In this document: piece by piece, positions 1 through 64,000 of the stretch
Position numbering within the stretch: position 1 is the stretch's first letter
Layout of the letters: the number at the start of each line of letters is the position of its first letter
Assembly (NCBI GenBank): GCA_007693585.1
Contig: REDH01000067.1
Span: 1 to 64,000 of the forward strand
Direction of reading: 5' to 3'
Length of the DNA stretch: 64,000 nucleotides
From: Deltaproteobacteria bacterium
GTDB taxonomy: Bacteria > Myxococcota_A > Bradymonadia > REDH01
The notes under the pieces: generated by a model
Databases searched by the model: none
What the model saw: only the letters and a program-made list of their open reading frames with translations
Told to the model about the DNA's origin: nothing
Made by a program: the position numbers and the translations under genes

Positions 1-240
1 GGTGGCACGGAGCCCGGTGGCACGGAGCCCGGTGGCACGGAGCCTGGTGGCACGGAGCCTGGTGGCACGGAGCCCGGCGGAACGGAGCCCGGTGGCACGG
101 AGCCCGGTGGCACGGAGCCCGGCGGCACGGAGCCGGGCGGCACGGAGCCCGGCGGAACGGAGCCCGGTGGCACGGAGCCCGGTGGCACGGAGCCCGGTGG
201 CACGGAGCCTGGTGGCACGGAGCCTGGTGGCACGGAGCCG
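1..240 (+). repeat. 15-bp coding minisatellite, 16 copies (GGTEP)
   Basis: Sixteen uninterrupted 15-bp units of the form GGYGGMACGGAGCCN fill bases 1-240 and continue off the left edge. Each encodes Gly-Gly-Thr-Glu-Pro. Differences between units are almost all at third codon positions (GGT/GGC, ACG, CCC/CCT/CCG), so the peptide is held constant while the DNA drifts. Copies can be gained or lost without a frameshift. Confidence 0.97.
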
Positions 241-1692
241 CCGGAGCCGACGGACCCGACCGAGCCCGGCGATGACCTCTGCGAGAGCAACGAGGAGTGC
301 GAGCGATCCGAGTACTGCCTGTTCTTCGCGGACAATCCGTGCGGCGAGGGCGGTGGTCAGGGCCAGTGCGTTGTTCGACCGGAGGGCTGCGAGGACATCT
401 ACGAGCCGGTCTGCGGCTGTGATGGCATGACGTACGGGAATGCCTGCGAGGCCGCCTCCGCGGGCATGAACGTGGCGAGCGAGGGCCGTTGCGAGGCGGA
501 TCTCGAGACCTGTGGGGACAGTGCGGACTGCGAGCGCAACGAGTACTGCGCCTACGGCGAGGACAACATCTGCGGGGAGGACGGCGACGGCGTGTGCCTC
601 ACGCGCCCGGGGTCCTGCCCGCGCATCGTCGATCCGCACTGCGGCTGTGACGGGCGCACCTACACGAACGCGTGCCTGGCGCATCAGGCCGGGGTCGACG
701 TCGTGGGACCCGGGGAGTGCCCGCAGGATCGTTGTCGAGACAACGAGGAGTGCGCGCGCCACGAGTACTGCTGGTACGATCCGCTTGCGAACGCCTGCGG
801 CGAGGCGGCGGACGAGGCCGGAACGTGTCGGGACCGTTCCGACTGCGAGCCGATCACCATCATCGTGTGCGGCTGCGATGGGCAGGATTACGGGAGCCCG
901 TGCGATGCGGCTGCGGCCGGGGTGAACGTCGTGAGCTTCGGTCCCTGTGCGGTCGAGCCTCCGCCGGAGGGGTGCCGGGAGAACCGCGACTGTGGTCGAC
1001 TGGAGTACTGCTTCTTCGACCCCGCGGAGAACGCCTGTGGTCAGGCGGAGGAGCCGGGCACCTGCATGCCCACCACGGAGATCTGCCTGCCGGTGATCGA
1101 TCCGGTCTGTGGCTGCGATGGCCGCACCTGGAACAACGACTGCGAGGCGGCGAGCCGGGGAGTGAACATCCTCCACGCCGGCCCGTGCGAGGGTGTCCCG
1201 ACGGGCTGTCTGACCTCCCAGGACTGCGCGCGTTCGGAGTACTGCGTGTTCCCGGACTCGGACGTCTGCGGGGATGAGGGGACGCGCGGTCGCTGCATTG
1301 CCCGTCCGTTCGGCTGTCTGCCGGTGGATGAACCTGTCTGCGGCTGCGACGGCCGCACCTACGGCAACGAGTGCGCGGCGGCCACCGTGGGTGTCGATGT
1401 GCGGGAGGCCGGGGCCTGCGACGGAGGCGGGACGCCGGATGCCTGCCGCAGCAACGATGACTGCGCATCGAGGCTCGACTTCTGCCGGTTCGACATCGAG
1501 GATCGGTGCGGAGTTCAGGGTGCGGGGGTCTGCGAGGAGCGGCCGAGCATCTGCCAGCCGGTCTTCGACCCGGTGTGCGGCTGCGACAACCGCACCTACA
1601 GCAACGCCTGTGCGGCGTTCAGCGCCGGCGTGAGCGTCCAGCATCTCGGCGTGTGTCGGGGCGGGGGCATTCCCGGCCCGTCTCCGCGGTGA
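1..1692 (+). CDS. Multi-module Kazal-like cysteine-rich protein, 3' part
   Basis: The reading frame is already open at the first base, so the start and any signal peptide lie upstream. The visible part is about 563 residues: sixteen GGTEP pentapeptides, a short PEPTDPTEP linker, then six cysteine-rich modules of about 75-80 residues. Each module has an N-terminal half of the type CxxxxxCxxxEYC...CG...GxC and a Kazal/follistatin-like half with VCGCDGRTYxNxCxAxxAGV. Kazal domains are protease inhibitors or matrix-binding modules outside the cell, so an exported protein on an extended Thr/Glu/Pro stalk is likely. Module 3 departs from the consensus (CDGQDYGSPC). The stop is TGA at 1690. Target protease, if any, is unknown. 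Domain call is firm; inhibitory function is inferred. Confidence 0.88.
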   Translation, partial: GGTEPGGTEPGGTEPGGTEPGGTEPGGTEPGGTEPGGTEPGGTEPGGTEPGGTEPGGTEPGGTEPGGTEPGGTEPGGTEPPEPTDPTEPGDDLCESNEECERSEYCLFFADNPCGEGGGQGQCVVRPEGCEDIYEPVCGCDGMTYGNACEAASAGMNVASEGRCEADLETCGDSADCERNEYCAYGEDNICGEDGDGVCLTRPGSCPRIVDPHCGCDGRTYTNACLAHQAGVDVVGPGECPQDRCRDNEECARHEYCWYDPLANACGEAADEAGTCRDRSDCEPITIIVCGCDGQDYGSPCDAAAAGVNVVSFGPCAVEPPPEGCRENRDCGRLEYCFFDPAENACGQAEEPGTCMPTTEICLPVIDPVCGCDGRTWNNDCEAASRGVNILHAGPCEGVPTGCLTSQDCARSEYCVFPDSDVCGDEGTRGRCIARPFGCLPVDEPVCGCDGRTYGNECAAATVGVDVREAGACDGGGTPDACRSNDDCASRLDFCRFDIEDRCGVQGAGVCEERPSICQPVFDPVCGCDNRTYSNACAAFSAGVSVQHLGVCRGGGIPGPSPR

Positions 1693-1737
1693 CGCGCGAG
1701 GCGGCCCGGCGGTTGTCGGGGCCTTCGCGAGCGTGAT

Positions 1738-1780
1738 GACCCGGCGTGGAGCGATGGCTCTCCGCCGGGTCCTTTCGTTT
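1738..1780 (+). terminator. Intrinsic terminator after the Kazal gene
   Basis: Perfect 9-bp arms GACCCGGCG (1738-1746) and CGCCGGGTC (1763-1771), with a short inner GAG/CTC pairing, are followed on the plus strand by CTTTCGTTT. It lies 46 nt after the Kazal stop codon and before the convergent ilvA-like gene. Confidence 0.75.
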
Positions 1781-1871
1781 CGGGGCCTTGCGCGCGTTCG
1801 CCGGGTCGTCGGCGCGAGGTGGTCTCTCGCCGGGTCCCTGCTGTGCCGGGGGCGGCGCGCGTTTCGGGGGA

Positions 1872-3113
1872 TCAGGCGTCGGGGAGGCCAGGCATGGACG
1901 CCTGGATGAGGTAGCCCTCATCGAGGAGGGCGGCGGCGATTCGCTCGATGTGTTCGAACCCGGTGGTCTCGATGGTGAGCTGGACGTCGGTCTCGCCGAG
2001 GGCACCCTTGAACGTCCGGTCGTGGTGGATCTCGAGGATGTTGGCGTTGTGGAGGCTCATGATCTGGGTGAGTCGGGCGAGGGCGCCGGGGACGTCGGGG
2101 ATCATGATGTCGAGCCGTGCCATGCGTCCTGCGCGGACGAGCCCTCGGTCGATGATCTGGCTCATGAGGTTGATGTCGATGTTGCCGCCGCAGATGATGA
2201 GCGCGGTGCGCTGGCCGCGGATGTCGGGCATGTTCTGGTCGAGCAGGGCGGCGAGCGAGGAGGCTCCGGCACCTTCTGCGCAGACCTTTTCTTCCTCGAG
2301 GAGGAGGAGGATGGCTCGGGCGATGTCCTCTTCGGAGACGGTGACGATGTCGTCGACGTACTGTCTGGCGGTTTCGTAGGTGAGGTCGCCGACCTTCTGG
2401 ACAGCGACGCCGTCGGCGATGGTGGGCGCGAGGTCGACCTCGGTGGGGTGTCCGGCGGCGAGGGCCTGCTTCATGGAGCTGCAGGCGGCGGGTTCGACGC
2501 CGATGACGCGGATGCGGGGGTTGGTCTCCTTGATGGCGCAGCCGATCCCCGCGATGAGTCCTCCGCCTCCGATGGGGACGATGACGTTCTGGAGGGTGGG
2601 GTTCTGCTCGAGGAGCTCGAGGCCGATGGTGCCCTGTCCGGCCATGACCTCGAGGTCGTTGAAGGCGTGGACGAAGACGGCGCCGGTCTCCTGGCGGATC
2701 TCTTCGGCGCGCAGCCAGGCTTCGTGGTAGCTGTTGCCGTGGAGGATGACGTTGGCGCCATAGCGGCGGGTTCGTGCGGCCTTCACGAGGGGGGTTCGCT
2801 CGGGCATGACGATGGTGGCGCGGATGCCGAGTCGGGTGGCGTGGAGGGCGAGTCCCTGGGCGTGGTTTCCGGCGCTGGCGGCCACGACGCCGGCTTCGCG
2901 TTCGGCGGGGCCGAGGGTGAGCAGCTTGTTGAGGGCTCCGCGTTCCTTGAACGAACCGGTGATCTGGAGGTTCTCGAGCTTGAGCTGCAGCCTGCTGCCG
3001 GTGAGCTCGGAGAGGTTCCAGGCGCGGGCGAGGGGGGTGAAGTAGATCCGGTCCCGGATCCGGTCGCGCGCGGCCTCGATGCTCTCGAAGGTGAGGCGTT
3101 CGGTCGTGGGCAT
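1872..3113 (-). CDS. ilvA: Threonine ammonia-lyase with C-terminal ACT domain
   Basis: 413 residues. PLP-dependent deamination of L-threonine to 2-oxobutanoate, the first step towards isoleucine or a threonine breakdown route. The PLP lysine is in ITGSFKERGA (about K56), the phosphate-binding glycine loop is IGGGGLIAG, and SAGNHAQG is also present. Residues from about 335 form one ACT domain (DIMIPDVPGALARLTQ). This single-ACT form differs from the two-ACT biosynthetic IlvA of E. coli and from TdcB, which has none. The ATG at 3113 gives the family's normal N-terminus (TFESIEAARDRI); the frame stays open upstream without homology. It is last in a minus-strand run after an SDR gene and an acyltransferase gene, with gaps of 59 and 38 nt. 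Confidence 0.93.
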   Translation of the reverse strand: MPTTERLTFESIEAARDRIRDRIYFTPLARAWNLSELTGSRLQLKLENLQITGSFKERGALNKLLTLGPAEREAGVVAASAGNHAQGLALHATRLGIRATIVMPERTPLVKAARTRRYGANVILHGNSYHEAWLRAEEIRQETGAVFVHAFNDLEVMAGQGTIGLELLEQNPTLQNVIVPIGGGGLIAGIGCAIKETNPRIRVIGVEPAACSSMKQALAAGHPTEVDLAPTIADGVAVQKVGDLTYETARQYVDDIVTVSEEDIARAILLLLEEEKVCAEGAGASSLAALLDQNMPDIRGQRTALIICGGNIDINLMSQIIDRGLVRAGRMARLDIMIPDVPGALARLTQIMSLHNANILEIHHDRTFKGALGETDVQLTIETTGFEHIERIAAALLDEGYLIQASMPGLPDA

Positions 3114-3172
3114 GGGCGTTGGGCCTGGAGGAAATGGGGCTGTGGGCGTCGGGTGTGGGGGTGGGCCCCGCA

Positions 3173-4105
3173 TCAGCGGCTGATGGGGGCGAGGGTCTGT
3201 GCGACGTCCAGTCGGGGCGTGTAGCGGAGGGTGTCTCGTGCTCGGCTGTCGTCGACCATGCAGACGAACTTGAGGTACTCGACCTGCATGGCGCTGACGG
3301 CGGCGGTGCCGCCGCCGATCTTCACGGCGAGCATGGCGCGGACGAGGGGTTCGGGGAGGGGCAGGTTGGTGTGTCGGGCTCTGCGGACGAGCTCGGAGAG
3401 GGGGAGGGGCGGTGGGCCGGCGACGTTGAAGACGCCGCGGATGCCCGGCTTGAGGCTCCGGGTCAGGGCGGTGATCAGGTCCTCGGAGCTGATGATCTGC
3501 ATCATCGGATCGAAGCCGAGGATGGTGGGTGTCCGGGGGAGGCGGAGGTACTGGCTTGCGGCGTTGTTGAGTCGTCCGACGAGGTGGACGGGCCGCAGGA
3601 CGACCGTGTCGACCTCGGGGTGTCGCCAGAAGAAGCTGGTGGCGTACATGTCGGTCTCGACCAGGTCCCGCATGAGATGATGCCGGGTTCCGGCGAGGAG
3701 GGGGGCTTCCTCGGTGAGGAACTGGGGGTTGTCGGGTCGGGGTCCGTAGACGGCGGCGGTGGAGAGGATGACGACCTTGGGGATGTCGTGCTTCTGGCAG
3801 TAGTCGAGGACCTTCTGGGTGCCGACGACGGAGGCGTTGCGGTGGTCGTCCATGGTCTGCGCCGCCGGGGCTTCCGGCGGGAGGTGGATGACGGCGTCGA
3901 TGCGGTTTCGCCGGAAGATGTCCTCGGCCTTGCGGCGGCGGAGGTCGAGGGCGTGGACGGTGACGTCTCGGGGCATGTGCACGCCGCCGCGCGGATCGAC
4001 GCCGATCACGCGGTACTCCGTGTGAAGGGAGCGTGCGATCATGCGGCCGAGCCGGCTGGAGATCCCGGTGAGCAGGAGAGTGGGCGGGGACTTCCGTGGG
4101 GCCAT
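3173..4105 (-). CDS. NAD(P)-binding SDR/epimerase-like protein
   Basis: 310 residues with an N-terminal Rossmann fold (LLLTGISSRLGRMIARSL) and an extended-SDR layout (DLRRRK, AVIHLPPEAPA, STAAVYG). The glycine motif is imperfect (TGISSRLG for TGxxGxxG). At the usual YxxxK catalytic position I see HHLMRDLVE instead, so classic epimerase or dehydratase chemistry is doubtful; the protein may bind a nucleotide without the standard reaction. It lies 38 nt downstream of an acyltransferase gene on the same strand, suggesting co-expression and perhaps a lipid substrate (inference). Substrate unknown. Confidence 0.8.
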   Translation of the reverse strand: MAPRKSPPTLLLTGISSRLGRMIARSLHTEYRVIGVDPRGGVHMPRDVTVHALDLRRRKAEDIFRRNRIDAVIHLPPEAPAAQTMDDHRNASVVGTQKVLDYCQKHDIPKVVILSTAAVYGPRPDNPQFLTEEAPLLAGTRHHLMRDLVETDMYATSFFWRHPEVDTVVLRPVHLVGRLNNAASQYLRLPRTPTILGFDPMMQIISSEDLITALTRSLKPGIRGVFNVAGPPPLPLSELVRRARHTNLPLPEPLVRAMLAVKIGGGTAAVSAMQVEYLKFVCMVDDSRARDTLRYTPRLDVAQTLAPISR

Positions 4106-4143
4106 CGCGTTCCGGTGGGCAGGGGAGGGGCGTTCCGTCCGGT

Positions 4144-4935
4144 TCAGGAGAAGATGCCCGTGCGCTCCCGCAGTCCGCGGTCGAGCAGGGCGCGGATGGC
4201 GGCGGTGACGGTGTCGACGCGCTCGCGGATGACGCGGTCTTCGTCGTCGGGATCCCCTTCGAAATGCAGGGGCTCGCCAAAGTAGATCCGGTACTTCACG
4301 GGCAGGGGGAGCACGAGGGTGGGGCTGACGGGGACGGAGGGCATGCCGAACAGCCGCGCGAGCCCCTTCGCGTTGTAGAACGAGGGGAGCTGCTCCTCGG
4401 CGCCCACCACCCCGATCGGGACGATGGGCGTGTTCGTCTCGAGGGCGAGCCGCATGAAGCCGAGCCCGAATTCCTCGAGCTGGTAGCGCCGGTCGAAGGT
4501 CTTGGAGATGCCCCGTGCTCCTTCCGGGAACACCATCAGGAGCTCCTCTCGCTCGAGCAGCGCGCGGGCGTTGGCCGGGGTGCCCACGACCTGCCCGGCG
4601 CGGGCGAAGAACTGGGACACGAAGGGGAGCGTCGGAACCCAGCGCTCGACCATCCCGCGGACGACCCGCGGTGGGCGCCGGTCGAGCACGAGGGCCGTGC
4701 CGATCATCATGCCGTCGAAGGGGAGCTGGCCGGAGTGGTTGGCGATGAGCAGGAGTCGTCCGTCCGGCACGTTCTCGAGGCCGTGGGGTTCGACCCGAAA
4801 CCAGTGCCGGTAGAGAAAGTGCGCCACCGGCAGGACCTGCTCGAGGATCTTCGGGCGAAACCCGAACGGGTCATAGCCTTCGGACTGTTCTCGCTCGAGC
4901 AGCAACTCGATGGTCTCGCGCACCTCGTCGTGCAT
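4144..4935 (-). CDS. Lysophospholipid acyltransferase family protein (PlsC/MGAT-like)
   Basis: 263 residues. The acyltransferase block is ANHSGQLPFD, an NH...D variant typical of the MGAT-like branch rather than the strict HX4D of PlsC, with the second block VFPEGARGISK and a later IVPIGVVG. It probably transfers an acyl chain to a glycerolipid or another hydroxyl acceptor at the inner membrane. The ATG at 4935 is preceded by GAGGAG, a good ribosome-binding site. It is the first gene of the minus-strand group running into the SDR gene and ilvA. The acceptor cannot be told from sequence. Confidence 0.85.
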   Translation of the reverse strand: MHDEVRETIELLLEREQSEGYDPFGFRPKILEQVLPVAHFLYRHWFRVEPHGLENVPDGRLLLIANHSGQLPFDGMMIGTALVLDRRPPRVVRGMVERWVPTLPFVSQFFARAGQVVGTPANARALLEREELLMVFPEGARGISKTFDRRYQLEEFGLGFMRLALETNTPIVPIGVVGAEEQLPSFYNAKGLARLFGMPSVPVSPTLVLPLPVKYRIYFGEPLHFEGDPDDEDRVIRERVDTVTAAIRALLDRGLRERTGIFS

Positions 4936-5139
4936 GGCTCCTCGTCGTGTCGGATGTCTCCCCCGGGGGGGCTCGCGGGGCAGAGTGCGTTCACCCCTGT
5001 GGCCACGTCAAGACTCGCCGCCGACCGACTTGAGGAGCGGGCGGATCGCCCCTATCCCCTGCGGGCGGGCCGTGGACAGCGGTGACCGGCGTTCGGTCGC
5101 CCCGCTCCTGCGGCTTCCTTCCTCCATCCCGTGACGACC

Positions 5140-5928
5140 ATGTCCATCCTGGATCGGCTGCAGCTCCTGCTGCGCTCCGAGTGGAGTGCGCGCACCTCCT
5201 CTCCCGCCGGCGGCCGGGAGGCCGAGCGGCTCGTGGCGGATGCCCGGGCCTCCCTGGCCGGGACCATCGACGAGGAGCGTCGCCTGCGGCGGTCCTACCA
5301 GGACGCTCTCGACGAGGTGGCGCTGGCGGAGGAGAAGGCCGCCGAGGCCGTGCGCAGCGGGGATGACGCCCGCGCGAGGGCCGCGCTGCTGGACAAGCGG
5401 AGACGGGAACTCGACGCCGAGAACATCGAGCGCCGGATGCGCCTCCAGCAGGAGCAGCTCGTCCAGCTCCAGCAGGCGGTGGACGCGATGCAGCGCCGGC
5501 TTCGCGACCGCGGGGCAGCATCGGAGGCGCCTCCGTGGCGCCGCGATCTGGGGCCCGCGCCCGGTCCCGCGCCGCCGCCGCGGGGGCGTTTCGAGGACAT
5601 GGGGCCCGGCCACGGCACGGGCCGCGCCCCGACGCGGCCTCCCTACGGCCACCCGAGCGACGCGTGGGGTCCTCCGCAGGGACCGAACCTCGATGCTGCG
5701 GCCTTCGACCGCTTCGATGAGATGGAGCGCCGCATCGAGGCGGACGAGGCCCGTTTCGAGGCCGGGCGGGTTCTCGGTGAGGGCGCGGGTGGCGCCGTGG
5801 CCGAGGGGCTCGCGGCACCCGACGACGATCTGGAGGCGCGGTTCCGCAGGCTCGAGCTCGAGGACTTCAAGCGCCGAAACCGGGAGGAGGACGGCGATGA
5901 TGTGGGGGGCACCGGGGGGACATCCTGA
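5140..5928 (+). CDS. PspA/IM30-like coiled-coil protein
   Basis: About 262 residues. The N-terminus MSILDRLQLLLRSEW resembles the amphipathic start of PspA/IM30 proteins, which bind stressed inner membranes. Residues 30-130 are a long charged coiled coil (EEKAAEAVRSGDDARARA, QQEQLVQLQQAVDAMQRRL). A Pro/Arg/Gly-rich middle follows, then a second helical segment with alternating Glu and Arg. An in-frame GTG at 5131 is an alternative start, but the ATG at 5140 gives the PspA-like beginning. No neighbouring psp genes are seen. The PspA assignment rests on pattern, not strong identity. Confidence 0.6.
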   Translation: MSILDRLQLLLRSEWSARTSSPAGGREAERLVADARASLAGTIDEERRLRRSYQDALDEVALAEEKAAEAVRSGDDARARAALLDKRRRELDAENIERRMRLQQEQLVQLQQAVDAMQRRLRDRGAASEAPPWRRDLGPAPGPAPPPRGRFEDMGPGHGTGRAPTRPPYGHPSDAWGPPQGPNLDAAAFDRFDEMERRIEADEARFEAGRVLGEGAGGAVAEGLAAPDDDLEARFRRLELEDFKRRNREEDGDDVGGTGGTS

Positions 5929-6083
5929 GGGGAGGGCAGTCTCGCCGCGGCGGCGGACCCGACGGGCCTCTCGCCACGGCCGCCCGCGGCACCGGGAGCG
6001 ATCGGGGGGAGTCCTGATCGATGTGGGGGAAAGAACGCTGCCGGCGGATGACCCCGAGGGAGACCTCCGGGGGCACGGTACCG

Positions 6084-7370
6084 TCAGCGGGCCTGAGCGC
6101 GCTGGAAGACGTCGAAGGCGTGGAGCTGCTCGAGGGCGCTGCGCAGCGGGCGATCGGTGACGGCGTCGAGGGAGGCGCTGTCCGGGGGAGGGGGATCCCC
6201 GTCGGGGTTGGCGAGCGAGCGCTGGTTGCGGCTCTCGCGGCTGGTGCGGGCGACCGGCTCCACCTCGCCGGCCTCGACGAGGATGTCCGGGCTGATGCCG
6301 TGCTGCTGAATGGAGCGGCCGCGGGGGGTGTAGTAGAGCGAGACGGTCAGCTTCAGGCCCGAGCCGTCCCCGAGGTCGAAGAGGGACTGGACGCTGCCCT
6401 TGCCGTAGGTCTGCTGCCCCATGATGACGGCGCGACCGTGGTCCTGGAGGGCGCCGGCGACGATCTCGGAGGCGCTGGCGGAACGGTCGTCGACGAGGAC
6501 GACGAGGGGGGCGCGGTAGGCGGTGTTTGTGCGGCGGGCGCGCCACTGGTCGCCGGGTGCCTGGTGACGGCCGCGGGTGGACACGATCTCGCCGTCGTCG
6601 AGGAAGAGGTCGGCCACGCGGATGGACTCGCGCAGGAGACCGCCGGTGTTGCCGCGGAGGTCGAGGACGAGGCCGCGGAGGCTGCCGCCGGCGTCGCGCT
6701 CGAGGCCGGCGATGGCGTCGCGCAACTGCTCGCTGGTGCGCTGGCGAAAGCCGACGAGGCGGATGTGACCGAAGCCGTCGACCGGCATGCTGGCGTGGAC
6801 GATCTGGCGCTCGACAACGTCCCGGACAAGGTCGAAGGGCAGCAGCTCCGTGTGCTCGCCGGTGTCCCGCTCCACCTGCAGCGAGACCGCGGTGCCGCGC
6901 TCGCCGCGCAGGCGCTGAACGATCTCGGGGAGGCTGGCGTCCCGGACCTCCTCGCCGTCCACCCGGTGGATGATGTCTCCCGGCTGGAGGCCGGCTCCGT
7001 GGGCGGGGCCACCGCGGAAGACCTGGCCGATCACCACGCCGAACTCGCCGGGCTGGATCTCGATGCCGACGCCCACGTACGCGTTGCGGTTGTCGTCCTG
7101 AAGGGCCCGGTAGGCGTCGGGGTCGAGGTAGGCCGAGTGCGCGTCGAGCTCGCCGACGAGGCCGCGGACGGCGCCGCGCATGAGCGCGGTCTCGTCCACG
7201 TCGTGGACGTAGCTTCGCTGCACGTGAGCGAGCACCTCGGAGAAGACGCCGAGCTGGGTGTAGGCCTCCGTGCGGGCGTGGGCGGGGCTGGAAGGCGCGA
7301 GCAGGGCGCCCGCCACGAATCCGGTGGCGAGGGTGAGGGCGAGAAGCAGGGCGAGCTGGGTGCGGCGCAT
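6084..7370 (-). CDS. ctpA: S41 family C-terminal processing protease (CtpA type)
   Basis: 428 residues. An N-terminal hydrophobic segment (LALLLALTLATGFVAGALLA) exports or anchors it in the periplasm. A PDZ domain follows (GGPAHGAGLQPGDIIHRVDGE), then the S41 core with LRGNTGGLL, the nucleophile serine in DDRSASASEI (about residue 300) and the general-base lysine in GKGSVQ about 25 residues later. That Ser/Lys spacing is normal for active CtpA/Prc. It is 92 nt downstream of an EnvC-like LytM gene; envC-ctpA adjacency is common in proteobacteria and links the protease to control of peptidoglycan hydrolases. The C-terminal tail after about 375 is acidic and proline-rich. Confidence 0.93.
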   Translation of the reverse strand: MRRTQLALLLALTLATGFVAGALLAPSSPAHARTEAYTQLGVFSEVLAHVQRSYVHDVDETALMRGAVRGLVGELDAHSAYLDPDAYRALQDDNRNAYVGVGIEIQPGEFGVVIGQVFRGGPAHGAGLQPGDIIHRVDGEEVRDASLPEIVQRLRGERGTAVSLQVERDTGEHTELLPFDLVRDVVERQIVHASMPVDGFGHIRLVGFRQRTSEQLRDAIAGLERDAGGSLRGLVLDLRGNTGGLLRESIRVADLFLDDGEIVSTRGRHQAPGDQWRARRTNTAYRAPLVVLVDDRSASASEIVAGALQDHGRAVIMGQQTYGKGSVQSLFDLGDGSGLKLTVSLYYTPRGRSIQQHGISPDILVEAGEVEPVARTSRESRNQRSLANPDGDPPPPDSASLDAVTDRPLRSALEQLHAFDVFQRAQAR

Positions 7371-7462
7371 CGGGGCCTCTTCGGGGCGCGGGCGGGCGGG
7401 GAGCGCCCTGGTCACTTCAAAGGTGGGGACCGCGACGTCGGACGCAACCGGCCCGCGGCCGG

Positions 7463-8182
7463 TCAGCGCCCTTCGGCGCCGGCGGAGGGGCGGAGCCAGC
7501 CGGCCGGATCGAGGGCGACCCCCATGTGGCGGATCTCGAGGTAGACCTCGCGCTCGCCGAAGGTGGACATGTGCCCGCCCCGGCCGACCGGATCGCCCGG
7601 GGCGACCGGGTTGCCCCGGATCACGTGAATCTCGACGAGCTGCGCGAGGACGCTGTGGTAATCCTCGCCGTGGTCGATGATCAGCACGCCACCGAGTCCG
7701 GGAACGAACTCGGCGACGACCACCACCCCATGCCCGATGGCGTGGACGGGGACGCCGATGGGAACACGCCAGCTCCATCCGTGGTGCGCCGAGCGCGTGG
7801 GGCTGTCGGGCCGCCGACGGGTGCCGAAGGTGGCGGCGGGTGCGCCGTCGCGGACCGGGGGGGGGAGCTGGCCCCGGAGGGAGGCGAAGGGATGGGCGGG
7901 TACGCCGAGAGGGGCGAGGGACCGCAGAGCATGGTCGATCACCGCGGTGGCCTCGCCCACGGCGTTTCGTCGCGCGGGTCGGCGTTCGGGGGCGCGGAGG
8001 GCGGTGGCGCGGGCCTGCTCGACGACGCTCCCGGCGGTGCCTGCCGCGGTGTGGCGGGCGGAGAGGTCGCGGGGGAACGGGGTGGCCTGCGCGGAGGGCG
8101 GCGCGGCGAAGGGCAGGGCGCAGCCGAGCGCAGCGGCGGCGGCGAACCGGAAGAGCGTCGCGTTGCGCCGTGGGGGAGCCAC
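7463..8182 (-). CDS. EnvC-like degenerate LytM (M23) protein
   Basis: 239 residues with a signal-like N-terminus. The C-terminal 110 residues are a LytM fold: GWSWRVPIGVPVHA, VLIIDHGEDYHSVLAQL and EVYLEIRHMGVALDPAGWL. The zinc ligands of active M23 enzymes are missing: the YxHL histidine is Gln (LAQL), the HxH motif reads VYL, and the first His/Asp site is changed. The same losses occur in EnvC, which activates amidases instead of cutting peptidoglycan. Unlike EnvC there is little room for a long coiled coil before the domain. It starts with GTG at 8182, 3 nt after the preceding stop, so it is translationally linked to that gene, and lies just upstream of ctpA. Confidence 0.8.
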   Translation of the reverse strand: MAPPRRNATLFRFAAAAALGCALPFAAPPSAQATPFPRDLSARHTAAGTAGSVVEQARATALRAPERRPARRNAVGEATAVIDHALRSLAPLGVPAHPFASLRGQLPPPVRDGAPAATFGTRRRPDSPTRSAHHGWSWRVPIGVPVHAIGHGVVVVAEFVPGLGGVLIIDHGEDYHSVLAQLVEIHVIRGNPVAPGDPVGRGGHMSTFGEREVYLEIRHMGVALDPAGWLRPSAGAEGR

Positions 8183-8185
8183 GGG

Positions 8186-8683
8186 CTAGGCGGACAGAAG
8201 TTCGGCGAGGGCGGTGGGCTCGGGCTCGTCGATGCCGCGCCAGGCGGGGACGGATGCGAACTGCAGCCCACCCTGGTGGGCTTCGCGGGAGCTGGTGGTC
8301 ACGGTGCCGGACGGGCGGTCCGCGGCGGACACCCTGGCGACGGCCATGGGCGGTCGGGGCACAGCAGGCTCGGCGGGGGTCAGGGGGGCCTCCACGGTCC
8401 CCGTCTCCCGGATCGGCAGGCGCTCGTCGTAGGTGGCGGCCTGGATCTTCTTGAAGAAGCTCTTGTGGAGGGCCTGCATGAAGCGGCGAATCTTCTGATC
8501 CCGCTCGCCCTCGTCCGTGATGCCGTCGATCTCCTTCTCGTAGGACACGGTGCGGGAGTCGAGGATCGCGCCGGAGAAGAAGACCTGGGTGGTGATCCGC
8601 GCGTCGGGGAGCCCGTGATCCTCGGTCTGGACGTGGACGACGACTCCCTTGTAGGGGACGTCGTTGTTGTAGCCCATCAGCAT
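8186..8683 (-). CDS. Conserved protein with YNND...HVQTED signature
   Basis: 165 residues from the ATG at 8683; a second ATG at 8677 is equally possible. The N-terminal half (GYNNDVPYKGVVVHVQTEDHG, ITTQVFFSGAILDSRTVSYE) resembles a small uncharacterised family I recall from Myxococcota and other delta-type bacteria. The second half is a low-complexity Pro/Ala/Thr tail. There is no signal peptide or membrane segment. It lies 103 nt after murI and directly before the EnvC-like gene. Function unknown. Confidence 0.75.
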   Translation of the reverse strand: MLMGYNNDVPYKGVVVHVQTEDHGLPDARITTQVFFSGAILDSRTVSYEKEIDGITDEGERDQKIRRFMQALHKSFFKKIQAATYDERLPIRETGTVEAPLTPAEPAVPRPPMAVARVSAADRPSGTVTTSSREAHQGGLQFASVPAWRGIDEPEPTALAELLSA

Positions 8684-8786
8684 GTGCGTCACCCGGCGCG
8701 AGAAGGGGCACGAGGCCCGGTTGAACACCTCCGGGCCGCATGTTCGCAGCAGCGGGATCAGGATGCAACAGGTTCGCGGCGCGCGG

Positions 8787-9632
8787 TCAGCCGGCCAGGT
8801 CGATGTGCTCGACGGTGTCGACGGGTCGGCCGAGGAAGCGGCTCGCGATGTCGAGGAAGAGCTCGGGGGAATCCGTGACCTGGAGCCTGGCCGAAGGGGC
8901 GACCGGTCGCGTGTCGGGCGAGGGCGCACCAAGGAGCTCGGCGAGCGCGTTCGCAGTGGCATCGCCACTCTCGAACAGGGGCACGTCCCGGCCGAGGATC
9001 GCCCGGGCGACGCGGGCGATGACCGCGCTCATCATCGGGTAGTGCGTGCAGCCGAGGATCAGTGCATCCGGAGAGTTCTCCCGAAGCAGCGGGTCGAGGT
9101 AGGTGCGGGCGATCGCCTCCGGGACGGCCCCGTCCACCCATCCTTCCTCGACGAGAGGCACGAAGAGGGGGCAGGGGCGCTGGTGCGTGATCAGGGTGTT
9201 GTCGATCGCCGCCAGCGCCCTCGGGTATGCATGGCTGGCCACCGTCCCGCGGGTGCCGAGGACCGCCACGTGGCGTGCCGAGGCCGGCGGGGCCGCGAGC
9301 GCCCGGGCGACCTCGACGGCGACCGGGGTGATGACGTCGATGACGGGCACGCTCACCGCGGCCCGCACGGCCTCGAGAGCGAAGGCGCTCGCCGTGTTGC
9401 AGGCGATGACGATCGCTCGGCAGCCCGAGTCGACGAGGTGCCGGGCGACGCGGACGCTGTAGCGCTGGACGGTGTCCGGGCCCTTGGTCCCCCAGGGGAC
9501 GCGCGCCGTGTCTCCGACGTAGAGGAATGCGTCCCGGGGCAGGTGGCGTTCGAGAGCGCGCAGGACCGTGAGCCCGCCGACGCCGGAGTCGAACACCCCG
9601 ATCGGGCCTCCGGGCTCAGAATCCGGGTTCAC
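8787..9632 (-). CDS. murI: Glutamate racemase
   Basis: 281 residues. Converts L- to D-glutamate for peptidoglycan precursors in the cytoplasm. FDSGVGGLTV opens the fold; the two catalytic cysteines are in ACNTAS (about C78) and GCTHYP (about C195), and YVGDTARVPWG is present. The likely start is GTG at 9632, which overlaps the last 17 nt of the upstream lipoprotein gene, so its translation probably depends on ribosomes finishing that gene. Length is normal for MurI. Confidence 0.95.
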   Translation of the reverse strand: MNPDSEPGGPIGVFDSGVGGLTVLRALERHLPRDAFLYVGDTARVPWGTKGPDTVQRYSVRVARHLVDSGCRAIVIACNTASAFALEAVRAAVSVPVIDVITPVAVEVARALAAPPASARHVAVLGTRGTVASHAYPRALAAIDNTLITHQRPCPLFVPLVEEGWVDGAVPEAIARTYLDPLLRENSPDALILGCTHYPMMSAVIARVARAILGRDVPLFESGDATANALAELLGAPSPDTRPVAPSARLQVTDSPELFLDIASRFLGRPVDTVEHIDLAG

Positions 9633-12246
9633 GGACCGGCACGGCGATGGTCCGGGTGACGGCGCTGCCGCTGCCGCCGCCGACGCTGATGCCCAGGTTC
9701 AGCCGGCAGTCGCCCGGGATGGGCGTGGAGCCGGTCCGGCGGAGGCGGAACTCCTGGGACCAGGGCTGACCGACGTTCTCGAGGAGGGTGCGGAACTGGT
9801 AGCTCGCCACCGTGTCTCCAGCCTCGGCGGGGAGCCCCTCCTGGGTGTACCCGACCTGCCGCCGCGCGAAGCGAATGGCGAAGCTCAGGCTGGGGGCGGG
9901 GCCCGGCGTGATCTGGATGTCGGACCCGCAGTCCGCCAGGCTGTAGCTGACGGCGGTGGTCGTGTTCACCGGGTTCAGCCAGAGGTCGCGCAGGTGCAGG
10001 GCAAACTCGCGGGACTGGCCGGAGGAGATCTCGATGCGGGAGATTCCGTCGCCGCCCACGGGCTGGAGGGTGGCGGCGTCCACGATGCCGCTGTGGATCG
10101 AGGGAAAGCTGATGTTCGGATCGTTGTTGAAGAGGTTCGGTGCATCCAGCGAGCGGAAGACGGGCCGCCCGCTCAGCGTGACCCGGCTCTGCGTCCAGAT
10201 GACCGTGTCTCCTTCCCACGCGCCGCTCGGGCCGTCGTACACGCCGTTGCGCGGACGCGTCGGTGTCTGGACATCGATGAAGCCCTCGTTGAGCGGGGAC
10301 TGGGGATCGTACTGGTCGTTGTCGTTGTAATCGAACAGCGGCTCGCCCAGGTCGAAGAAGATCTCGCCCTCGTCGTACCGGCCGTTGCCGTTGCCGTCGA
10401 GGAAGGCCTCCTCGCCCTGCGTCCAGGCCACGATGGTCACAAGCATGTCCCGCGGGTTGACGACGCGGTTGGTGCCATCGTCGGTCACCACGCGGGGCTC
10501 GCCGGAGATCGGGGCCACGGTTCGCGGGCGCACGCCATTGGGGTTGTAGACCGTCGTCACCCGCCCGTTCGAGTCGGGCGAACGGGGAGACTGGATGGTG
10601 CCCTGCTCGCTGTGGAAGAAGACCTCGGTGCCCGGGAAGGTGACCGGGTTGCCGAACCGATCGCGCAGGATGGTGGAGCAGGTCACGCTCACGCCCTGGT
10701 CGCGGATGTCGGCGGCATCGAGGCTCGTGGGCACCGTGACCATCGCGCCGGCGTTGTCGGGCGTGCACTCGAGCGTCCAGCCGTTGGCCGTCGGGCGGGC
10801 CCCGAGGATCGACAGGGCGTTCGACGAACACACGGTCGCCGTCTGACCGAACGGGTAGGTCGCCTGCACCTCGATCTGGCCGGCCTGGGTTCCACTGAAC
10901 ACCTCGACCCCCGCGCAGCCATCCGCCCCGGTCACCGACGACTGGCTGTTCAGGCGCGCGTCACCGATGCCCGTGGAGATCGCGAACTCCACCCGCTCCC
11001 CCTGACGGACCGGCGTGCCGGCGGCGTCCGCGAAGCAGAAGCGGAGCGAGCCCGATTCGTTCCGGCCGGACTCGGCCACACCCAGCACGCTCGGCGACAT
11101 CCCCTCGAAGGTGCACAGCGGACGCGCGAAGAAGAACAGATCCTCCTCCACGATGCACTCCGTGGTCTCGTCGACACCGTTCGCGGTCCACGAGGCAGTC
11201 GCGACGGTGCCCGCCGCCCCCGCCTCCGTGCTCGACCGGATGAACACCAGGCTGCGTCCCTCCTCGTCGGTCGTCAGCTCGGTGGCCTCTCCCAGGCTGG
11301 TGCCGTTCGGACCGGTGAGCAGCGTGCCGGCCTGCACGGATACGTCGATCCGGGCCCCGGAGATGGCCGCGGCCGCCTGATTCACCAGGAAGAAGTCCAT
11401 CTGGGTCACTTCCTCGCCGTTCGCCGGCGCGCGAAGCTGGCTGAACGAGACCTGGCACAGCGCCCCGTCCGGCGGCTCGTCCGTCACCACGAGGCGGATG
11501 CACACCGGGGGACCCGCGATCGCTTCATCCGTGAACGTCGCGCAGATGTTGGCGTTCGTCTCCTCACCCCGACCGGAGACCGTCACCTGGGTACGGCCGT
11601 TCGCCGCCGTGAAGCGGGCGCGCGCGTTGCCCCCACCCTGGAACTCCACGTTCCCGGACGTGATCTCGAAGCGGACGGCCGTGCCCTCCGGCATCGGCGC
11701 TCCGCTCACCGTCTCCGCGGACGCGGTGATGACCGAAGTGCTCTGCGTTCCCATCAACTGAGGCTGAGCCGTCAGCCGGATCAGCGACGACCCGGGGCTC
11801 CGATCCTGACAGCGAATCCGCTCGGCCATCTCGCGGCGAACGCCATCGAAGAGCGCAACGACCTGCACCTCGCCCTCGCCCTCGCAGGCCAGCTCGAAGG
11901 TCGCGCGACCCACACCGCCCGTCGTCGGACCCGTCTCCTGCCGCTCCCCGGTGCTCGTGAAGCTCGCGCCCGGACCTCCGTCCACACCCTCGGCAAACAC
12001 CGTCACCGCAGAGCCGTCCGGTGCCGGCGCACCCCCCACCGAGGCCAGGACCGTCACCACCGCGAGGTCCGACCCGTCCGCCGCGATCGTACGCGGCGAC
12101 ACACTGATCGACAGGTCCGGCGCACCCTCGTCATCGTCCCCGCACCCCATGGACGGGCCAACGAGAAGAAACGCGCACAACACCGCAAGCCAGACTCGAG
12201 AGCTGCGGCGACGGTCAGCGAACGGAAGCACTTCGGCCGGATTCAT
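9616..12246 (-). CDS. Large Ig-like (invasin-type) repeat lipoprotein
   Basis: 876 residues. The N-terminus has a basic stretch, a hydrophobic core (VWLAVLCAFLLVG) and SMGC, giving a lipidated Cys about position 35, followed by acidic GDDDEG. The body is a series of Big-type Ig-like beta domains (DLSISVSPRTIAADGSDLAVVTV, then repeats ending in GxAxxxL...V strands), as in surface adhesins. About residues 595-640 contain DGNGNGRYDEGE and DYNDNDQYD, EF-hand-like calcium-binding loops. The ATG at 12246 is chosen because the signal peptide follows it. Its 3' end overlaps murI. Probably on the outer surface as a structural or adhesive protein; partner unknown. Confidence 0.85.
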   Translation of the reverse strand: MNPAEVLPFADRRRSSRVWLAVLCAFLLVGPSMGCGDDDEGAPDLSISVSPRTIAADGSDLAVVTVLASVGGAPAPDGSAVTVFAEGVDGGPGASFTSTGERQETGPTTGGVGRATFELACEGEGEVQVVALFDGVRREMAERIRCQDRSPGSSLIRLTAQPQLMGTQSTSVITASAETVSGAPMPEGTAVRFEITSGNVEFQGGGNARARFTAANGRTQVTVSGRGEETNANICATFTDEAIAGPPVCIRLVVTDEPPDGALCQVSFSQLRAPANGEEVTQMDFFLVNQAAAAISGARIDVSVQAGTLLTGPNGTSLGEATELTTDEEGRSLVFIRSSTEAGAAGTVATASWTANGVDETTECIVEEDLFFFARPLCTFEGMSPSVLGVAESGRNESGSLRFCFADAAGTPVRQGERVEFAISTGIGDARLNSQSSVTGADGCAGVEVFSGTQAGQIEVQATYPFGQTATVCSSNALSILGARPTANGWTLECTPDNAGAMVTVPTSLDAADIRDQGVSVTCSTILRDRFGNPVTFPGTEVFFHSEQGTIQSPRSPDSNGRVTTVYNPNGVRPRTVAPISGEPRVVTDDGTNRVVNPRDMLVTIVAWTQGEEAFLDGNGNGRYDEGEIFFDLGEPLFDYNDNDQYDPQSPLNEGFIDVQTPTRPRNGVYDGPSGAWEGDTVIWTQSRVTLSGRPVFRSLDAPNLFNNDPNISFPSIHSGIVDAATLQPVGGDGISRIEISSGQSREFALHLRDLWLNPVNTTTAVSYSLADCGSDIQITPGPAPSLSFAIRFARRQVGYTQEGLPAEAGDTVASYQFRTLLENVGQPWSQEFRLRRTGSTPIPGDCRLNLGISVGGGSGSAVTRTIAVPVREPGF

Positions 12247-12306
12247 GGGATCCACTCCTGCAATCTGGACTCGTGGCACGGCCTGACTGGCCCGGCACGT
12301 GCCCGC

Positions 12307-12387
12307 AGCCTAGCCGCCCCCCACGCGGAATCAAGTTTTCGTCGACGACGAAGCAGACTTGAGTGACCACACCCGGAAGGGTACAGT
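12307..12387. promoter_or_regulatory. Divergent sigma-70-like promoters
   Basis: In the 201-bp gap between divergent genes, the plus strand has TTGAGT (12359-12364), a 17-bp spacer and TACAGT (12382-12387), 60 nt before the PEGA-protein ATG. The minus strand has TTGATT (complement of 12329-12334), a 16-bp spacer and TAGGCT (complement of 12307-12312), 60 nt before the lipoprotein ATG. A TCGTCGACGA palindrome lies between the two -35 boxes and could be an operator. Spacing is good; the -10 matches are partial. Confidence 0.5.
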
Positions 12388-12447
12388 CCCCCACCAGGGG
12401 GGCCAACCCCCGCGACAGCGAAACCGGACGTCTCCCAGCCAAGGCGC

Positions 12448-13587
12448 ATGATGGCACAGTCGATCGCTCGAACGCTCCTCCCGATCCTCGTCGCGGTGGC
12501 CCTCATCCCCGCCAGCGCCAGCGCGCAGTTGCTCGTGCTCGGACCCCACACCACCGGGGACCTCGAGGAACCCGACCGGGAAGCGCTCGTCAGTGCCCTC
12601 GCCGAAGCCGCCGAAGAAGCCGCCGAAGGCACCGTCGTGCTCGCCCTCGACACCATCTGCGAGTCCGCAAGCTGCGCCGCCGAAGCCGCGCGGGAACACG
12701 GCGCCACAGCCGCTCTCACCACGCAGATCAACGCCGAAGCCGAGATCTACGACATCGCCCTCCTCATCGTCGACCACGAGGGCGAACGACTCGCCACCGT
12801 CACCTCCGACTGCACCTTCTGCCCCGTCGCCGAAGCCGCGGTCACCCTCAGACGCGCCGTCGCCCAGGTCATCGGGGAAGCCGGACCGATCACCGAACCG
12901 GAACCCGAGCCCGAGCCCGAACCGGAACCCGAGCCCGAACCGGAGCCCGAACCCGTCGCCGAGCCGGAGCCCGAACCCGAAGCTCCCCAGCCGGACCTTG
13001 GCTACACCGCCGGCGACACCCCCGTGCGCATCATCGCCCGACCCTCCTCCGCCACCATCCGCGTCAACGGCCGGCAGGTCGGCACCGGGGAAGCCGAGAT
13101 CCTCGCCGGAGCCCAGACCATGCAGATCACCGTGGAGGCCCGAAGGCACCAGACCTTCCACACCGAGCTGACCCTCGCCGACCAGGGCGAAGCACCCATC
13201 GCGCTCCACGTCCGCCTCGACGCCGCCGCCGATGTCGCCGCCACCACGGCCGGCCGCCAGGGCGACCCGAGAATGACCGCCATCGGAGGCACCGTCGCCG
13301 GCGTCGGGGTAGCGTCCACGATCGCCGGCATCGTACTCCTCGGCCTCGACGGTCGGAGCGCCTGCTCCGAGGGAGACATCACCGAGTGCCCCGACGTGCT
13401 CGAGACCACCGCCGGAGGCGCATTCCTCACCGCCGCCGGCGCCGCGGCCATCGGCACGGGACTCACCCTCATCCTCCTCAACCGAAACGCCGCCGAACGC
13501 GCCGACGGCGCAGCGGCCGCCGGGCCCACCCTCCGCGTGGGCGCCTCGCACCGCGGCGCCTTTCTCGGACTCGATACGCGGTTCTGA
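12448..13587 (+). CDS. PEGA-domain protein with Glu-Pro linker
   Basis: 379 residues. A signal peptide (LLPILVAVALIPASASAQ) is followed by a mixed alpha/beta domain of about 110 residues with paired cysteines (TICESASCAAEA, DCTFC), resembling the N-terminal region of myxobacterial PEGA proteins. A rigid Glu-Pro linker runs about residues 150-180, then a PEGA domain (IIARPSSATIRVNGRQVGTGEAEI) and two hydrophobic helices near 275 and 325. PEGA domains bind sugars or surface layers. Two adjacent ATGs (12448, 12451) could both start it. It stands alone between a divergent lipoprotein and a downstream plus-strand gene. Role unknown. Confidence 0.75.
   Translation: MMAQSIARTLLPILVAVALIPASASAQLLVLGPHTTGDLEEPDREALVSALAEAAEEAAEGTVVLALDTICESASCAAEAAREHGATAALTTQINAEAEIYDIALLIVDHEGERLATVTSDCTFCPVAEAAVTLRRAVAQVIGEAGPITEPEPEPEPEPEPEPEPEPEPVAEPEPEPEAPQPDLGYTAGDTPVRIIARPSSATIRVNGRQVGTGEAEILAGAQTMQITVEARRHQTFHTELTLADQGEAPIALHVRLDAAADVAATTAGRQGDPRMTAIGGTVAGVGVASTIAGIVLLGLDGRSACSEGDITECPDVLETTAGGAFLTAAGAAAIGTGLTLILLNRNAAERADGAAAAGPTLRVGASHRGAFLGLDTRF
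12893..12986 (+). repeat. Glu-Pro dipeptide repeat tract
   Basis: Repeated GAR-CCN codons encode (EP)n, broken once by VA. The rigid spacer probably spans the periplasm or wall, as in TonB-like linkers. Codons alternate irregularly (GAA/GAG, CCC/CCG), so the tract looks old rather than freshly expanded. Confidence 0.85.
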
Positions 13588-13628
13588 ATCCCCTCCGACA
13601 TCCCTCCCCCCGACCCGAACCGCACCGC

Positions 13629-14495
13629 ATGACCTCCAGCGTGCTCTTCGCCTTCCTGAGCAGCGACCCCACCCTCGACCGCTACGCACCCGCGCTCTTC
13701 CGTAGCGGACTCGCCGCGCCCGTCGGCCATCCGGACTCCAGCGCGCCATGGGCCCTCGGCATGGCCTGGACGCAGCAGCAACGCGGACTCGTTCGACGAC
13801 AGCCCCGGCTCGCCAGCATGAGCCCCGACATCGCTGCCCTCCTCGTCGACACCCCGGGACGATCCGCCCTCGGAGGACTCTTCCGACATGGACCCTCGGC
13901 CGCAAGCGAAACCTCCCCCCCCTACCGCTCCCGCGACTGGGTCTTCGTCGCACACCCCGACGAACGATCCGACGAAGACCGAGACCGCAGAGAAGCCGCA
14001 ACAGCCCCACCAGGCCTGCTCGCCCAGCGGGAAGGCAATGCCCGTACCGAACGGCGATTCCTGACCGTCGTCCGGGCTCTGCGAGAAGTCCGGCGGACCG
14101 GACAACCCGAAACCGTGCACCGGAACCTGCTCGAAGGCCTCGCCCGGGCCATGCAGCTCCTCCCCAGCGCCGAGAAGGGCGACGCGACCGCCGACGATGA
14201 TGCCCCCCCCCTCGACGTTCTGCTCACCGATGGCGAAGTGCTCCTCGCACACGCCCACCGCCGCCCCATCCACTGGAAGCTCCAGAAGGGACTCCACGAG
14301 CGAGACCTGCCCGCCGTCGACGGGCTCAGCCTCGACCGCGTCGGCAATCGGCCCCGGTACAGGGCCGTGGCGCTCCAGCAGGGATGCGACCACGCGCCCG
14401 GATGGTCCAGCATACGCCCCGGCCAGTCCATCCTCGTCACCCGCGAAGCCGACGTGCTCGTCCACGACCCCCAGACGGGGCCCTCGCCCGGATGA
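13629..14495 (+). CDS. Degenerate class II glutamine amidotransferase-like protein
   Basis: 288 residues from the ATG at 13629, 42 nt after the PEGA gene. The layout matches small YafJ-type class II amidotransferases: LSSDP near the start, an APWALGMAW block where HPDGWGxxW is expected, SPPYRSRDWVFVAHPD in place of NTHPFRxGxWxFAHNG, LLTDGEVLLAHAHR, and a final PGWSSIRPGQSILV. The catalytic Cys that should follow the initiator Met is absent (MTSSV), and so is the Asn of the oxyanion motif. It is therefore probably a pseudoenzyme or a repurposed fold. Family call is from pattern only; a structure prediction would settle it. Confidence 0.5.
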   Translation: MTSSVLFAFLSSDPTLDRYAPALFRSGLAAPVGHPDSSAPWALGMAWTQQQRGLVRRQPRLASMSPDIAALLVDTPGRSALGGLFRHGPSAASETSPPYRSRDWVFVAHPDERSDEDRDRREAATAPPGLLAQREGNARTERRFLTVVRALREVRRTGQPETVHRNLLEGLARAMQLLPSAEKGDATADDDAPPLDVLLTDGEVLLAHAHRRPIHWKLQKGLHERDLPAVDGLSLDRVGNRPRYRAVALQQGCDHAPGWSSIRPGQSILVTREADVLVHDPQTGPSPG

Positions 14496-14499
14496 GCGC

Positions 14500-15936
14500 T
14501 CAGCGCACGGACCGCGGCTCCTCCAGTCCGAGCAGCGCGAGCGCAGCCGACAGCCGCACGAAGAACAACTCGTCGTCGAGCCACTCCTCGAGCCGCACAC
14601 CGTCCCCCCGTCCCTCCTCGATGGCACGCTCGGCCAGATAGACCCGAACCCACGGCTGATGACTGTCCCCGAAGGCGTCCCACAGGGCAGGACCGGTGAG
14701 AACCGTCCCCAGCACGCGCAGGGCAAGGTCTCCACTCGACAGGGTCTCGCCGGTCACGAGTGACCGCAGACGACCCTCGAGCTGCCGGACGATCCGGTCC
14801 CGGGTCTCGCTCGGCTCCATGCTCAGGAGGCTGCGCATCGCGTTGTCGCGCCCCGTGTCCGTGGTCAGCGCCGCCGCCAGATGCTCCGCTGCCGCATCCG
14901 GATGAAACGCGAACGCATGGTCGAGCGCGCGACGCGCCAGCTCGGCATCCTCATCGGCCAGGAACGGCTGCAGAACGGCCAGCGATGCCCCGTGGCGCCG
15001 GTGCACGTCGAAGGCCGCGGCGCGCACGGCGGGATCCCGATCGCTCGCCATCAGCAAGGCCTGCTGACGCGCCCGATCCCCGGGGAGCCGGCTCATCGCG
15101 CGGAGAGCCCGCGCGCGAAGCCGGGCCTCACCGCCGACGACGAGGCTGCGCAGCGCGTCCTCGACCAGCGGATCGCCGAGCATCCCGAGCCCCAGCGTCG
15201 CCTCCACGCGCTCCGGGTCGTCGCCGAACCGGAGGAGGGCACGGTAGAGCGGCCAGAACTCCGGCGCATCGAGGAGCTGGGAGAGTCGCAACCCCAGGAG
15301 CCGGCGCTCCGGACGATCGCTGTGCAGATCCTGCAGCACGTGCTCCATCGCGTCCTCGTGCGAGCGGGCCACGAGCTGCGCGAAGGCCCGCTCGGCGAGG
15401 ACCGGATCCGCATCCTCGCGCAGCCGCAGCAGGTCGTCCGTGGGGAGGGCGACCCCGTGCACCGCGGCCAGCTCGAGCACCTCGCCGCGCACCAGCGGAT
15501 CGCTGTCCCGCAGACCGCGCTCGAACACCTGCTGCCGGCGCTCCCCGGCCTCGAAGCGCGCCAGCAAACGCAGCATGGCGCGCCTCTCGTCGGTCGATCC
15601 CTGCAGCATGCGCTGACTGACCACCCGGCCCGCTCCCGTGTCCCCCTCCCGCAGAAGCCGCTCCGCCGCCGCGAGCTGCACGCGCACATGCTCGTCCCCG
15701 AGCGCCTCCACCACAAGCGCCTGCGCTTCGTCCCGGCCCAGAAGCGAGAGCAGCCGAACCGTCTCCGCGCGGACATCGGGGTGAGAGAAGGACAACCCCT
15801 CTTCGATCAGCGCGCGCGCAGTCTCCTCCACGTCGACGGTCTGGTCGTCGGAGCCGCAGCTCGGCAGCAGCAGCGACAGCAGCAGCACAAGCCACCCCAC
15901 CCGAGGAGGTCGCGGCCCGCACCGGGCAGCCGTCAC
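14500..15936 (-). CDS. HEAT-repeat lipoprotein
   Basis: 478 residues. Signal sequence VGWLVLLLSLLLPSC gives a lipidated Cys about position 27. The rest is a continuous alpha-solenoid of HEAT-like repeats (SHPDVRAETVRLLSLLGRDEA, DEHVRVQLAAAERLLREG and so on), a scaffold for protein contacts at the membrane. The start is GTG at 15936, which overlaps the stop of the upstream hydrolase gene as GTGA, so the two are translationally coupled. It converges on the amidotransferase-like gene with a 4-nt gap. Partners unknown. Confidence 0.85.
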   Translation of the reverse strand: MTAARCGPRPPRVGWLVLLLSLLLPSCGSDDQTVDVEETARALIEEGLSFSHPDVRAETVRLLSLLGRDEAQALVVEALGDEHVRVQLAAAERLLREGDTGAGRVVSQRMLQGSTDERRAMLRLLARFEAGERRQQVFERGLRDSDPLVRGEVLELAAVHGVALPTDDLLRLREDADPVLAERAFAQLVARSHEDAMEHVLQDLHSDRPERRLLGLRLSQLLDAPEFWPLYRALLRFGDDPERVEATLGLGMLGDPLVEDALRSLVVGGEARLRARALRAMSRLPGDRARQQALLMASDRDPAVRAAAFDVHRRHGASLAVLQPFLADEDAELARRALDHAFAFHPDAAAEHLAAALTTDTGRDNAMRSLLSMEPSETRDRIVRQLEGRLRSLVTGETLSSGDLALRVLGTVLTGPALWDAFGDSHQPWVRVYLAERAIEEGRGDGVRLEEWLDDELFFVRLSAALALLGLEEPRSVR

Positions 15937-16772
15937 GCCTCCCTCCCCGTGCTGAAGTGCTCCAGGAGCCGCTCGGCGTGCCGGGCCCCATCCACCTCGA
16001 AGAGCAGCTCATGGAAAGCGCCCGGGACCTCCTCCACCGTCACGAGACCTTCCGGTGCCCGCTCGGCCCACCGGCGCGCCGCCATCGCGTCCACCAGGCG
16101 ATCGTCCCCGGCCAGCAGCATCAGAAGAGGGACGGGCAGGTGCCGGGCCTGCCGGCCGCACAGCGTGATCGCCCGCTCCGCCTCCGTGAACCAGCGCGTG
16201 TTCACCACGAAGTGGTTGAGCGGATCATTGGCGTAGGCATCCCGCACCGCTGGATCATGCGACAGGTGGGCCGGGTCGATCTCCGTCGGAAGGCTCACCC
16301 GCGGAAGCACCCGGCTCAGCGTTCGCCCAGCCGCCAGCTTCCAGCGCGGAGCCTCCACCGCAAAGCCGAGCAGCGGCGCCGACAACGCCGCCACCCGCAC
16401 CGAGCGCGGACGGGTCAGCAGGTACAGCAGGCTGATCAGGCCCCCGTTCGAATGACCCAGCAGGTGCAACCGCTCCGGCGAGACCCCCAGATGATCCACC
16501 AGCTGCTCCACATCCGCCGCGTACGCATCGAAGTGAAGAACATGGCCCCGCGGGCCGTCGCTTTTGCCGTGGCCACGCATATCCGGTAGGACCACGCGGA
16601 ACCCGGCGTCGACGAAAGGGCCGAGCCGCTCGACATACCGACCCCCATGCTCTCCGTAACCGTGCACGACCACAAGGACATCCCGGGCATCGGCATCGCC
16701 GATCTCCCGGACGAAGAGACGAACCCCCTCTCTCGTTCGAAGCGTCCAGGCTCGCTCGTCCAGCGTCGTCAT
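15933..16772 (-). CDS. Alpha/beta hydrolase, monoglyceride-lipase type
   Basis: 279 residues with no signal peptide. VHGYGEHGGRYV is the lid/oxyanion region typical of monoacylglycerol lipases and lysophospholipases. The nucleophile is in GHSNGG, the acid in LAGDDRLVD and the histidine in GAFHELLFE, so the triad is complete and the enzyme should be active. Likely substrate is a mono- or lysolipid ester (family knowledge). The downstream HEAT lipoprotein gene overlaps it by 4 nt. Confidence 0.88.
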   Translation of the reverse strand: MTTLDERAWTLRTREGVRLFVREIGDADARDVLVVVHGYGEHGGRYVERLGPFVDAGFRVVLPDMRGHGKSDGPRGHVLHFDAYAADVEQLVDHLGVSPERLHLLGHSNGGLISLLYLLTRPRSVRVAALSAPLLGFAVEAPRWKLAAGRTLSRVLPRVSLPTEIDPAHLSHDPAVRDAYANDPLNHFVVNTRWFTEAERAITLCGRQARHLPVPLLMLLAGDDRLVDAMAARRWAERAPEGLVTVEEVPGAFHELLFEVDGARHAERLLEHFSTGREA

Positions 16773-16888
16773 CGATGCTCTCCTCTCGTCGGCAGAGGTT
16801 GCTCTCCCCGGAGACTCACCCCATGGCCCGATGTTGTCAACGCCCCACCACGCCCGGACCAGCCCCCCGCGTCCGGCCAGGAGGTCCC

Positions 16889-17494
16889 ATGAACAGAATC
16901 ACCCCCCTCGCCCTGCTCACCCTCGCCCTCGTCCTGACCCTGCCCGCCGTGGCGTCCGCACAGGATGTCTTCCTCAACGGCATCCAGATCGGCCCGGGAT
17001 CCCTCACCGACACGACCCTCGATCGCATCGAGGAAGTCCAGTTCGACGAGGACGGAAACGTGCACATCATCGCCCGGGTCCAACTCCAGGTCGACGGTGC
17101 TCCCGAAAGCCGAAACGCCGCCGCCATGGCGCGCGTCCTCCAGGGCCAGTTCTTCCTCGTCGTGCAGAACCCGAATGCCTCCACCCACCGCTACACCACC
17201 CGCATCGAGATCAACGGCCACCAGGTCGCCGAAGTCCCCGCGGGACAGACGGTCTTCACCGACGAGGTGACCCAGTGGCTCCAGCTCGGACGCAATGACG
17301 TGATCATCCGCTTCGAGCGCGATGGAGCGGCCTCCGGAAACGAAGGCGACAACCTCATGGTCGTCATCGGCCGCGGAGAGCAGCAGGACGGAAGGCTCAT
17401 GGTCCGGCGCCGCTTCGCCACAGCCAGCGTCACCGGCGCGGCGACCTCGCCCCGCGAGACCCACGACGAGACCTTCACCCTCGAGCGCCAGTAG
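16889..17494 (+). CDS. Secreted protein of unknown function
   Basis: 201 residues. The ATG at 16889 sits 6 nt after a perfect AGGAGG and begins a classic signal peptide (LALLTLALVLTLPAVASAQ, cut after SAQ). The mature part is beta-rich with no cysteines (DVFLNGIQIGPGS, FDEDGNVHIIARVQLQVDGA, YTTRIEINGHQVAEV). It looks like a small periplasmic or secreted beta-sandwich. I do not recognise the family. It is divergent from the hydrolase gene. Confidence 0.75.
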   Translation: MNRITPLALLTLALVLTLPAVASAQDVFLNGIQIGPGSLTDTTLDRIEEVQFDEDGNVHIIARVQLQVDGAPESRNAAAMARVLQGQFFLVVQNPNASTHRYTTRIEINGHQVAEVPAGQTVFTDEVTQWLQLGRNDVIIRFERDGAASGNEGDNLMVVIGRGEQQDGRLMVRRRFATASVTGAATSPRETHDETFTLERQ

Positions 17495-17498
17495 GCGA

Positions 17499-17524
17499 AC
17501 CGGCCATCATCCGTTCCGGCCGGT
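17499..17524. terminator. Hairpin between convergent genes
   Basis: Arms ACCGGCC (17499-17505) and GGCCGGT (17518-17524) form a 7-bp stem between convergent stop codons (17494 and 17537). There is no T tract on either side, so if it terminates it would need Rho or act weakly. Confidence 0.35.
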
Positions 17525-17536
17525 CCCCCACCCGCC

Positions 17537-18655
17537 TCACCGCCCGCTTCGACAGAAGCGAATGCGCAAGGCCTCGCCGCCCGCGTCGCTCAGCCGATCG
17601 CCGTTGAGCGAGATCCCGCCGTTGGCACACACCCCGCCCCGCGGCTCCACCAGGTAGTCCCCGATCTCCGACAACGCGGCCCCCCCATCGTCCGGACCGA
17701 GCTGAACGTCCACCGGCGCACCCACCATCGGCTCCTGGACGCACACCGGAATCGCCGTCGGGCTCGCGACCTCGCCGATCACCTCGCGCGCGAACGGCGC
17801 CAACGTCGTCGTGCACCCGCTCTCGATCCACGCCGCCTCCCCGAGCTGATGCGCGAACGACCGCACCCGCGGCGTCGCCGTCAGCTCCAGATCGCCCACA
17901 CGGCACGTCGACTCCCCGGTCTCCCCCGCAGGACCACCGACCACGGCCAACGTCGGCCGGGCCACCAACCGCGAACGACGCCCGTCCACAGTCTCCGCGA
18001 AGTAGCGCACCAGCTCCGACACCGCCGTCGCGTCATCCGCATCCGCCACGCACGCTCCCGCATCCCGCGACCGCTGCGAACCCGAACAGTCCCCCGTCGC
18101 ACCGAGCACGACGATCAGCAGCCGCGACCCCTCCCGCAACAACCCGGCGTTCGGTGACACGTCCTCCGCGAAAGCCCGGTCCAGCGCACGCCGCGCCGCG
18201 CCCAGCGGCATCGCCGGGTGGCTCTCCACCGCGCCCAGAGTCTCCAGCCGGCACGCCAGCGCCTCCGCCGTCACGCCCTCGCCCGCCAACAGCAGCGACG
18301 GGTCCGCCGCGCAATCATCCGTCGCGCGGGTCGGCTGAAGGAAACCGTCGTGCTGCGACGTCGTCAGATCGCTGCTCACCACGCCGATCTGCCAGTCCAG
18401 ACCCTCCGCCTGCGCCAGCGCATCCGCCAGACCTGCCCCGAACGACCGACGCATCTCCACCGTGCCCGCCAGCCGGTCCGCCACCACCAGGATGTCCAGA
18501 CGGCCGGCGGCAGGAAGCACGTACCGCTGGATCGAGAAGATGTCCTCGTCCTCGCACACCGGAGCCGGTGGCTGATACGCAGGGTTCTCCTTCGTGCAGC
18601 CCGACAGACAGAACGCCACCAGAAGGACGCCCCCCACCACGATTCGACCATTCAT
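17537..18655 (-). CDS. Lipoprotein with vWA-like fold lacking MIDAS
   Basis: 372 residues. Signal peptide with SGC gives a lipidated Cys at 20, followed by a short Pro-rich linker. From about residue 50 it follows the outline of myxobacterial vWA-domain lipoproteins (LDILVVADRLAGTVEM, WQIGVVSSDL, LLIVVLGATGDCSG). The DxSxS metal site is DRLAG here, so metal-dependent adhesion is unlikely. At least eight cysteines suggest disulfides. The ATG at 18655 fits the signal peptide. Surface or periplasmic role unknown. Confidence 0.7.
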   Translation of the reverse strand: MNGRIVVGGVLLVAFCLSGCTKENPAYQPPAPVCEDEDIFSIQRYVLPAAGRLDILVVADRLAGTVEMRRSFGAGLADALAQAEGLDWQIGVVSSDLTTSQHDGFLQPTRATDDCAADPSLLLAGEGVTAEALACRLETLGAVESHPAMPLGAARRALDRAFAEDVSPNAGLLREGSRLLIVVLGATGDCSGSQRSRDAGACVADADDATAVSELVRYFAETVDGRRSRLVARPTLAVVGGPAGETGESTCRVGDLELTATPRVRSFAHQLGEAAWIESGCTTTLAPFAREVIGEVASPTAIPVCVQEPMVGAPVDVQLGPDDGGAALSEIGDYLVEPRGGVCANGGISLNGDRLSDAGGEALRIRFCRSGR

Positions 18656-18828
18656 ATGATTCACCCGTGCGATCCGGCCCAGGGAGAGAAACGACGACCC
18701 ACCCCCGTGTACCGCAACCGTCACCCGCCGTTCAACTGTTCCGTACGCGGAGCCCAGGCCCACAGGCTCGCGGACCTCCGCACGCCTCACCGCCCTCCGG
18801 ACTCCCGGCCATGACTCCCCCGGCCAAC

Positions 18829-21375
18829 TCACTCGCACCCGTCCAGCAACGGCGGCACACCCACCGCGCCGAAGTCTCCGCCCGTCGTGCGGTCCTCCGT
18901 AAACCACGCGCTCGTCACCCACTGCGAAGGATCGGTCAGCGGCGCCGGATTGCACCGACGATACGTTCCCACCCACTCCGACTGCACGGGCCGCACCGCC
19001 GGATCCCCGAACGCGTCCAGCAGGACCTCCACAGACGGGTCGAAGCCATTGCCTGCGCGCTCCCGGTAGTACAGCAGGTACCGGTCATCCCCGTTGTGCG
19101 ACACGCTCCCCGACAGGCTGTCGCAGATCGCCTCCGGCACTCCGCCCAGAACATCCCCGTCGATGCTCGTGTGGCAGGTGGTGTACACCCCGCCCGCCTC
19201 CAGCACTCCCGACAGCGGAATGTTCAGCGTGCACGATGCGTCGTCGTTGCGCACCTGGCACAGCCGAATGTTCTCGAGGTCCACCGCGTCCGTCCCGCAG
19301 TTGTGGAACTCCACGACCTTGTTGTTGCCAGCGCCCTGAATGAGCTGCGAGATGACCAGGCAGAGCGCCCCGGGGTCTGGCTCGGTGGGGTCTGGCTCGG
19401 TGGGGTCCGGCTCGGTGGGGTCCGGCTCGGTGGGGTCTTCGGCACAGAACCCGTCCCGGAACCCGCTGTTCCTCTCGCCCGGCGTCGGGTCGGCCACACC
19501 GAAGTCCGTCGCATTGTCGCGTGTGTCCGGCGCTCCCGGGCAGCGTGCGATCACGAGGTCCCGAGCGGGCAGGGGAGCGGGGGCGCCAAGCCCCACACGG
19601 TTGATCCGCTCGTTGAACGTGCCGTACGCGACGCCGTCGATCAGGGTCTCGCCGTCGCAGTCGTACAGCAGCAGGTTGTCGCCATCCGTGGTCTGGAACA
19701 GGCAGCCCGCGGAACGCGTGCAGGCGAAGTCCTGGTCGACGTTGGCCACCCCGGTGCCGCCGATGACGAACAGGCCGTTCGGGCCGATGGTCCCGTCCAG
19801 GATGAGGTCGAGCCCCGTCTGGGGATTGGTGGCCCCGGACAGGCTGAGCAGACGCAGACCGGTCAGGTCCGCGCCCACCGGTCCCCGCAGCTCGACGAAC
19901 TCGTTCTCCTGATCGCTTCCGGCGCTCTGGACGAGCACCTCGTTGATGACGAGGCCGGGGATCGACCCGATGACGCATCCGTCACTCGTGGGGTCGCTCG
20001 GGCCGGTTCCGCCACCCGTATCCGTGGGCGTTCCCGGGTCGCTCGGCTCACTGGGCTCGCCACCGTCCGGGCAGAACTCCGCCTCCCGGAATCCTGCATT
20101 GCGTCGCCCGGGCGTCGGCTCGGCCACGTCGAAGTCCGTCGCGTTGTCCCCGGTCTCGACCGCACCGGGACAGCGCGCGAGCGTACGGCCCTCCGGGGGC
20201 AACGGGGCGGGCTCGCCCCGCTCGGAGCGATTCTCCCGTCCGCTGAAGTTGCCCCAGCCCAGCCCGTCGACAAGGGTCTCCCCATCACAGCCGTACAGCA
20301 GCATGTTGTTGCCATCGTTGAAGATACAGCCCGTGCCGCGCGTGCACTCCGGATCCTGATCCGCGCCCTCCACGTTCTCCCCGCCCAGCACGAAGAGGCC
20401 ACGATCGCTGAACTGTCCCCGGAGGGTCACGTCCCAGCCGGTCTGCCCGCTCGCGGCTCCGCTCTTCGACACGAGCCGGTAGCCGTCGACGCGAGCGCCG
20501 GGCGGACCCGTCAGCTCGACGAACTCGTTCGCCCCGTTGGTGCCCGCAGGCCGGATGAAGATCTCGTTGATGCGGATCGTCGCGGCCAGCCCCTCGTCGC
20601 ACGCCGCCGGTGCCGTGCCCGAGCCGTTGCCTCCCGATTCATCCGGGCAGAAGGCGCCGTCCCGGAATCCGGCGTTCGGCGCCCCGGGGGTGGGCTCGGC
20701 AACGCCGAAGTCCGTGGCGTTGTCCCCCGTGTCCGGTGCCCCCGGACACCGCGCGAGCGACATCCCTTCCGGGGGGAGAGGGGCGGGCTCTCCCCGCTCC
20801 GCACGGTTCTCCCGGCCGCTGAAGTTGCCCCACGCCAGACCATCGACGATCTCGCCGTCGCATCCGTACAGCAGCATGTTGTTGCCATCGTTGAAGATGC
20901 ACCCCGAAGCCCGGGCGCACCCGTGCGGCTGGTCCACCCCGTCCACCGCGTCGCCCCCCACCACGAACAGGCCGTCGGACCCCAGCGCCCCGGACAGCGT
21001 GACCGAGAACCCCGTCTGACCACTCTGGGCGCCCGACACCGACCGCAGGACATAACCGTCCAGCCGCGCCCCCGCAGGACCCTGAAGCTCGACGAACTCG
21101 TTCTCGCCGTTCGCGCCAGACGGGCGAACGTACACTTCGGAAATGCGCAGCGTGTCCGCCAGCGAGGCGTCACACCCGACCGCGCCCGTGCCCACCCCGG
21201 TCCCCGGTCCGCCGGTCTGCGGCGGCGGCGACACGCACTGCCCAGCCGCGTTGCGCACGAGGTTGCCCGGACAAGGCGCCGGGCCGTCGTCCGAGTCCCC
21301 GCACCCCGGAAGCACCAGAACCAGGGCCGGAAGGAGGAACAGCGTGAGGAAAGCCGGACGGTGAAACATGATCAT
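18829..21375 (-). CDS. Lipoprotein with four lamin-tail domains
   Basis: 848 residues from the ATG at 21375 (a second ATG at 21369). Signal peptide ending VLPGC, lipidated Cys about 25. Three close repeats of about 200 residues each open with LRISEVYVRPSGANGENEFVEL-like sequence, the lamin-tail (LTD) signature, and end with an LARCPGAPDTGDNATDFGVAEPTPG block. After a (DPTEP)n linker a fourth, more divergent LTD begins at LVISQLIQGAGNNKVVEFHN. In bacteria such domains sit on exported proteins, often with nucleases or matrix proteins, but no enzymatic domain is present here. Repeats 1 and 2 are closest (shared SGCIFNDGNNMLLYGCDGE), pointing to recent internal duplication. Confidence 0.85.
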   Translation of the reverse strand: MIMFHRPAFLTLFLLPALVLVLPGCGDSDDGPAPCPGNLVRNAAGQCVSPPPQTGGPGTGVGTGAVGCDASLADTLRISEVYVRPSGANGENEFVELQGPAGARLDGYVLRSVSGAQSGQTGFSVTLSGALGSDGLFVVGGDAVDGVDQPHGCARASGCIFNDGNNMLLYGCDGEIVDGLAWGNFSGRENRAERGEPAPLPPEGMSLARCPGAPDTGDNATDFGVAEPTPGAPNAGFRDGAFCPDESGGNGSGTAPAACDEGLAATIRINEIFIRPAGTNGANEFVELTGPPGARVDGYRLVSKSGAASGQTGWDVTLRGQFSDRGLFVLGGENVEGADQDPECTRGTGCIFNDGNNMLLYGCDGETLVDGLGWGNFSGRENRSERGEPAPLPPEGRTLARCPGAVETGDNATDFDVAEPTPGRRNAGFREAEFCPDGGEPSEPSDPGTPTDTGGGTGPSDPTSDGCVIGSIPGLVINEVLVQSAGSDQENEFVELRGPVGADLTGLRLLSLSGATNPQTGLDLILDGTIGPNGLFVIGGTGVANVDQDFACTRSAGCLFQTTDGDNLLLYDCDGETLIDGVAYGTFNERINRVGLGAPAPLPARDLVIARCPGAPDTRDNATDFGVADPTPGERNSGFRDGFCAEDPTEPDPTEPDPTEPDPTEPDPGALCLVISQLIQGAGNNKVVEFHNCGTDAVDLENIRLCQVRNDDASCTLNIPLSGVLEAGGVYTTCHTSIDGDVLGGVPEAICDSLSGSVSHNGDDRYLLYYRERAGNGFDPSVEVLLDAFGDPAVRPVQSEWVGTYRRCNPAPLTDPSQWVTSAWFTEDRTTGGDFGAVGVPPLLDGCE
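19372..19438 (-). repeat. 15-bp coding repeat (EPDPT)
   Basis: Just over four tandem 15-bp units, on the plus strand GGGTCYGGCTCGGTG, encode Glu-Pro-Asp-Pro-Thr in the linker before the last lamin-tail domain. Only one position (C/T) varies between units, so the array is young. The unit length and Thr-Glu-Pro content recall the GGTEP array at 1-240. Confidence 0.92.
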
Positions 21376-21641
21376 GCCGAGGAAGGGGAAGAGCGACACG
21401 GCGAGCGTGGAACGTGAACACACCACGCCATGCGCCCCAGAGTAGCGGAGATTCCCCGCCCGCCGCAACGGAAGATCCTGCGACGGAACCGCGTCGCCCA
21501 CGTCTCGACGCGTCACCCGCGTCTCGACGCGCTCCACCCACCGCCGGCGGCGCACCCCCATTGCACTTTCGCAACCGCGGCTCGAAGTGGTAGCCTCCCC
21601 GCGGGGCCAGCGCCCCGTCTCGACCACCGGAACAGGTTCCC

Positions 21642-22577
21642 GTGCATCTACCACCGCTGACCTTCGTGACCGGAAAGGGTGGAACCGGAAAGAGCATCAT
21701 CACCGCAGCCCTGGCCCTCAATGCCGCGCGCAGCGGCCAGCGAACCCTCGTCTGCGAGCTCGACGACCACCCCACCATGACGCGGCTGTTCGGACTGCCC
21801 GACGACCTCGGCGTCGAGCCGACAGCCACCCGCGACGGCGTCCACGTCGCCAATTTCCGCGGCATGCCCGTCATGCAGGCCTTCCTCCGCACCTTCGTGC
21901 CCTCCCGACGCGTCACCGACCTCCTGCTCCGCAACAGGGTCGCCACCACCTTCTTCGAAAGCGCGCCGGGGGTCATGGACGCCGTCGCCCTCGACCGCGT
22001 CGCCGACATCCTCTCCGACGGGCGCTGGGACCGCGTCTTCGTCGACCTGCCGGCCACCGGACACGCGCTCACCCTGCTCAGACTCCCGGCCTCCATGGCC
22101 GAGATGATCGGCGTCGGGGACCTCGCCGCCCGCGTGCGCCGACTGGCGGACATCATGGCCGACCCGGCACGCGCCGCACTCGTGGTCGTCACCCTGCCCG
22201 AGGAAATGCCGGTCACCGAGACCCTCGAGTTCTGCAGCACCATCCGCCGCGAAGTCGACATCCGACTCGGCGCCGTCGTCGTCAACGCGCTCCGAAGACT
22301 CCCGCTGGACGCCGACGAGCGAAGCCGGATCGACCGTATCGCCAGAGCGACCGAAGAGGCGCAGCCCCAGGCGTCCGCCCGGATTCGACTCGCCCTCAGG
22401 CTCGGCAACTTCTGGCACGACGAGGACCAGCGAGGACTCATCAGGCTCGAGGAGGAGCTGCCCTCCACCGACCGGATCACCGTGCCCTTCGTCTACCACA
22501 AGGAGAGCGAGCGCGACCTGGTGGAACAAATCGCCGCCTCCCTGCGCCAGCGAGAGCCCGAGGGAGGTGCAGCATGA
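21642..22577 (+). CDS. ArsA/Get3-like ATPase 1
   Basis: 311 residues with the deviant Walker A motif FVTGKGGTGKSIITAALA at residues 8-25, a switch-I-like CELDDHP where ArsA has TDPA, and VDLPATGHALTLL (DxPxTGH, ArsA signature). The GKGGTGKS signature lysine is present, so ATP-dependent dimerisation is expected. The ArsA family includes arsenite efflux ATPases and tail-anchored protein chaperones. No arsB, arsR or metal-binding cysteine triad is seen, so arsenic is unlikely. It overlaps the next ArsA-like gene by ATGA; the two probably form a heterodimer (inference). Confidence 0.85.
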   Translation: MHLPPLTFVTGKGGTGKSIITAALALNAARSGQRTLVCELDDHPTMTRLFGLPDDLGVEPTATRDGVHVANFRGMPVMQAFLRTFVPSRRVTDLLLRNRVATTFFESAPGVMDAVALDRVADILSDGRWDRVFVDLPATGHALTLLRLPASMAEMIGVGDLAARVRRLADIMADPARAALVVVTLPEEMPVTETLEFCSTIRREVDIRLGAVVVNALRRLPLDADERSRIDRIARATEEAQPQASARIRLALRLGNFWHDEDQRGLIRLEEELPSTDRITVPFVYHKESERDLVEQIAASLRQREPEGGAA

Positions 22578-23713
22578 GCAACGGCGAAACGGGATTCGTC
22601 GCCGACGTGCTCGATACCGCTCGGCTGATCGTCTGCATCGGCACCGGTGGCGTCGGCAAGACGACCACCAGCGCCGCCCTCGCGCTGCGCGCCGCACAGC
22701 GCGGACGACGCGTGCTCGTCATGACCATCGACCCGGCGAAGCGACTCGCCAACGCCATGGGACTCGAGGCGCTCGGCAACGAGCCCGAAGCCGTCCGAAT
22801 GCCCCCGGACACCAAAGGCTCCCTCGACGCCATGATGCTCGACGCCCGACGGACCTTCGACGACCTCATCCGCCGAACGGCCGGCGACGAGGCTCCCTCC
22901 ATCCTCGAGAATCGCGTCTACAGGCTCATGGTCGACCGGCTCTCGGGAACCCAGGAGTACATGGCCCTCGAGCGCCTCTACGACCTGTACAGCAGCGGGC
23001 GGTGGGATCTCGTCGTCCTCGACACCCCACCGTCCACGAACGCCCTCGAATTCTTCGACGCGCCCCGCCGCACAGCCAACATGTTCGACGAGCGCGTCAT
23101 GCGATGGTTCCTCCCGGAACACCGAAGCGATGCCGGACTCCTCCGGCGCGTGTTCAACCCCGGCGCCGTCGTCCTGCGGCTCCTCGCCATCGTCGGCGGA
23201 GAGCAGTTCGTCAGCGAACTCAGCGAGTTCTTCGGCGCCCTGCGCATCGTGCGGGCCTCCTTCGAGGAGCGAGGGCACGAGGTCCGACGCATCCTCGGCG
23301 ACCGGGACACCCGCTACGTCCTCATCGCCTCCCCCGACACCCGTCGCGTCGACGAGGCCCTCCTCCTGCGCCGAAAGCTCGCCGAAGAACGACGAACCAT
23401 CGACCTCTACATCCTCAACCGCTCGCATCACCTCTTCGAAGCGGACGACCTCGAACGCGTCACCCGGGACTCGGGGACCACCGAGCCCATGCCCGGCGCC
23501 TTCAGCCGATGGTATCCCCGACTCGTCCAGCTCGCCGAGCGGGACCGCGCCGGAGTGCAACGACTCCGCTCCGGCCTCTCCCCCCGAGACGTGATCCGAC
23601 TCGTGCCCGCCTTCGACCGGCCCATCCACTCCCTGACCGAACTCCAGGGCATCGGTGGCTTCCTCCTCGATGAACCGCTCCCGACCGGAAACGACCCCGG
23701 TCAGCCGGCCTGA
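22574..23713 (+). CDS. ArsA/Get3-like ATPase 2
   Basis: 379 residues. Walker A is IGTGGVGKTTTSAALALRA near residue 20, with MTIDPAKRLANAMGL (switch I) and VVLDTPPSTNALEFF as the ArsA DTxPTGH-type motif with the His replaced. GTGGVGKTT lacks the first signature lysine of KGGxGKT (Thr here), a difference from its partner. The ATG overlaps the upstream stop (ATGA) and has GGGAGG 6 nt before it. The last 13 nt overlap the convergent diguanylate cyclase gene. Substrate unknown. Confidence 0.85.
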   Translation: MSNGETGFVADVLDTARLIVCIGTGGVGKTTTSAALALRAAQRGRRVLVMTIDPAKRLANAMGLEALGNEPEAVRMPPDTKGSLDAMMLDARRTFDDLIRRTAGDEAPSILENRVYRLMVDRLSGTQEYMALERLYDLYSSGRWDLVVLDTPPSTNALEFFDAPRRTANMFDERVMRWFLPEHRSDAGLLRRVFNPGAVVLRLLAIVGGEQFVSELSEFFGALRIVRASFEERGHEVRRILGDRDTRYVLIASPDTRRVDEALLLRRKLAEERRTIDLYILNRSHHLFEADDLERVTRDSGTTEPMPGAFSRWYPRLVQLAERDRAGVQRLRSGLSPRDVIRLVPAFDRPIHSLTELQGIGGFLLDEPLPTGNDPGQPA

Positions 23714-26478
23714 TGCACCGCCCGTGAACGAATGAACTCGGCCAGCGCAGGGGCATCGAGCGGGCGGCTGAACAGGAACCCCTGCATCATGTCGCAGTTG
23801 CGACCCAGCAGAAAGTCCCGCTGCACCTCGTTCTCCACCCCCTCGGCCACCACCCCGAGCTTCATCGTGTGCGACAGCGTGATCACCGCGGAGGCGATCG
23901 CCGCGTCATCGGGATCATCCGAAATGTCCCGCACGAACGTCTGGTCGATCTTCAGCGTGTCGATCGGAAAACGCTTGAGGTGACTCAGCGACGAATACCC
24001 CGTCCCGAAGTCGTCGATCGAGATCAGCACACCCATGCCCTTCAGGTCCTGCAACAGACGCACCGCCCGGTCCGCGTCCGCCATGACCGTGCTCTCCGTC
24101 AGCTCCAGCTCCAGGGTGTCGGGCGGAATGCCCGTCTCGCGGAGCACGTCCCGCACATCCTCCACGACTCCTCCCCCCTGGAACTGACGCGCCGAGAGGT
24201 TGACCGCCAGCTTCAGTCCCGTCAGCCCGGACTCGTGCCAGGCCCGAAGCTGCTGGCAGCCGGTCCGGAGCACCCAGCGGCCAATGTCGTGAATCAGCCC
24301 TGTCTCCTCCGCCAGCGGGATGAACGTCATCGGACCCAGCACACCGTGTTCCGAATGGTTCCAGCGCACCAGCGCCTCCACACCCACGATCCGGCCCGTC
24401 CGCATCTCCACCTGGGGCTGGTAGAGCAGAAACAGCTCGTCCCGCTCCACCGCACGCCGAAGGGCGTTCTCCAGCTCCAGACGATCCAGGCCCGGACGCT
24501 GCATGTCCCGAACATAGACCTGAAACGTGTTCCGCCCCTCATCCTTGGCCGCGTACATCGCGAGCTCCGCACAGCGCGACAACTCGTCCCAGCCCTCCCC
24601 GTGGTCCGGATGCAGACTCACCCCCACGGAGGTCGTCGCAAAGGTCTCCCCCGCTCGAAGCTGAAACGGATCCTGAAACACCTCGAGCACCTTCCGCGCC
24701 GCATCCTCCACCTCCGGAAGCTCCCCCAAATCCCAAATCAGGATGCCGAACTCGTCGCCACCAAGCCGCGTGACCAGCGCGTCCTCGCCCAGACGCGTCT
24801 TCAGCCGCTCCCCGATCGCATGCAGCAGCTGGTCCCCGGACTGATGCCCCAGCGAGTCGTTGATGACCTTGAACCGATCCACGTCCAGGACCATCACCGC
24901 CACCCGCTTCTGACGAGCGATGTTCCGCTGGATCACGTTCGTCGCGCGCTCCCGGAGAAACACCCGGTTCGGAAGACCGGTGAGCGTGTCGAAGTACGCC
25001 ATGTGGCGGATGGTCTCCTCCGCCTCCTTGCGAGCCGTGATGTCGATCAGAATCCCCATCCGATCCCCGGGGTCCGACTCCCCCGTGCGCTCGATGATCG
25101 TCAGGTCCTCGAACCACCGGAGCGTTCCGTCCGCAGCGCGAAGCCGATACTCCATCTGATAGTGCTCCCGACCTTCCCGGAGCTCCTGCTCCACAAGATG
25201 GGCCGCCCGGGGAAGATCATCAGGATGAATCAGATCCACGAACGCCTGCCGATCCCGCATCAGCTTCACCGGGTCATACCCCAGATCCGCCACCCCGGGA
25301 GAGGCGAAAAGGATCGGGGATCCAGGCTCGTTCGCCCACCGGAACACCAGTGAGGGCGTGCGCTCGAGGATCACCCGCGTCAGCCGGAGCAGCTCCTCGT
25401 TCGCTCGCTCGTCCGAGATGTCCCGGATCGTGACCACCCGAGCCGTCGTGCCCTTCCACGGAAACGGCCGGGACACCACCGAGAGCAGCCGCGGGATGCC
25501 ATCCCGACGATGCGCCGTCAGCTCGAACCGACGCTCACCCGGCTCCTCCCGGACCGCCTCCACGGCCAGACGTCCCTCCTCCGGAAGAAACTCGTTCAGA
25601 TGACGCCCGATCACCTCGTGCGACGAGTACCCGAACATCCGCAGCGCCTGCTGGTTCGCATCGATGATCTCGCCGTTCAGGTGCAGCAGGATCCCCTCGA
25701 ACGCCGCCTCCGACAACCGCCGGAACCGCTCCTCGCTCTCCCGCAGCGCAAACTCCGCCTCCCGCCGCGCCGTGATGTTCCGAATGATGAGCTGCGTCCG
25801 GATGTCGGCGTCCTCCCGAAGCACCCGCGCCGTGATCTCCACCGGCGTAGGGTGCCCCAGCACATGGATCAGCTCCGTCTCCAGCGGCGTCCCCGGCTCG
25901 CCCCCACGGATGCGCTGCAGCACCTCCATCGCCCGCGCAGCACCCTCCTCCGTCAGGAGGGCAAGCTCCTCCGGGGTCCGACCCAGCGCCTCCGCCGCAC
26001 TCAGACCCGTCATCACCGACACGGCACGGTTCCACGACACGAAACGGCCCTGGGAGTCCAGCGCCGCAACACCGTCCGGAAGCTCGTCCAGCGTCTGCTG
26101 CACGTACGCACTGCGCTCCTCGAGCTGACGGCGCAGCGCATGGCGCTCCACCAGCCCCGCCGCCGCCGCACCCAGCACCGTCAACGGGGCCTCGCCCGAC
26201 ACAAGCTGCCACAGATGCTCCGGCTTCACCCCGGGCACCTCCCGGGGCGAATTGGCATCGTCCCCGTGCGTCAGCAGCAACCAGCCCACCAGCTCGTCCG
26301 GAGACTCCGGCAATCCCGCTGCATCCCGCGCCAACCGGCGCACACCCACCACCGGCCCGGTAAAACCAGGGGTCCACGCCACGAAGGCGCGACCGCGGCT
26401 CTCCGGAAGCATGCCACCCCCCTGCACGAGGGGTTGCACGTCCCGGGACACGAGAATGGCGATCGGCGGGTTGGTCAT
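23701..26478 (-). CDS. PAS-GGDEF-EAL cyclic-di-GMP enzyme
   Basis: 925 residues from the ATG at 26478; the frame is open further upstream (ATG at 26550). An N-terminal receiver-like region of about 120 residues (IAILVSRDVQPLVQGGG) lacks obvious phosphorylation residues. Three PAS domains follow (WNRAVSVMTGLSAAEALGR; RMFGYSSHEVIGRHL; a PAS_3 with FVDLIHPDDL). The cyclase domain has an intact GGDEF near 572 and the phosphodiesterase an intact EAL near 699, with NLSARQ, ELTES, DDFGTGYSS, LKIDQTF, EGVEN and MQGFLFSRP. Both activities could work, so net effect on c-di-GMP is unclear. It is downstream of the GT51 fusion and cutA on the same strand. Confidence 0.92.
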   Translation of the reverse strand: MTNPPIAILVSRDVQPLVQGGGMLPESRGRAFVAWTPGFTGPVVGVRRLARDAAGLPESPDELVGWLLLTHGDDANSPREVPGVKPEHLWQLVSGEAPLTVLGAAAAGLVERHALRRQLEERSAYVQQTLDELPDGVAALDSQGRFVSWNRAVSVMTGLSAAEALGRTPEELALLTEEGAARAMEVLQRIRGGEPGTPLETELIHVLGHPTPVEITARVLREDADIRTQLIIRNITARREAEFALRESEERFRRLSEAAFEGILLHLNGEIIDANQQALRMFGYSSHEVIGRHLNEFLPEEGRLAVEAVREEPGERRFELTAHRRDGIPRLLSVVSRPFPWKGTTARVVTIRDISDERANEELLRLTRVILERTPSLVFRWANEPGSPILFASPGVADLGYDPVKLMRDRQAFVDLIHPDDLPRAAHLVEQELREGREHYQMEYRLRAADGTLRWFEDLTIIERTGESDPGDRMGILIDITARKEAEETIRHMAYFDTLTGLPNRVFLRERATNVIQRNIARQKRVAVMVLDVDRFKVINDSLGHQSGDQLLHAIGERLKTRLGEDALVTRLGGDEFGILIWDLGELPEVEDAARKVLEVFQDPFQLRAGETFATTSVGVSLHPDHGEGWDELSRCAELAMYAAKDEGRNTFQVYVRDMQRPGLDRLELENALRRAVERDELFLLYQPQVEMRTGRIVGVEALVRWNHSEHGVLGPMTFIPLAEETGLIHDIGRWVLRTGCQQLRAWHESGLTGLKLAVNLSARQFQGGGVVEDVRDVLRETGIPPDTLELELTESTVMADADRAVRLLQDLKGMGVLISIDDFGTGYSSLSHLKRFPIDTLKIDQTFVRDISDDPDDAAIASAVITLSHTMKLGVVAEGVENEVQRDFLLGRNCDMMQGFLFSRPLDAPALAEFIRSRAVHQAG

Positions 26479-26572
26479 GGGCCTCGCAGAATGGATGGCT
26501 GGTCCGGGGCCATCCTCCTTCAACCCACTATGAACGATCTCCAGCCCCATGGCCAGCACGCCACCCGAACCA

Positions 26573-26905
26573 TCACCGATCCGTACCCCCGACCCCACCT
26601 CCCACCGCTTCGCTCAGCCAGGTCAGCCACGGACCGTGCCCCGCCGCAGACTCGAAGGCGAGGATGCACGGACACGCGTACGGGTGCCGCGAGACCACCG
26701 CCGCCTCCAGCGCAGGCCACCGCTCCGACGTCGTCTTCGCGACCGCATACACCTCCCGCCCCTCCTCCAACGCACCCTCCCACACGTACACCGAACGACC
26801 CGAGCCCAGCACGTTGAAGCACCCCGCCAGCCGCTCCGACACCAGATGCCGCCCCACCGCGACCGCCGTGTCCTCATCCGGAAACGTCATGTACACCCAG
26901 AGCAT
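26573..26905 (-). CDS. cutA: CutA-like divalent cation tolerance protein
   Basis: 110 residues, the usual length of this trimeric cytoplasmic protein. LAGCFNVLGSGRSVYVWEG, EEGREVYAVAKTTSERWPAL and HPYACPCILAF match CutA; the family motif HPYExPEI has Ala and Cys substitutions. ATG at 26905 (or the GTG directly before it) follows GAGGAGGAG. It begins 12 nt after the stop of the GT51 fusion gene, so they are very likely co-transcribed. Biological role of CutA is still uncertain; copper tolerance is the historical name. Confidence 0.85.
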   Translation of the reverse strand: MLWVYMTFPDEDTAVAVGRHLVSERLAGCFNVLGSGRSVYVWEGALEEGREVYAVAKTTSERWPALEAAVVSRHPYACPCILAFESAAGHGPWLTWLSEAVGGGVGGTDR

Positions 26906-26917
26906 CACTCCTCCTCG

Positions 26918-29900
26918 TCAGGGACGCTGGCGAACCATCCGCTCCGGCAAGGCACGCGAACGCTCGATCAGGGCCACCGTCCGCTCCGCCGGCGACAACG
27001 CGAGAAACCGATCCTGCGGACCCGCACGACGCCGCTCCGCCGGCTCGAGCGCCGCCACCTCCGCCACCTCCGCCCCCTCGTCCGCCCCCTCGTCCGCCAC
27101 CGCGACAGCTCCCAACCCCCCTCCCGCCTCCTCGGGGTCCTCCACGTCCTCCCCACCGGCCTCGGAGAGCGCCATCGCCGTCCGCAACGGCTCCGCCGTC
27201 ACGAATCGCGGCCGCGACCGCAACCCCTCCTCCAGCTCCCGCTGCGTGATCATCCGCCGCCGCTCGAGACCCCGCATCAGCTGCTGACACTGGCGCCAGA
27301 ACCAGTCCGGAACCTCGCCCCGCTCGCGCTGCGCACTCCGGCGCATCGGCGCCGGAGTGATCGCGCTCAGCCACGTCGCCTCCGCAAGGGTCAGCTCCCG
27401 CGGAGACTTCCCGAAATAATGCTCCGCAGCCTCCACGATCCCGTTCACCCCGGGGCCCCACTCGATCACGTTCAGGTACACTTCCAGAATCCGCTCCTTC
27501 GGCACCGTCCGCGTCATCCAGTACGTGAGAAACAGCTCCTGGACCTTCCGCTCCACCGTGCGATCATGCGTCAACAGCACGTTCTTCACCAACTGCATCG
27601 TGATCGTGGACGCCCCCCGCCGAAATCCCTCCTCCCGATGCCACGCCTCCTCGATCACGCGCCGCACCTGATACCAGTTCACCCCCGTGTTCTCGAAGAA
27701 CCGACCATCCTCCCGATGCAGCTGCATCGCGATCAGCCAGTAGCTGATCTCGTCCAGCGGGGCCCAGCCCTCCCGCTCCGTACGCGACACCGGCGGCGAC
27801 GGCACACCACCCCAACCCTCGCCCCAGTCGCTACGCCGCCGCTCGCCCCCCGCATCCCCGACAGGCTCGAACGCAGGCACCGACAGCGAACGCCGAATCC
27901 GATCGTCCGGGCCCCGAAACACAAAGTCGAACGAACGGTTCAGACGTCCCGGATCCACCGCCTCCGGGATCGACTGCAGGATCACCCCCGCGTCCCGGAA
28001 GTCGTCCACCGTCGGGGCATGGATCCGCATCCTCGCACGACCACCCGGCGGATCACTCGGCTCCAGATCGACCCGGAACTCCAGATCCTGACCAAAACGA
28101 CCCCCCAGCCGCACCCCGTCCAGCGAACTGCGCAACGCCCGCGGAACCGCATCGAACAGATCCTGCGCCGGCTGATCCGGTACCCCGAACGCGATCTCCA
28201 GCCCACGCAGGTGCGGCGCCCGCGTCAGCGACCAGTACAGCACGCTCGGCCGAAGACTGAAGCGGGCGCCGTTGAGACGACCGTCCCCCGACGTCACCCG
28301 AAGATGCCGACCCCCCTCCACCTCCTCCTCCTCGGCCTCCACAACCCACTCGAGATGACCCACATCCAGCGGACTCCCGAGCCGCGAGATCTCCATCCGA
28401 AGGTCGCGCAACGAGACCCGGCCCCGGGCCGTCATCGGCCTCCGACGCTCCGCATCCCGATACGACAGCGACGCCTCCGCCCTCCCCGACGTCGCCACCA
28501 CCCCGGGCGGAAGCGGCAATAACCCCCCCACGGCACCGACATCCACCTCGGCAAGCGACAGGTCGAGCTGCAGGCGCTGCGCCGCATACGCCCACGCAGC
28601 CTCCAGATCCAGCGTCCCGAGCGCTGCCCCCGACCCCCCCTCCCGAAACGTGCCCCCCGCAGCCACGTCGATCTGCATCCGGAACACCCGCAGCGCATAG
28701 CGAAGGCGAGCCTCCTCGAAGACCACGTGACGCATCCCCTCACCCCCCTCCCCGGGGAGCAGCACCTCCACCCGCCCATCCTCGAAATCCACGAACTGCG
28801 GCCAGATCTCGTACCACGGCCGACCCCGGGACAACGCCTCCCAGGCACCGGCCATGCGCCCCGCCTCGTCGTCCCCCTCCGCCTCGTCGTCCCCCTCCGC
28901 CTCGTCGTCCCCCTCCGCCTCGTCGTCCCCGGAGGTGAGATGCCCGCGCGCCAGAAGCTCCACCCAGGGCGACTGCCCCGCATCCACCCGCATCTCCGGC
29001 GACTGCAGCGCCACCCTCGACAGATACAGATCCTCCAGCCGCCTCGGAACCTCGCGAAGGTCCACCTCCAGCACCGGCGTCGAGAACGACAGCGCCTCCT
29101 CGTCCCCGGAGCCCAGTCGCACCGAGAGGCCACTCACCGTGAAGTCCGCGGGCAGCGAAGCCGTCCCCCCCGTGATCCTCGACTCCAACCCCATTCCGCC
29201 CACGACCCCCGTGACGCCGATCGTCTCCTCGTCCGGCACCGAGAAACCAACCGATGCCACCGCCCGATCCTCCCCTCGCGCCTCCACGACAACCCGCGTC
29301 GGCACGTGAAGGACGAGCCCGGTCGCTCCCAGCCCGAGCTCGCCGACAGGACCGGACAGGGCCACCCGGCCACTCCAGCCGCCCGCCTCCTCCGCGTGCT
29401 CCGAATTGCCCAGCCGCCCGTCCAGCAGACCGAATGCGCGGGAACGCCCGTCCAGCAGGTCCGTCCGCACCGTGAACTGATCCACGCGAACCTCGGGCCA
29501 GTCGACCGTCGCACGCTCACGAACGTCCTCGTCCTCGGCCTCCTCCCGCTCCGGGCGGTCGCGGAGCCGGGTCAGCGCATCCTGCCAGGCCCCGAACGAA
29601 CCGTCCGAGGACTGCACATGCACCCAGCCATCCGTCACCGTGACCCGCCGGACCGTCACGTCCGACCGCGATCGGGGAAGTCCGTCGAGCTGCACGTCGA
29701 TCCGATCGATGCACGCGAGCTCGACCCGTGGGGCGCCCGCCGCAAAGAGGCACAGCCCGCGCAGCCCGAGCGCACCACTCCACCCGATCTCGATACCCTC
29801 GATCTCCGGCTCGATCCCCGCGACGGACAGGGCCCGCGTCGCCTCCGCACGGATCCGCTCCGCAAGGAGCGACGGCAGCGCGAGACGCACCACCAGCGCG

Positions 29901-30007
29901 AGCGCCACAAGCACTCCGAGCACGGCCGAGCCGATCACGATCACCCTGCGCAGGCGCCTGCCCTGTGCGGATGGCGGTTCCGTTCCCGCCGGGTCACTGC
30001 CCTTCAA
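26918..30007 (-). CDS. AsmA-like / GT51 peptidoglycan glycosyltransferase fusion 1
   Basis: 1029 residues. Start is TTG at 30007 after GGAGGAG; no better start is visible. One membrane helix (VIVIGSAVLGVLVALALVV), then about 700 residues of beta-rich repeats of AsmA/TamB outline (AGIEPEIEGIEIGWSGALGLRGL, TVDWPEVRVDQFTVRTDLLDG), then a GT51 domain at about 745-935. GT51 motifs: EDGRFFENTGVNW, GASTITMQLVKN, RKVQELFLTYWMTR and KERILEVYLNVIEWGPGVNGI. It should polymerise lipid II glycan strands but has no transpeptidase domain. In motif I the usual His and Asp are Asn (NTGVN), while the catalytic Glu-Asp remains. cutA follows by 12 nt. A second protein of this layout lies at 45701-48208. Confidence 0.88.
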   Translation of the reverse strand: MKGSDPAGTEPPSAQGRRLRRVIVIGSAVLGVLVALALVVRLALPSLLAERIRAEATRALSVAGIEPEIEGIEIGWSGALGLRGLCLFAAGAPRVELACIDRIDVQLDGLPRSRSDVTVRRVTVTDGWVHVQSSDGSFGAWQDALTRLRDRPEREEAEDEDVRERATVDWPEVRVDQFTVRTDLLDGRSRAFGLLDGRLGNSEHAEEAGGWSGRVALSGPVGELGLGATGLVLHVPTRVVVEARGEDRAVASVGFSVPDEETIGVTGVVGGMGLESRITGGTASLPADFTVSGLSVRLGSGDEEALSFSTPVLEVDLREVPRRLEDLYLSRVALQSPEMRVDAGQSPWVELLARGHLTSGDDEAEGDDEAEGDDEAEGDDEAGRMAGAWEALSRGRPWYEIWPQFVDFEDGRVEVLLPGEGGEGMRHVVFEEARLRYALRVFRMQIDVAAGGTFREGGSGAALGTLDLEAAWAYAAQRLQLDLSLAEVDVGAVGGLLPLPPGVVATSGRAEASLSYRDAERRRPMTARGRVSLRDLRMEISRLGSPLDVGHLEWVVEAEEEEVEGGRHLRVTSGDGRLNGARFSLRPSVLYWSLTRAPHLRGLEIAFGVPDQPAQDLFDAVPRALRSSLDGVRLGGRFGQDLEFRVDLEPSDPPGGRARMRIHAPTVDDFRDAGVILQSIPEAVDPGRLNRSFDFVFRGPDDRIRRSLSVPAFEPVGDAGGERRRSDWGEGWGGVPSPPVSRTEREGWAPLDEISYWLIAMQLHREDGRFFENTGVNWYQVRRVIEEAWHREEGFRRGASTITMQLVKNVLLTHDRTVERKVQELFLTYWMTRTVPKERILEVYLNVIEWGPGVNGIVEAAEHYFGKSPRELTLAEATWLSAITPAPMRRSAQRERGEVPDWFWRQCQQLMRGLERRRMITQRELEEGLRSRPRFVTAEPLRTAMALSEAGGEDVEDPEEAGGGLGAVAVADEGADEGAEVAEVAALEPAERRRAGPQDRFLALSPAERTVALIERSRALPERMVRQRP
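28863..28930 (-). repeat. 18-bp coding repeat (GDDEAE)
   Basis: About four near-identical 18-bp units (plus strand CCCTCCGCCTCGTCGTCC) encode acidic (GDDEAE)n inside the AsmA-like part of the GT51 fusion, an acidic loop between beta domains. Identity between units suggests recent expansion. Confidence 0.9.
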
Positions 30008-30195
30008 TGCTCCTCTCCTCCGTCGAGCGCTGCGGAGCCCCCCCGGCGGCGGCTACGCCGACGTTGCGGGATGGGCAGGCTGTGCGTAGCATCGTTTCCC
30101 CCACGCGCAAAGACGCGGAATCATCCGCGCGCGCGCCCGCCCAGGTCACCCGGTCCGGGACCTGCTCCGCCCGACACGCCCACGGAGATGCACCG

Positions 30196-30531
30196 ATGGA
30201 TATCGAGAAGCTCAAGGCCCGCGCACTCGAGAAGGCGATGAAGATCGCCCAGAGTGATTCCGCGCAGCAGATCATGGCCGACGAACGGTTTCAGCGCGCC
30301 TTCGCCCAGGTGTTCGAGTCGTCCATGAAGGCCAGGGACTCCATCGAGAAGACGCGCCGGGACCTCGCCCATCGGTTCAACCTCGCCACCGAGGACGATC
30401 TCCGCGACATGAAGCGCAAGCTCGAACGGCTGGAACGCCGCCTGGAGAGGCAACAGGAGGGCGGAAAGCCACGTCGCGGTCGCCCATCCCGTTCCGAGGC
30501 CGCTCCTCCCGGGGAAGACGAAGACGCCTGA
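30196..30531 (+). CDS. Small phasin-like coiled-coil protein
   Basis: 111 residues, ATG at 30196 with GGAG 9 nt upstream. Highly helical: MDIEKLKARALEKAMKIAQS, a central amphipathic stretch, then LATEDDLRDMKRKLERLERRLE, which resembles the C-terminal coiled coil of polyhydroxyalkanoate-granule phasins (TRxDxDxLxxRxxELExxL). The tail is basic then acidic. No PHA synthase gene is in the window. Real gene by ribosome site and composition; phasin function is a guess. It is divergent from the GT51 fusion. Confidence 0.6.
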   Translation: MDIEKLKARALEKAMKIAQSDSAQQIMADERFQRAFAQVFESSMKARDSIEKTRRDLAHRFNLATEDDLRDMKRKLERLERRLERQQEGGKPRRGRPSRSEAAPPGEDEDA

Positions 30532-30554
30532 ATGCCCGACCTGCCCGCTCGGGC

Positions 30555-32366
30555 TCAGGGCCAGTCATCGTCATCGTCGCCTGCGCCCGGCGGCCAGTCG
30601 TCGTCATCGTCGTCGTCGCCTGCGCCCGGCGGCCAGTCGTCGTCGTCGTCGCCACTTGCGCCCGGCGGGCGGTCGTCGTCCGCGTTGCCGCCCTCTTCCT
30701 CGTCGTCGTCCAGCATGTCTCGGAAGCTGGAGAGGTCCTGGAGCCTCACGGCACCGGACTGGACCTTGCGGAAGTCCTCGAGGAGGTCCGCGACCGTCTC
30801 GTACGCCGACTCCTGAAGGGCCTGGCGCTGAAGGTCCTGCTGCGCGCGCCGGGTGAGTTCCTCCATGGTCAGCGGCCTTCCGGGTTCGCCGGCGTCCGGC
30901 TCGCCTTCCTCCTCGTCGTCGTCCATGCGTGCCACTCCGGCGAGGAACCGGACGCTCTCCGGCGCGCGGAGCGTGTTCATGGCGATCCGCCGTTCGGGGA
31001 AGGGCACGTGGAAGCCGTTGCCGTTCATCCAGCTCACGGGTCCGAGAGAGACCGTCGGGACGTAGGTGACGATCATGAGGGCCCCGAGCATGAGCACGAG
31101 GAACGGCAGGGTGGATCGGATGATGCTGCCCAGGGACTCGCGGAAGATGGTGCTGGAGACGAAGAGGTTGAGACCGAGCGGCGGCGTCAGGTAGCCGATC
31201 TCGAGGTTCACGATGAAGATGATCGCGAGGTGGATCGGATGGATGCCCAGCTCGAACGCGATGGGCGCGAGGAGCGGCACGAGGATGATGATCGCGGACA
31301 GGATGTCCATGAAGCAGCCGACGATCAGCAGCAGGATGTTGACCATCACGAGGAACGCGAGCGGACTGAGTTCCCAGGCGAGGAGCAGCTCGACGGCGTG
31401 CTCGGCGACCTGGGCCAGCTCCAGGTACTTGTTGAAGCCCTGGGCGAGGGCGATGATGATCAGCAGGCTGCCGATGAGGACGGTGCTGTCGCTGAGGATG
31501 GGGCCGAGCCGATCGGTCGTCAGGCTCCGGTGGAGGAAGAGCTCGACGACCAGCGCGTACACGACGCTGACGGCGGCGGCCTGGGTGGGGGTGAAGATGC
31601 CGCTGTAGATTCCGCCGAGGATGATCACCGGGAGCATCAGGGCCCAGAACCCTTCGCGGGTGGCCCGGTACAGCCGGCCGAGGTCGACCGGGCGGGTGGC
31701 CGTGCCGGCGCGTCTCCCCACGATGATGGAGTAACCGGCGAAGATGAGGCCGATGAGGAGGCCCGGTCCAAGGCCTGCGAGGAACAGGTCGATGAGACCG
31801 AGCGGACGGTCCGGGCTGGCGATGGTGTAGTTGGGCGGGTCCGCCAGGCGGGTGGGATCGATGATCTCGTAGACGATCATCGGGATGGAGGGCGGGATCA
31901 GGATGCCGAGGGAGCCCGCGGCCGTGACCAGCCCGAAGGAGAAGCGTTTGGGGTAGCCCTCCCGCAGCATGGCGGGCACCATGATGGTGCCGATGGCGAT
32001 CACGGTGACCGGGGAAGAACCGCTGATGGCGGCGAAGAAGATGCAGGCGAAGACGGCGCTGACCGCGAGACCGCCGGGGAGCCAGCAGAAGGCCTCGCGC
32101 GCGACGTTGATGAGCCGTCGGGCGATGTCGCCTTCGCTCATGATGGCGCCGGCGATGACGAAGAAGGGGATGGCGAGGAGCACTTCCTTCTCGGCCAGGC
32201 TGAGCGTCATCTCGATGATGGTCGTCAGATCCTGGAACTGGCTGAACACGCCGGTGGCGAGCAGGAGGAAGGCAGCGACGCCGCCGATCAGGACGTAGAG
32301 CGGCTGGGCCGTTCCGATGGCGACAAGCAGGATGCCGAGCAGGCCGAGGAGCACCGGCGTGTTCAT
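30555..32366 (-). CDS. dctM: TRAP transporter large permease (DctM) with acidic repeat tail
   Basis: 603 residues; DctM proteins are usually about 430. Residues 1-440 are the normal multi-helix permease (IPFFVIAGAIMSEG, AISGSSPVTVIAIGTIMVPAM, ILIPPSIPMIVYEIID, EIGYLTPPLGLNLFV). The extra 160 residues are soluble: a helical region (PLTMEELTRRAQQDLQRQALQ) and a Gly/Asp/Trp/Pro repeat ending at the stop. Being after the last helix, the tail's side of the membrane cannot be settled from sequence. ATG at 32366 overlaps the dctQ stop by 4 nt. It imports the ligand delivered by DctP using an ion gradient. Confidence 0.92.
   Translation of the reverse strand: MNTPVLLGLLGILLVAIGTAQPLYVLIGGVAAFLLLATGVFSQFQDLTTIIEMTLSLAEKEVLLAIPFFVIAGAIMSEGDIARRLINVAREAFCWLPGGLAVSAVFACIFFAAISGSSPVTVIAIGTIMVPAMLREGYPKRFSFGLVTAAGSLGILIPPSIPMIVYEIIDPTRLADPPNYTIASPDRPLGLIDLFLAGLGPGLLIGLIFAGYSIIVGRRAGTATRPVDLGRLYRATREGFWALMLPVIILGGIYSGIFTPTQAAAVSVVYALVVELFLHRSLTTDRLGPILSDSTVLIGSLLIIIALAQGFNKYLELAQVAEHAVELLLAWELSPLAFLVMVNILLLIVGCFMDILSAIIILVPLLAPIAFELGIHPIHLAIIFIVNLEIGYLTPPLGLNLFVSSTIFRESLGSIIRSTLPFLVLMLGALMIVTYVPTVSLGPVSWMNGNGFHVPFPERRIAMNTLRAPESVRFLAGVARMDDDEEEGEPDAGEPGRPLTMEELTRRAQQDLQRQALQESAYETVADLLEDFRKVQSGAVRLQDLSSFRDMLDDDEEEGGNADDDRPPGASGDDDDDWPPGAGDDDDDDDWPPGAGDDDDDWP
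30558..30690 (-). repeat. Coding repeat of the DctM tail (DDDDDWPPGAG)
   Basis: Three to four imperfect units of about 30-36 bp encode runs of Asp followed by WPPGAG or RPPGAS. Unit length varies with the number of GAC/GAT codons, so both unit count and Asp-run length can change in frame. Confidence 0.9.
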
Positions 32367-33343
32367 GACGCCACCTCCTCGCGCGGGGTGGTGCGTCGTT
32401 CGCGGGAGAGCAGGAGGGCCTCGAGCGCGTGGACGATGGCCTGGCCGTGGAACCGCGCGGTGATCAGCATCAGGCTGAACGGGATGGCGAGGGTCTTGAC
32501 CCACTCGGGGATCTCGCCCGGGGTGGTGGCCTGACCCAGGCGCCGCTGGAAGTAGAGGATGGCGAGCCAGGTGAACGCGGCGGTCACCAGTCCGGCCACG
32601 AGGGTGCTCAGGGCGTTGAACGCGTGCAGGTGCTTCTCGGGGATCGCCTTCCGGATGGCGTCGACGCGGAGGTGCCGGTTGGCGAACGTCGCCATGGAGG
32701 CGCCGAGGAACGCCATCCAGAGCATGAGGAAGAGGGCGAAGCGCAGCGCCCATGAGTAGCCTTCGGGGGCGTGCAGGGCAACGTAGAGGCCGAGGAGGCC
32801 GCCGGCGGAGATCGCCGCGAGCCGTCCTGCCCGTCCTGCGTCGAGGGCGGGAGATCCGACGGGCCTGGGTCGGTTGGCCTCCCGGGCGAGCAGCCAGGCC
32901 CAGGTGAGGAGTGCGAGCCCGGCGCAGATCGCGGAGCTGGGCAGCCAGAGCATCCCCATGGACAGCAGGAGCGTCGCGACGACTCCGAGGGCCGTCAGTG
33001 CCCGCTGCAGGCCGGGGATCCGGCCGACGAGGGGGTGGGAGCGCCACGCGCTGGCGAAGAGCGCGGCGACGATGATCGTGACCGCGGCGATCGGCCACAG
33101 GTCGAGGAAGACGGCGTCGTCGGTGACGATCCGGCGCCAGGTGCCACGCTGGGCGACGAGGAACCGGAAGTAGACGTCGAGGAAGACGACCGCGCTCATG
33201 ACCATGAGCGCGGTGATCACGAACGTGCGTTCGACCTCGTGGATGGCGCGGTTGAGACGGCGCAGGGCGCGGAAGGCTGCGAATCGCTCGTAGACGAGCC
33301 GGGGAGCGTCGTCGCTGCTGGTCTCAAGCGGGGAGTGGGCCAT
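32363..33343 (-). CDS. dctQ: TRAP transporter small permease (DctQ), enlarged
   Basis: 326 residues, against about 160-200 for typical DctQ with four helices. I count about eight hydrophobic segments (near 40, 80, 115, 140, 180, 205, 252 and 290). The outer parts resemble DctQ; the middle (about 105-200, GLQRALTALGVVATLLLSMGML to LGLYVALHAP) looks like an insertion of extra helices. It couples DctP to DctM in the membrane. It lies 29 nt after dctP and overlaps dctM by ATGA. Confidence 0.8.
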   Translation of the reverse strand: MAHSPLETSSDDAPRLVYERFAAFRALRRLNRAIHEVERTFVITALMVMSAVVFLDVYFRFLVAQRGTWRRIVTDDAVFLDLWPIAAVTIIVAALFASAWRSHPLVGRIPGLQRALTALGVVATLLLSMGMLWLPSSAICAGLALLTWAWLLAREANRPRPVGSPALDAGRAGRLAAISAGGLLGLYVALHAPEGYSWALRFALFLMLWMAFLGASMATFANRHLRVDAIRKAIPEKHLHAFNALSTLVAGLVTAAFTWLAILYFQRRLGQATTPGEIPEWVKTLAIPFSLMLITARFHGQAIVHALEALLLSRERRTTPREEVAS

Positions 33344-33372
33344 GCGAGCCGGGAGCCTTCTCGGGGGGGCGT

Positions 33373-34392
33373 TCAGCGGTTGGCTTCAATGAGATCGAGG
33401 AGGTCGCCGCCACCGCGGACGCGTTCGCGGAACTGTTGGTGCACCGGGCGGGTCCGCTCGCGGAACACCTCGCGCTCGGCGTCGGTGAGGGTGTACACGT
33501 TCAGCCCGAAGTCGCGCAAGTTCTGCATCAGGGCGGGGTTCATGGCCCGGACGAGGGACCGGCTGGAGCGGGTCTCCTGCCGGCGGTTGCTGGTGATCAG
33601 CTCCTGGATGTCCTCCGGAAGGCTGTCGAACCAGTCCTTGTTGTAGACGATGAGGGCGGGCTGGTAGATGTGATCGCTGACGGTCCACTGCCGCACGAAG
33701 CTGTGCCATCCGGCCGCCTGGGCGTACAGGGGGGTGTTGTCGAACCCCTGGACGTTGCCGTTGGACAGGGCGGTGGACGTCTCGGCGACGGGGATGGCGA
33801 CCGGGTTGCCCCCGAGCGCCCGGTACATCGCCTCGTGGACCCACAGCTCCTGGCTGCGCATCTGGATGGCGCCGAGATCCTCCGGCGTCCGGACCGGACG
33901 ATCGCCGGTGGTGGCGAAGTTCCGGAAACCGTTCTCCGAGAAGATGTAGAGCACGAGCCCGCGTCGCGCGAGGAGCCGCTGCACGGGACGGAACAGGTGG
34001 TTGTCGATGATCCGGTCGGCCTGGGCGAGGTCATCGAACAGGTAGGGAAGCTCGAAGACGCCCATCTCGGGCACGATGGACGCGAGGGCTCCGGTGGATC
34101 CGGCGTACGCCTCCAGCGTCCCGTCGGCGGTCTGGCGCGCGAGGCTGATCTCGCCGTCCGTGGACCCGAGGAAGAGGCGCACCTGCAGGCGGCCTTCCGA
34201 TGCGGACTCGAAGCGATCCCGAAGCGCCTCGAGCTGGGTGGCCCATGGGGTTCCGGCCGTGGCCACCGTGCCGAGCTTCAGCACGCAGGGGGATTCGCGG
34301 GTGCAGTCCCGGGTCTCGGTGGCGGAGGCGGTGCTGGCGAGCAGGGCGAGCAGCGCGGTGGTGATCGTGAACAGGGTGAGTCGTCGGGCCAT
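33373..34392 (-). CDS. dctP: TRAP transporter substrate-binding protein (DctP)
   Basis: 339 residues. Signal peptide TLFTITTALLALLASTASA, then the DctP fold: LKLGTVATAGTPWATQLEAL, RLFLGSTDGEISLARQTADGTL, MGVFELPYLFDDLAQAD and GAIQMRSQELW, where the Arg corresponds to the conserved carboxylate-binding residue. The ligand is therefore probably an organic or amino acid with a carboxylate. VQGFDNTP and the C-terminal helix region are also typical. Soluble rather than lipidated. Follows tatT by 47 nt. Confidence 0.92.
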   Translation of the reverse strand: MARRLTLFTITTALLALLASTASATETRDCTRESPCVLKLGTVATAGTPWATQLEALRDRFESASEGRLQVRLFLGSTDGEISLARQTADGTLEAYAGSTGALASIVPEMGVFELPYLFDDLAQADRIIDNHLFRPVQRLLARRGLVLYIFSENGFRNFATTGDRPVRTPEDLGAIQMRSQELWVHEAMYRALGGNPVAIPVAETSTALSNGNVQGFDNTPLYAQAAGWHSFVRQWTVSDHIYQPALIVYNKDWFDSLPEDIQELITSNRRQETRSSRSLVRAMNPALMQNLRDFGLNVYTLTDAEREVFRERTRPVHQQFRERVRGGGDLLDLIEANR

Positions 34393-34439
34393 GGGGCCTC
34401 CAGGGCTGATGGGTGGGACGGGTGACCCGGAGCGAGCCG

Positions 34440-35372
34440 TCAGCGGAAGTAGCGGTCCAGGTCCTCCAGGACCAGACGCGCCTTGTGCTGCGATGCTTCA
34501 TTCTCCGGCCGGATCTCCGGCGCCGAGTCCAGGTCGAAGTCCATGATCGCCTGGAGCTGCTCCTCGGCGATCTCGCGATTGCGCGGGGCGGCCCAGTCCA
34601 TCACGAACAGGTACCGGTTGTCGAGGTACTGCGGAAAGCGCTCGATGGCCTGCTCGAAGTTCTCACGCGCAAGGTCGCGGTCCGGATTCCCGAGCGGAAG
34701 GCGCGTGTGAAAGACGCCGAAATAGCGGTTCGCCGCGCCGTAGAAGTAGTCCTCGTCCAGCTCGCGAACACGCTCCATCACCGCGCGGATGTCCGGGGTG
34801 TTGCGAAGAATGGTCGGCGTGCCCTCCATCAGGGCCCAGCGCGAGATGTTCACCGCGTACCAGTAGGCCGCGTCGATGTCGTCCATCATCAGGTGCGCCG
34901 CCGCATCCCGGATGCGCTCTCCGGCCTGCAGCGTCTCCGTCCACGCCGTGTTGTTCAGCGCGATCGCCGTGCGGCCGACCTCCATGCCCCGCGTGTACGC
35001 CGCGTGCCGCTGGTCGTTGCGGTTCTCGACGGCGTCGGCGTACTGCAGGTGGAAGTCCCCATACCAGTAGTAGGCCCGCGACAGCATGTGCAGGACGGGA
35101 AACAGCGCCTCACGGCGGCTCACGCCTTCCGGCGTCTCCACCGTCGAGGCCTCCTCCCACGCCGCGATCGCCGCACGCGTCGACTCGATGCTCGAGCGCT
35201 CGGCCCACGCGTCCCAGCCCGCCTGCACCAGCGCCTCGAAGTCGCCCTCGGCCGTCGCCGCCGTCGCCGCATCCACATCCGAGACCAGCGCGGTCGTGCG
35301 CGCACCACACGCGGACACGAGGCCCGCGACGAACAGTACCGACAGAAGCCGAACGAGGGTCGAGTGCCGCAT
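34440..35372 (-). CDS. tatT: TatT, TPR-type component of TRAP transporter (lipoprotein)
   Basis: 310 residues. Signal peptide ending VSAC gives a lipidated Cys at 22. The mature protein is all-helical in the way of the TRAP T-component family first studied in Treponema pallidum (Tp0956): YYWYGDFHLQYAD, DAAYWYAVNISRWALMEG, YFYGAANRYFGVFHTRLPLGN and FEQAIERFPQYLDNRYL. The Treponema protein forms a trimer with pores and binds the P component. Start ATG at 35372 follows AGGAG by 7 nt. First gene of tatT-dctP-dctQ-dctM, the same order as in Treponema. It probably delivers or holds hydrophobic or organic-acid ligand for DctP. Confidence 0.9.
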   Translation of the reverse strand: MRHSTLVRLLSVLFVAGLVSACGARTTALVSDVDAATAATAEGDFEALVQAGWDAWAERSSIESTRAAIAAWEEASTVETPEGVSRREALFPVLHMLSRAYYWYGDFHLQYADAVENRNDQRHAAYTRGMEVGRTAIALNNTAWTETLQAGERIRDAAAHLMMDDIDAAYWYAVNISRWALMEGTPTILRNTPDIRAVMERVRELDEDYFYGAANRYFGVFHTRLPLGNPDRDLARENFEQAIERFPQYLDNRYLFVMDWAAPRNREIAEEQLQAIMDFDLDSAPEIRPENEASQHKARLVLEDLDRYFR

Positions 35373-35801
35373 GAAGTTCTCCTGTATCCTGAACGAACGC
35401 GAAAGGGATTGGGGCCGGAAGGCGCGATCGCGCCCCCCGAAGTCGGGGCGAGGTCGAGACGGAGCGAAGCGAACGCCGATGCCCCCGGATGCCCGGTGTA
35501 CGCGCGTTTCCGCCCGGAGGTCTTGCCTGCCGTCCCGGACCCTGTCAACGGACATGCGCACCCACCTTCTTGCGCGGCGCGGCATGGTGCACAACGGACA
35601 GGGCGGCTTGCTCTTGACGGGCGCCTCACCCCACGTCTAGCACTGCCGGGCACGGCACACCCCGAGCCCCGGGACACCGGCATCGGCACCCTCCCGCATC
35701 CTCCCGCCGAAGACCCGTCACCACCCCCTGTCGCACCGCGATGACCCGCGAAGAAGACGACGAACCTCCCCAGCCCTGCACCGCTCGTTCGGGGGCCGGC
35801 C
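35373..35801. other. 429-bp divergent intergenic region
   Basis: Separates tatT (minus) and the CorC-type gene (plus). It contains a 14-bp perfect palindrome GGCGCGATCGCGCC at 35421-35434, 49 nt before the tatT start, a possible operator. The rest is GC-rich with no coding pattern, tRNA or hairpin-T terminator that I can see. A candidate promoter for the plus-strand gene is listed separately. Confidence 0.6.
35614..35643 (+). promoter_or_regulatory. Candidate sigma-70-like promoter
   Basis: TTGACG (35614-35619), an 18-bp spacer and TAGCAC (35638-35643). The -35 matches five of six consensus bases; the -10 is weak. It would give a leader of about 150 nt before the CorC-type gene. Confidence 0.35.
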
Positions 35802-37154
35802 ATGGGTGACGCACCGCTCCCCGGAATCGCGGGCATCCTCGGATGCCTCGTGTTCTCCGCGTTCTTCAGCGGCACCGAGACCGCCCTCACCAGCCTGACC
35901 CCCGCACACGCGCGACGGCTCATCGAAGAGGGCGGACCCGGACACCAGCTCCTCCAGCGCTGGATCGACGAGCCCCTGCGCGTGCTCACCACGATCCTGA
36001 TCGGCAACAACATCTTCAACGTCGCCTCCTCCGCGCTCGCCACCGCCGTCGCCCAGGAACTCCTCGCCGGACCCGACAGCCACGGCGCAGGCATCAACCC
36101 CGTCGCCGCCGCCGTCGGCGTCATGACCCTCCTGCTCCTCACCTTCGGCGAGATCACGCCCAAAACCCTCGCGCGCACGCACGCGGACCGGCTCGCCGGC
36201 CCCGCCATGCTCCTCCTGCTCCCGTTCTTCTACCTCCTCCACCCCGTCGCCTCCCTCTTCCTCCGGCTCACCCGCATCCTCGCCGGCGACGCCTTCGAGC
36301 GCGTCGGACCCTTCGTCCGCGAAGAGGACATCGAATTCCTCGTCCGGCTCGGACGCACCGAAGGCTCCCTCTCCGCTGACCGCGAAAAGCTCCTGCGCTC
36401 CGTCTTCGAGTTCACCGACACCACCGCACGCGAGGTCATGGTCCCCCGAACCGACGTCGTCGCCGTGCCCTCCGACGCCTCCGAGGCCGACCTCTTCGAA
36501 CGCATCCTCGCCGCCGGACACAGCCGCGTCCCCGTCTTCGAAGGGCACATCGACAACATCGTGGGCCTCTGCTACGCCAAGGACCTCCTCCGGTTCGTCG
36601 GCCAGAGACGCGGCGGCGAAACCTTCGACGTCTCCCGATACCTGCGCCAGGCCAACTACGTCCCCGAGACGAAGCCCATCAGCGAGCTCCTCCGCGAAAT
36701 GCAGGAGAACCGCATCCACATGGCCATCGTCGTCGACGAATTCGGCGGGTTCTCCGGAATCGTCACCCTCGAGGACATCATCGAGGAGTTCTTCGGCGAC
36801 ATCCTCGACGAATACGACGTCGAACCCGCCTGGTCCGAACCCCTCGGCGACCGCTCCTGGCGACTCGACGCCCGCATGCACCTCGATGACGTCGGTGAAC
36901 TCTTCGACATCGAGTTCCCGGAGGAGGAAGACCTCGACACCCTCGGTGGATACCTCTCCAAGGTCATGGGCGAGGTCGCCGCAGAAGGCGCCGTCGTCGA
37001 GACCGCAGGCATCCGCTTCACCGTCGAGCAGGCCGACGCGCGGCGCGTCATTCGCGTCCGCGCCGATTGGGTCGGAATCGACGAGGACGACGAGGACAAC
37101 GGCGAGGTCGAGATCATCGCCCACCGCGCCGGCGAAGACGCCGTCGCCGAATAA
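35802..37154 (+). CDS. CorC/CNNM-type transporter-associated protein (DUF21-CBS-CorC_HlyC)
   Basis: 450 residues. Residues 1-175 are a CNNM/DUF21 membrane domain (FSAFFSGTETALTSL, IGNNIFNVASSALAT, FGEITPKTLA), 195-320 hold two CBS repeats (VMVPRTDVVAV, HMAIVVDEFGGFSGIVTLEDIIEEFFGDI), and 350-435 a CorC_HlyC domain (LDARMHLDDVGELFDIEFPEE). Family members bind Mg-ATP and export or regulate magnesium; the old hemolysin label is not supported. ATG at 35802; the GTG-rich upstream has no better start. lolA follows 75 nt downstream. Confidence 0.92.
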   Translation: MGDAPLPGIAGILGCLVFSAFFSGTETALTSLTPAHARRLIEEGGPGHQLLQRWIDEPLRVLTTILIGNNIFNVASSALATAVAQELLAGPDSHGAGINPVAAAVGVMTLLLLTFGEITPKTLARTHADRLAGPAMLLLLPFFYLLHPVASLFLRLTRILAGDAFERVGPFVREEDIEFLVRLGRTEGSLSADREKLLRSVFEFTDTTAREVMVPRTDVVAVPSDASEADLFERILAAGHSRVPVFEGHIDNIVGLCYAKDLLRFVGQRRGGETFDVSRYLRQANYVPETKPISELLREMQENRIHMAIVVDEFGGFSGIVTLEDIIEEFFGDILDEYDVEPAWSEPLGDRSWRLDARMHLDDVGELFDIEFPEEEDLDTLGGYLSKVMGEVAAEGAVVETAGIRFTVEQADARRVIRVRADWVGIDEDDEDNGEVEIIAHRAGEDAVAE

Positions 37155-37229
37155 TCCGGCGCAGCCGCGCGTCTTGATGCGTGCCGGCAACCGGACCGGC
37201 GCCCCGCCATCCCGAATCGAGAGGCGACC

Positions 37230-38045
37230 ATGTTCCGTTCACCGCTCCACGCCATCCTTCCCCGCCTCGCCGCGACGCTGTGCGTCGCCAGCCTGGCGCT
37301 CCCCGCCACCGCGCAGGGCCCCGCCGAGCCACCGCGAACCCTCCTCGCCGGCTCCCCCTTCGCCAGCCTCCTCCCGGCCTCGCTGCGCGCGCCCACAACC
37401 CCCGCTCCCACCGCCGAGCGAGACACCCCCGACCTCCGGATCGCGGAAGCGCCCGGCGAGCAGGAGGAACGGGTCGGCACCATCGTCGCAGCCATCCAGG
37501 CCACCTACGAGCGCGTCGACGACTTCCAGGCGAACTTCACCCAGGAGTTCCACAACCCCACCCTCGGAGAAACCCGAACCTCCGAGGGGCGCGTCTTCTT
37601 CCGGAAACCCGGCATGATGCGCTGGGACTACCAGACCCCCACCGAACGCTTCCTCATCAGCGACGGGCAGACCCTCTGGGTCTACGAGCCCGAGTTCGAC
37701 CAGTACTACACCCAGTCCCTCGCCGACTCCCAGCTCCCCACCGCGCTCCGCTTCCTCATGGGAGAAGGAGACCTGCGCCGCGACTTCGAAATCACCCTGC
37801 GCGAGGAACGCAACGGCACCGCCGTCCTCGACCTCGTCCCCCGCGAGAGCGAGGCACAGGTCCGAAGACTCCGCTTCACCGTCCACCTCGAATCCGCTAC
37901 CGTCACCGAGACCGTCGTCGTCGACCCCCTGGGCAACACCAACCGGCTCCGCTTCCGACAGGTGCGCCAGAACGCCGGTCTGCCGTCCTCAGGCTTCTCC
38001 TTCTCCCCACCGTCCGGAACCACCCGCATCACCGCGCCTCAGTGA
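37230..38045 (+). CDS. lolA: Outer-membrane lipoprotein carrier LolA
   Basis: 271 residues. Signal peptide (LCVASLALPATAQG), then an unusually long Pro/Ala linker of about 45 residues before the LolA fold: YERVDDFQANFTQEF, GRVFFRKPGMMRWDYQTP, LWVYEPEFDQYYTQ, LDLVPRESEAQVRRLRFTV and NTNRLRFRQV. It shuttles lipoproteins across the periplasm; consistent with at least seven lipobox proteins in this window. Starts 75 nt after the CorC-type gene. Confidence 0.93.
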   Translation: MFRSPLHAILPRLAATLCVASLALPATAQGPAEPPRTLLAGSPFASLLPASLRAPTTPAPTAERDTPDLRIAEAPGEQEERVGTIVAAIQATYERVDDFQANFTQEFHNPTLGETRTSEGRVFFRKPGMMRWDYQTPTERFLISDGQTLWVYEPEFDQYYTQSLADSQLPTALRFLMGEGDLRRDFEITLREERNGTAVLDLVPRESEAQVRRLRFTVHLESATVTETVVVDPLGNTNRLRFRQVRQNAGLPSSGFSFSPPSGTTRITAPQ

Positions 38046-38097
38046 CACCGGACCGACCCGCCCCCGGGGCGTCCGCCCGGGACGAGACCCGAACCGC

Positions 38098-38328
38098 ATG
38101 GACGCCATCCCACCGATCCCGCCCGCCTTGCCGCTGCACCTGCTCGCGCTCGTGCTCGTCCTCGGCAGCATCCTCGTCGCCCTCCCGTACCTGAAGCGAG
38201 GGCTGCTCGGAAGAAGGGTGGACCTCGCCGCGTGGTTCTTCGAGGAGGACGGCAGCCTGACCGTCATCCCGCTGCGTCCTCGCGCCGAGCCAGAAGGGCC
38301 GGAAGCCGAGGATCCCCGGACGGACTGA
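38098..38328 (+). CDS. Small single-helix membrane protein
   Basis: 76 residues with one membrane helix (LPLHLLALVLVLGSILVALPYL) followed by a positively charged stretch and an acidic tail. It begins 52 nt after lolA. Its 3' end overlaps the convergent rqcH gene by 65 nt, which is long; an internal shorter version is impossible because the stop is shared. Coding signal is moderate. Confidence 0.55.
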   Translation: MDAIPPIPPALPLHLLALVLVLGSILVALPYLKRGLLGRRVDLAAWFFEEDGSLTVIPLRPRAEPEGPEAEDPRTD

Positions 38329-39730
38329 CCTCCACCGTCCGCCCCCCGGCCACGAGCACCCGGCCCGGAGGAAGATCGCGCGCCTTGCGCACATGACGGC
38401 GCTCCGTGACCCGGACGCCGACCACCGTGTCGCTGCGCCCACGGCTGTGATGCGCGGCCAGCAGCGCCGCCTCCTCGACGACCTCGGGACGAACCGTCGC
38501 GCCCCGCGGACGCCGAATCACCACGTGCGCACCCGCCCAGTCCTCCGCGTGCAGCCACAGGTCGTGTCCATGGGCGATCTGCACCGTGAGCGTGTCGTTG
38601 TCCCGCCCCCCCCGACCCACGAGGATCGGGGTGCCATCGGAGGCCCGATAGCGGATGTACGGCAGGCGGGGAGCCGGGGCGGCCCGGCGGGCACCCCGCG
38701 CCCGGCCCCGTGCCCGGCCGGGCAGCGCCTCGTCGATCCGTCCGAGCAGGTCCGGCAGGGCGCCCCAGTCGCCGGAGTCCTCGACCCGCGCGAGCTGCTC
38801 CTCGAGGCCAGCGAACGTCCCCACCCGCCCCTCGGCCTCTTCGAGGCGCCGGAGCACCGTGTCGGCACCCCGCTCGAGGCGCCGGGCCTGGTGATAGGCG
38901 CGCGCGATCTGGGCCTCGAGATCCAGGGCGGGGTCGAGCGGCAGGATCACCTCCGGGCTGTCGGGCTGCGCCCAGTCCTGCACGGTGACGGAGCGGTCGC
39001 CCCGCCGCACGCGACCGCGGGCGGTCTGGAGGAGGTCGGCGCGATGACGGAGCGCCGGCGCCTCGTCGACGCGCTCGAGATCGCGGAGCAGGGCGTCGCG
39101 CAGCCGCTCGGCGCGCCGACGCTCGCGGCGCAGGGCGTGGCGCCGCCGATCGATGGCCGTCGTGCGCTCGATGTCCTCGGCACGCCGGGCGTAGTGGGCG
39201 TCGATGGCCTCGGCGAGAGCCGCGTCGGGCACGGGGAAGCGGTCGCGGTGATCCGGCGCGGCCCGGGTGGATGGGGGGCTCGGGGGGACGTGGAGGGCAC
39301 CGGTGGCACGTCGTCCGGCGTGGTCCCCGAGGACGTGTCCCTGCGCGTCGAGCAGGAGGACGGTCGCGTCCCGGCCGAGGAGGGCGATGACGAGGCTCGC
39401 GCGCTCGTCCCCGCGGCGGGTGTGGAGCCGGATCCAGCGGTCGTCGGTGGGGCGCTCGACGTCGATGACGCGGGCGCCGGTGAGGTGCTTGCGCAGGAGC
39501 ATGACGAAGGCGCTCGGCTGCGGAGTGCTGGCCAGGCGCCGGGTGGTGGGGTGGACGCGGCACAGGGGGGAGCGCAGGGAGACGAGCCACTCGCGGGTGG
39601 TCGGCGCGCGGTGGAGGGTGAGCAGGAGCGTGTGGTCATCGGGAGCGCGGACGCGCTGGATGCGCGCGCCGGCGAGCTCATCGGCGTGCGCGTCGAGGAC
39701 GCGCTGGAACTCGCGGGTGGAGAGGCTCAT
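38264..39730 (-). CDS. rqcH: RqcH/NFACT ribosome quality-control protein
   Basis: 488 residues. N-terminal NFACT-N domain (STREFQRVLDAHADELAGARI) with the functionally important Asp-Arg pair at D97/R98 (TDDRW), middle coiled coil (RRHALRRERRRAERLRDALL), and C-terminal NFACT-R (DLWLHAEDWAGAHVVIRRP). In Bacillus RqcH recruits tRNA-Ala to stalled 50S subunits and adds C-terminal alanine tails; the Asp-Arg pair is needed for this. It is shorter than Bacillus RqcH (about 570) mainly in the coiled coil. ATG at 39730 overlaps the upstream stop by ATGA. Confidence 0.88.
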   Translation of the reverse strand: MSLSTREFQRVLDAHADELAGARIQRVRAPDDHTLLLTLHRAPTTREWLVSLRSPLCRVHPTTRRLASTPQPSAFVMLLRKHLTGARVIDVERPTDDRWIRLHTRRGDERASLVIALLGRDATVLLLDAQGHVLGDHAGRRATGALHVPPSPPSTRAAPDHRDRFPVPDAALAEAIDAHYARRAEDIERTTAIDRRRHALRRERRRAERLRDALLRDLERVDEAPALRHRADLLQTARGRVRRGDRSVTVQDWAQPDSPEVILPLDPALDLEAQIARAYHQARRLERGADTVLRRLEEAEGRVGTFAGLEEQLARVEDSGDWGALPDLLGRIDEALPGRARGRARGARRAAPAPRLPYIRYRASDGTPILVGRGGRDNDTLTVQIAHGHDLWLHAEDWAGAHVVIRRPRGATVRPEVVEEAALLAAHHSRGRSDTVVGVRVTERRHVRKARDLPPGRVLVAGGRTVEVSPSGDPRLPALLARREDAAG

Positions 39731-41043
39731 CGCAGCAGGGCGGTCCAGCCCTCGGAGGCCGGTCTCCAGTGCACGGAGCGGCCGTGGTTCTCGCCGAGGG
39801 GGACGGGCTGCCAGGGGCCGGGAGAGTCGGGCAGGGCGCGGGCGAGCTGGTCGCGGTCGTCGTCGGAGAGGTCGTCCGGGGCGAGCACGCGGAGGCCGAC
39901 GCTGCCGCGATCGGTGGACAGGGTGACGTTGGCCCGGGCGCCGGGGCCTCCGGGGATTCGCCGCGCGACCTCCTGGTGGAGGACGCGCTCGATGCCGTCG
40001 GTGTGGAAGGTGAAGAGGGAGAGGATGTCGACCTCGACGCCGAGGTGCGTCTCCGTGTGCTGGACGACGAGGTACTCGGCGGGGTCGAGGGGGAGGGCAA
40101 CGTGCTCGAAGCGGGAGATGCGCTCGGGGTGTGCGGCGGACAGGGGAAACTCCACGAGGTCCCAGGGGAGTCCCGGCCCGTAGAGCACGAGGAATCGGCC
40201 GAGGGCGATGGCGCGCTTTCGTCTCGGGTCTCCGGTGAACCGTGCCCAGGCTTCGGCGTCGGGGGTGGCGTTGGCGGTGAGCTGGAGGGCTTCGGCGATG
40301 TGGGGGATACGGGGGTGGGCGTCGGGGAAGTGGAGGGTGCCGAGGGACTGGAGCCGTCGGGGGTGAAAGGGGGCGGTGGCGATGCTGACCTCCCGTTCGC
40401 GCTCGGTGTCGTGGTCCCAGTCGTGCTGGATGGCGGCGAAGGGGACGGGGCCGAAGCCCATGGTGTGTCCGGCGACGTTTCGGGGGATGGCGGCCTCCAG
40501 GAAGAAGCCGTGCTCGCGGTAGGAGACCTCGGCGCGGGCGCCGGGGACGGGCTGGCCGCGGTCGGGTCCATTCTGCCAGACGGGGGTGCTGGTGCCGCCG
40601 TCGTGGACCGGCCAGACGGGGATCTCGACGATGCGGATGTCCGCCGCGGTGGCGTCCACGCTGTCGGGGGCGAAGACGAGGGCGAAGCGGTCGCCGCCCC
40701 GTCTGCGGTCCGGGGCGACGATGTGGTTGTCCCGGGCCACGACGGCGAAATAGAGGTGGTTCTCGCCGACCCTGCACCACAGCATGAAGGAGGCGTCCGC
40801 GGGGCCGGTCCAGTCGTACTCCGGCTCGCCGGCGACGAGACGGGTGACGCGGGGCGTGGGCGGGACCTCTTCCTCCCAGTCGGTCTGGAATCCGTCGATG
40901 ACGACCTGGGTGCGGTAGTCGGAGATGCAGGGAACGGCGTCGCCCTGCTGTCCGGGCAGTCCCGGGTGGTCCGCGGCGAGTCCGGGACGGGCCGGTCCGG
41001 CGAACAGGATCAGGGAGGCGAGGAGGGGGGTGAGGCGCGTCAT
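39727..41043 (-). CDS. Secreted CBM9-like protein
   Basis: 438 residues. Signal peptide (LLASLILFAGPARPGLAAD). Residues 35-210 have the CBM9/DOMON-like pattern: VVIDGFQTDWEE near the start, WTGPADASFMLWCRVGENHLYFAVVARDNHIV, and FFLEAAIP. The remaining 220 residues are beta-rich with no family I recognise. CBM9-like domains bind sugars or haem in exported proteins. It overlaps rqcH by 4 nt although their roles seem unrelated, so rqcH expression is probably tied to this gene's promoter. ATG at 41043. Confidence 0.7.
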   Translation of the reverse strand: MTRLTPLLASLILFAGPARPGLAADHPGLPGQQGDAVPCISDYRTQVVIDGFQTDWEEEVPPTPRVTRLVAGEPEYDWTGPADASFMLWCRVGENHLYFAVVARDNHIVAPDRRRGGDRFALVFAPDSVDATAADIRIVEIPVWPVHDGGTSTPVWQNGPDRGQPVPGARAEVSYREHGFFLEAAIPRNVAGHTMGFGPVPFAAIQHDWDHDTEREREVSIATAPFHPRRLQSLGTLHFPDAHPRIPHIAEALQLTANATPDAEAWARFTGDPRRKRAIALGRFLVLYGPGLPWDLVEFPLSAAHPERISRFEHVALPLDPAEYLVVQHTETHLGVEVDILSLFTFHTDGIERVLHQEVARRIPGGPGARANVTLSTDRGSVGLRVLAPDDLSDDDRDQLARALPDSPGPWQPVPLGENHGRSVHWRPASEGWTALLR

Positions 41044-41304
41044 GGTGCAGGGGGGGCGAGGGAGCGTCGGCTTGTCAGGAGACGTCGGAGCGCCTGCGCC
41101 GTCAAGGGGGGAGGCCCGTGCGTGGTGCGGGTGAACCCGCGGGTGCCGAGCCCGTGCGGGAGGCCCGTGTGCGGGGGGAGCGAAACCCGTGGTTGACCGC
41201 GAGGGCGATCGCGGGATAATTTGGCGGTTCGAACCGGGCGGGACGGGGGTGCTGGGCACTCCTGCGGGCTGGATACGGGACCGGACCGTTTCGGAGGTCG
41301 CACC

Positions 41305-41583
41305 TTGAGCAGAACCACGCCGGGAGCCATCATTCACCGGAACCTGTCGATCATCGCCTGTGACACCTCGGCGACGCTCCAGGAGACCCTGCACCACCTG
41401 GCGGACGTGGAGGCGGAGCTGGTCCGGATCGGGGAGCGGCACATCGCGTTGCCGTCCTCGCATCTGGACGAGGTGCTCTCGCGCCTTCGCGCCACGGGAC
41501 AGTTCCCGCGGCTGGTGGGTGCGCCTCCCGGCAGCGGGGAGGCCGAGGAAGGCGCGATCGCGGACGACGGGGAGGAATCATGA
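41305..41583 (+). CDS. Small conserved-looking protein, TTG start
   Basis: 92 residues. TTG at 41305 lies 7 nt after GGAGG and no in-frame ATG exists nearby. Sequence: a beta start (AIIHRNLSIIACDTSATLQETL), a helical middle (ADVEAELVRIGERHIALP, SSHLDEVLSRLRATGQFPRLVG) and an acidic tail. Its stop overlaps the next ATG (ATGA), so it is translationally coupled with the XPB-N-like gene and probably a partner. I do not recognise a family. Confidence 0.7.
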   Translation: MSRTTPGAIIHRNLSIIACDTSATLQETLHHLADVEAELVRIGERHIALPSSHLDEVLSRLRATGQFPRLVGAPPGSGEAEEGAIADDGEES

Positions 41584-43760
41584 GCAATGCGGCCGACGTG
41601 CTGCGATCGGTGTACGGCGAAGCCTCCCTCGGACGGCTGGCCTCCGCTCACGGGCTGGATGGGGATCCGTACGAGGCCCTGGCCGGGCTGTTCGGCGACC
41701 GGAAGGTGCGTTCGCGCATCGTGGCGGCGCTCAGTGAGCAGGAGCGCCAGCTCCTCGCCTTCGCCCACCAGATCGGCCGCCGCCTGCGCGGCGATCGGCT
41801 GAAGAAGCGCTGGGTGCTGCACGGCTACGACGGGTTCGAGGACCTGATCATGCCGCTGGTCGATCAGGGTCTCGTGATCGTCGGCAACACACAGGCCCGG
41901 GAGCCGGTGGCCCTCGAGCACGCGCTGGAGAACGGGATCATGCAGCAGTGGCTGCAGGTGACACCGGGATTCGGGGAGCTGGCCGGTGATCCGCCCGAGC
42001 GGCGCGAGGTGGTCGAGGGGGTGACCGACGAAACCACCCCGACGCTGCGCCGGCGGCCCCTGGTGGTGGAGTTCAACCTCCTGAGCCTGTGCAAGTTCAT
42101 CGAGCGCCACGCCATCCGGCTCAACCGCGACGGCAGCCCGCACCGATCCGACCTCAAGGCGCTCGCCCCCTGGATCATCGATCGTCCCATCGGCAGCGAC
42201 CGGCCGGACACGACCCCCGATCCCCTCCGCGCGGACGGCTGGGACGTGATGATCTTCCTGCTGTCCCTCGCCGAGGGCCTCGGGCTGATCCGGCGACAGG
42301 GCGAGACCCTGCGCATCGGAAAGGACCCCGCCAGCTACTTCCAGAAGGAGATGGCGCAGCGGGTCCCGCTCCTCTTCCGGGCCTTCGAGCAGATGCGCGC
42401 CTGGAGCGAACTCGACGCCGCCGAGTGGAGCACCGACGACGAAGCCCCGGCCACCGGACAGGGCCACGGGGGGTTCCCGGAGAACGGCGGCCACGGCGCC
42501 GCGCTCGCCGGCTGCCGAAGCACCGTGCTGGCCGGCCTCCGACGACTGCACCTCAACGACTGGTTCGACATCGACGAGACGGTCGAAACCATCTTCGGGC
42601 TCGAACGCGGCTACCTCGAATCCTCGCTCCCCAACGGCGACGGCGGGGAGCCCGAAGTGCGCCGGTTCATCGAAGCCTTCATCACCATCGCGCTCCCCCA
42701 CCTGGGCGCCGTCGAACTCGGCACCGGCTCCAACGGCCAGCGCAGGGCCCGGTTCACCCCCTTCGGCGCCACCCAGCTCGGCGGCGACTGCCCCGAACCG
42801 GCGAGCGGCCGCGGCGCCCTCATCGTCGAGCCGAGCTTCGAACTCACCTGCTTCATCGACCAGGCCACGCTGCCCCTGCTCTACGATCTCTCCCGGTTCG
42901 CCGAAGTCGTGGACACCAGCGAGCGGGTCGTGCGCTACCGCATCGACGGCGAGAGCGCGCAGTACGCCTACGCCCGCGGCTATACCGCCGAGCGGATCAT
43001 CGGCGTCCTCGAGGAATCCTCCGAACGCGAGGTGCCCCCCGCTGTCCGCTTCGCCCTCGACGACTGGGAGCGACTCCACCGGCGCGTCACGGTCTTCGTG
43101 CACGGAGACATCATCGCAGCCGGCGAGAAGACCGACCCCGAGGTCGTCCAGTCCGGCGTGCGCTTCGCCGTCGACCGGGAAGGCGACATCGAGAGCATCG
43201 ACATCGAACACACCTTCGTCTCCAGCGGGCACGGAGACGCCCTCGACCGGGCCCTCACCGCACACGCCCCCCGCGTCATCGACTACTGCGGTCCGATCGT
43301 CCCCACCCTGCGCTGGGTCGACGACGTGCGCGTGCTCGCCCCCATCGGCGGCACCGACCTGCGCACCCTCGCGCGGCTCCAGCGCCTCGCCATCGACGAG
43401 GGCGACGGGGTGCACCGCATCGACCCCGACACCATCCTCCAGCACTTCCCCGAAGGCGACGGCTACGCCTATCTCGTCCAGGTGCTCCGCGACGGCCTCG
43501 CCAGCGGCCTCTCCGCCGAGCGGGAGCTCACCCTCAAGGAGCTCCTCGGACAGGCGGTCACCGGAACCATCGATGACATGAAGGTCCTCCTCGTCGAGAG
43601 CGACGAGGACGGCGAGCGCGTCGCCCGCGTGGCCGACCTCGACGGATGCATCGAGGCCCGACTCGGACCCCGCGCCTTCCACGTGAAGCCCGACTGCATC
43701 GGCCGCGTCGTGGACGTCCTCGATCGCCTCGGCGTCCGGATCGAGGACCGCACACCTTGA
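41580..43760 (+). CDS. XPB/Ssl2 N-domain-like (Helicase_C_3) protein
   Basis: 726 residues without Walker motifs. Residues about 410-500 match the XPB/Ssl2 helicase-associated domain (GALIVEPSFELTCF, LLYDLSRFAEVVDTSERVVRYRIDGES, RGYTAERIIGVLEESSEREVPPAVRFALDDW). Residues 1-350 form helical repeats beginning VLRSVYGEASLGRLASAHGL and likely winged-helix units (ALSEQERQLLAFAHQIG). A C-terminal domain follows (TVFVHGDIIAAGEKTD). In other bacteria such proteins often neighbour an XPB helicase gene; none is here. Cytoplasmic, probably nucleic-acid related. Sandwiched between a 92-residue protein and a symporter by 4-nt overlaps. Confidence 0.75.
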   Translation: MSNAADVLRSVYGEASLGRLASAHGLDGDPYEALAGLFGDRKVRSRIVAALSEQERQLLAFAHQIGRRLRGDRLKKRWVLHGYDGFEDLIMPLVDQGLVIVGNTQAREPVALEHALENGIMQQWLQVTPGFGELAGDPPERREVVEGVTDETTPTLRRRPLVVEFNLLSLCKFIERHAIRLNRDGSPHRSDLKALAPWIIDRPIGSDRPDTTPDPLRADGWDVMIFLLSLAEGLGLIRRQGETLRIGKDPASYFQKEMAQRVPLLFRAFEQMRAWSELDAAEWSTDDEAPATGQGHGGFPENGGHGAALAGCRSTVLAGLRRLHLNDWFDIDETVETIFGLERGYLESSLPNGDGGEPEVRRFIEAFITIALPHLGAVELGTGSNGQRRARFTPFGATQLGGDCPEPASGRGALIVEPSFELTCFIDQATLPLLYDLSRFAEVVDTSERVVRYRIDGESAQYAYARGYTAERIIGVLEESSEREVPPAVRFALDDWERLHRRVTVFVHGDIIAAGEKTDPEVVQSGVRFAVDREGDIESIDIEHTFVSSGHGDALDRALTAHAPRVIDYCGPIVPTLRWVDDVRVLAPIGGTDLRTLARLQRLAIDEGDGVHRIDPDTILQHFPEGDGYAYLVQVLRDGLASGLSAERELTLKELLGQAVTGTIDDMKVLLVESDEDGERVARVADLDGCIEARLGPRAFHVKPDCIGRVVDVLDRLGVRIEDRTP

Positions 43761-45049
43761 CCCGCGAGAAGACCGGGGACCGGGACCGGCGCCGTCTGCC
43801 CCTCCACGGACAGATCGCCATCGCCATGGCCCTCGCACTCGGACTCGGTGGGCTCGCCCGCGCAACCGGCATCGAGGCCCATCCCGCGATCGTCGCCCCC
43901 ATCCAGTTCGTCGGGGAACTCTTCCTGCGACTGCTCAAGATGATCGTCGTGCCCCTCGTGCTCACGTCGATCGTCGTCGGCATCGCCTCCCTCAACGTCC
44001 GGGCCGTCGGGCGCATCGGCGGAAGAACCCTCGGCTTCTACCTGCTCTCCACCTCCCTCGCCGTCCTCACGGGCCTGCTCGCCATCCGGATCACCCGGCC
44101 CGGACGCGGCGCCGATCTCGCCGCCGCCAACGCGCCCACCATCGAGCCCGAACCCCTGCTCGACATCCTCCTGCGCATCGTCCCGGAGAACCCGTTCGCC
44201 TCGATGGTCGAGACCTTCGATCTCCTCAGCGTCATCTTCGTCGGTGTGCTCGTCGGCCTCGCCATCTCCGCCGTCGGCCCGAAGGCCCGCCCCCTGCACG
44301 ACCTCATGGAGGCCCTGCACGCCGTCACCTTCCGCATCACCGACTGGGTCATCCGCCTGACCCCCTACGGCGTGTTTGCGCTGATCGCCCTCGTGGTGCT
44401 CGACACCGGCATCGGGGTGCTGCTCTCGCTCGTCGGGTACTTCCTGACAGTGGCCTTCGCGCTCGCCGTCCACGGACTGCTCGGTCTGCCCCTCCTGCTG
44501 CACCTCCTGGGCAGGGTGCCGCCCCGCCCCTTCGCCCGCGCGATGGCGCCCGCCCTGCTCACCGCCTTCTCCACCGCGAGCTCCGCAGCCACGCTGCCCG
44601 TCACCATGGAGTCCATCGAGAAGCGGGCAGGGGTCGAGCGCCGCGTCCACAGCTTCGTGCTGCCGATCGGCGCCACGGTGAACATGGACGGGACCGCCCT
44701 GTATCAGGCCATCGCCGCCGTCTTCGTGGCCCAGGCCTTCGGCATCGACCTGACCCTCGGCCAGCAGGTCGTCGTCTTCCTCACCGCCACGCTGGCCGCC
44801 ATCGGTGCCGCCGGGGTGCCCGGCGCCGGCCTCGTCACCATGGTCATCGTCTTCCAGGCGGTCGGCATCCCCCTCGAGGGCATCGGGCTGATCGTGGCCG
44901 TGGACCGCCTGCTCGACATGATGCGCACCAGCGTCAACGTCTGGGGCGACGCGTGCGCCGCCGCGGTGGTCGGGCGGGCCGAAGGCGCCATGGACCTCTC
45001 GGTGCTGATGGACGGCGGATCGTCCCCGAACGGACCCGCGACACCGTGA
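43757..45049 (+). CDS. Dicarboxylate/amino acid:cation symporter (DAACS family)
   Basis: 430 residues if the TTG at 43757 is used; that codon overlaps the upstream TGA (TTGA). An ATG start inside the first helix would truncate it. Eight hydrophobic segments plus re-entrant loops. FSTASSAATLPVT is the serine-rich HP1 motif and LPIGATVNMDGTALYQ contains the NMDGT motif of helix 7; GVPGAGLVTM is HP2 and VDRLLDMMRTSVNVWGD is helix 8 with the substrate-binding Asp/Arg region (DxxRTxxNVxGD). It imports glutamate, aspartate or C4-dicarboxylates with H+ or Na+. Confidence 0.9.
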   Translation: MTREKTGDRDRRRLPLHGQIAIAMALALGLGGLARATGIEAHPAIVAPIQFVGELFLRLLKMIVVPLVLTSIVVGIASLNVRAVGRIGGRTLGFYLLSTSLAVLTGLLAIRITRPGRGADLAAANAPTIEPEPLLDILLRIVPENPFASMVETFDLLSVIFVGVLVGLAISAVGPKARPLHDLMEALHAVTFRITDWVIRLTPYGVFALIALVVLDTGIGVLLSLVGYFLTVAFALAVHGLLGLPLLLHLLGRVPPRPFARAMAPALLTAFSTASSAATLPVTMESIEKRAGVERRVHSFVLPIGATVNMDGTALYQAIAAVFVAQAFGIDLTLGQQVVVFLTATLAAIGAAGVPGAGLVTMVIVFQAVGIPLEGIGLIVAVDRLLDMMRTSVNVWGDACAAAVVGRAEGAMDLSVLMDGGSSPNGPATP

Positions 45050-45121
45050 TCGGGCGCCCCGTTCGCGCTGTGCGGATGGCGAGAGGCATGCCTCCGGCCG
45101 AGTCTCCGCCCCGGCGACCGT

Positions 45122-45141
45122 GCACCGCTTTCGCGCGGTGC
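45122..45141. terminator. Hairpin between convergent genes
   Basis: GCACCGC (45122-45128), loop TTTCGC, GCGGTGC (45135-45141): a perfect 7-bp stem between the symporter stop (45049) and the convergent lipoprotein stop (45197). No T run follows on either strand. Confidence 0.4.
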
Positions 45142-45196
45142 GGAGGACGGTAGGGACATCCCCGAACGAGACCCGCCCCGCTGATCGGGTTCCGCT

Positions 45197-45637
45197 TCAG
45201 CGATGGTGCTGCGAGGAGGGGTAGGGGGATCGCCGGTCGAAGCCGAGGAAGGGCTGCGTCTGGGGGCGCGGCGCGGCGAGACCGGCGCACTGCATCACCT
45301 CGATGCTCCGGGTCCATCGGCACGATCCCTCGACGCAGCCGCACTGGCCGGACGGGACCGTGGCCAGGCACATGCCGACCTCGGTCACGCTGCAGACCGC
45401 GGCGGTCTCGGCCGGAGCGCACAGGCCGCCGGTGCAACCACCCGGCACGCAGTCCGCATCCGTCTCGCACAGCCCGAACTCCCACGCCGGGATGTGCGTC
45501 CGGTCGGGGAGCAGGGCCACGGGAGGGGCGGAGCGCCCGGGGTCGGACGAGCCCGCATTGACGACGGGCGCCGGGCCCGTGGCGCAACCGGCGAAGAGTG
45601 CGGATAGAAATGCGAACGCAGCGATTTTTTGACCCAT
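45197..45637 (-). CDS. Small cysteine-rich lipoprotein
   Basis: 146 residues. MGQKIAAFAFLSALFAGC is a signal peptide with lipidated Cys18. After a flexible segment the domain CETDADCVPGGCTGGLCAP...CSVTEVGMCLATVPSGQCGCVEGSC carries eight cysteines within about 45 residues, and one more follows later. The CxxDxDCxxGGCxxGxC pattern recalls the N-terminal halves of the Kazal-protein modules at the left end of the window. Extracytoplasmic; function unknown. The ATG at 45637 is the only start that keeps the signal peptide. Confidence 0.8.
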   Translation of the reverse strand: MGQKIAAFAFLSALFAGCATGPAPVVNAGSSDPGRSAPPVALLPDRTHIPAWEFGLCETDADCVPGGCTGGLCAPAETAAVCSVTEVGMCLATVPSGQCGCVEGSCRWTRSIEVMQCAGLAAPRPQTQPFLGFDRRSPYPSSQHHR

Positions 45638-45700
45638 CTGGGACGCGCCTGTAGCCCGTGGACTCGGTGCCTGCACCCGCAGCACCCAAGGGTCGCCAGT

Positions 45701-48208
45701 ATGCAGAAATGCTCCCGTGACACAACCGGCGTCGTTGGCTCGGCCACGACGTCGTCCGGCCTGTCCGCCAACGCACGGCGCGGGATGATCCTCGCCGCCG
45801 TGCTGGCGCTGTTCGCGCTGCACCCCCTCGCGATGCGTGTCGTGGTGGTGCCCCTGGTCGAGGCCCGGGGCGCCGCGCTGGGGATCGAGGTCGACGTGGC
45901 CGGCGTGCGGATGGGCTGGCCGCTGGACATCGTCGTCTCCGGCGTCGAGCTGCGCCCCGGGGACGAGGCGAACCGGCGCATGGTGCCGGCCGTCCACGTG
46001 CCCGAAGTTCGCCTCCGGTGGGCGCCGCACCGGAGCCTGTCCGCCGTGCGCAGCGGGCTCTCGTGGCGCGAGGGTCTGGCGCTGCGGCTCGACGCGCCCG
46101 AGGTCGTGCTGTCCGTCGACGTCGTCTCCGGCGGGGACCTGGCCTGGTTCCGCTCGCGCCGGGAACTCGCCGTCGCCGCGTCGCCCGGTGGCGGCGATGA
46201 CCAGGCGCGCACCGCGGCCGGTGCCCTGGACCGCTGGCCGGAGGTGCGCGTGCAGGGGGGCTTCGTGACCCTCGACGACCCGTCCGGTCTCCTGCCCGCG
46301 GTCGGCATCCGCATCGAGGAGCTCTGGCTCGCTCCGCCCTCGCGCCCCCCACGGCGGTTCGCCAGCGGCTCGCCCCCGGTGGCGCGGAGGGACGTGACCG
46401 GGATGGTGCGCGTGGAGGGCCTCGGCCGCGCGCTGCTTCGCGGCCGGCTCGGCGATGGCGATGACCGGAGCCTGGAAGTCCGCCTCGTCCAGGACAACGA
46501 CCTCGCACTGCTCCTGCCCGCCCGATGGCGGCCGCCGGCCAGCGCCGACCTCATGCTCGGCGCGGTCCGGTTCGAGGCACCCGCGGATCTCGTCGTCCAG
46601 CCCGTCCGGGGGCGGTCGCTCGGGCTCGCTCCGGCCGGCCCGACCGGCGGGGTGATCGACGCCGTCTGGCTCCACGAGCTGCGGTTCGGCGTGCGCCCCC
46701 ACGGGCTCGAGGTCCTCGTCACGGAGGCGCGTGTGCGCGCCCTCGGCCCCGCCGGCCCGGCCGGCGCCCAGCCGGCCCGCCTGATGCGGATCCCGGAGGT
46801 GCGCCTCGTCACGCCCTGGGACGAGGGCGGGGGCACCCTGGCGTTCGGAATCCTCGACGAGTTCGACCGCCTGCTCGAGGGCACCGTGACCTTCGACGAG
46901 GCCCACGAACCCACGCAGGTGGAGCTGCTCGCCGGCCACGTCTCCCTCGAGTCCTTCAGCCCGCTTCTGCACCTGCCCGGCGGGATCCGTATCGAGGGGG
47001 GGCTGCTCGACGGCGCGCTGGCCTGGCAGCGGTCGGACGGGGCCTGGTGGGCCAGCGCCCGGGGCCTCCTGCTGGACGGCCGCCTGCACGCACCACCCCT
47101 CGCGCCGGGGCCGCTCTCCGACGTGCGCCTCGAGTGGTCGGGCCGCATCCTCGGCGAGGACGCGGGAGGACGGGTCTCGGCCGAGGACGCGTGGGTCGTC
47201 GTCGGCGAGATCCCGATCCGCCTGGGCTTCGGCCGCGAGACGATGGAGACCGGGACCCGCTGGACGGCGACGATGGAGCTGGCGCCGGTGGAGGCCGAGC
47301 GCGTTCGCCGGTCGCTTCCGATCGGGTTCGCAGAGCGGCTCCAGGCGATGCGGTTCGAAGGTACCGTCGGCGTGAACGCTTCGCTCGACGTGGCCCCCGG
47401 CACCGACGAACCGGCGACCTTCGACGTCCAGGTCCTCGACGAGGACCTCCGGGTGGTCGACTTCGGCCCGCTGACGGCGCCCTCCCACTTCGCGGGCCCC
47501 TTCGAAGCACGGATGGTGTCCGCAGCCGGAGAGCCGCTCCGGCTGGACGCGACCGGTAGCTCCTGGTTCTCCCTCGGTGGCTCGGAGTGGCCCCGTCTCG
47601 CGCGGATCGTCATGGCCGCGGAGGACGACCGGTTCCTGATGCACGAGGGCTTCGACGTGCGGGCCCTGGGGGCGGCGATCAAGGCCAACCTCGAGGCGGG
47701 CAGCGTGGTCCGCGGGGGCAGCACGATCTCGCAGCAGGTCGTGAAGAACCTCTACACCGACAGCCGGCGGACGCTGGACCGGAAGATCGAGGAGCTGCTC
47801 CTCACCCGCGAGCTCGAGGCGGCGCTCTCCAAGACCCGGATCCTCGAGATCTACCTGAACATGGCCCACCTCGGTCCCGGTGTGCACGGGGTGGAGGATG
47901 CCGCGAGGATGTGGTTCGGGCGAAGCGCCCCCGAACTCGCCCTCCTCGAGGGCACGTTCCTCGCAGCGATCCTCCCCGCACCGGAGCGCTTCGGCCGCGC
48001 CTACGCCGCCGGCGAGCTGCCGGAGTGCCGGTGGGAGAAGATGCGCAACATCCTGCACAACCTGCACCGGGCCGGGGTCATCGACGACGACGCGCATCGC
48101 GCCGCCCGCCACCAGCTCCGGCAGCGCCGCATCAGCCGCCATCCCCCGCCGTCGCCCGCAGCGCTGGATGGCCGCGCCTCCGCCCCTCCGAGCGCACGGC
48201 CGCTCTAG
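45701..48208 (+). CDS. AsmA-like / GT51 peptidoglycan glycosyltransferase fusion 2
   Basis: 835 residues from the ATG at 45701 (AAGGG upstream); ATG at 45785 is an alternative. One membrane helix (MILAAVLALFALHPLAMRV), then AsmA-like beta repeats to about 600 (LGIEVDVAGVRMGWPLDIVVSGVEL, VRVQGGFVTLDDPSG), then GT51 at about 625-800: EDDRFLMHEGFD, GGSTISQQVVKN, DRKIEELLLTRELE and KTRILEIYLNMAHLGPGVHGV. Here motif I is canonical (His and Asp kept), unlike fusion 1. No transpeptidase domain. Divergent from the Cys-rich lipoprotein gene by 63 nt. Confidence 0.88.
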   Translation: MQKCSRDTTGVVGSATTSSGLSANARRGMILAAVLALFALHPLAMRVVVVPLVEARGAALGIEVDVAGVRMGWPLDIVVSGVELRPGDEANRRMVPAVHVPEVRLRWAPHRSLSAVRSGLSWREGLALRLDAPEVVLSVDVVSGGDLAWFRSRRELAVAASPGGGDDQARTAAGALDRWPEVRVQGGFVTLDDPSGLLPAVGIRIEELWLAPPSRPPRRFASGSPPVARRDVTGMVRVEGLGRALLRGRLGDGDDRSLEVRLVQDNDLALLLPARWRPPASADLMLGAVRFEAPADLVVQPVRGRSLGLAPAGPTGGVIDAVWLHELRFGVRPHGLEVLVTEARVRALGPAGPAGAQPARLMRIPEVRLVTPWDEGGGTLAFGILDEFDRLLEGTVTFDEAHEPTQVELLAGHVSLESFSPLLHLPGGIRIEGGLLDGALAWQRSDGAWWASARGLLLDGRLHAPPLAPGPLSDVRLEWSGRILGEDAGGRVSAEDAWVVVGEIPIRLGFGRETMETGTRWTATMELAPVEAERVRRSLPIGFAERLQAMRFEGTVGVNASLDVAPGTDEPATFDVQVLDEDLRVVDFGPLTAPSHFAGPFEARMVSAAGEPLRLDATGSSWFSLGGSEWPRLARIVMAAEDDRFLMHEGFDVRALGAAIKANLEAGSVVRGGSTISQQVVKNLYTDSRRTLDRKIEELLLTRELEAALSKTRILEIYLNMAHLGPGVHGVEDAARMWFGRSAPELALLEGTFLAAILPAPERFGRAYAAGELPECRWEKMRNILHNLHRAGVIDDDAHRAARHQLRQRRISRHPPPSPAALDGRASAPPSARPL

Positions 48209-48237
48209 CCCTCCGCCCCTCCGAGCGCACGGTCGCT
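48177..48237 (+). repeat. 28-bp direct repeat across a stop codon
   Basis: Copies at 48177-48204 and 48210-48237 differ at one base (C/T) and are offset by 33 bp. The first encodes the last residues of the GT51 fusion (SAPPSARPL); the TAG at 48206 falls between the copies. The duplication probably moved or created the present stop. Confidence 0.85.
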
Positions 48238-48574
48238 GCAGCTCTCCGCCCCGCCCGCTACCGTCGCGCGGTGCGGGCGCCGCTCGTCCCCGCGGCCGCC
48301 AGCCCCATGCCGTCGACTCCCGGCGGGAGCCCCGCGTCGGTCCGCCACGACACGGGCCTCGACAGCGCCGACCGTGCTTCCTCGAACGTGGCCAGCAGGT
48401 GCGGGCCCCCGTGGCGCGCCGCGACACGGGCCTCGACCGGCGGTGCGCTTGCCTGCCCGCGGTGCGGTTGGTAAGGGGCGCGCGGCCGGGTCCGCCCGGC
48501 CCGAGAACCCTGCCCGCGAGGCATCCGGCCGCCGCCCTCCACGCGGGCGGACGGCGAGCGACCCTGGAGCCATC
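48209..48574. other. 366-bp intergenic region before ald
   Basis: Begins with the second copy of the 28-bp repeat. The rest is very GC-rich with short stretches repeated loosely (CGCGACACGGGCCTCGAC-like sequence occurs twice near 48345 and 48425). Open frames exist but show no protein-like pattern. I see no clear promoter or RNA gene. Confidence 0.5.
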
Positions 48575-49696
48575 ATGAAGATCGGTGTTCCCGCTGAAGT
48601 GAAGAACCACGAGTACCGCGTCGGCCTGGTGCCCGGCGGTGCACAGCTGCTCATCCGGGACGGACACGAGGTGATCGTGCAGCAGGGCGCCGGGGCCGGG
48701 TGCGGCATCCCCGACGAGGCCTACGAAGCCGTCGGCTGCCGGCTGGCGCCCGACGCGGACGAGACCTGGGGCGCGGCGGACATGATCATCAAGGTCAAGG
48801 AGCCGATCGCCGAGGAGTACCCCCGCATGCGTCAGGGGCAGCTCATCTACACCTTCTTCCACCTTGCGGCCGTGCCCGAGCTGGCGAAGGCGCTCCTCGA
48901 GCGCGAGGTGACCGCCGTGGCGTACGAGACCATCGAACTCCCGGACGGCTCGCTGCCCCTGCTCCGCCCGATGAGCGAGGTCGCCGGCCGCATGTCCATC
49001 CAGGTCGGCGCACGCTGCCTGGAGAAGGAGGCCGGCGGTCGCGGGGTCCTGCTCGGTGGCATCCCCGGCGTGCAGCAGGGCAAGGTCGTCATCCTCGGCG
49101 GCGGGACCGTCGGCACGGAGGCGGCGAAGATGGCCATGGGCCTCGGCGCCCGCGTCACCATCTGCGACGTCAACCTCCAGCGTCTGCGGTACCTCGACGA
49201 CGTCTTCGGCAACCGCCTCCAGACCGTCTACTCCACGCCCCAGTCGATCCTCGAGGCGATCGTCGACGCGGACCTCGTGGTCGGGGCCGTGCTGATCACC
49301 GGTGCGCGCGCTCCCCGGCTCGTCCGTGAGCAGGACCTCAAGCAGATGCTCCCCGGGGCCGTGGTGGTCGACGTGAGCGTCGATCAGGGGGGATGCATCG
49401 AGACCTGCCGCCCCACCACCCACGAGAACCCCACCTACATCGTCGACGACGTCGTGCACTACTGCGTCGCGAACATGCCCGGCGCCGTAGCGCGCACGAG
49501 CACCTACGGCCTGACCAACACGACCCTCGGCCATGCGCGCGCTCTCGCGGGCCTCGGGCTGGCCGAGGCCACCGCAGCGAGCCGTCCGCTCGCCCTCGGC
49601 GTCAACACCTGTGGCGGATTCGTGACCTACGAGGCGGTGGCCCGCGACCTCGAGCTCCCGTACCGCAGCCTCGACAGCGTGCTCGGCCGCGCCTGA
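48575..49696 (+). CDS. ald: Alanine dehydrogenase
   Basis: 373 residues, the usual length. NAD-dependent interconversion of L-alanine and pyruvate plus ammonia, cytoplasmic hexamer. MKIGVPAEVKNHEYRVGLVP and IIKVKEP carry the substrate-binding Arg and Lys; YTFFHLAA has the catalytic His; the Rossmann motif is VVILGGGTVGTEAAKMA; VVVDVSVDQGGCIET supplies the Asp. ATG at 48575 has GGAG 6 nt upstream. It stands alone. With ilvA and the glutamate dehydrogenase it fits growth on amino acids. Confidence 0.95.
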   Translation: MKIGVPAEVKNHEYRVGLVPGGAQLLIRDGHEVIVQQGAGAGCGIPDEAYEAVGCRLAPDADETWGAADMIIKVKEPIAEEYPRMRQGQLIYTFFHLAAVPELAKALLEREVTAVAYETIELPDGSLPLLRPMSEVAGRMSIQVGARCLEKEAGGRGVLLGGIPGVQQGKVVILGGGTVGTEAAKMAMGLGARVTICDVNLQRLRYLDDVFGNRLQTVYSTPQSILEAIVDADLVVGAVLITGARAPRLVREQDLKQMLPGAVVVDVSVDQGGCIETCRPTTHENPTYIVDDVVHYCVANMPGAVARTSTYGLTNTTLGHARALAGLGLAEATAASRPLALGVNTCGGFVTYEAVARDLELPYRSLDSVLGRA

Positions 49697-49837
49697 ACCC
49701 GGGTGACGGCTCGGTCAGGATCGGGTGGTCACCCGTCGCCGTCACAAGCGGCGGTAACCCGCATGGCCATACGCGGCACGTCGAATGGATGTCGCAAACG
49801 GGACACGCCGGCCGCGAGATGCAGCGCAGCGCGAAGC

Positions 49838-50089
49838 CTACCGACCGGAGCTCTCGCGAATCGCTGCTTCCACCGCGTGCTCGAGGGCCTCGAGATCCTC
49901 GATGCCGCGCAGCTCAGAGAGCCGGTTCGGTGCGAGCCGCGCAGCCAGGGCAAGCCGTTCCTGCCGACCCTCCTGCCGACCCTCCTGCCGGCCTTCCTCG
50001 AGAAATTCGCGCCGCCTTTCGCAGATGGAGCCCGTAACCTCGGCGCGCGCTGGCGCGAGGGCCCGATCGTCGCTATCCTCAAGGCGCAC
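49838..50089 (-). pseudogene. Remnant of a Rpn/PD-(D/E)XK nuclease-like gene (C-terminal part)
   Basis: An 83-codon frame ends with EEGRQEGRQEGRQERLALAARLAPNRLSELRGIEDLEALEHAVEAAIRES. The (E)GRQEGRQE run followed by a DLEALE helix is the usual C-terminus of the Rpn/transposase-associated PD-(D/E)XK family. The catalytic domain that should precede it is absent: upstream on the minus strand lies the start of the ECF sigma region. So this looks like a decayed fragment of a transferred gene. The family call rests only on the tail. Confidence 0.55.
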
Positions 50090-50118
50090 CGTGCTGGTCC
50101 GGCCGGCGCGCTGCCGTT

Positions 50119-50161
50119 GATCGCGTTCCGGAGGGAATGTGGATCGCGTTCCGGAGGGAAT
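50119..50161 (+). repeat. 20-bp tandem repeat upstream of the ECF sigma gene
   Basis: Two exact copies of GATCGCGTTCCGGAGGGAAT at 50119-50138 and 50142-50161 (period 23). Each contains GGAGGGAAT. The first is directly followed by ATG, opening an eight-codon frame (MWIAFRRE, 50137-50163) that ends in the second copy. It could be a duplicated operator, a sigma-recognised element or a leader peptide; about 100 nt before the sigma ATG. Confidence 0.8.
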
Positions 50162-50264
50162 AGAGCCCTCGCGTCGCTCGTTGAACCTCGCGGAGCCCTG
50201 CTCCGGAGTGGTTGTGAACGTCCGCGGGCGCCTTCACTTCGACCTGACGACAGACGAGGACTTC

Positions 50265-50930
50265 ATGCTGGGACGCCGACGCCGCCGAGACATCGACGCC
50301 ATCTTCGAAGAGGAGGCGATGCCGCATGCGGACGCCCTGTACGGGGCGGCCATGCGGTTCACGCGGAGCCCCCGGGACGCCGAGGATCTGGTCCAGGACG
50401 CGCTGCTCAAGGCTTACACGCACTTCGAGAAGTACGAGCCGGGGACGAATTGCAAGGCGTGGCTGTTCCGGATCCTGACGAACACGTTCATCAACAAGTA
50501 CCGCAAGCGCCAGCGCGAGAAGCTGGTGTTCACGGACGAGGATGCGCGCCCGCTCGCGGAGCGGGTGGCGGCCCGGCCGCCGCTCGAGCTCGAGCCCCGC
50601 GAGGAGGAGGCCCGGGACGCGGTGGAGCGGCTGTTCGGCGACGAGGTCAGCGAGGCGCTGATGGGATTGCCGATCGACTTCCGGATGGTGGTGATCCTCG
50701 TGGATGTGCACGACTTCTCGTACAGGGAGTGCGCCGAGATCCTGGAGTGCCCGATCGGGACGGTGATGAGCCGGCTGTATCGGGGCCGTCGTCTTTTGAG
50801 ATCGCAGCTCGTGGAGTACGCGCTCGAGGAGGGCGTGGTGAACGAGGTGAGCGAGGACTACCGGGAGCAGATCGAGTCCGATCGGGGCGAGACGATCGCC
50901 TTCCCGCTCCAGCGCCGTGCAGTCGGATGA
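50265..50930 (+). CDS. ECF RNA polymerase sigma factor (SigE-like)
   Basis: 221 residues from the ATG at 50265 (GAGGA just upstream); the frame is open to a GTG at 50139 but that part is not sigma-like. Region 2 is DALYGAAMRFTRSPRDAEDLVQDALLKAYTHFEKYEPGTNCKAWLF; region 4 is ALMGLPIDFRMVVILVDVHDFSYRECAEILECPIGTVMSRLYRGRRLLRSQL. It directs RNA polymerase to stress promoters. The anti-sigma gene follows 14 nt later, the normal arrangement; both are probably autoregulated. Confidence 0.92.
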   Translation: MLGRRRRRDIDAIFEEEAMPHADALYGAAMRFTRSPRDAEDLVQDALLKAYTHFEKYEPGTNCKAWLFRILTNTFINKYRKRQREKLVFTDEDARPLAERVAARPPLELEPREEEARDAVERLFGDEVSEALMGLPIDFRMVVILVDVHDFSYRECAEILECPIGTVMSRLYRGRRLLRSQLVEYALEEGVVNEVSEDYREQIESDRGETIAFPLQRRAVG

Positions 50931-50944
50931 CCGGGAGGTCCCCC

Positions 50945-51760
50945 ATGAATCGCCTCGATTGCGAGACCGTGCGGGAGAGCGTGGACCTCTATCTGGACGG
51001 CGAGCTCGACGGTGTGGGCATGGTCGAGTTCGAAGATCACCTGGGCCGCTGCGGCGCTTGCCGTGATCGACTGGAGTCGCGTCGGGAGACGAAGGAGCGT
51101 CTTCGCTCGCTGTCGGGCTCGCTGGCGGCGCCCTCGTCGCTGAAGAGCCGGCTGCGGGAGGGCGTTCGCGCTCGCGCGAGCCACGAGCGCCGTCGCGCCC
51201 GTCGGCGGCTGGTCGTCCGGGGGGCGGTGGGCGGTGGGGTGGCCCTCGGCCTGGCGCTGGGGATCCTGGTGCTGTCGGACGGTGCAGGGGAGTCGTCGGA
51301 GGAGGCCCGTGGTGAGGTGGCGGGCATGACGGCGGTGGGGTCGCCGGTCATCGCGCAGGCCGTCGCCTGGCATCGTCGCGAGATTCCGGTGGAGGTCACG
51401 GGCCCCGTGGCCGACACGGTGCGGGCCTGGTTCGACGGCAAGCTTCCCTACGAGGTGGATGTTCCGGAGATCGGGCGGGAGGGGAACCTCCTCGGGGCGC
51501 GGCTGAGCCACATCGATGCGCAGCCCTCTGCCCACATCGTGTACGAGGTCGACGGGCGAAAGCTCACCGTGATGGTCTTCGATGCGCGGGAGTTCCCCCT
51601 GCCCGGCTGGGCATCCGCGACGGACGGGCTCCTCATCGACAACTCGAGTGGCTACAACGTGGTGATGGTGCAGCGGGGTGGACTGGGGTACACCTTCACC
51701 TCGGACGTGTCGGAGGAACGCCTCCGGTCCATCGTGTACCGGGGCCTGGCCATCCGCTGA
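50945..51760 (+). CDS. Membrane anti-sigma factor with zinc-finger-like domain
   Basis: 271 residues. ATG at 50945 has GGGAGG 6 nt upstream; the ATG at 50927 overlapping the sigma stop is an alternative. N-terminal zf-HC2-type domain: CETVRESVDLYLDGELD ... FEDHLGRCGACRDRL, keeping HxxxCxxC, the zinc-binding/redox set of ZAS anti-sigma factors. One membrane helix (GAVGGGVALGLALGILVLS, about 98-116). The periplasmic part of 150 residues (VTGPVADTVRAWFDGKLPYEVDVPEI, HIVYEVDGRKLTVMVFD) resembles the sensor part of RskA/FecR-like anti-sigma proteins. It should hold the sigma factor inactive until an envelope or redox signal. Confidence 0.88.
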   Translation: MNRLDCETVRESVDLYLDGELDGVGMVEFEDHLGRCGACRDRLESRRETKERLRSLSGSLAAPSSLKSRLREGVRARASHERRRARRRLVVRGAVGGGVALGLALGILVLSDGAGESSEEARGEVAGMTAVGSPVIAQAVAWHRREIPVEVTGPVADTVRAWFDGKLPYEVDVPEIGREGNLLGARLSHIDAQPSAHIVYEVDGRKLTVMVFDAREFPLPGWASATDGLLIDNSSGYNVVMVQRGGLGYTFTSDVSEERLRSIVYRGLAIR

Positions 51761-51796
51761 TCGGGATGTTCCGATCGGCGGCCAAAATCCGCCGGG

Positions 51797-51814
51797 GCGT
51801 CACGTCGTTGTCAT
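51797..51814 (+). promoter_or_regulatory. Candidate Pho box upstream of phoB
   Basis: GCGTCAC-GTCG-TTGTCAT: two 7-bp half-sites separated by 4 bp, as in the PhoB-binding consensus CTGTCAT-N4-CTGTCAT. The second half matches 6 of 7, the first 4 of 7. It lies 72 nt before the phoB ATG. A clear -10 at the usual distance is not evident. Suggests autoregulation. Confidence 0.45.
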
Positions 51815-51886
51815 GCGTACGATTCAGTCTGCCCTGCAGGAACGGGAATGGGTTCCCGGTCCGTGGAGAGGTACCATGGAGTCGAG

Positions 51887-52597
51887 ATGACCGAGAGCGT
51901 GCTGATCGTGGATGACGAGCCGGATCTGCTCGAGATGGTCGAGTTCAATCTCGAGAAGGCCGGGTTCAGGGTGCTCACGGCTGCCAACGGGGCGGACGCG
52001 ATGGAGCTGGCGCGGGCGGAGCTGCCGAGCCTGATCCTTCTGGACCTGATGCTTCCCGATGTACAGGGGACGGAGGTGTGTCGCACGCTGAAGTCGGACG
52101 CGCGCACCCGCGACATCCCCATCATCATGGTCACGGCCCGTGGCGAGGAGATCGACCGTGTGGTCGGGTTCGAGCTGGGGGCGGAGGACTACGTGGTGAA
52201 GCCGTTCTCGCCGCGGGAGCTGGTGCTCCGGGTGAAGGCGATGCTGAAGCGGATGGCGCGTCCGTCGGTGGAGGAGCCGGCGAAGGATGCGGTGCTTCAC
52301 TTCGGCGACATCAAGGTCGATCAGGGGCGTCACCGGGTGTGGGTGGGGGAGGAGGAGGTCCAGCTCACGGCGCTGGAGTTCCGGCTGCTGAGCACGTTCA
52401 TCCGTCGACGAGGGCGGGTGCAGTCGCGGGAGCGTCTCCTCGATGACGTGTGGGGGATCGATGTGGAGGTCACGACCCGGACGGTGGATACCCACGTGAA
52501 GCGCCTGCGGGAGAAGCTGCTCGGGGCGGGCCAGTACATCGAGACCGTGCGGGGGGTCGGGTATCGCTTCAGCGAGCGCCCGGAGGACGCGGGCTGA
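51887..52597 (+). CDS. phoB: PhoB-type response regulator
   Basis: 236 residues. Receiver domain with acidic pocket VDDEPD, phospho-acceptor D53 (LLDLMLPD), T83 (VTAR) and K105 (VVKPFS). OmpR/PhoB winged helix from about 135 (LTALEFRLLSTFIRRRGRVQSRERLLDDVWG, RTVDTHVKRLREKL, VRGVGYRF). ATG at 51887 follows GGAG. With phoR and phoU downstream it forms the phosphate-starvation regulatory unit. Confidence 0.93.
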   Translation: MTESVLIVDDEPDLLEMVEFNLEKAGFRVLTAANGADAMELARAELPSLILLDLMLPDVQGTEVCRTLKSDARTRDIPIIMVTARGEEIDRVVGFELGAEDYVVKPFSPRELVLRVKAMLKRMARPSVEEPAKDAVLHFGDIKVDQGRHRVWVGEEEVQLTALEFRLLSTFIRRRGRVQSRERLLDDVWGIDVEVTTRTVDTHVKRLREKLLGAGQYIETVRGVGYRFSERPEDAG

Positions 52598-52740
52598 GGA
52601 TGGCTTGACGGGGCGGATTGTCCTGTGGTCCACGGCACCTCGGTCCGAGGTGCCGCCTGTCGACGGGCCGGGCGGTGCGCGCCGCGGTCTGGTGGCCGCG
52701 GGTCGGCTCGGGCCGGGATCGGGTCGGACGGGGAGTCAGG

Positions 52741-54582
52741 ATGGTGAAGCGATACGATCCGGCGCGCGAGCTGCCGCGGTACCAGCGGCTGCGCTGGCGT
52801 CTGTTCGCCAGCTATCTCGCGCTGATCCTGCTGACCGCCGGGCCGCCGGTGGTGACGTTTCTGCTGCTCGAGCGCACGGTGGACGAGGCCGTGCTGACGG
52901 AGCTGCGCAAGGTGGCGGATGTGGCCAGCCATGCGCTGGAGCCGCATCTCGGCGATATGGAGCGGCTGGCGCACGAGGTGCAGCGGCTCCGGGAGGAAGC
53001 GGATCTCCGGCTGACCCTCGTGACGGCGGACGGGAGGGTGCGGGTGGACTCGCACGTCGAGGGGCCGGTCGACGCGGTGGAGAACCACGGGACGCGTCCG
53101 GAGGTGATGCAGGCCATGCAGTCCGGCCGAGGGGACGCCATACGCTGGTCGGCGACGGTGCAGGAGCCCTTCGCCTACTCGGCGCGCCGGGTGGAGCTGG
53201 AGGGCGAGGAGGCGGTGCTGCGCGTGGCGCTGCCGTATGCCCGGCTGGCGTCGCGACTGGAGGGGCTGCGGGCCTCGCTCTTCGTGGCCCTCGGGCTGGC
53301 TCTGCTGCTGGGGGGGCTTCTGAGCCTGCTGCTGTCGCGGCGCCTGACGGCGCCGATCGCGGGGCTGCGTCTCGTCGCGGCGGAGCTGGCCCGCGGGAAC
53401 TACGCGGTGCAGGTCCCGGAGGTGCCGATGGGGGAGCTGCGGTCCCTGGCGGAGAGCTTCGAGGAGCTGAAGGTGCAGTTCCGGGACAAGCTTCAGCAGG
53501 TGGAAGAGGACAAGATGCTCCTCATCACCATTCTGGGCGCGATGAGCGAGGGTGTCGTGGTGGTGGACGCCGCGAGTCGCGTGCTGCTGGCCAATCCGCG
53601 GGCGCTCTCCCTGCTCGGGGTCGAGGCGGTGTGGAGCCGGGACGACGTGGAGGGACGACTGCTGCTGGAGATGACGCGCAATCCGGGGATCAACGAGCTG
53701 GTGGAGCGCACCATCCGCACGGGGGCACCCGAGCAGGCGGAGGTGAGCGTCAGCCGGGGCGTGGTGCGCCAGCTCGCAGCGTCGTGTGCACCGTTGCAGG
53801 AGCAGGGGATGAACCGGGGTGCGGTGCTGGCCCTGTATGACCTCACGCAGCTTCGTCAGCTCGAGCGGGTGCGGCAGGACTTCGTGGCGAACGTGTCGCA
53901 CGAGCTCCGCACGCCGATCGCGGCGATCAGTGGCTGGGCGGAGACGCTGACGGCGGAGGACATGGATCTGCCCCCGTTCGTGGCCCGGAACCTCGGTCGA
54001 ATCCACGCCCACGCCGGACGGCTGGCGACGCTCGTGGAGGACCTGCTGGCGCTGGCGCGGGTGGAGGCGATCGGGGTCGAGGACGTGAAGCAGGACGTGC
54101 GGCTGCGGCGGCTGGTCTCCGAGGTGCTCTCCGCGCTGCGGGAGTCGGTGGAGGAGAAGGGGCATCGGGTGACGGTCGCCGTGGAGGACTCGGCCGAGGT
54201 GATCCGCAGCGACGCGAGGGCCATCGAGTACATGGTGCGGAACCTGCTGGAGAACGCGGTCAAGTATACGCCGGCCGGGGGCCGGATCGAGGTTCGGGCG
54301 GCCCTGGAGGAGGACGGGACGTACGTGATGGAGGTGGAGGATGACGGGATGGGCATCGAGTCGCGTCATCTGCCGCGCATCTTCGAGCGCTTCTATCGCA
54401 TCGACAAGGGTCGCAGCCGGGACGTGGGCGGGACCGGGCTCGGGCTTTCGATCGTGAAGCACTATGCGACGGCCCTGGGCGGCACGGTGGAGGTGCGATC
54501 GGAGCTTGGACAGGGTTCGACGTTCACGGTACGGCTGCCGGAGTCGTCTCCGGTGCGCGGAGAGTCCGATCAACCGTCATGA
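52741..54582 (+). CDS. phoR: PhoR-type sensor histidine kinase
   Basis: 613 residues. Two membrane helices (FASYLALILLTAGPPVVTFLLL near 22-43; LFVALGLALLLGGLLSLLL near 180-198) enclose a 135-residue periplasmic sensor; then HAMP, a PAS domain (about 265-370) and HisKA with H387 in FVANVSHELRTP. The ATPase has N box ENAVKYT, DDGMGIE (G1) and GGTGLGLSIVKHY. E. coli PhoR has no large periplasmic part; this longer form is the common one in other phyla. ATG at 52741 after GGGGAG. 143 nt from phoB. Confidence 0.93.
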   Translation: MVKRYDPARELPRYQRLRWRLFASYLALILLTAGPPVVTFLLLERTVDEAVLTELRKVADVASHALEPHLGDMERLAHEVQRLREEADLRLTLVTADGRVRVDSHVEGPVDAVENHGTRPEVMQAMQSGRGDAIRWSATVQEPFAYSARRVELEGEEAVLRVALPYARLASRLEGLRASLFVALGLALLLGGLLSLLLSRRLTAPIAGLRLVAAELARGNYAVQVPEVPMGELRSLAESFEELKVQFRDKLQQVEEDKMLLITILGAMSEGVVVVDAASRVLLANPRALSLLGVEAVWSRDDVEGRLLLEMTRNPGINELVERTIRTGAPEQAEVSVSRGVVRQLAASCAPLQEQGMNRGAVLALYDLTQLRQLERVRQDFVANVSHELRTPIAAISGWAETLTAEDMDLPPFVARNLGRIHAHAGRLATLVEDLLALARVEAIGVEDVKQDVRLRRLVSEVLSALRESVEEKGHRVTVAVEDSAEVIRSDARAIEYMVRNLLENAVKYTPAGGRIEVRAALEEDGTYVMEVEDDGMGIESRHLPRIFERFYRIDKGRSRDVGGTGLGLSIVKHYATALGGTVEVRSELGQGSTFTVRLPESSPVRGESDQPS

Positions 54583-54607
54583 GGCTGTCACAGGGGGCGG
54601 CTAGACT
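54574..54607 (+). promoter_or_regulatory. Pho-box promoter for phoU
   Basis: CCGTCAT (54574-54580), 4 bp, CTGTCAC (54585-54591): 12 of 14 bases match the two 7-bp Pho-box half-sites. After 10 more bases comes TAGACT (54602-54607), a -10-like hexamer at the spacing used by PhoB-dependent promoters, in which the Pho box replaces the -35. The box overlaps the phoR stop codon; the phoU ATG is 34 nt past the -10. Confidence 0.6.
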
Positions 54608-54641
54608 GCACCGTGGTGGGGATTGTGGAGCCTGAGGTCAG

Positions 54642-55340
54642 ATGGCGATCAATGCACATACCGGGTCTCGGTACGCCGACGCGCTGCAGGACCTTCGTCA
54701 GGCGGTCCTGGAAATGGGCGGGCTGTCGGAGGAGGGGCTGGCGACGGCTCTGGAGGCCCTCCACGAGGGAGACGAGTCCCTGGCGGAGCGTTCCCGGACG
54801 ATCGACGTCGAGATCAACCGTCTCGAGCGGGAGATCGGGGAGCAGTGCATTCGGCTCCTCGCGTTGCACCAGCCTGTGGCGAGTGACCTGCGCTTCGTGA
54901 CGATGGCGATGCGCCTGGCGACGGATCTGGAGCGCGTGGGGGATCTGGCGAAGAACGTGGCGCGCCGGGCCGGCCAGCTCAGTCGTCGCGAGCACGTGGT
55001 CCCGGTGTCGACGCTGCCGGCCATGGGCCGTCGGGTGCGGCAGATGATGGCGAGCGCGCTCGACGCATTCGTGGAGCGGGACGTGGATCTGGCCTGGGAC
55101 GTCCTTCGGCGGGACGACGAGGTCGACGGGATGCACTGGGCGCTGCTGGCCGAGCTGGAGCGAGCGATGATGCAGAGCCCGGAGCTGGTGCCGGCGGCGC
55201 TTCGCCTGCTCTTCATCGTGAAGGATCTGGAGCGCGTGGCCGATCATGCCACGAACATCGCCGAGGGCGTGATCTTCCTCGTGCATGGCCGCGATGTTCG
55301 CCATCGTCGCAACGAGGGTTCGGGCCCGGGGGGGGCGTAG
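54642..55340 (+). CDS. phoU: Phosphate-signalling regulator PhoU
   Basis: 232 residues, normal length. Two three-helix-bundle repeats with the metal-binding E/DxxxD motifs (RLATDLERVGDLAKNVARR; LFIVKDLERVADHATNIAEGVIFLVHG). PhoU links the Pst transporter to PhoR and restrains the kinase when phosphate is ample. No pst genes follow here, so the transporter must be elsewhere. ATG at 54642 with GAGG upstream. Confidence 0.95.
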   Translation: MAINAHTGSRYADALQDLRQAVLEMGGLSEEGLATALEALHEGDESLAERSRTIDVEINRLEREIGEQCIRLLALHQPVASDLRFVTMAMRLATDLERVGDLAKNVARRAGQLSRREHVVPVSTLPAMGRRVRQMMASALDAFVERDVDLAWDVLRRDDEVDGMHWALLAELERAMMQSPELVPAALRLLFIVKDLERVADHATNIAEGVIFLVHGRDVRHRRNEGSGPGGA

Positions 55341-55516
55341 CGCTCGCGGGGTGGGCGACGGAAGTCGGGGGCTTGCACACCGGGGATGCAGCGGCTAGCG
55401 TCGCCGGCGCCTCGGGAATGCGGCGCGTCAACCGACGCGTTGGCCCCCACATCGCACCTGGGGTCGTGCGGGCCTGCTGCCCCACGGCCGTCCCCTGACA
55501 AGAGAGAGAGGTCAAT

Positions 55517-57472
55517 ATGCAGAGGCTATCGACAGGCGTCGCCATTCTGGCGCTTCTGGCAGCATCCGTGCTCGTGGCGGGTTGCCAGCGCGGCGAGGTT
55601 CGCGATCGGGCCGAGGCGGTCCAGCCGCAGGAGGCCGCCGCCGAGGAGCTCTTCGACGCCGATGATCGGCTCGGACTTTCGGACGCTGCGCTCAAGGGCA
55701 ACCCCAGCGCCCCGGTCACGATCGTGGAGTTCTCGTCCTACCAGTGCCCGTTCTGCGGGCGCGTCCAGCCGACGCTCAACCAGATCGCCGAGGAGTTCGG
55801 GGATGACGTCCGGTTCATCTTCCTGCACCACCCGCTGCCGAACCAGCAGCAGAGCCGGCCGGCCGCGCGGGCGGCGATCGCCGCGCAGGCCCAGGACAAG
55901 TTCTGGGAGTACAGCGAGCTCATCCTGAACAACCAGCAGTCGCTCAACGAGGCCAACTTCGTTGCCTGGGCCGAGCAGATCGGCCTCGACATGGACCGGT
56001 TCAACGAGGACCGCAACGCGGACTGGACCAACGAGCGCGTGGACGCCGACCTCGCCGTGGCCCAGCGCTTCGGCATCCGGGGGACGCCGAACTTCCTCAT
56101 CAACGGCCGCAGCGTGCGCGGTGCGCAGCCGTTCGACAACTTTGCGTCGGTGATTCGCGAGGAGGTCGAGGCCACCCGCGCCCTGATGGACGACGGCATG
56201 TCGGTCGGCGCGGCCTTCGGCGCTCGGCTGGACGAGAACCTCCGCGAGGGAGGGGCGGAGCCGGAAGCGCAGCAGCGCCCACCCCAGCCCGATCCCGCCC
56301 AGCAGCTTCAGGTGCCGATCGGCGACAGCGCCTCCAAGGGAGGGGCGAACGCCCTCGTGACGATCGTGGAGTTCTCCTCGTACCAGTGCCCGTTCTGCAA
56401 CCGGGTCCGCCCGACCCTCGACGCGCTGCAGGAGCGCTACGGCGATGATCTGCGCATCGTCTTCAAGCACCGCCCGCTCGACTTCCAGCAGCAGTCCGAG
56501 CCCGCCGCGCGCGCCGCCATCGCTGCGCAGAACCAGGGCCAGTTCTGGGAGTATCATGCGCTCCTCTTCGACAACCAGGGCCAGCTCGGCCAGGGTCAGC
56601 CCCTCTTCGAGCGGCTCGCCGAGGAACTCGGCCTCAACATGGACCAGTTCCGCACCGACATGACCTCGGACGCCACGACCGCCCGGCTGCGTGCCGACAC
56701 GCAGCTCGCCGATCGGCTCCAGGCCCGCGGCACGCCCCACTTCTTCATCAACGGCTACCGCCTCGTGGGCGCGCAGCCCGAAGAGGGTTTCCGGACCATC
56801 ATCGACCGCGAGATCGAGGTCGCGCGGGGCCTCGTGAACGAGGGAACCGCCCCCGGCGCCGTCTACGAGACGCTCATGGCCCGCGCCGACACGTCGGTGC
56901 GCATGGTGGGGGGGGACGCCCCGGCCCGGCCCGCCGAGCCCGCTCAGCCCGCGCAGCCGGTGGAGTTCAACACCGAGGGCGCGCCCGCCCGTGGCCCGGC
57001 CGACGCGGCGGTCACCGTGGTCGAGTTCTCCGACTTCAACTGCGGCTTCTGTGGACGACTCTCCACGACGCTCAACGAGGTGATGCCCGACTACGACGAC
57101 CGGGTCCGGTTCGTGTCCATGCAGTTCCCGCTCGGCCGGTGGCCGATCTCGCAGACCGCCGCCGAGGCCGCCCTCGCCGCCAACGCCCAGGGCCAGTTCT
57201 GGGAGTTCAAGAACCTCATCTACGAGAACCAGCGCTCCCTCAACGAGGGCTCCTTCGAGCAGTTCGCCGAGCAACTCGGCCTCAACATGGACCAGTTCCG
57301 CCGGGACATGGAGTCCAACGCCCACGCGAACACGATCACCGCCCACCGTGCCCAGGGACAGCGCGCGGGCGTGCGGGGCACCCCGGCCCTCTTCCTGAAC
57401 GGACGTCAGATCGGGGGCGCCATCCCCGCCGACCAGCTTCGCAGCGCGCTCGACGAGGCGCTGGCGAACTGA
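55517..57472 (+). CDS. Lipoprotein with three tandem DsbA/thioredoxin domains
   Basis: 651 residues. Signal peptide ending LVAGC, lipidated Cys about 23, then a 40-residue linker. Three DsbA-like thioredoxin domains of about 180-200 residues: active sites CPFC (77/80), CPFC (about 291/294) and CGFC (about 509/512), each with a cis-Pro loop (GTPNF, GTPHF, GTPAL) and a FWEY/FWEF helix start. Pro/Ala/Gln linkers join them. Domains 1 and 2 share VTIVEFSSYQCPFC and are the closest pair. Disulfide oxidation or isomerisation in the periplasm is expected; the window encodes many Cys-rich exported proteins that would be clients. GAGAGAGG precedes the ATG. Confidence 0.9.
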   Translation: MQRLSTGVAILALLAASVLVAGCQRGEVRDRAEAVQPQEAAAEELFDADDRLGLSDAALKGNPSAPVTIVEFSSYQCPFCGRVQPTLNQIAEEFGDDVRFIFLHHPLPNQQQSRPAARAAIAAQAQDKFWEYSELILNNQQSLNEANFVAWAEQIGLDMDRFNEDRNADWTNERVDADLAVAQRFGIRGTPNFLINGRSVRGAQPFDNFASVIREEVEATRALMDDGMSVGAAFGARLDENLREGGAEPEAQQRPPQPDPAQQLQVPIGDSASKGGANALVTIVEFSSYQCPFCNRVRPTLDALQERYGDDLRIVFKHRPLDFQQQSEPAARAAIAAQNQGQFWEYHALLFDNQGQLGQGQPLFERLAEELGLNMDQFRTDMTSDATTARLRADTQLADRLQARGTPHFFINGYRLVGAQPEEGFRTIIDREIEVARGLVNEGTAPGAVYETLMARADTSVRMVGGDAPARPAEPAQPAQPVEFNTEGAPARGPADAAVTVVEFSDFNCGFCGRLSTTLNEVMPDYDDRVRFVSMQFPLGRWPISQTAAEAALAANAQGQFWEFKNLIYENQRSLNEGSFEQFAEQLGLNMDQFRRDMESNAHANTITAHRAQGQRAGVRGTPALFLNGRQIGGAIPADQLRSALDEALAN

Positions 57473-57481
57473 GAAGATCCA

Positions 57482-57550
57482 GGGGGAGGACCGGCCTCCC
57501 CCTCCCGGTGTCTGCGCCCCCGTCGGTTCTTCCCGCGGGGGCGTTCGCGT
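57482..57550 (+). terminator. Tandem hairpin terminator after the DsbA-like gene
   Basis: GGGGGAGG/CCTCCCCC (57482-57502, 5-nt loop), then CGCCCCCG (57515-57522) and CGGGGGCG (57536-57543) followed by TTCGCGTT. Two strong stems within 70 nt of the stop codon; the second with a modest T-rich end is the better terminator. Confidence 0.65.
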
Positions 57551-57605
57551 TGTGCAGTCCGCGGTCGATCGCCCGCGGAACCGTGACCGAAAGGAGCAAG
57601 GGCGA

Positions 57606-58448
57606 ATGCATCGACTGTGGCTGATCGAGGAGAACGGGCCGGAGGCTCCGGCCGGAGCGACGGTGATCCGGGTGCGGCGGGAGGCGGACCGCGAGGGAAC
57701 GGTGCGCGGCCTCGAGCGCCAGCTCGCCGATGTCGGGGATCTCGCCGCAGTCGAGGAGATCGTGTGTGCGGGGGGCAGCGCGCTGGTGGGCGAGGTGGTG
57801 GACGCCCTCGACGCGCAGGGGGTCGACGCGGGCGCGCCCGTGTGGCGCTACGCGGGGCCGGAGGCGCCCGACGCACTGTGCGCCTCTCTGGGCCTGCCGA
57901 TGCGGCGGTCCGAGCGTCTGGCCCTGGAGGGAGGGGGGGAGCGGGTGATTCCCCTGGTGCGTGTGGACGCGGCGGCGTGTCCGGGTCCACGGCACGGCTT
58001 CTCCGTGGGGTTCGGGGCGGCGGCCCCGCTGATGGCGGAGGTGGAGCAGGGGGGAATCTCGCTCGTGGGATTCCTGCGGGGGGCTCGGGCAGCGCTGCAG
58101 CCCGCGGAGGACATTCCTGCGCCCGGGGGGCTGATGCTGGACGGCGCGCCCATTGCGGAGGATGCCCGGTTGCTGGTGGTGTCGTCGCTGGGGCTCCCCG
58201 GTGCGGTGGCCCGCTGGCTGGGTCGGGACGAGGGGGGGGAGGGCGCCGTTCGGGCGTGGCTCTCGGAGGTGCGTCTGGGGGAGCTTTCGACGTTGCTCGG
58301 GGGGGCGCCGCTGGAGTCGGTGCGGCTGGGGATGCTGACCGTGGAACGCGCGGGGCGGTTTGCGCTGGACGGCCTGTGGCTGGACGGCGAGGGCCTTCCG
58401 GTGGAGGTTCGTCCGGGGCCGTCCCTGCGCTTTCGGGTGCGGGGCTGA
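57606..58448 (+). CDS. Degenerate diacylglycerol kinase/YegS-like protein
   Basis: 280 residues. ATG at 57606 follows AAAGGAG. The pattern follows the lipid-kinase (DAGK/LCB5) fold: EEIVCAGGSALVGEVVDAL in place of VVxGGDGTxNEVVxxL, DALCASLGLPM in place of the GTxNDxAxxLGIP region, HGFSVGFGAAAPLMAEVEQGG and a final FALDGLWLDGEGLPVEVRPGPSLRFRV. The GGDGT nucleotide motif is lost (GGSAL), so kinase activity is unlikely. Soluble, no signal peptide. Not visibly linked to its neighbours. Family call is by motif order only. Confidence 0.55.
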   Translation: MHRLWLIEENGPEAPAGATVIRVRREADREGTVRGLERQLADVGDLAAVEEIVCAGGSALVGEVVDALDAQGVDAGAPVWRYAGPEAPDALCASLGLPMRRSERLALEGGGERVIPLVRVDAAACPGPRHGFSVGFGAAAPLMAEVEQGGISLVGFLRGARAALQPAEDIPAPGGLMLDGAPIAEDARLLVVSSLGLPGAVARWLGRDEGGEGAVRAWLSEVRLGELSTLLGGAPLESVRLGMLTVERAGRFALDGLWLDGEGLPVEVRPGPSLRFRVRG

Positions 58449-58604
58449 CGGCGGCACGCTGTCGCGGTGCGTCAGACCCCGCGTTTGACGTGACGCCGGC
58501 GCATGCGCACCACCCCGCAGCCGAAGATGGAGCGAGGGTTCTTCCGGGCCGTGGGTGGCCCGGGGTCCCGGTGGCTCGCAGACTGCACGAGTGAGGAGGA
58601 ACGC

Positions 58605-59984
<1,380 letters not shown>

Positions 59985-60001
59985 CCCTCCGTCCGGACAA
60001 C

Positions 60002-61870
60002 ATGGCCGCAGATTCCCCCGAACTTCGTGTGGCCGTCGACACGGGCGGCACGTTCACCGACGTGGTCGCGGTGCAGGGTGCGCGGGTGGCCGTGGCCAAG
60101 GTGCCCTCGACGCCGGACAACCCGGCCCGCGCGGTGGCGCAGGGGATGGCGCGGGTGATCGAGGGTCTCGGTGCGCGGGCGGCGGCGTCGCTGATCCACG
60201 GGACCACGGTGGCCACGAACGCGCTGCTGGAGAACCGGGGGGAGCGTCCGTGGCTGGTGGTGAACCGGGGGTTCGAGGACCTGCTCCTGATCGGGCGTCA
60301 GGCGCGTCCGGACCTGCACGCGCTGCAGCCCGCGCCCCGTCCGGTGCTGGTGCCGCCGGAGCGGGTCGTGGGGGTCGGGGGGCGGGTGACGGCGACCGGG
60401 GCGGAGGTGGAGCCGCTGGATGTGGAGGCGCTCGATGCGGTGCTGGCGGAGCTTCCGGGCGCGCCATGCTCATGGGCGGTCTGCCTGCTGCACGCGTATG
60501 CGAACCCGGACCACGAGCGTCGGGTGGCGGAGCGGATCGCCCGGGTCCGGCCGGGGGACGCGATCAGCCTGTCGTCGGAGGTGCTCCCGGTGTTCCGCGA
60601 GGTGGAGCGCGCCTCCACGACCGTGGCGAACGCCTTTGTCCGGCCGCGGATGGAGCGCTACCTCGGGGAGGTGGAGATGCTGGCGGGGGCGGTGGAGATC
60701 ATGGGGTCGAGCGGGGGGCGGCTGCCGGTGTCGGTGGCACGCGCGCAGCCGGTGCACACGGCGCTGTCGGGTCCGGCCGGAGGGGTGGTGGGTGCGCTGG
60801 GGGTGGCGCGGTCGCACCATCCCGATGGGGTGTTGTCGTTCGACATGGGGGGGACGAGCACGGACGTGGCGCTGTGTCGGGGGGAGCTCCCGGTGCGGCA
60901 CGGGAGCATGATCGGGGACTGGGCGATCCATGTGCCGATGCTGGACATTCACACGGTCGGTGCGGGGGGCGGCTCGATCGCGTGGGTGGATGACGGGGGG
61001 GCGTTGCGGGTCGGGCCCCGGAGTGCCGGAGCGGATCCGGGGCCCGCGTGCTACGGCCGGGGCGAGCTGCCGACGGTGACGGACGCGAACGTGGTGCTGG
61101 GGCGGCTGCCTGCGGACACGCTGCTCGGCGGGGACATCCCGATCGACGCGGATCGCGCGCGGCGTGCGCTGTCGGCGCTCGCGGTGCGGATCGGGGCGAG
61201 CGTGGAGGAGACGGCGATCGGGGTGATCCGGATCGCGGTCGAGACGATGGCGCAGGCGATCCGCCGGATCAGCGTGGAGCGGGGGGAGGATCCGCGACGG
61301 TATCCGCTGTGTGCGCTGGGGGGGGCGGGGGCGCTCCATGCGTGTGCGCTCGCCGACGTGCTGGGGTGCCCGTCGGTGCTGGTGCCGGCCCGTGCGGGGC
61401 TGCTGAGCGCGGTGGGGATGCTGCAGAGCGCGCCGATCGCGGAGCGCTCCCTGACGGTGCTCGGGCGTCCGGAGGCGGAGATCGTCCGGCGGGCGGAGGA
61501 GTTGTCGCGCCTGTGTTCGCGTGCTGCGGGGACATCGGAGGCGCAGGTGGGGCTGGAGCTGCGGTATCGGGGGCAGAGTTTCGAGCTGGAGGTGCCGTTC
61601 GCGGGGGATCCGGGCGAGGCGGCGGCGGCGTTTGCGGAGCGCCATCGGGTCCGGTTCGGGTACGTGCTGGACGCGCCGGTGGAGCCGGTGACGCTGCGGG
61701 TGCGGGCGGAGGGGGAGATGCCGCCGGTGCTGCCGTCGGCTGGCTCGGCGGGAGCGGAGGAGGTGATGGGGCCGCGGGCGGTCGCGGACCTGTCGGCGAC
61801 GTTGTGGGTGGCGGAGGGGTGGCGTGCGCGGCCGCTCGCGGACGGCACGTGGCATCTGGAGCGCTCATGA
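60002..61870 (+). CDS. hyuA: Hydantoinase/oxoprolinase subunit A
   Basis: 622 residues, normal length. Actin-like ATP-binding fold: VDTGGTFTDVV at the start, IHGTTVATNALLE, SGPAGGVVGALGV and FDMGGTSTDVALC. ATP-dependent opening of hydantoin or 5-oxoproline rings together with subunit B. The start ATG at 60002 is 17 nt after gdhA. The HyuB gene overlaps by 4 nt (ATGA), so a stoichiometric complex is expected. Substrate cannot be told from sequence; linkage to glutamate dehydrogenase favours 5-oxoproline. Confidence 0.9.
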   Translation: MAADSPELRVAVDTGGTFTDVVAVQGARVAVAKVPSTPDNPARAVAQGMARVIEGLGARAAASLIHGTTVATNALLENRGERPWLVVNRGFEDLLLIGRQARPDLHALQPAPRPVLVPPERVVGVGGRVTATGAEVEPLDVEALDAVLAELPGAPCSWAVCLLHAYANPDHERRVAERIARVRPGDAISLSSEVLPVFREVERASTTVANAFVRPRMERYLGEVEMLAGAVEIMGSSGGRLPVSVARAQPVHTALSGPAGGVVGALGVARSHHPDGVLSFDMGGTSTDVALCRGELPVRHGSMIGDWAIHVPMLDIHTVGAGGGSIAWVDDGGALRVGPRSAGADPGPACYGRGELPTVTDANVVLGRLPADTLLGGDIPIDADRARRALSALAVRIGASVEETAIGVIRIAVETMAQAIRRISVERGEDPRRYPLCALGGAGALHACALADVLGCPSVLVPARAGLLSAVGMLQSAPIAERSLTVLGRPEAEIVRRAEELSRLCSRAAGTSEAQVGLELRYRGQSFELEVPFAGDPGEAAAAFAERHRVRFGYVLDAPVEPVTLRVRAEGEMPPVLPSAGSAGAEEVMGPRAVADLSATLWVAEGWRARPLADGTWHLERS

Positions 61871-63420
61871 ACGAGGCGATCGAGCTGGAGCTGTTTCGTC
61901 ACCGCTTTGCGGCGGTGGCGGAGGAGATGGGCGAGGTCCTGACGCTCGCGGGGTTCTCGCCGAACATCAAGGAGCGTCGGGATCACAGTTGTGCGGTCTT
62001 CGACGGGCGCGGGGAGATGGTGGCACAGGCGGCGCACATCCCGGTGCATCTGGGGGCGGCGCCGCTGTGCGTGAAGGCGGTGCTCGCGACGTGTCCGCCG
62101 GGGGACGGGGAGACGGTGATCGTCAACGATCCGTTCGCCGGGGGGACGCACCTGCCGGACATCACGCTGGTGACGGGGGTGTCGCTGCCGGGGGAGGGGG
62201 GGGAGCTGTTCCACGTGGCGACGCGGGCGCACCACGCGGACGTGGGCGGGCTGACGCCGGGGTCGCTGCCGCCGTCGCGGCGGATCGAGGACGAGGGATG
62301 GCGCACGGGGCCGGTGGCGCTGACGGAGGAGGTGGTGGCGTCGTTGCTGGCGGAGAGTCGCACGCCGGACGAGCGTCGCGGCGATCTGGCGGCGCAGCGG
62401 GCGGCGAACCGCCTCGGTCGCCAGCGCCTGCAGGAGCTCGCCGCCCGGTACGGGGGGGGGGTGGTCCGGCGGCAGGCGGAAGCGTTGCAGGCGTACACGG
62501 CGCGCCGGGTGGAGGCGTTTCTGGAGGAGCTCGGTGCGGGCGAGGCGCGGGTGGAGGACGTGCTGGACGATGCGCTCGGGGAGGGGCCGCCGGTGCGCAT
62601 TGCGCTGGTGATGCGGGTGGAGGGGGGGCGGGTCGACTTCGACTTCCGGGGATCGGATCCGCAGGTGGAGGGACCGATGAACGCGGTGCGGGCGATCGTG
62701 GAGTCGGCGGTGTTCTACACGCTGCTCTGTCTGGTGGGCGCGGACGTGCCGGCCAACAGCGGGGTGATGCGTCCGGTGACGATCCGCACCGCACCGGGGA
62801 CGGTGGTCGACGCGGTGTATCCGGCGGCGGTGGCGGCGGGCAACGTGGAGACGAGCCAGCGCCTGGTGGACGTGTGTCTGGCGGCGTTCGGGGAGCTGCT
62901 TCCGGCGCGGGTCCCGGCGGCGAGCTGCGGGAGCATGAACAACGTGCTGATCGGGAGCGTCGCGGGGGCATCGCGACCGTTCGTGTACTACGAGACGAAC
63001 GGGGGAGGACACGGGGGCGGGCCTGCGGGTCCGGGGGCGAGCGGGATGCAGGTCCACATGACGAACACGCTGAACACGCCTGTGGAGGCGCTGGAGCACG
63101 CGTTTCCGTTGCGGATCGAGCGCTACGGGCTCGCGCGGGGGACGGGGGGGCGGGGGCGGTACCCGGGCGGGGACGGCCTCGAGCGCGCGTGGCGGTTCCT
63201 GGAACCGGCGGAGCTGACGGTGATCGCCGATCGTCGTCGTCGGGGTCCACCGGGGGCGATGGGGGGCGGGGACGGCACGCCGGGGGAGCAGTGGCTGGAG
63301 GGTGAGGGGGGGGCGCGGATGCCCGTTCCGGGGAAGGGGACGCGCCGGGTGGAGGCGGGAGCGGTCTTCGCGATGCGAACGCCGGGCGGGGGCGGGTGGG
63401 GGAGCGAGGAGGGCGGATAG
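61867..63420 (+). CDS. hyuB: Hydantoinase/oxoprolinase subunit B
   Basis: 517 residues. Family motifs: SPNIKERRDHSCAVFD, VVNDPFAGG-type block (VIVNDPFAGGTHLPDITLV), ATRAHHADVGGLTPGSLPP, YPAAVAAGNVETSQRLVD and YETNGGGHGGGP. Complete for a family of about 520-600 residues. ATG at 61867 overlaps the hyuA stop. The 3' end is exceptionally G-rich (runs of GGGGG), possibly hairpin- or quadruplex-prone. Confidence 0.9.
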   Translation: MNEAIELELFRHRFAAVAEEMGEVLTLAGFSPNIKERRDHSCAVFDGRGEMVAQAAHIPVHLGAAPLCVKAVLATCPPGDGETVIVNDPFAGGTHLPDITLVTGVSLPGEGGELFHVATRAHHADVGGLTPGSLPPSRRIEDEGWRTGPVALTEEVVASLLAESRTPDERRGDLAAQRAANRLGRQRLQELAARYGGGVVRRQAEALQAYTARRVEAFLEELGAGEARVEDVLDDALGEGPPVRIALVMRVEGGRVDFDFRGSDPQVEGPMNAVRAIVESAVFYTLLCLVGADVPANSGVMRPVTIRTAPGTVVDAVYPAAVAAGNVETSQRLVDVCLAAFGELLPARVPAASCGSMNNVLIGSVAGASRPFVYYETNGGGHGGGPAGPGASGMQVHMTNTLNTPVEALEHAFPLRIERYGLARGTGGRGRYPGGDGLERAWRFLEPAELTVIADRRRRGPPGAMGGGDGTPGEQWLEGEGGARMPVPGKGTRRVEAGAVFAMRTPGGGGWGSEEGG

Positions 63421-63633
63421 GGGGCGAGCGGTGCGCGCGGCGGAGCGGAAACGGTCGCGGGCATGGGGGAGCGGTCGCGGTCGTCGGTGCTGTCCTGTCG
63501 GGACGGGGCGTTGACGGTTGTCATGCGTGGGGGGGCGTGATAGCTCCACCCGGCCGAGGGCGGGACGTCCGCGTTGCGTGGTGCAGCGCGGCGGCCCGTC
63601 CGGTCAACGACCCTGCTGCGAGGACAATCGCTC

Positions 63634-64000
63634 ATGCTGGTGGATCTCCACGTCTACACCAATGTTTCCGGAGGCTTTGCGCTTCCTCGCGCGATTGACG
63701 ACGCGCGTCAGGCGGGTCTGGATGCGATCTGCGTGGCGGACCGTCAGGCGTCGCAGGAAGTGGCCCAGGCGGTCCTGGACGGCGCGACCGGCGACTTCCC
63801 GGTATTTCTCGGGGTGGAGCTTCCGACGCGGGTCGGGGATGTTCTGGTGATCGTGCCGGCTGTGGATCCGTTCTACAGCCGGGAGGAGTGGAAGCAGGTG
63901 GAGGCGCTTCAGCGGCCTTCCCTGTCCGATGTGCAGCAGCTTGCGGAGCGCGAGGGTGGGGTGGTGCTGATCACGCATCCCTACGACCGGGCGCGCAAGA
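63634..64000 (+). CDS. PHP-domain protein, 5' part
   Basis: 122 residues are visible before the window edge; the gene continues. ATG at 63634 after GAGGA. It opens MLVDLHVYTNVSGG, matching the PHP metal site DLHxHTxxSxG except that the second His is Tyr; then GLDAICVADRQ, FLGVELPT and VLITHPYDRARK, where PHP proteins carry further metal ligands (E in GVE, H in THP). Probably a metal-dependent phosphoesterase or pseudo-esterase. Confidence 0.75.
   Translation, partial: MLVDLHVYTNVSGGFALPRAIDDARQAGLDAICVADRQASQEVAQAVLDGATGDFPVFLGVELPTRVGDVLVIVPAVDPFYSREEWKQVEALQRPSLSDVQQLAEREGGVVLITHPYDRARK

Follow-up and report, generated by a model that had tools for sequence, protein, structure and literature searches.

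Two genes of the window, i.e., the entire analyzed stretch of 64,000 nucleotides from a bradymonadial genome of the phylum Myxococcota, raise the question of why a GT51 domain would be attached to a module that resembles proteins of the AsmA/TamB superfamily, and what such a fusion might do. These genes, designated P0001 and P0002, are listed with their domains and neighbors in Table 1. Both open reading frames are uninterrupted and coding-like, and the TTG start of P0001 is plausible, with a good ribosome-binding site (GGAGGAGAGGAGCA) ahead of the start, the sequence preceding this start being GGAGGAGAGGAG. Orthologs of P0001 within the same family align over their full length at 30–34% identity. 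The two proteins have a common layout, in which a single N-terminal membrane helix is followed by a beta-rich module and a C-terminal GT51 domain. The first-pass annotation had described this layout without a transpeptidase domain and with a beta region of 600–700 residues; the layout was recovered in both proteins, and the length applies to the module of P0001 (~650 residues) and not to that of P0002 (~540 residues). The Pfam family PF00912 (Transgly) is matched by residues 743–895 of P0001 (153.6 bits) and residues 632–769 of P0002 (150.3 bits), in each case against a curated cut-off of 27, and the Pfam scan detected no transpeptidase domain (PF00905) in either protein. The acidic repeat of P0001 is modelled with a pLDDT of ~40 and is possibly a length-variable spot.

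Table 1. Positions in the window of the two AsmA-GT51 fusion genes, their component features and their gene neighbors
Feature	Position	Strand	Basis
P0001, group A AsmA-GT51 fusion, 1029 aa	26918..30007	minus	Open frame, coding bias, TTG start, same-family orthologs
Sole membrane helix of P0001, ~residues 19-47	29867..29953	minus	Hydropathy peak 3.0; helix 15-62 in model
AsmA/TamB-type beta module of P0001, ~residues 65-710	27878..29815	minus	Pfam in group A, beta-rich model, Foldseek
18-bp perfect tandem repeat, 3.9 copies, giving an acidic GDDEAE linker within the AsmA module of P0001	28861..28930	minus	Tandem Repeats Finder
GT51 domain of P0001, ~residues 743-935	27203..27781	minus	PF00912, E 4.8e-45; GT51 crystal structures
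First catalytic Glu of P0001, E766, motif EDxxF	27710..27712	minus	E in 86/87 fusion proteins
Second catalytic Glu of P0001, E824, motif RKxxE	27536..27538	minus	E in 87/87 fusion proteins
P0002, group B AsmA-GT51 fusion, 835 aa	45701..48208	plus	Open frame; orthologs in same family and class
Sole membrane helix of P0002, ~residues 28-50	45782..45850	plus	Hydropathy
AsmA-type beta module of P0002, ~residues 60-600	45878..47500	plus	Profile alignment to P0001 module; DUF748 in relatives
GT51 domain of P0002, ~residues 625-815	47573..48145	plus	PF00912, E 4.8e-44; invariant columns
CutA1 gene 10 nt downstream of P0001, then PAS-GGDEF-EAL gene	23701..26908	minus	
Helicase_C_3 gene and SDF dicarboxylate symporter, upstream of group B	41580..45049	plus	
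Alanine dehydrogenase, ECF sigma, zf-HC2 anti-sigma-like, OmpR-type regulator, histidine kinase, PhoU	48374..55340	plus	

The GT51 domains of both window proteins contain two catalytic glutamates together with the GxSTxxQQxxKN, RKxxE and ILExYLN motifs. In P0002 the glutamates correspond to E641 and E698, which are invariant across group B, while the RG(A/G)ST..Q..KN motif is intact in the fusions; alignment of 87 fusion proteins shows almost no variation in the S/T/Q/K/N binding motif, in RK or in ExYxN. Because the catalytic glutamates and binding motifs are so highly conserved, the GT51 domain of the fusions is most likely an active lipid II polymerase. It was also considered whether the domain might be inactive or act on another polyprenyl-linked polymer, in which case the protein would serve as a sensor of lipid II or as some other polymerase. 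Certain substitutions are in line with this alternative, i.e., N replaces H in the EDxxFxxH motif of P0001 and one of the 87 proteins lacks the first catalytic glutamate, and the presence of multiple paralogs per genome leaves room for specialization; the near invariance of both glutamates and of the binding motifs nevertheless makes it very unlikely.

Of the known GT51 proteins, MtgA/Mgt (TIGR02070) shares with the fusions the single N-terminal helix, a GT51 domain without transpeptidase and the catalytic motifs. E. coli MtgA is a protein of 242 aa in which GT51 lies close after the helix, whereas in the fusions 400–900 residues of AsmA-type module separate the two. The MtgA model scored 125.4 bits for P0001 and 153.1 bits for P0002, below its threshold of 182.65, and the NCBIfam MtgA and PBP1A models match the GT51 part only and fall under their cut-offs in both proteins. 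Class A PBPs (PBP1a, PBP1b, PbpC) likewise share GT51, yet at the N-terminal rather than the C-terminal end, and differ from the fusions with respect to the transpeptidase, which the latter lack. Members of the AsmA/TamB superfamily (AsmA, YhdP, TamB, YdbH, DUF748) have the N-terminal signal anchor, a detectable sequence relation and probably the repeating beta-groove in common with the fusions, but not the GT51 enzyme at the C-terminal end. Such a fusion was not found in the consulted portions of the superfamily papers PMC4494059, PMC11014939 and PMC8593681, and a search of the open-access literature did not return a description of an AsmA-GT51 protein. The sub-threshold MtgA and PBP1A scores and the lack of a published description argue against this being a long-characterized transglycosylase family, an outcome that the first-pass annotation had allowed for. 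Each half of the protein belongs to an established family, and what is new is their combination, together with how old and how abundant it is.

The affiliation of the beta-rich module was assessed using single sequences, family profiles and controls. Taken alone, P0001 yields a weak, sub-threshold Pfam match to DUF748 (residues 14–163, E 4.3e-7) and P0002 no named N-terminal domain, both window proteins being below the Pfam cut-offs for AsmA-type families; a PDB sequence search with the AsmA module also returned no match. Such weak single-sequence matches could indicate that the likeness to AsmA is spurious, as might arise wherever a GC-rich genome encodes beta-rich sequence of low complexity. 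This explanation is contradicted by profile tests with shuffled and unrelated controls, by Pfam matches in the relatives of P0001 and by the fold matches of its model, and is thus highly improbable. When each of 34 aligned group A relatives was scanned with Pfam, DUF748 was matched in every one (best 1.6e-26), AsmA in 19, YhdP in seven and YdbH in four; group B, for which 20 relatives were aligned, is more diverged, with DUF748 in five (best 6e-4), and one fusion (L117) has a YdbH match above the curated cut-off. DUF748 has previously been linked to TamB and AsmA, and so placed within the AsmA superfamily, in passages of PMC4494059. Against E. coli proteins, the group A module profile returned AsmA (2.3e-10), YhdP (1.4e-5) and TamB (0.0019), all of which outrank ten unrelated controls, while YdbH (0.33) was indistinguishable from these controls. 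Judged from these profile comparisons, the module is a member of the AsmA/TamB superfamily, in agreement with what had been suspected of the middle region from the DNA itself.

The AlphaFold model of P0001, built from 34 sequences and with a mean pLDDT of 76, comprises a helix (residues 15–62), ~25 to 30 strands extending to residue 710 and a mainly helical GT51 domain, with pLDDT values mostly above 85 in the residue blocks of 400–650. Foldseek searches against the PDB with this model retrieved the bridge-like lipid transfer protein LPD-3 (1.6e-10) and a fragment of Vps13 (5.2e-5), in addition to GT51 crystal structures (TMt up to 0.85). The LPD-3 and Vps13 matches have low TM-scores, as may be expected of a flexible repeat, and support the fold class of the P0001 module, although the groove geometry is not thereby proven. 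The P0002 model has a pLDDT of 61.5, is weakest in its N-terminal half and finds significant matches to GT51 structures only; owing to this weak model, the AsmA assignment of P0002 is based on homology to P0001 and its group. Structure prediction, which had been suggested as a check for an AsmA-type groove, thus gave a resemblance to AsmA-type lipid-bridge proteins for P0001 and not for P0002. The alternation of polar and hydrophobic residues along the strands exceeds that of shuffled sequences in P0001 (10/2000) and is marginal in P0002 (101/2000).

The paralogy of P0001 and P0002, which the first-pass annotation had asserted, was corroborated by the modules alone: following removal of GT51, those of groups A and B align by hhalign with 99.8% probability (E 5.5e-29, 526 columns) and their C-terminal halves at 4.3e-21, compared with a probability of at most 0.1% for five column-shuffled controls. 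A third group, composed of C193 from the window's genome, L045 and relatives, aligns to the group A module with 99.7% probability (E 8.1e-26). P0001 and P0002 are placed apart in the class-wide GT51 tree, each among its own relatives from the same family, the placement of P0002 being poorly supported, and the duplication would therefore be older than the family. On sequence grounds, the two are genuine paralogs drawn from two of at least three old groups. Of note, another genome of the same family encodes a tandem pair of group-C-like AsmA-GT51 fusions (L039:4615-9715).

The layout is not peculiar to the window or its organism, being present in each of the 20 genomes sampled from the class and in ~65–69 of the 104 sampled from the phylum, where six of the 69 have short frames and are less certain. 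The phylum count was made with junction profile A3, which covers the last part of the AsmA module together with GT51, a genome being counted upon one match running from position 64 or before to beyond position 290. Each of the 66 GT51-bearing frames fetched from the class has GT51 at the C-terminal end, after roughly 400–1000 residues, and in nearly all the one membrane helix that is predicted lies close to the N-terminus. The AsmA module is also present in 18 of 20 loci from other families of the phylum; the phylum-level frames L124 and L126 gave no AsmA match. The GT51 of L126 (670-4410, minus) groups with E. coli MtgA and forms the C-terminus of a 1247-residue frame, which may be a chance frame or another fusion. 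Another locus, L118 (782-5896, minus), contains a 1705-residue frame that ends in AsmA-GT51 and matches DUF748 only from residue 1035, representing either a much longer protein or a chance frame upstream.

Beyond the phylum, a tblastn search of a plasmid collection returned mostly class A PBPs and a fusion from Parabacteroides distasonis (Bacteroidota; WP_121956505.1, 652 aa), annotated only as ‘biosynthetic peptidoglycan transglycosylase’; when contigs were searched with P0001 by itself, the sole match was a clostridial GT51. Compared with the group A module profile, the first 430 residues of the Parabacteroides protein give 3.9e-28 (best of 200 shuffles, 0.15), and Pfam detects DUF748 (1.1e-5) ahead of GT51. 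It possesses the helix, AsmA-type module and GT51 of the window proteins, from which it differs in its shorter module and in its phylum. The corresponding Parabacteroides ‘plasmid’ (L127, NZ_OY725779.1) is 375 kb in size, carries thiC and housekeeping-type genes, and may be a mislabelled chromosomal piece. The AsmA-GT51 junction is alignable across both phyla, including an invariant proline ahead of the last AsmA strands, and no second membrane segment was detected near GT51, down to Parabacteroides. A single joining event long ago, followed by vertical descent or transfer, is more likely than several independent ones. This is beyond what the GT51 tree by itself can demonstrate, as it is too short to decide whether all fusions form a single clade: its deep forks are open, and constraining the fusions to one clade gives a p-AU of 0.08, by which such a clade is neither demonstrated nor rejected. 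From these alignments and counts, AsmA-GT51 is seen to be an ancient protein family that is present in multiple copies throughout Myxococcota and extends to a relative in Bacteroidota.

The window's genome (4.97 Mb, 97.7% complete) contains five GT51 genes, i.e., those encoding one class A PBP, P0001, P0002, the fusion C193 and C134. The latter, a GT51-only protein of 597 aa, was rejected as a fusion, its N-terminal part being without detectable relation. The group A and B genes of sister genera within this family lie on either side of a block comprising alanine dehydrogenase, sigma, anti-sigma and two-component genes; in the window this block comes after group B and runs on into PhoU, with group A located 16 kb away. 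Upstream of group B, the helicase and symporter genes occur in the same order in a second family of the class (L056). The CutA1 and PAS-GGDEF-EAL genes are probably in one operon with P0001. In other families, group A precedes a conserved gene, followed by MoxR, DUF58 and BatA-like genes; this conserved gene (L051:3740-5824, minus; L047:3073-5223; L050:6708-8639) encodes 640–720 aa, shows ~30% identity between families and has no usable Pfam match. Among the neighbors of the fusions, none names a function or points to lipid transport. A tie to phosphate control, based on the adjoining PhoU and two-component genes, was considered and judged mere proximity, and a link to alanine metabolism via the adjoining alanine dehydrogenase, being unsupported, was not retained.

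Elsewhere in the window, an Asp/Glu racemase gene (8787-9632, minus), probably that of the glutamate racemase MurI by its sequence start, represents a wall-precursor gene, while the gene at 55517-57472 (plus) encodes three consecutive thioredoxin/DsbA-type domains behind a lipoprotein-like signal. An NFACT-domain (RqcH-like) gene is located at 38264-40780 (minus); the opposite-strand frame at 38393-40183, which was the choice of the coding filter, has no Pfam match and was set aside as probably spurious.

As regards function, we tentatively propose that the fusions may be membrane-anchored peptidoglycan glycan polymerases, in which the AsmA groove shelters or feeds the polyprenyl-linked substrate and distances GT51 from its sole anchor. 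The N-terminal helix would be seated in the inner membrane, the AsmA-type repeating beta-groove would extend from this helix into the periplasm, and the conserved junction would fix GT51 at the far end of the groove, which would thereby set its height above the membrane. Most likely, the groove would shelter undecaprenyl tails, either those of lipid II or those of growing strands, or feed them to GT51. The fusions themselves would have no cross-linking activity and cross-links would come from other enzymes; the transpeptidases of this genome are encoded elsewhere than in the fusions. The architecture, the AsmA-superfamily membership, the intact GT51 motifs and the conserved junction are the supported parts of this mechanism; catalytic activity, the lipid in the groove, the height, the partners and the position of the groove between the inner membrane and GT51, along with the lipid-handling or envelope-spanning role suggested in the first-pass annotation, are parts that we infer. 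Handling of substrate or product is the most economical reading because a lipid-tail groove is attached to an enzyme whose substrates carry C55 tails. To our knowledge, no AsmA-type protein carries polyprenyl-linked sugars, which counts against the lipid-feeding reading.

Canonical GT51 enzymes act at the inner-membrane surface, where their substrate is already present, and a lipid conduit would thus be unneeded. This favors a second reading, which is quite possible and nearly as likely as substrate or product handling, namely that the AsmA module is a mere rigid spacer or docking arm that sets the height of GT51 or binds partners, its groove being without lipid. A spacer would also accord with the wide differences among families in module sequence and length, GT51 being preceded by about 390 to 920 residues, and with the tolerance of an acidic repeat insert in P0001, but AsmA-superfamily features and an amphipathic strand pattern are kept beyond a spacer's needs and the junction is conserved across phyla.

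Relevant dimensions are provided in sections of PMC11014939, according to which TamB (1259 aa) has a predicted length of 17.8 nm, the periplasm spans ~26 nm and the wall lies ~10 nm from the outer membrane; the same sections cite the cross-linking of phospholipids in the YhdP groove (Cooper et al. 2023). Scaled in proportion from TamB, the two modules would be ~8–10 nm long, i.e., short of the outer membrane and en route to the wall. A polymerase-linked lipid bridge is conceivable, if unlikely, whereby the groove would draw lipid II by its C55 tail from the inner membrane to GT51 at the far end, strands would be made near the sacculus and not at the membrane surface, and paralogs would be specialized by groove length. 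Also unlikely is that the module moves phospholipids toward the outer membrane in the manner of YhdP, TamB and YdbH, with GT51 coupling wall and outer-membrane growth at one site. The module is related to these three proteins, which support outer-membrane lipid homeostasis as stated in passages of PMC8593681; its grooves are, however, approximately half the length of that of TamB, GT51 occupies the end that would face the outer membrane, and two TamB-type proteins are already encoded in the genome.

Returning to the preferred reading of substrate or product handling by a membrane-anchored polymerase, if the groove handles lipid II, the receipt and release of polyprenyl-linked substrate by wall polymerases would become directly testable, and if the module is an arm only, it still represents a way of placing such an enzyme that has not been described. 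Of the five GT51 proteins encoded by the genome from which the window derives, four are without transpeptidase and three of these are AsmA-tethered, making this the commonest GT51 form there, hidden, also in a gut Bacteroidota species, under labels such as that of the Parabacteroides protein. Within one polypeptide, the fusion brings together the fields of bridge-like lipid transfer and cell-wall synthesis, and it suggests that a wall-building enzyme is positioned or supplied in a manner not previously described.

Follow-up and report, generated by a model that had tools for sequence, protein, structure and literature searches.

The phoU gene of the putative phoB–phoR–phoU cluster described here very probably has a PhoB-activated promoter of its own, in which, judging from the letters, the −35 element is replaced by a Pho box. 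Two CTGTCAT-like half-sites lie in 11-bp register, separated by the four bases GAGG, and a 10-bp spacer (agggggcggc) leads from the box to a −10-like hexamer (Table 1). The site is real and lies well beyond chance, and a hexamer follows at the same 10-bp distance at sites before phoB and before a Na/Pi symporter gene. The promoter is of an ordinary kind; the wiring of the circuit to which it belongs is mildly unusual. The window, that is, the whole stretch of DNA that was analysed (64,000 nucleotides, with a G+C content of 70.5%), is part of contig C48 in a source genome of 4.97 Mb that is assembled in 223 contigs and is 97.7% complete.

Table 1. Coordinates of the genes and promoter elements; positions refer to the window unless a contig is named.
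Feature	Position	Strand	Remarks
Pho box GCGTCAC-GTCG-TTGTCAT	51797–51814	+	before phoB
−10-like hexamer CAGTCT	51825–51830	+	10 bp past the phoB box
phoB	51887–52597	+	likely start M14 of a 249-aa ORF beginning at 51848; Response_reg and Trans_reg_C domains
phoR-type histidine kinase	52741–54582	+	HAMP and PAS domains
Pho box half-site 1, CCGTCAT	54574–54580	+	overlaps the 3' end of phoR
Pho box half-site 2, CTGTCAC	54585–54591	+	
−10-like hexamer TAGACT	54602–54607	+	10 bp past the box
phoU	54642–55340	+	232 aa; PF01895, 162.5 bits
Third core match, ending CAGACT	C148:38633–38655 (locus L251)		44 nt upstream of the symporter ATG

The Pho-Box Site before phoU

Pho-box promoters are textbook elements, and those of E. 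coli keep a spacing of 10 bp between box and −10. The sequence-only reading had described two half-sites with a 4-bp gap, 12 of 14 matches to the enterobacterial consensus, and a −10-like hexamer 10 bp further on, and each of these elements was recovered at its place. The score against the two-half-site consensus is 12/14 when counted strictly and rises to 13/14 if C or T is accepted at the last base. Half-site 1 covers the last two codons of phoR and the T of its TGA stop codon (54580–54582), and the box is therefore not purely intergenic. No sigma-70 −35/−10 pair was detected at 51600–55600, and the box would take the place of a consensus −35 element. An A/T-rich 4-bp gap between half-sites is typical of E. 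coli Pho boxes without defining them; the gap at the phoU site is GC-rich, unlike that of E. coli, and relatives too have GC-rich gaps in the boxes that precede pstS and phoB.

With the window modelled as a first-order Markov chain, box matches of at least 13/14 are expected 0.020 times in the 64-kb window on both strands, and 9e-6 times in the phoR–phoU spacer (59–60 bp) on one strand. Genome-wide pattern searches returned the phoU box as the best match, and as the only one with at most one mismatch, to the CTGTCATN4CTGTCAY-type box in the 4.97-Mb genome. Four two-mismatch matches were found genome-wide, which is not above control; the phoU site thus stands out of the background, while the box alone defines no regulon. 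When the box was relaxed to give 28 matches in the genome, YAGWCT at N10 accompanied two, namely the phoB and phoU sites; no −10 is found at N10 of the others, which lie mostly inside open reading frames.

The phoBRU Genes and a Probable Second Promoter before phoB

phoB, phoR, and phoU are consecutive on the forward strand. The best family for PhoB is TIGR02154, yet the score stays under the equivalog cut-off (266.9 vs 296.2). The nearest PDB match of its DNA-binding domain is E. coli PhoB (1gxp/3t72), with a recognition helix that reads RTVDtHvkRLR against RTVDvHirRLR in E. coli and an identical wing (TVRG), so that the genome, by alignment, encodes a PhoB with matching DNA-recognition residues. 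PnpS and PhoR models are among the best for the kinase and score highly, both under cut-off, and the names PhoB and PhoR are probable assignments that draw on best family, gene order, and adjacency to PhoU. PhoU itself is a full-length, two-domain protein that passes TIGR02135 (209 bits vs a cut-off of 130.25). The region 3' of phoU encodes a 651-aa protein (55517–57472) with three tandem DsbA/Thioredoxin_4-type domains.

The sequence-only reading had missed the Pho box before phoB, where the promoter has the same layout as that of phoU, a box followed by N10 and the hexamer; the arrangement implies that phoBR may be autoactivated from this promoter.

A Third Copy at a Na/Pi Symporter

A core pattern, YTGTCAY-N10-YAGWCT, was derived by combining the phoB and phoU sites only. 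It has exactly three perfect matches in the 4.97 Mb, where 0.53 are expected, and all three precede phosphate genes: phoB, phoU, and a Na/Pi symporter (392 aa; NF037997, 95.8 bits vs a cut-off of 50), whose site had been noticed by eye before the core-pattern search was run. The symporter site is the weakest of the three, because its upstream half-site matches at only 3/7 positions. Of the 14 genomic matches to the core pattern with one mismatch, none could be recognised as lying at a phosphate gene. Two contigs of the source genome carry Na/Pi-type genes; the second gene (contig C67) has a far-upstream TTGTCAC with no good −10, in a setting that looks origin-like by eye, and was not counted.

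These counts bear on the reading of the phoU box as a chance resemblance, written in part by the coding sequence of phoR. The position of half-site 1 within the last phoR codons would suit such an origin, as would two-mismatch boxes that are no commoner than in the control, but the expectation for the spacer is minute and the exact core pattern occurs three times, always at phosphate genes, which makes coincidence very improbable. A PhoB-activated promoter remains the preferred reading of the site.

Relatives

The comparison genomes belong to the same class, five of them to the same order. A box with N10 and YA precedes pstS in three class genomes (G042, G044, and G019) and phoB in three (G044, G041, and G048), and is also found before a phoU paralogue (G042) and an OprP-like porin (G005; the porin named by eye). 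Boxes without a good −10 at N10 precede pstS in G023 and phoB in G024, and an exact Pho box, likewise without a good −10 at N10, stands before the orthologous Na/Pi symporter (57% identity) of G025 (L202). Among 14 class sites beside Pho-type genes, picked regardless of −10, nine have A as the second base of the hexamer (p about 8e-4) and eight have a hexamer that starts with YA (p about 3e-5), both with an assumed background A of 0.22. Joint box/−10 scores are mostly 16–18.5 in box-bearing Pho clusters, against 13.5–15 in reversed-sequence controls. The promoter geometry proposed for phoU is thus backed by the uniqueness of its box in the genome, by the copies at phoB and the symporter, and by the N10 boxes of relatives.

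The 69 exact box matches across the class showed no overall enrichment of a −10, and they were dropped as a regulon; most lone box matches are accordingly noise and unusable as evidence. An excess of boxes over the reversed pattern across the class is an unfair comparison, since reversal alters word composition.

The nearest PhoU relatives (49–50%; G027, G028, and G030) lie in phoB–phoR–phoU clusters in which phoR and phoU abut with no spacer, no box was seen, and no pst gene was recognised beside phoBRU. In the five other genomes of the order, phoU, where found, follows pstB, and the same holds in family relatives. A large same-strand ORF with an apparent PHP/CehA-like domain, recognised by eye, precedes phoBRU in G030 (L127), and the upstream ORF of G027 (L128), and probably that of G028 (L129), has a similar C-terminus. 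Second, more divergent phoU copies occur in G042 and G041 (L133 and L134); at one of these two loci a CTGTCATCGGTCTGTYGC box precedes phoU, and at the other the same box precedes a PhoB-like gene.

Probable Expression of phoU from Two Promoters

When phosphate is limiting, PhoB would be phosphorylated by PhoR; a dimer of PhoB~P would then occupy the two 11-bp repeats and bring RNA polymerase to TAGACT. Transcription is predicted to start at about 54613–54615, and a start near 54613 would give phoU a leader of about 29 nt. phoU would then be made in two ways, by read-through from the phoB promoter and from its own internal promoter, and the latter would raise PhoU relative to PhoB and PhoR. Transcription from the internal promoter most likely comes on top of read-through, because phoBR has a box of its own and no terminator was detected at 51600–55600, the phoR–phoU junction included. 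The sequence-only reading had gone further and suggested that phoU could be induced on its own. The part of this claim that concerns a separate promoter is supported, but phoBR too has a Pho-box promoter and, with no terminator detected between phoR and phoU, the gene is probably not induced alone; rather, its expression could be boosted over that of phoBR.

Read-through might also be the only source of phoU transcripts, with PhoB binding at the site without useful transcription. The two genes are on the same strand, 59–60 bp apart with no detected terminator, the phoB promoter carries its own box, and many, indeed most, of the PhoB sites that E. coli has outside promoters are without effect on transcription (PMC10294691). 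This alternative is nevertheless unlikely, as the phoU site has a −10 at the 10-bp spacing that is also seen at phoB and the symporter, and functional PhoB promoters need strict box-to-promoter spacing, according to structural models cited in the same study (PMC10294691). It is more improbable still, to the point of being hardly credible, that PhoB acts at the phoR–phoU junction as a roadblock that represses or modulates read-through from phoR instead of activating phoU; PhoB is capable of dual regulation (PMC10294691) and the box is located inside an operon, but its geometry relative to the hexamer is of the activation type and identical to that of the phoB promoter.

If the phoU site is a PhoB-activated promoter, extra PhoU would probably bring negative feedback or a readiness for shut-off. 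The normal role of PhoU is to hold back PhoR/PhoB as well as the uptake of phosphate, and an extra, PhoB-driven dose of it would therefore feed back negatively. In E. coli, PhoU is required for the dephosphorylation of PhoB when Pi is plentiful (PMC4415409).

Comparison with Known Systems and a Possible Pst-Free Regulon

The phoU site resembles the E. coli PhoB promoters of pstS, phoA, and phoBR in its two 7-bp half-sites of the CTGTCAT type, set in 11-bp register (consensus, PMC4415409), and in having a −10 without a −35, and autoactivation of phoBR is likewise part of the E. coli regulon (PMC10294691). In contrast, phoU of E. coli closes the pstSCAB-phoU operon and is listed in the regulon only through it (PMC10294691). 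Streptomyces phoU, like the present gene, lies beside sensor and regulator genes, outside the pst operon and next to regulator-bound PHO boxes, but there phoU and phoRP diverge and the boxes follow a GTTCACC motif (PMC6283541), whereas here phoU is downstream of phoBR on the same strand and the motif is CTGTCAT-type. In a Zoogloeaceae locus (L114) and an Azospirillum locus (L116), a stand-alone phoU is also outside a pst operon and preceded by a Pho-box-like element, N10, and TAGTCT or TAATAT; the comparison is one of sequence, and these loci differ in that phoR is not directly upstream and the boxes are weaker (11–12/14). A Pho box at a phoR–phoU junction, with phoU downstream of phoBR, was not found in the literature searched, nor among 80 relatives, in 43 of which the gene upstream was recognised and was always pstB.

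PstS (PF12849) and PiT (PF01384) were not found in the source genome, and PstB had no match over cut-off there (best, 152 vs 343 bits). Since none of the three was found, the partner of PhoU may be the symporter and not Pst. A minimal Pst-free Pho regulon is a tentative proposal, somewhat short of an even prospect, in which the targets of PhoB would be limited to phoBR, phoU, and the Na/Pi symporter. PhoU, raised in level by a PhoB-driven promoter of its own, would then sense or restrain the symporter instead of PstSCAB; pst genes could be hidden in assembly gaps.

Phosphate signalling from PhoU to PhoR is usually studied within the PstSCAB complex. With PhoB, PhoR, and PhoU encoded, no Pst or PiT detected, and one promoter signature shared by phoBR, phoU, and a Na/Pi symporter, the genome described here is a natural setting in which to ask if PhoU can signal without Pst and what extra, PhoB-driven PhoU does to the response. 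More broadly, the site indicates that a CTGTCAT-type Pho box apparently works in a GC-rich lineage far from the enterobacteria.
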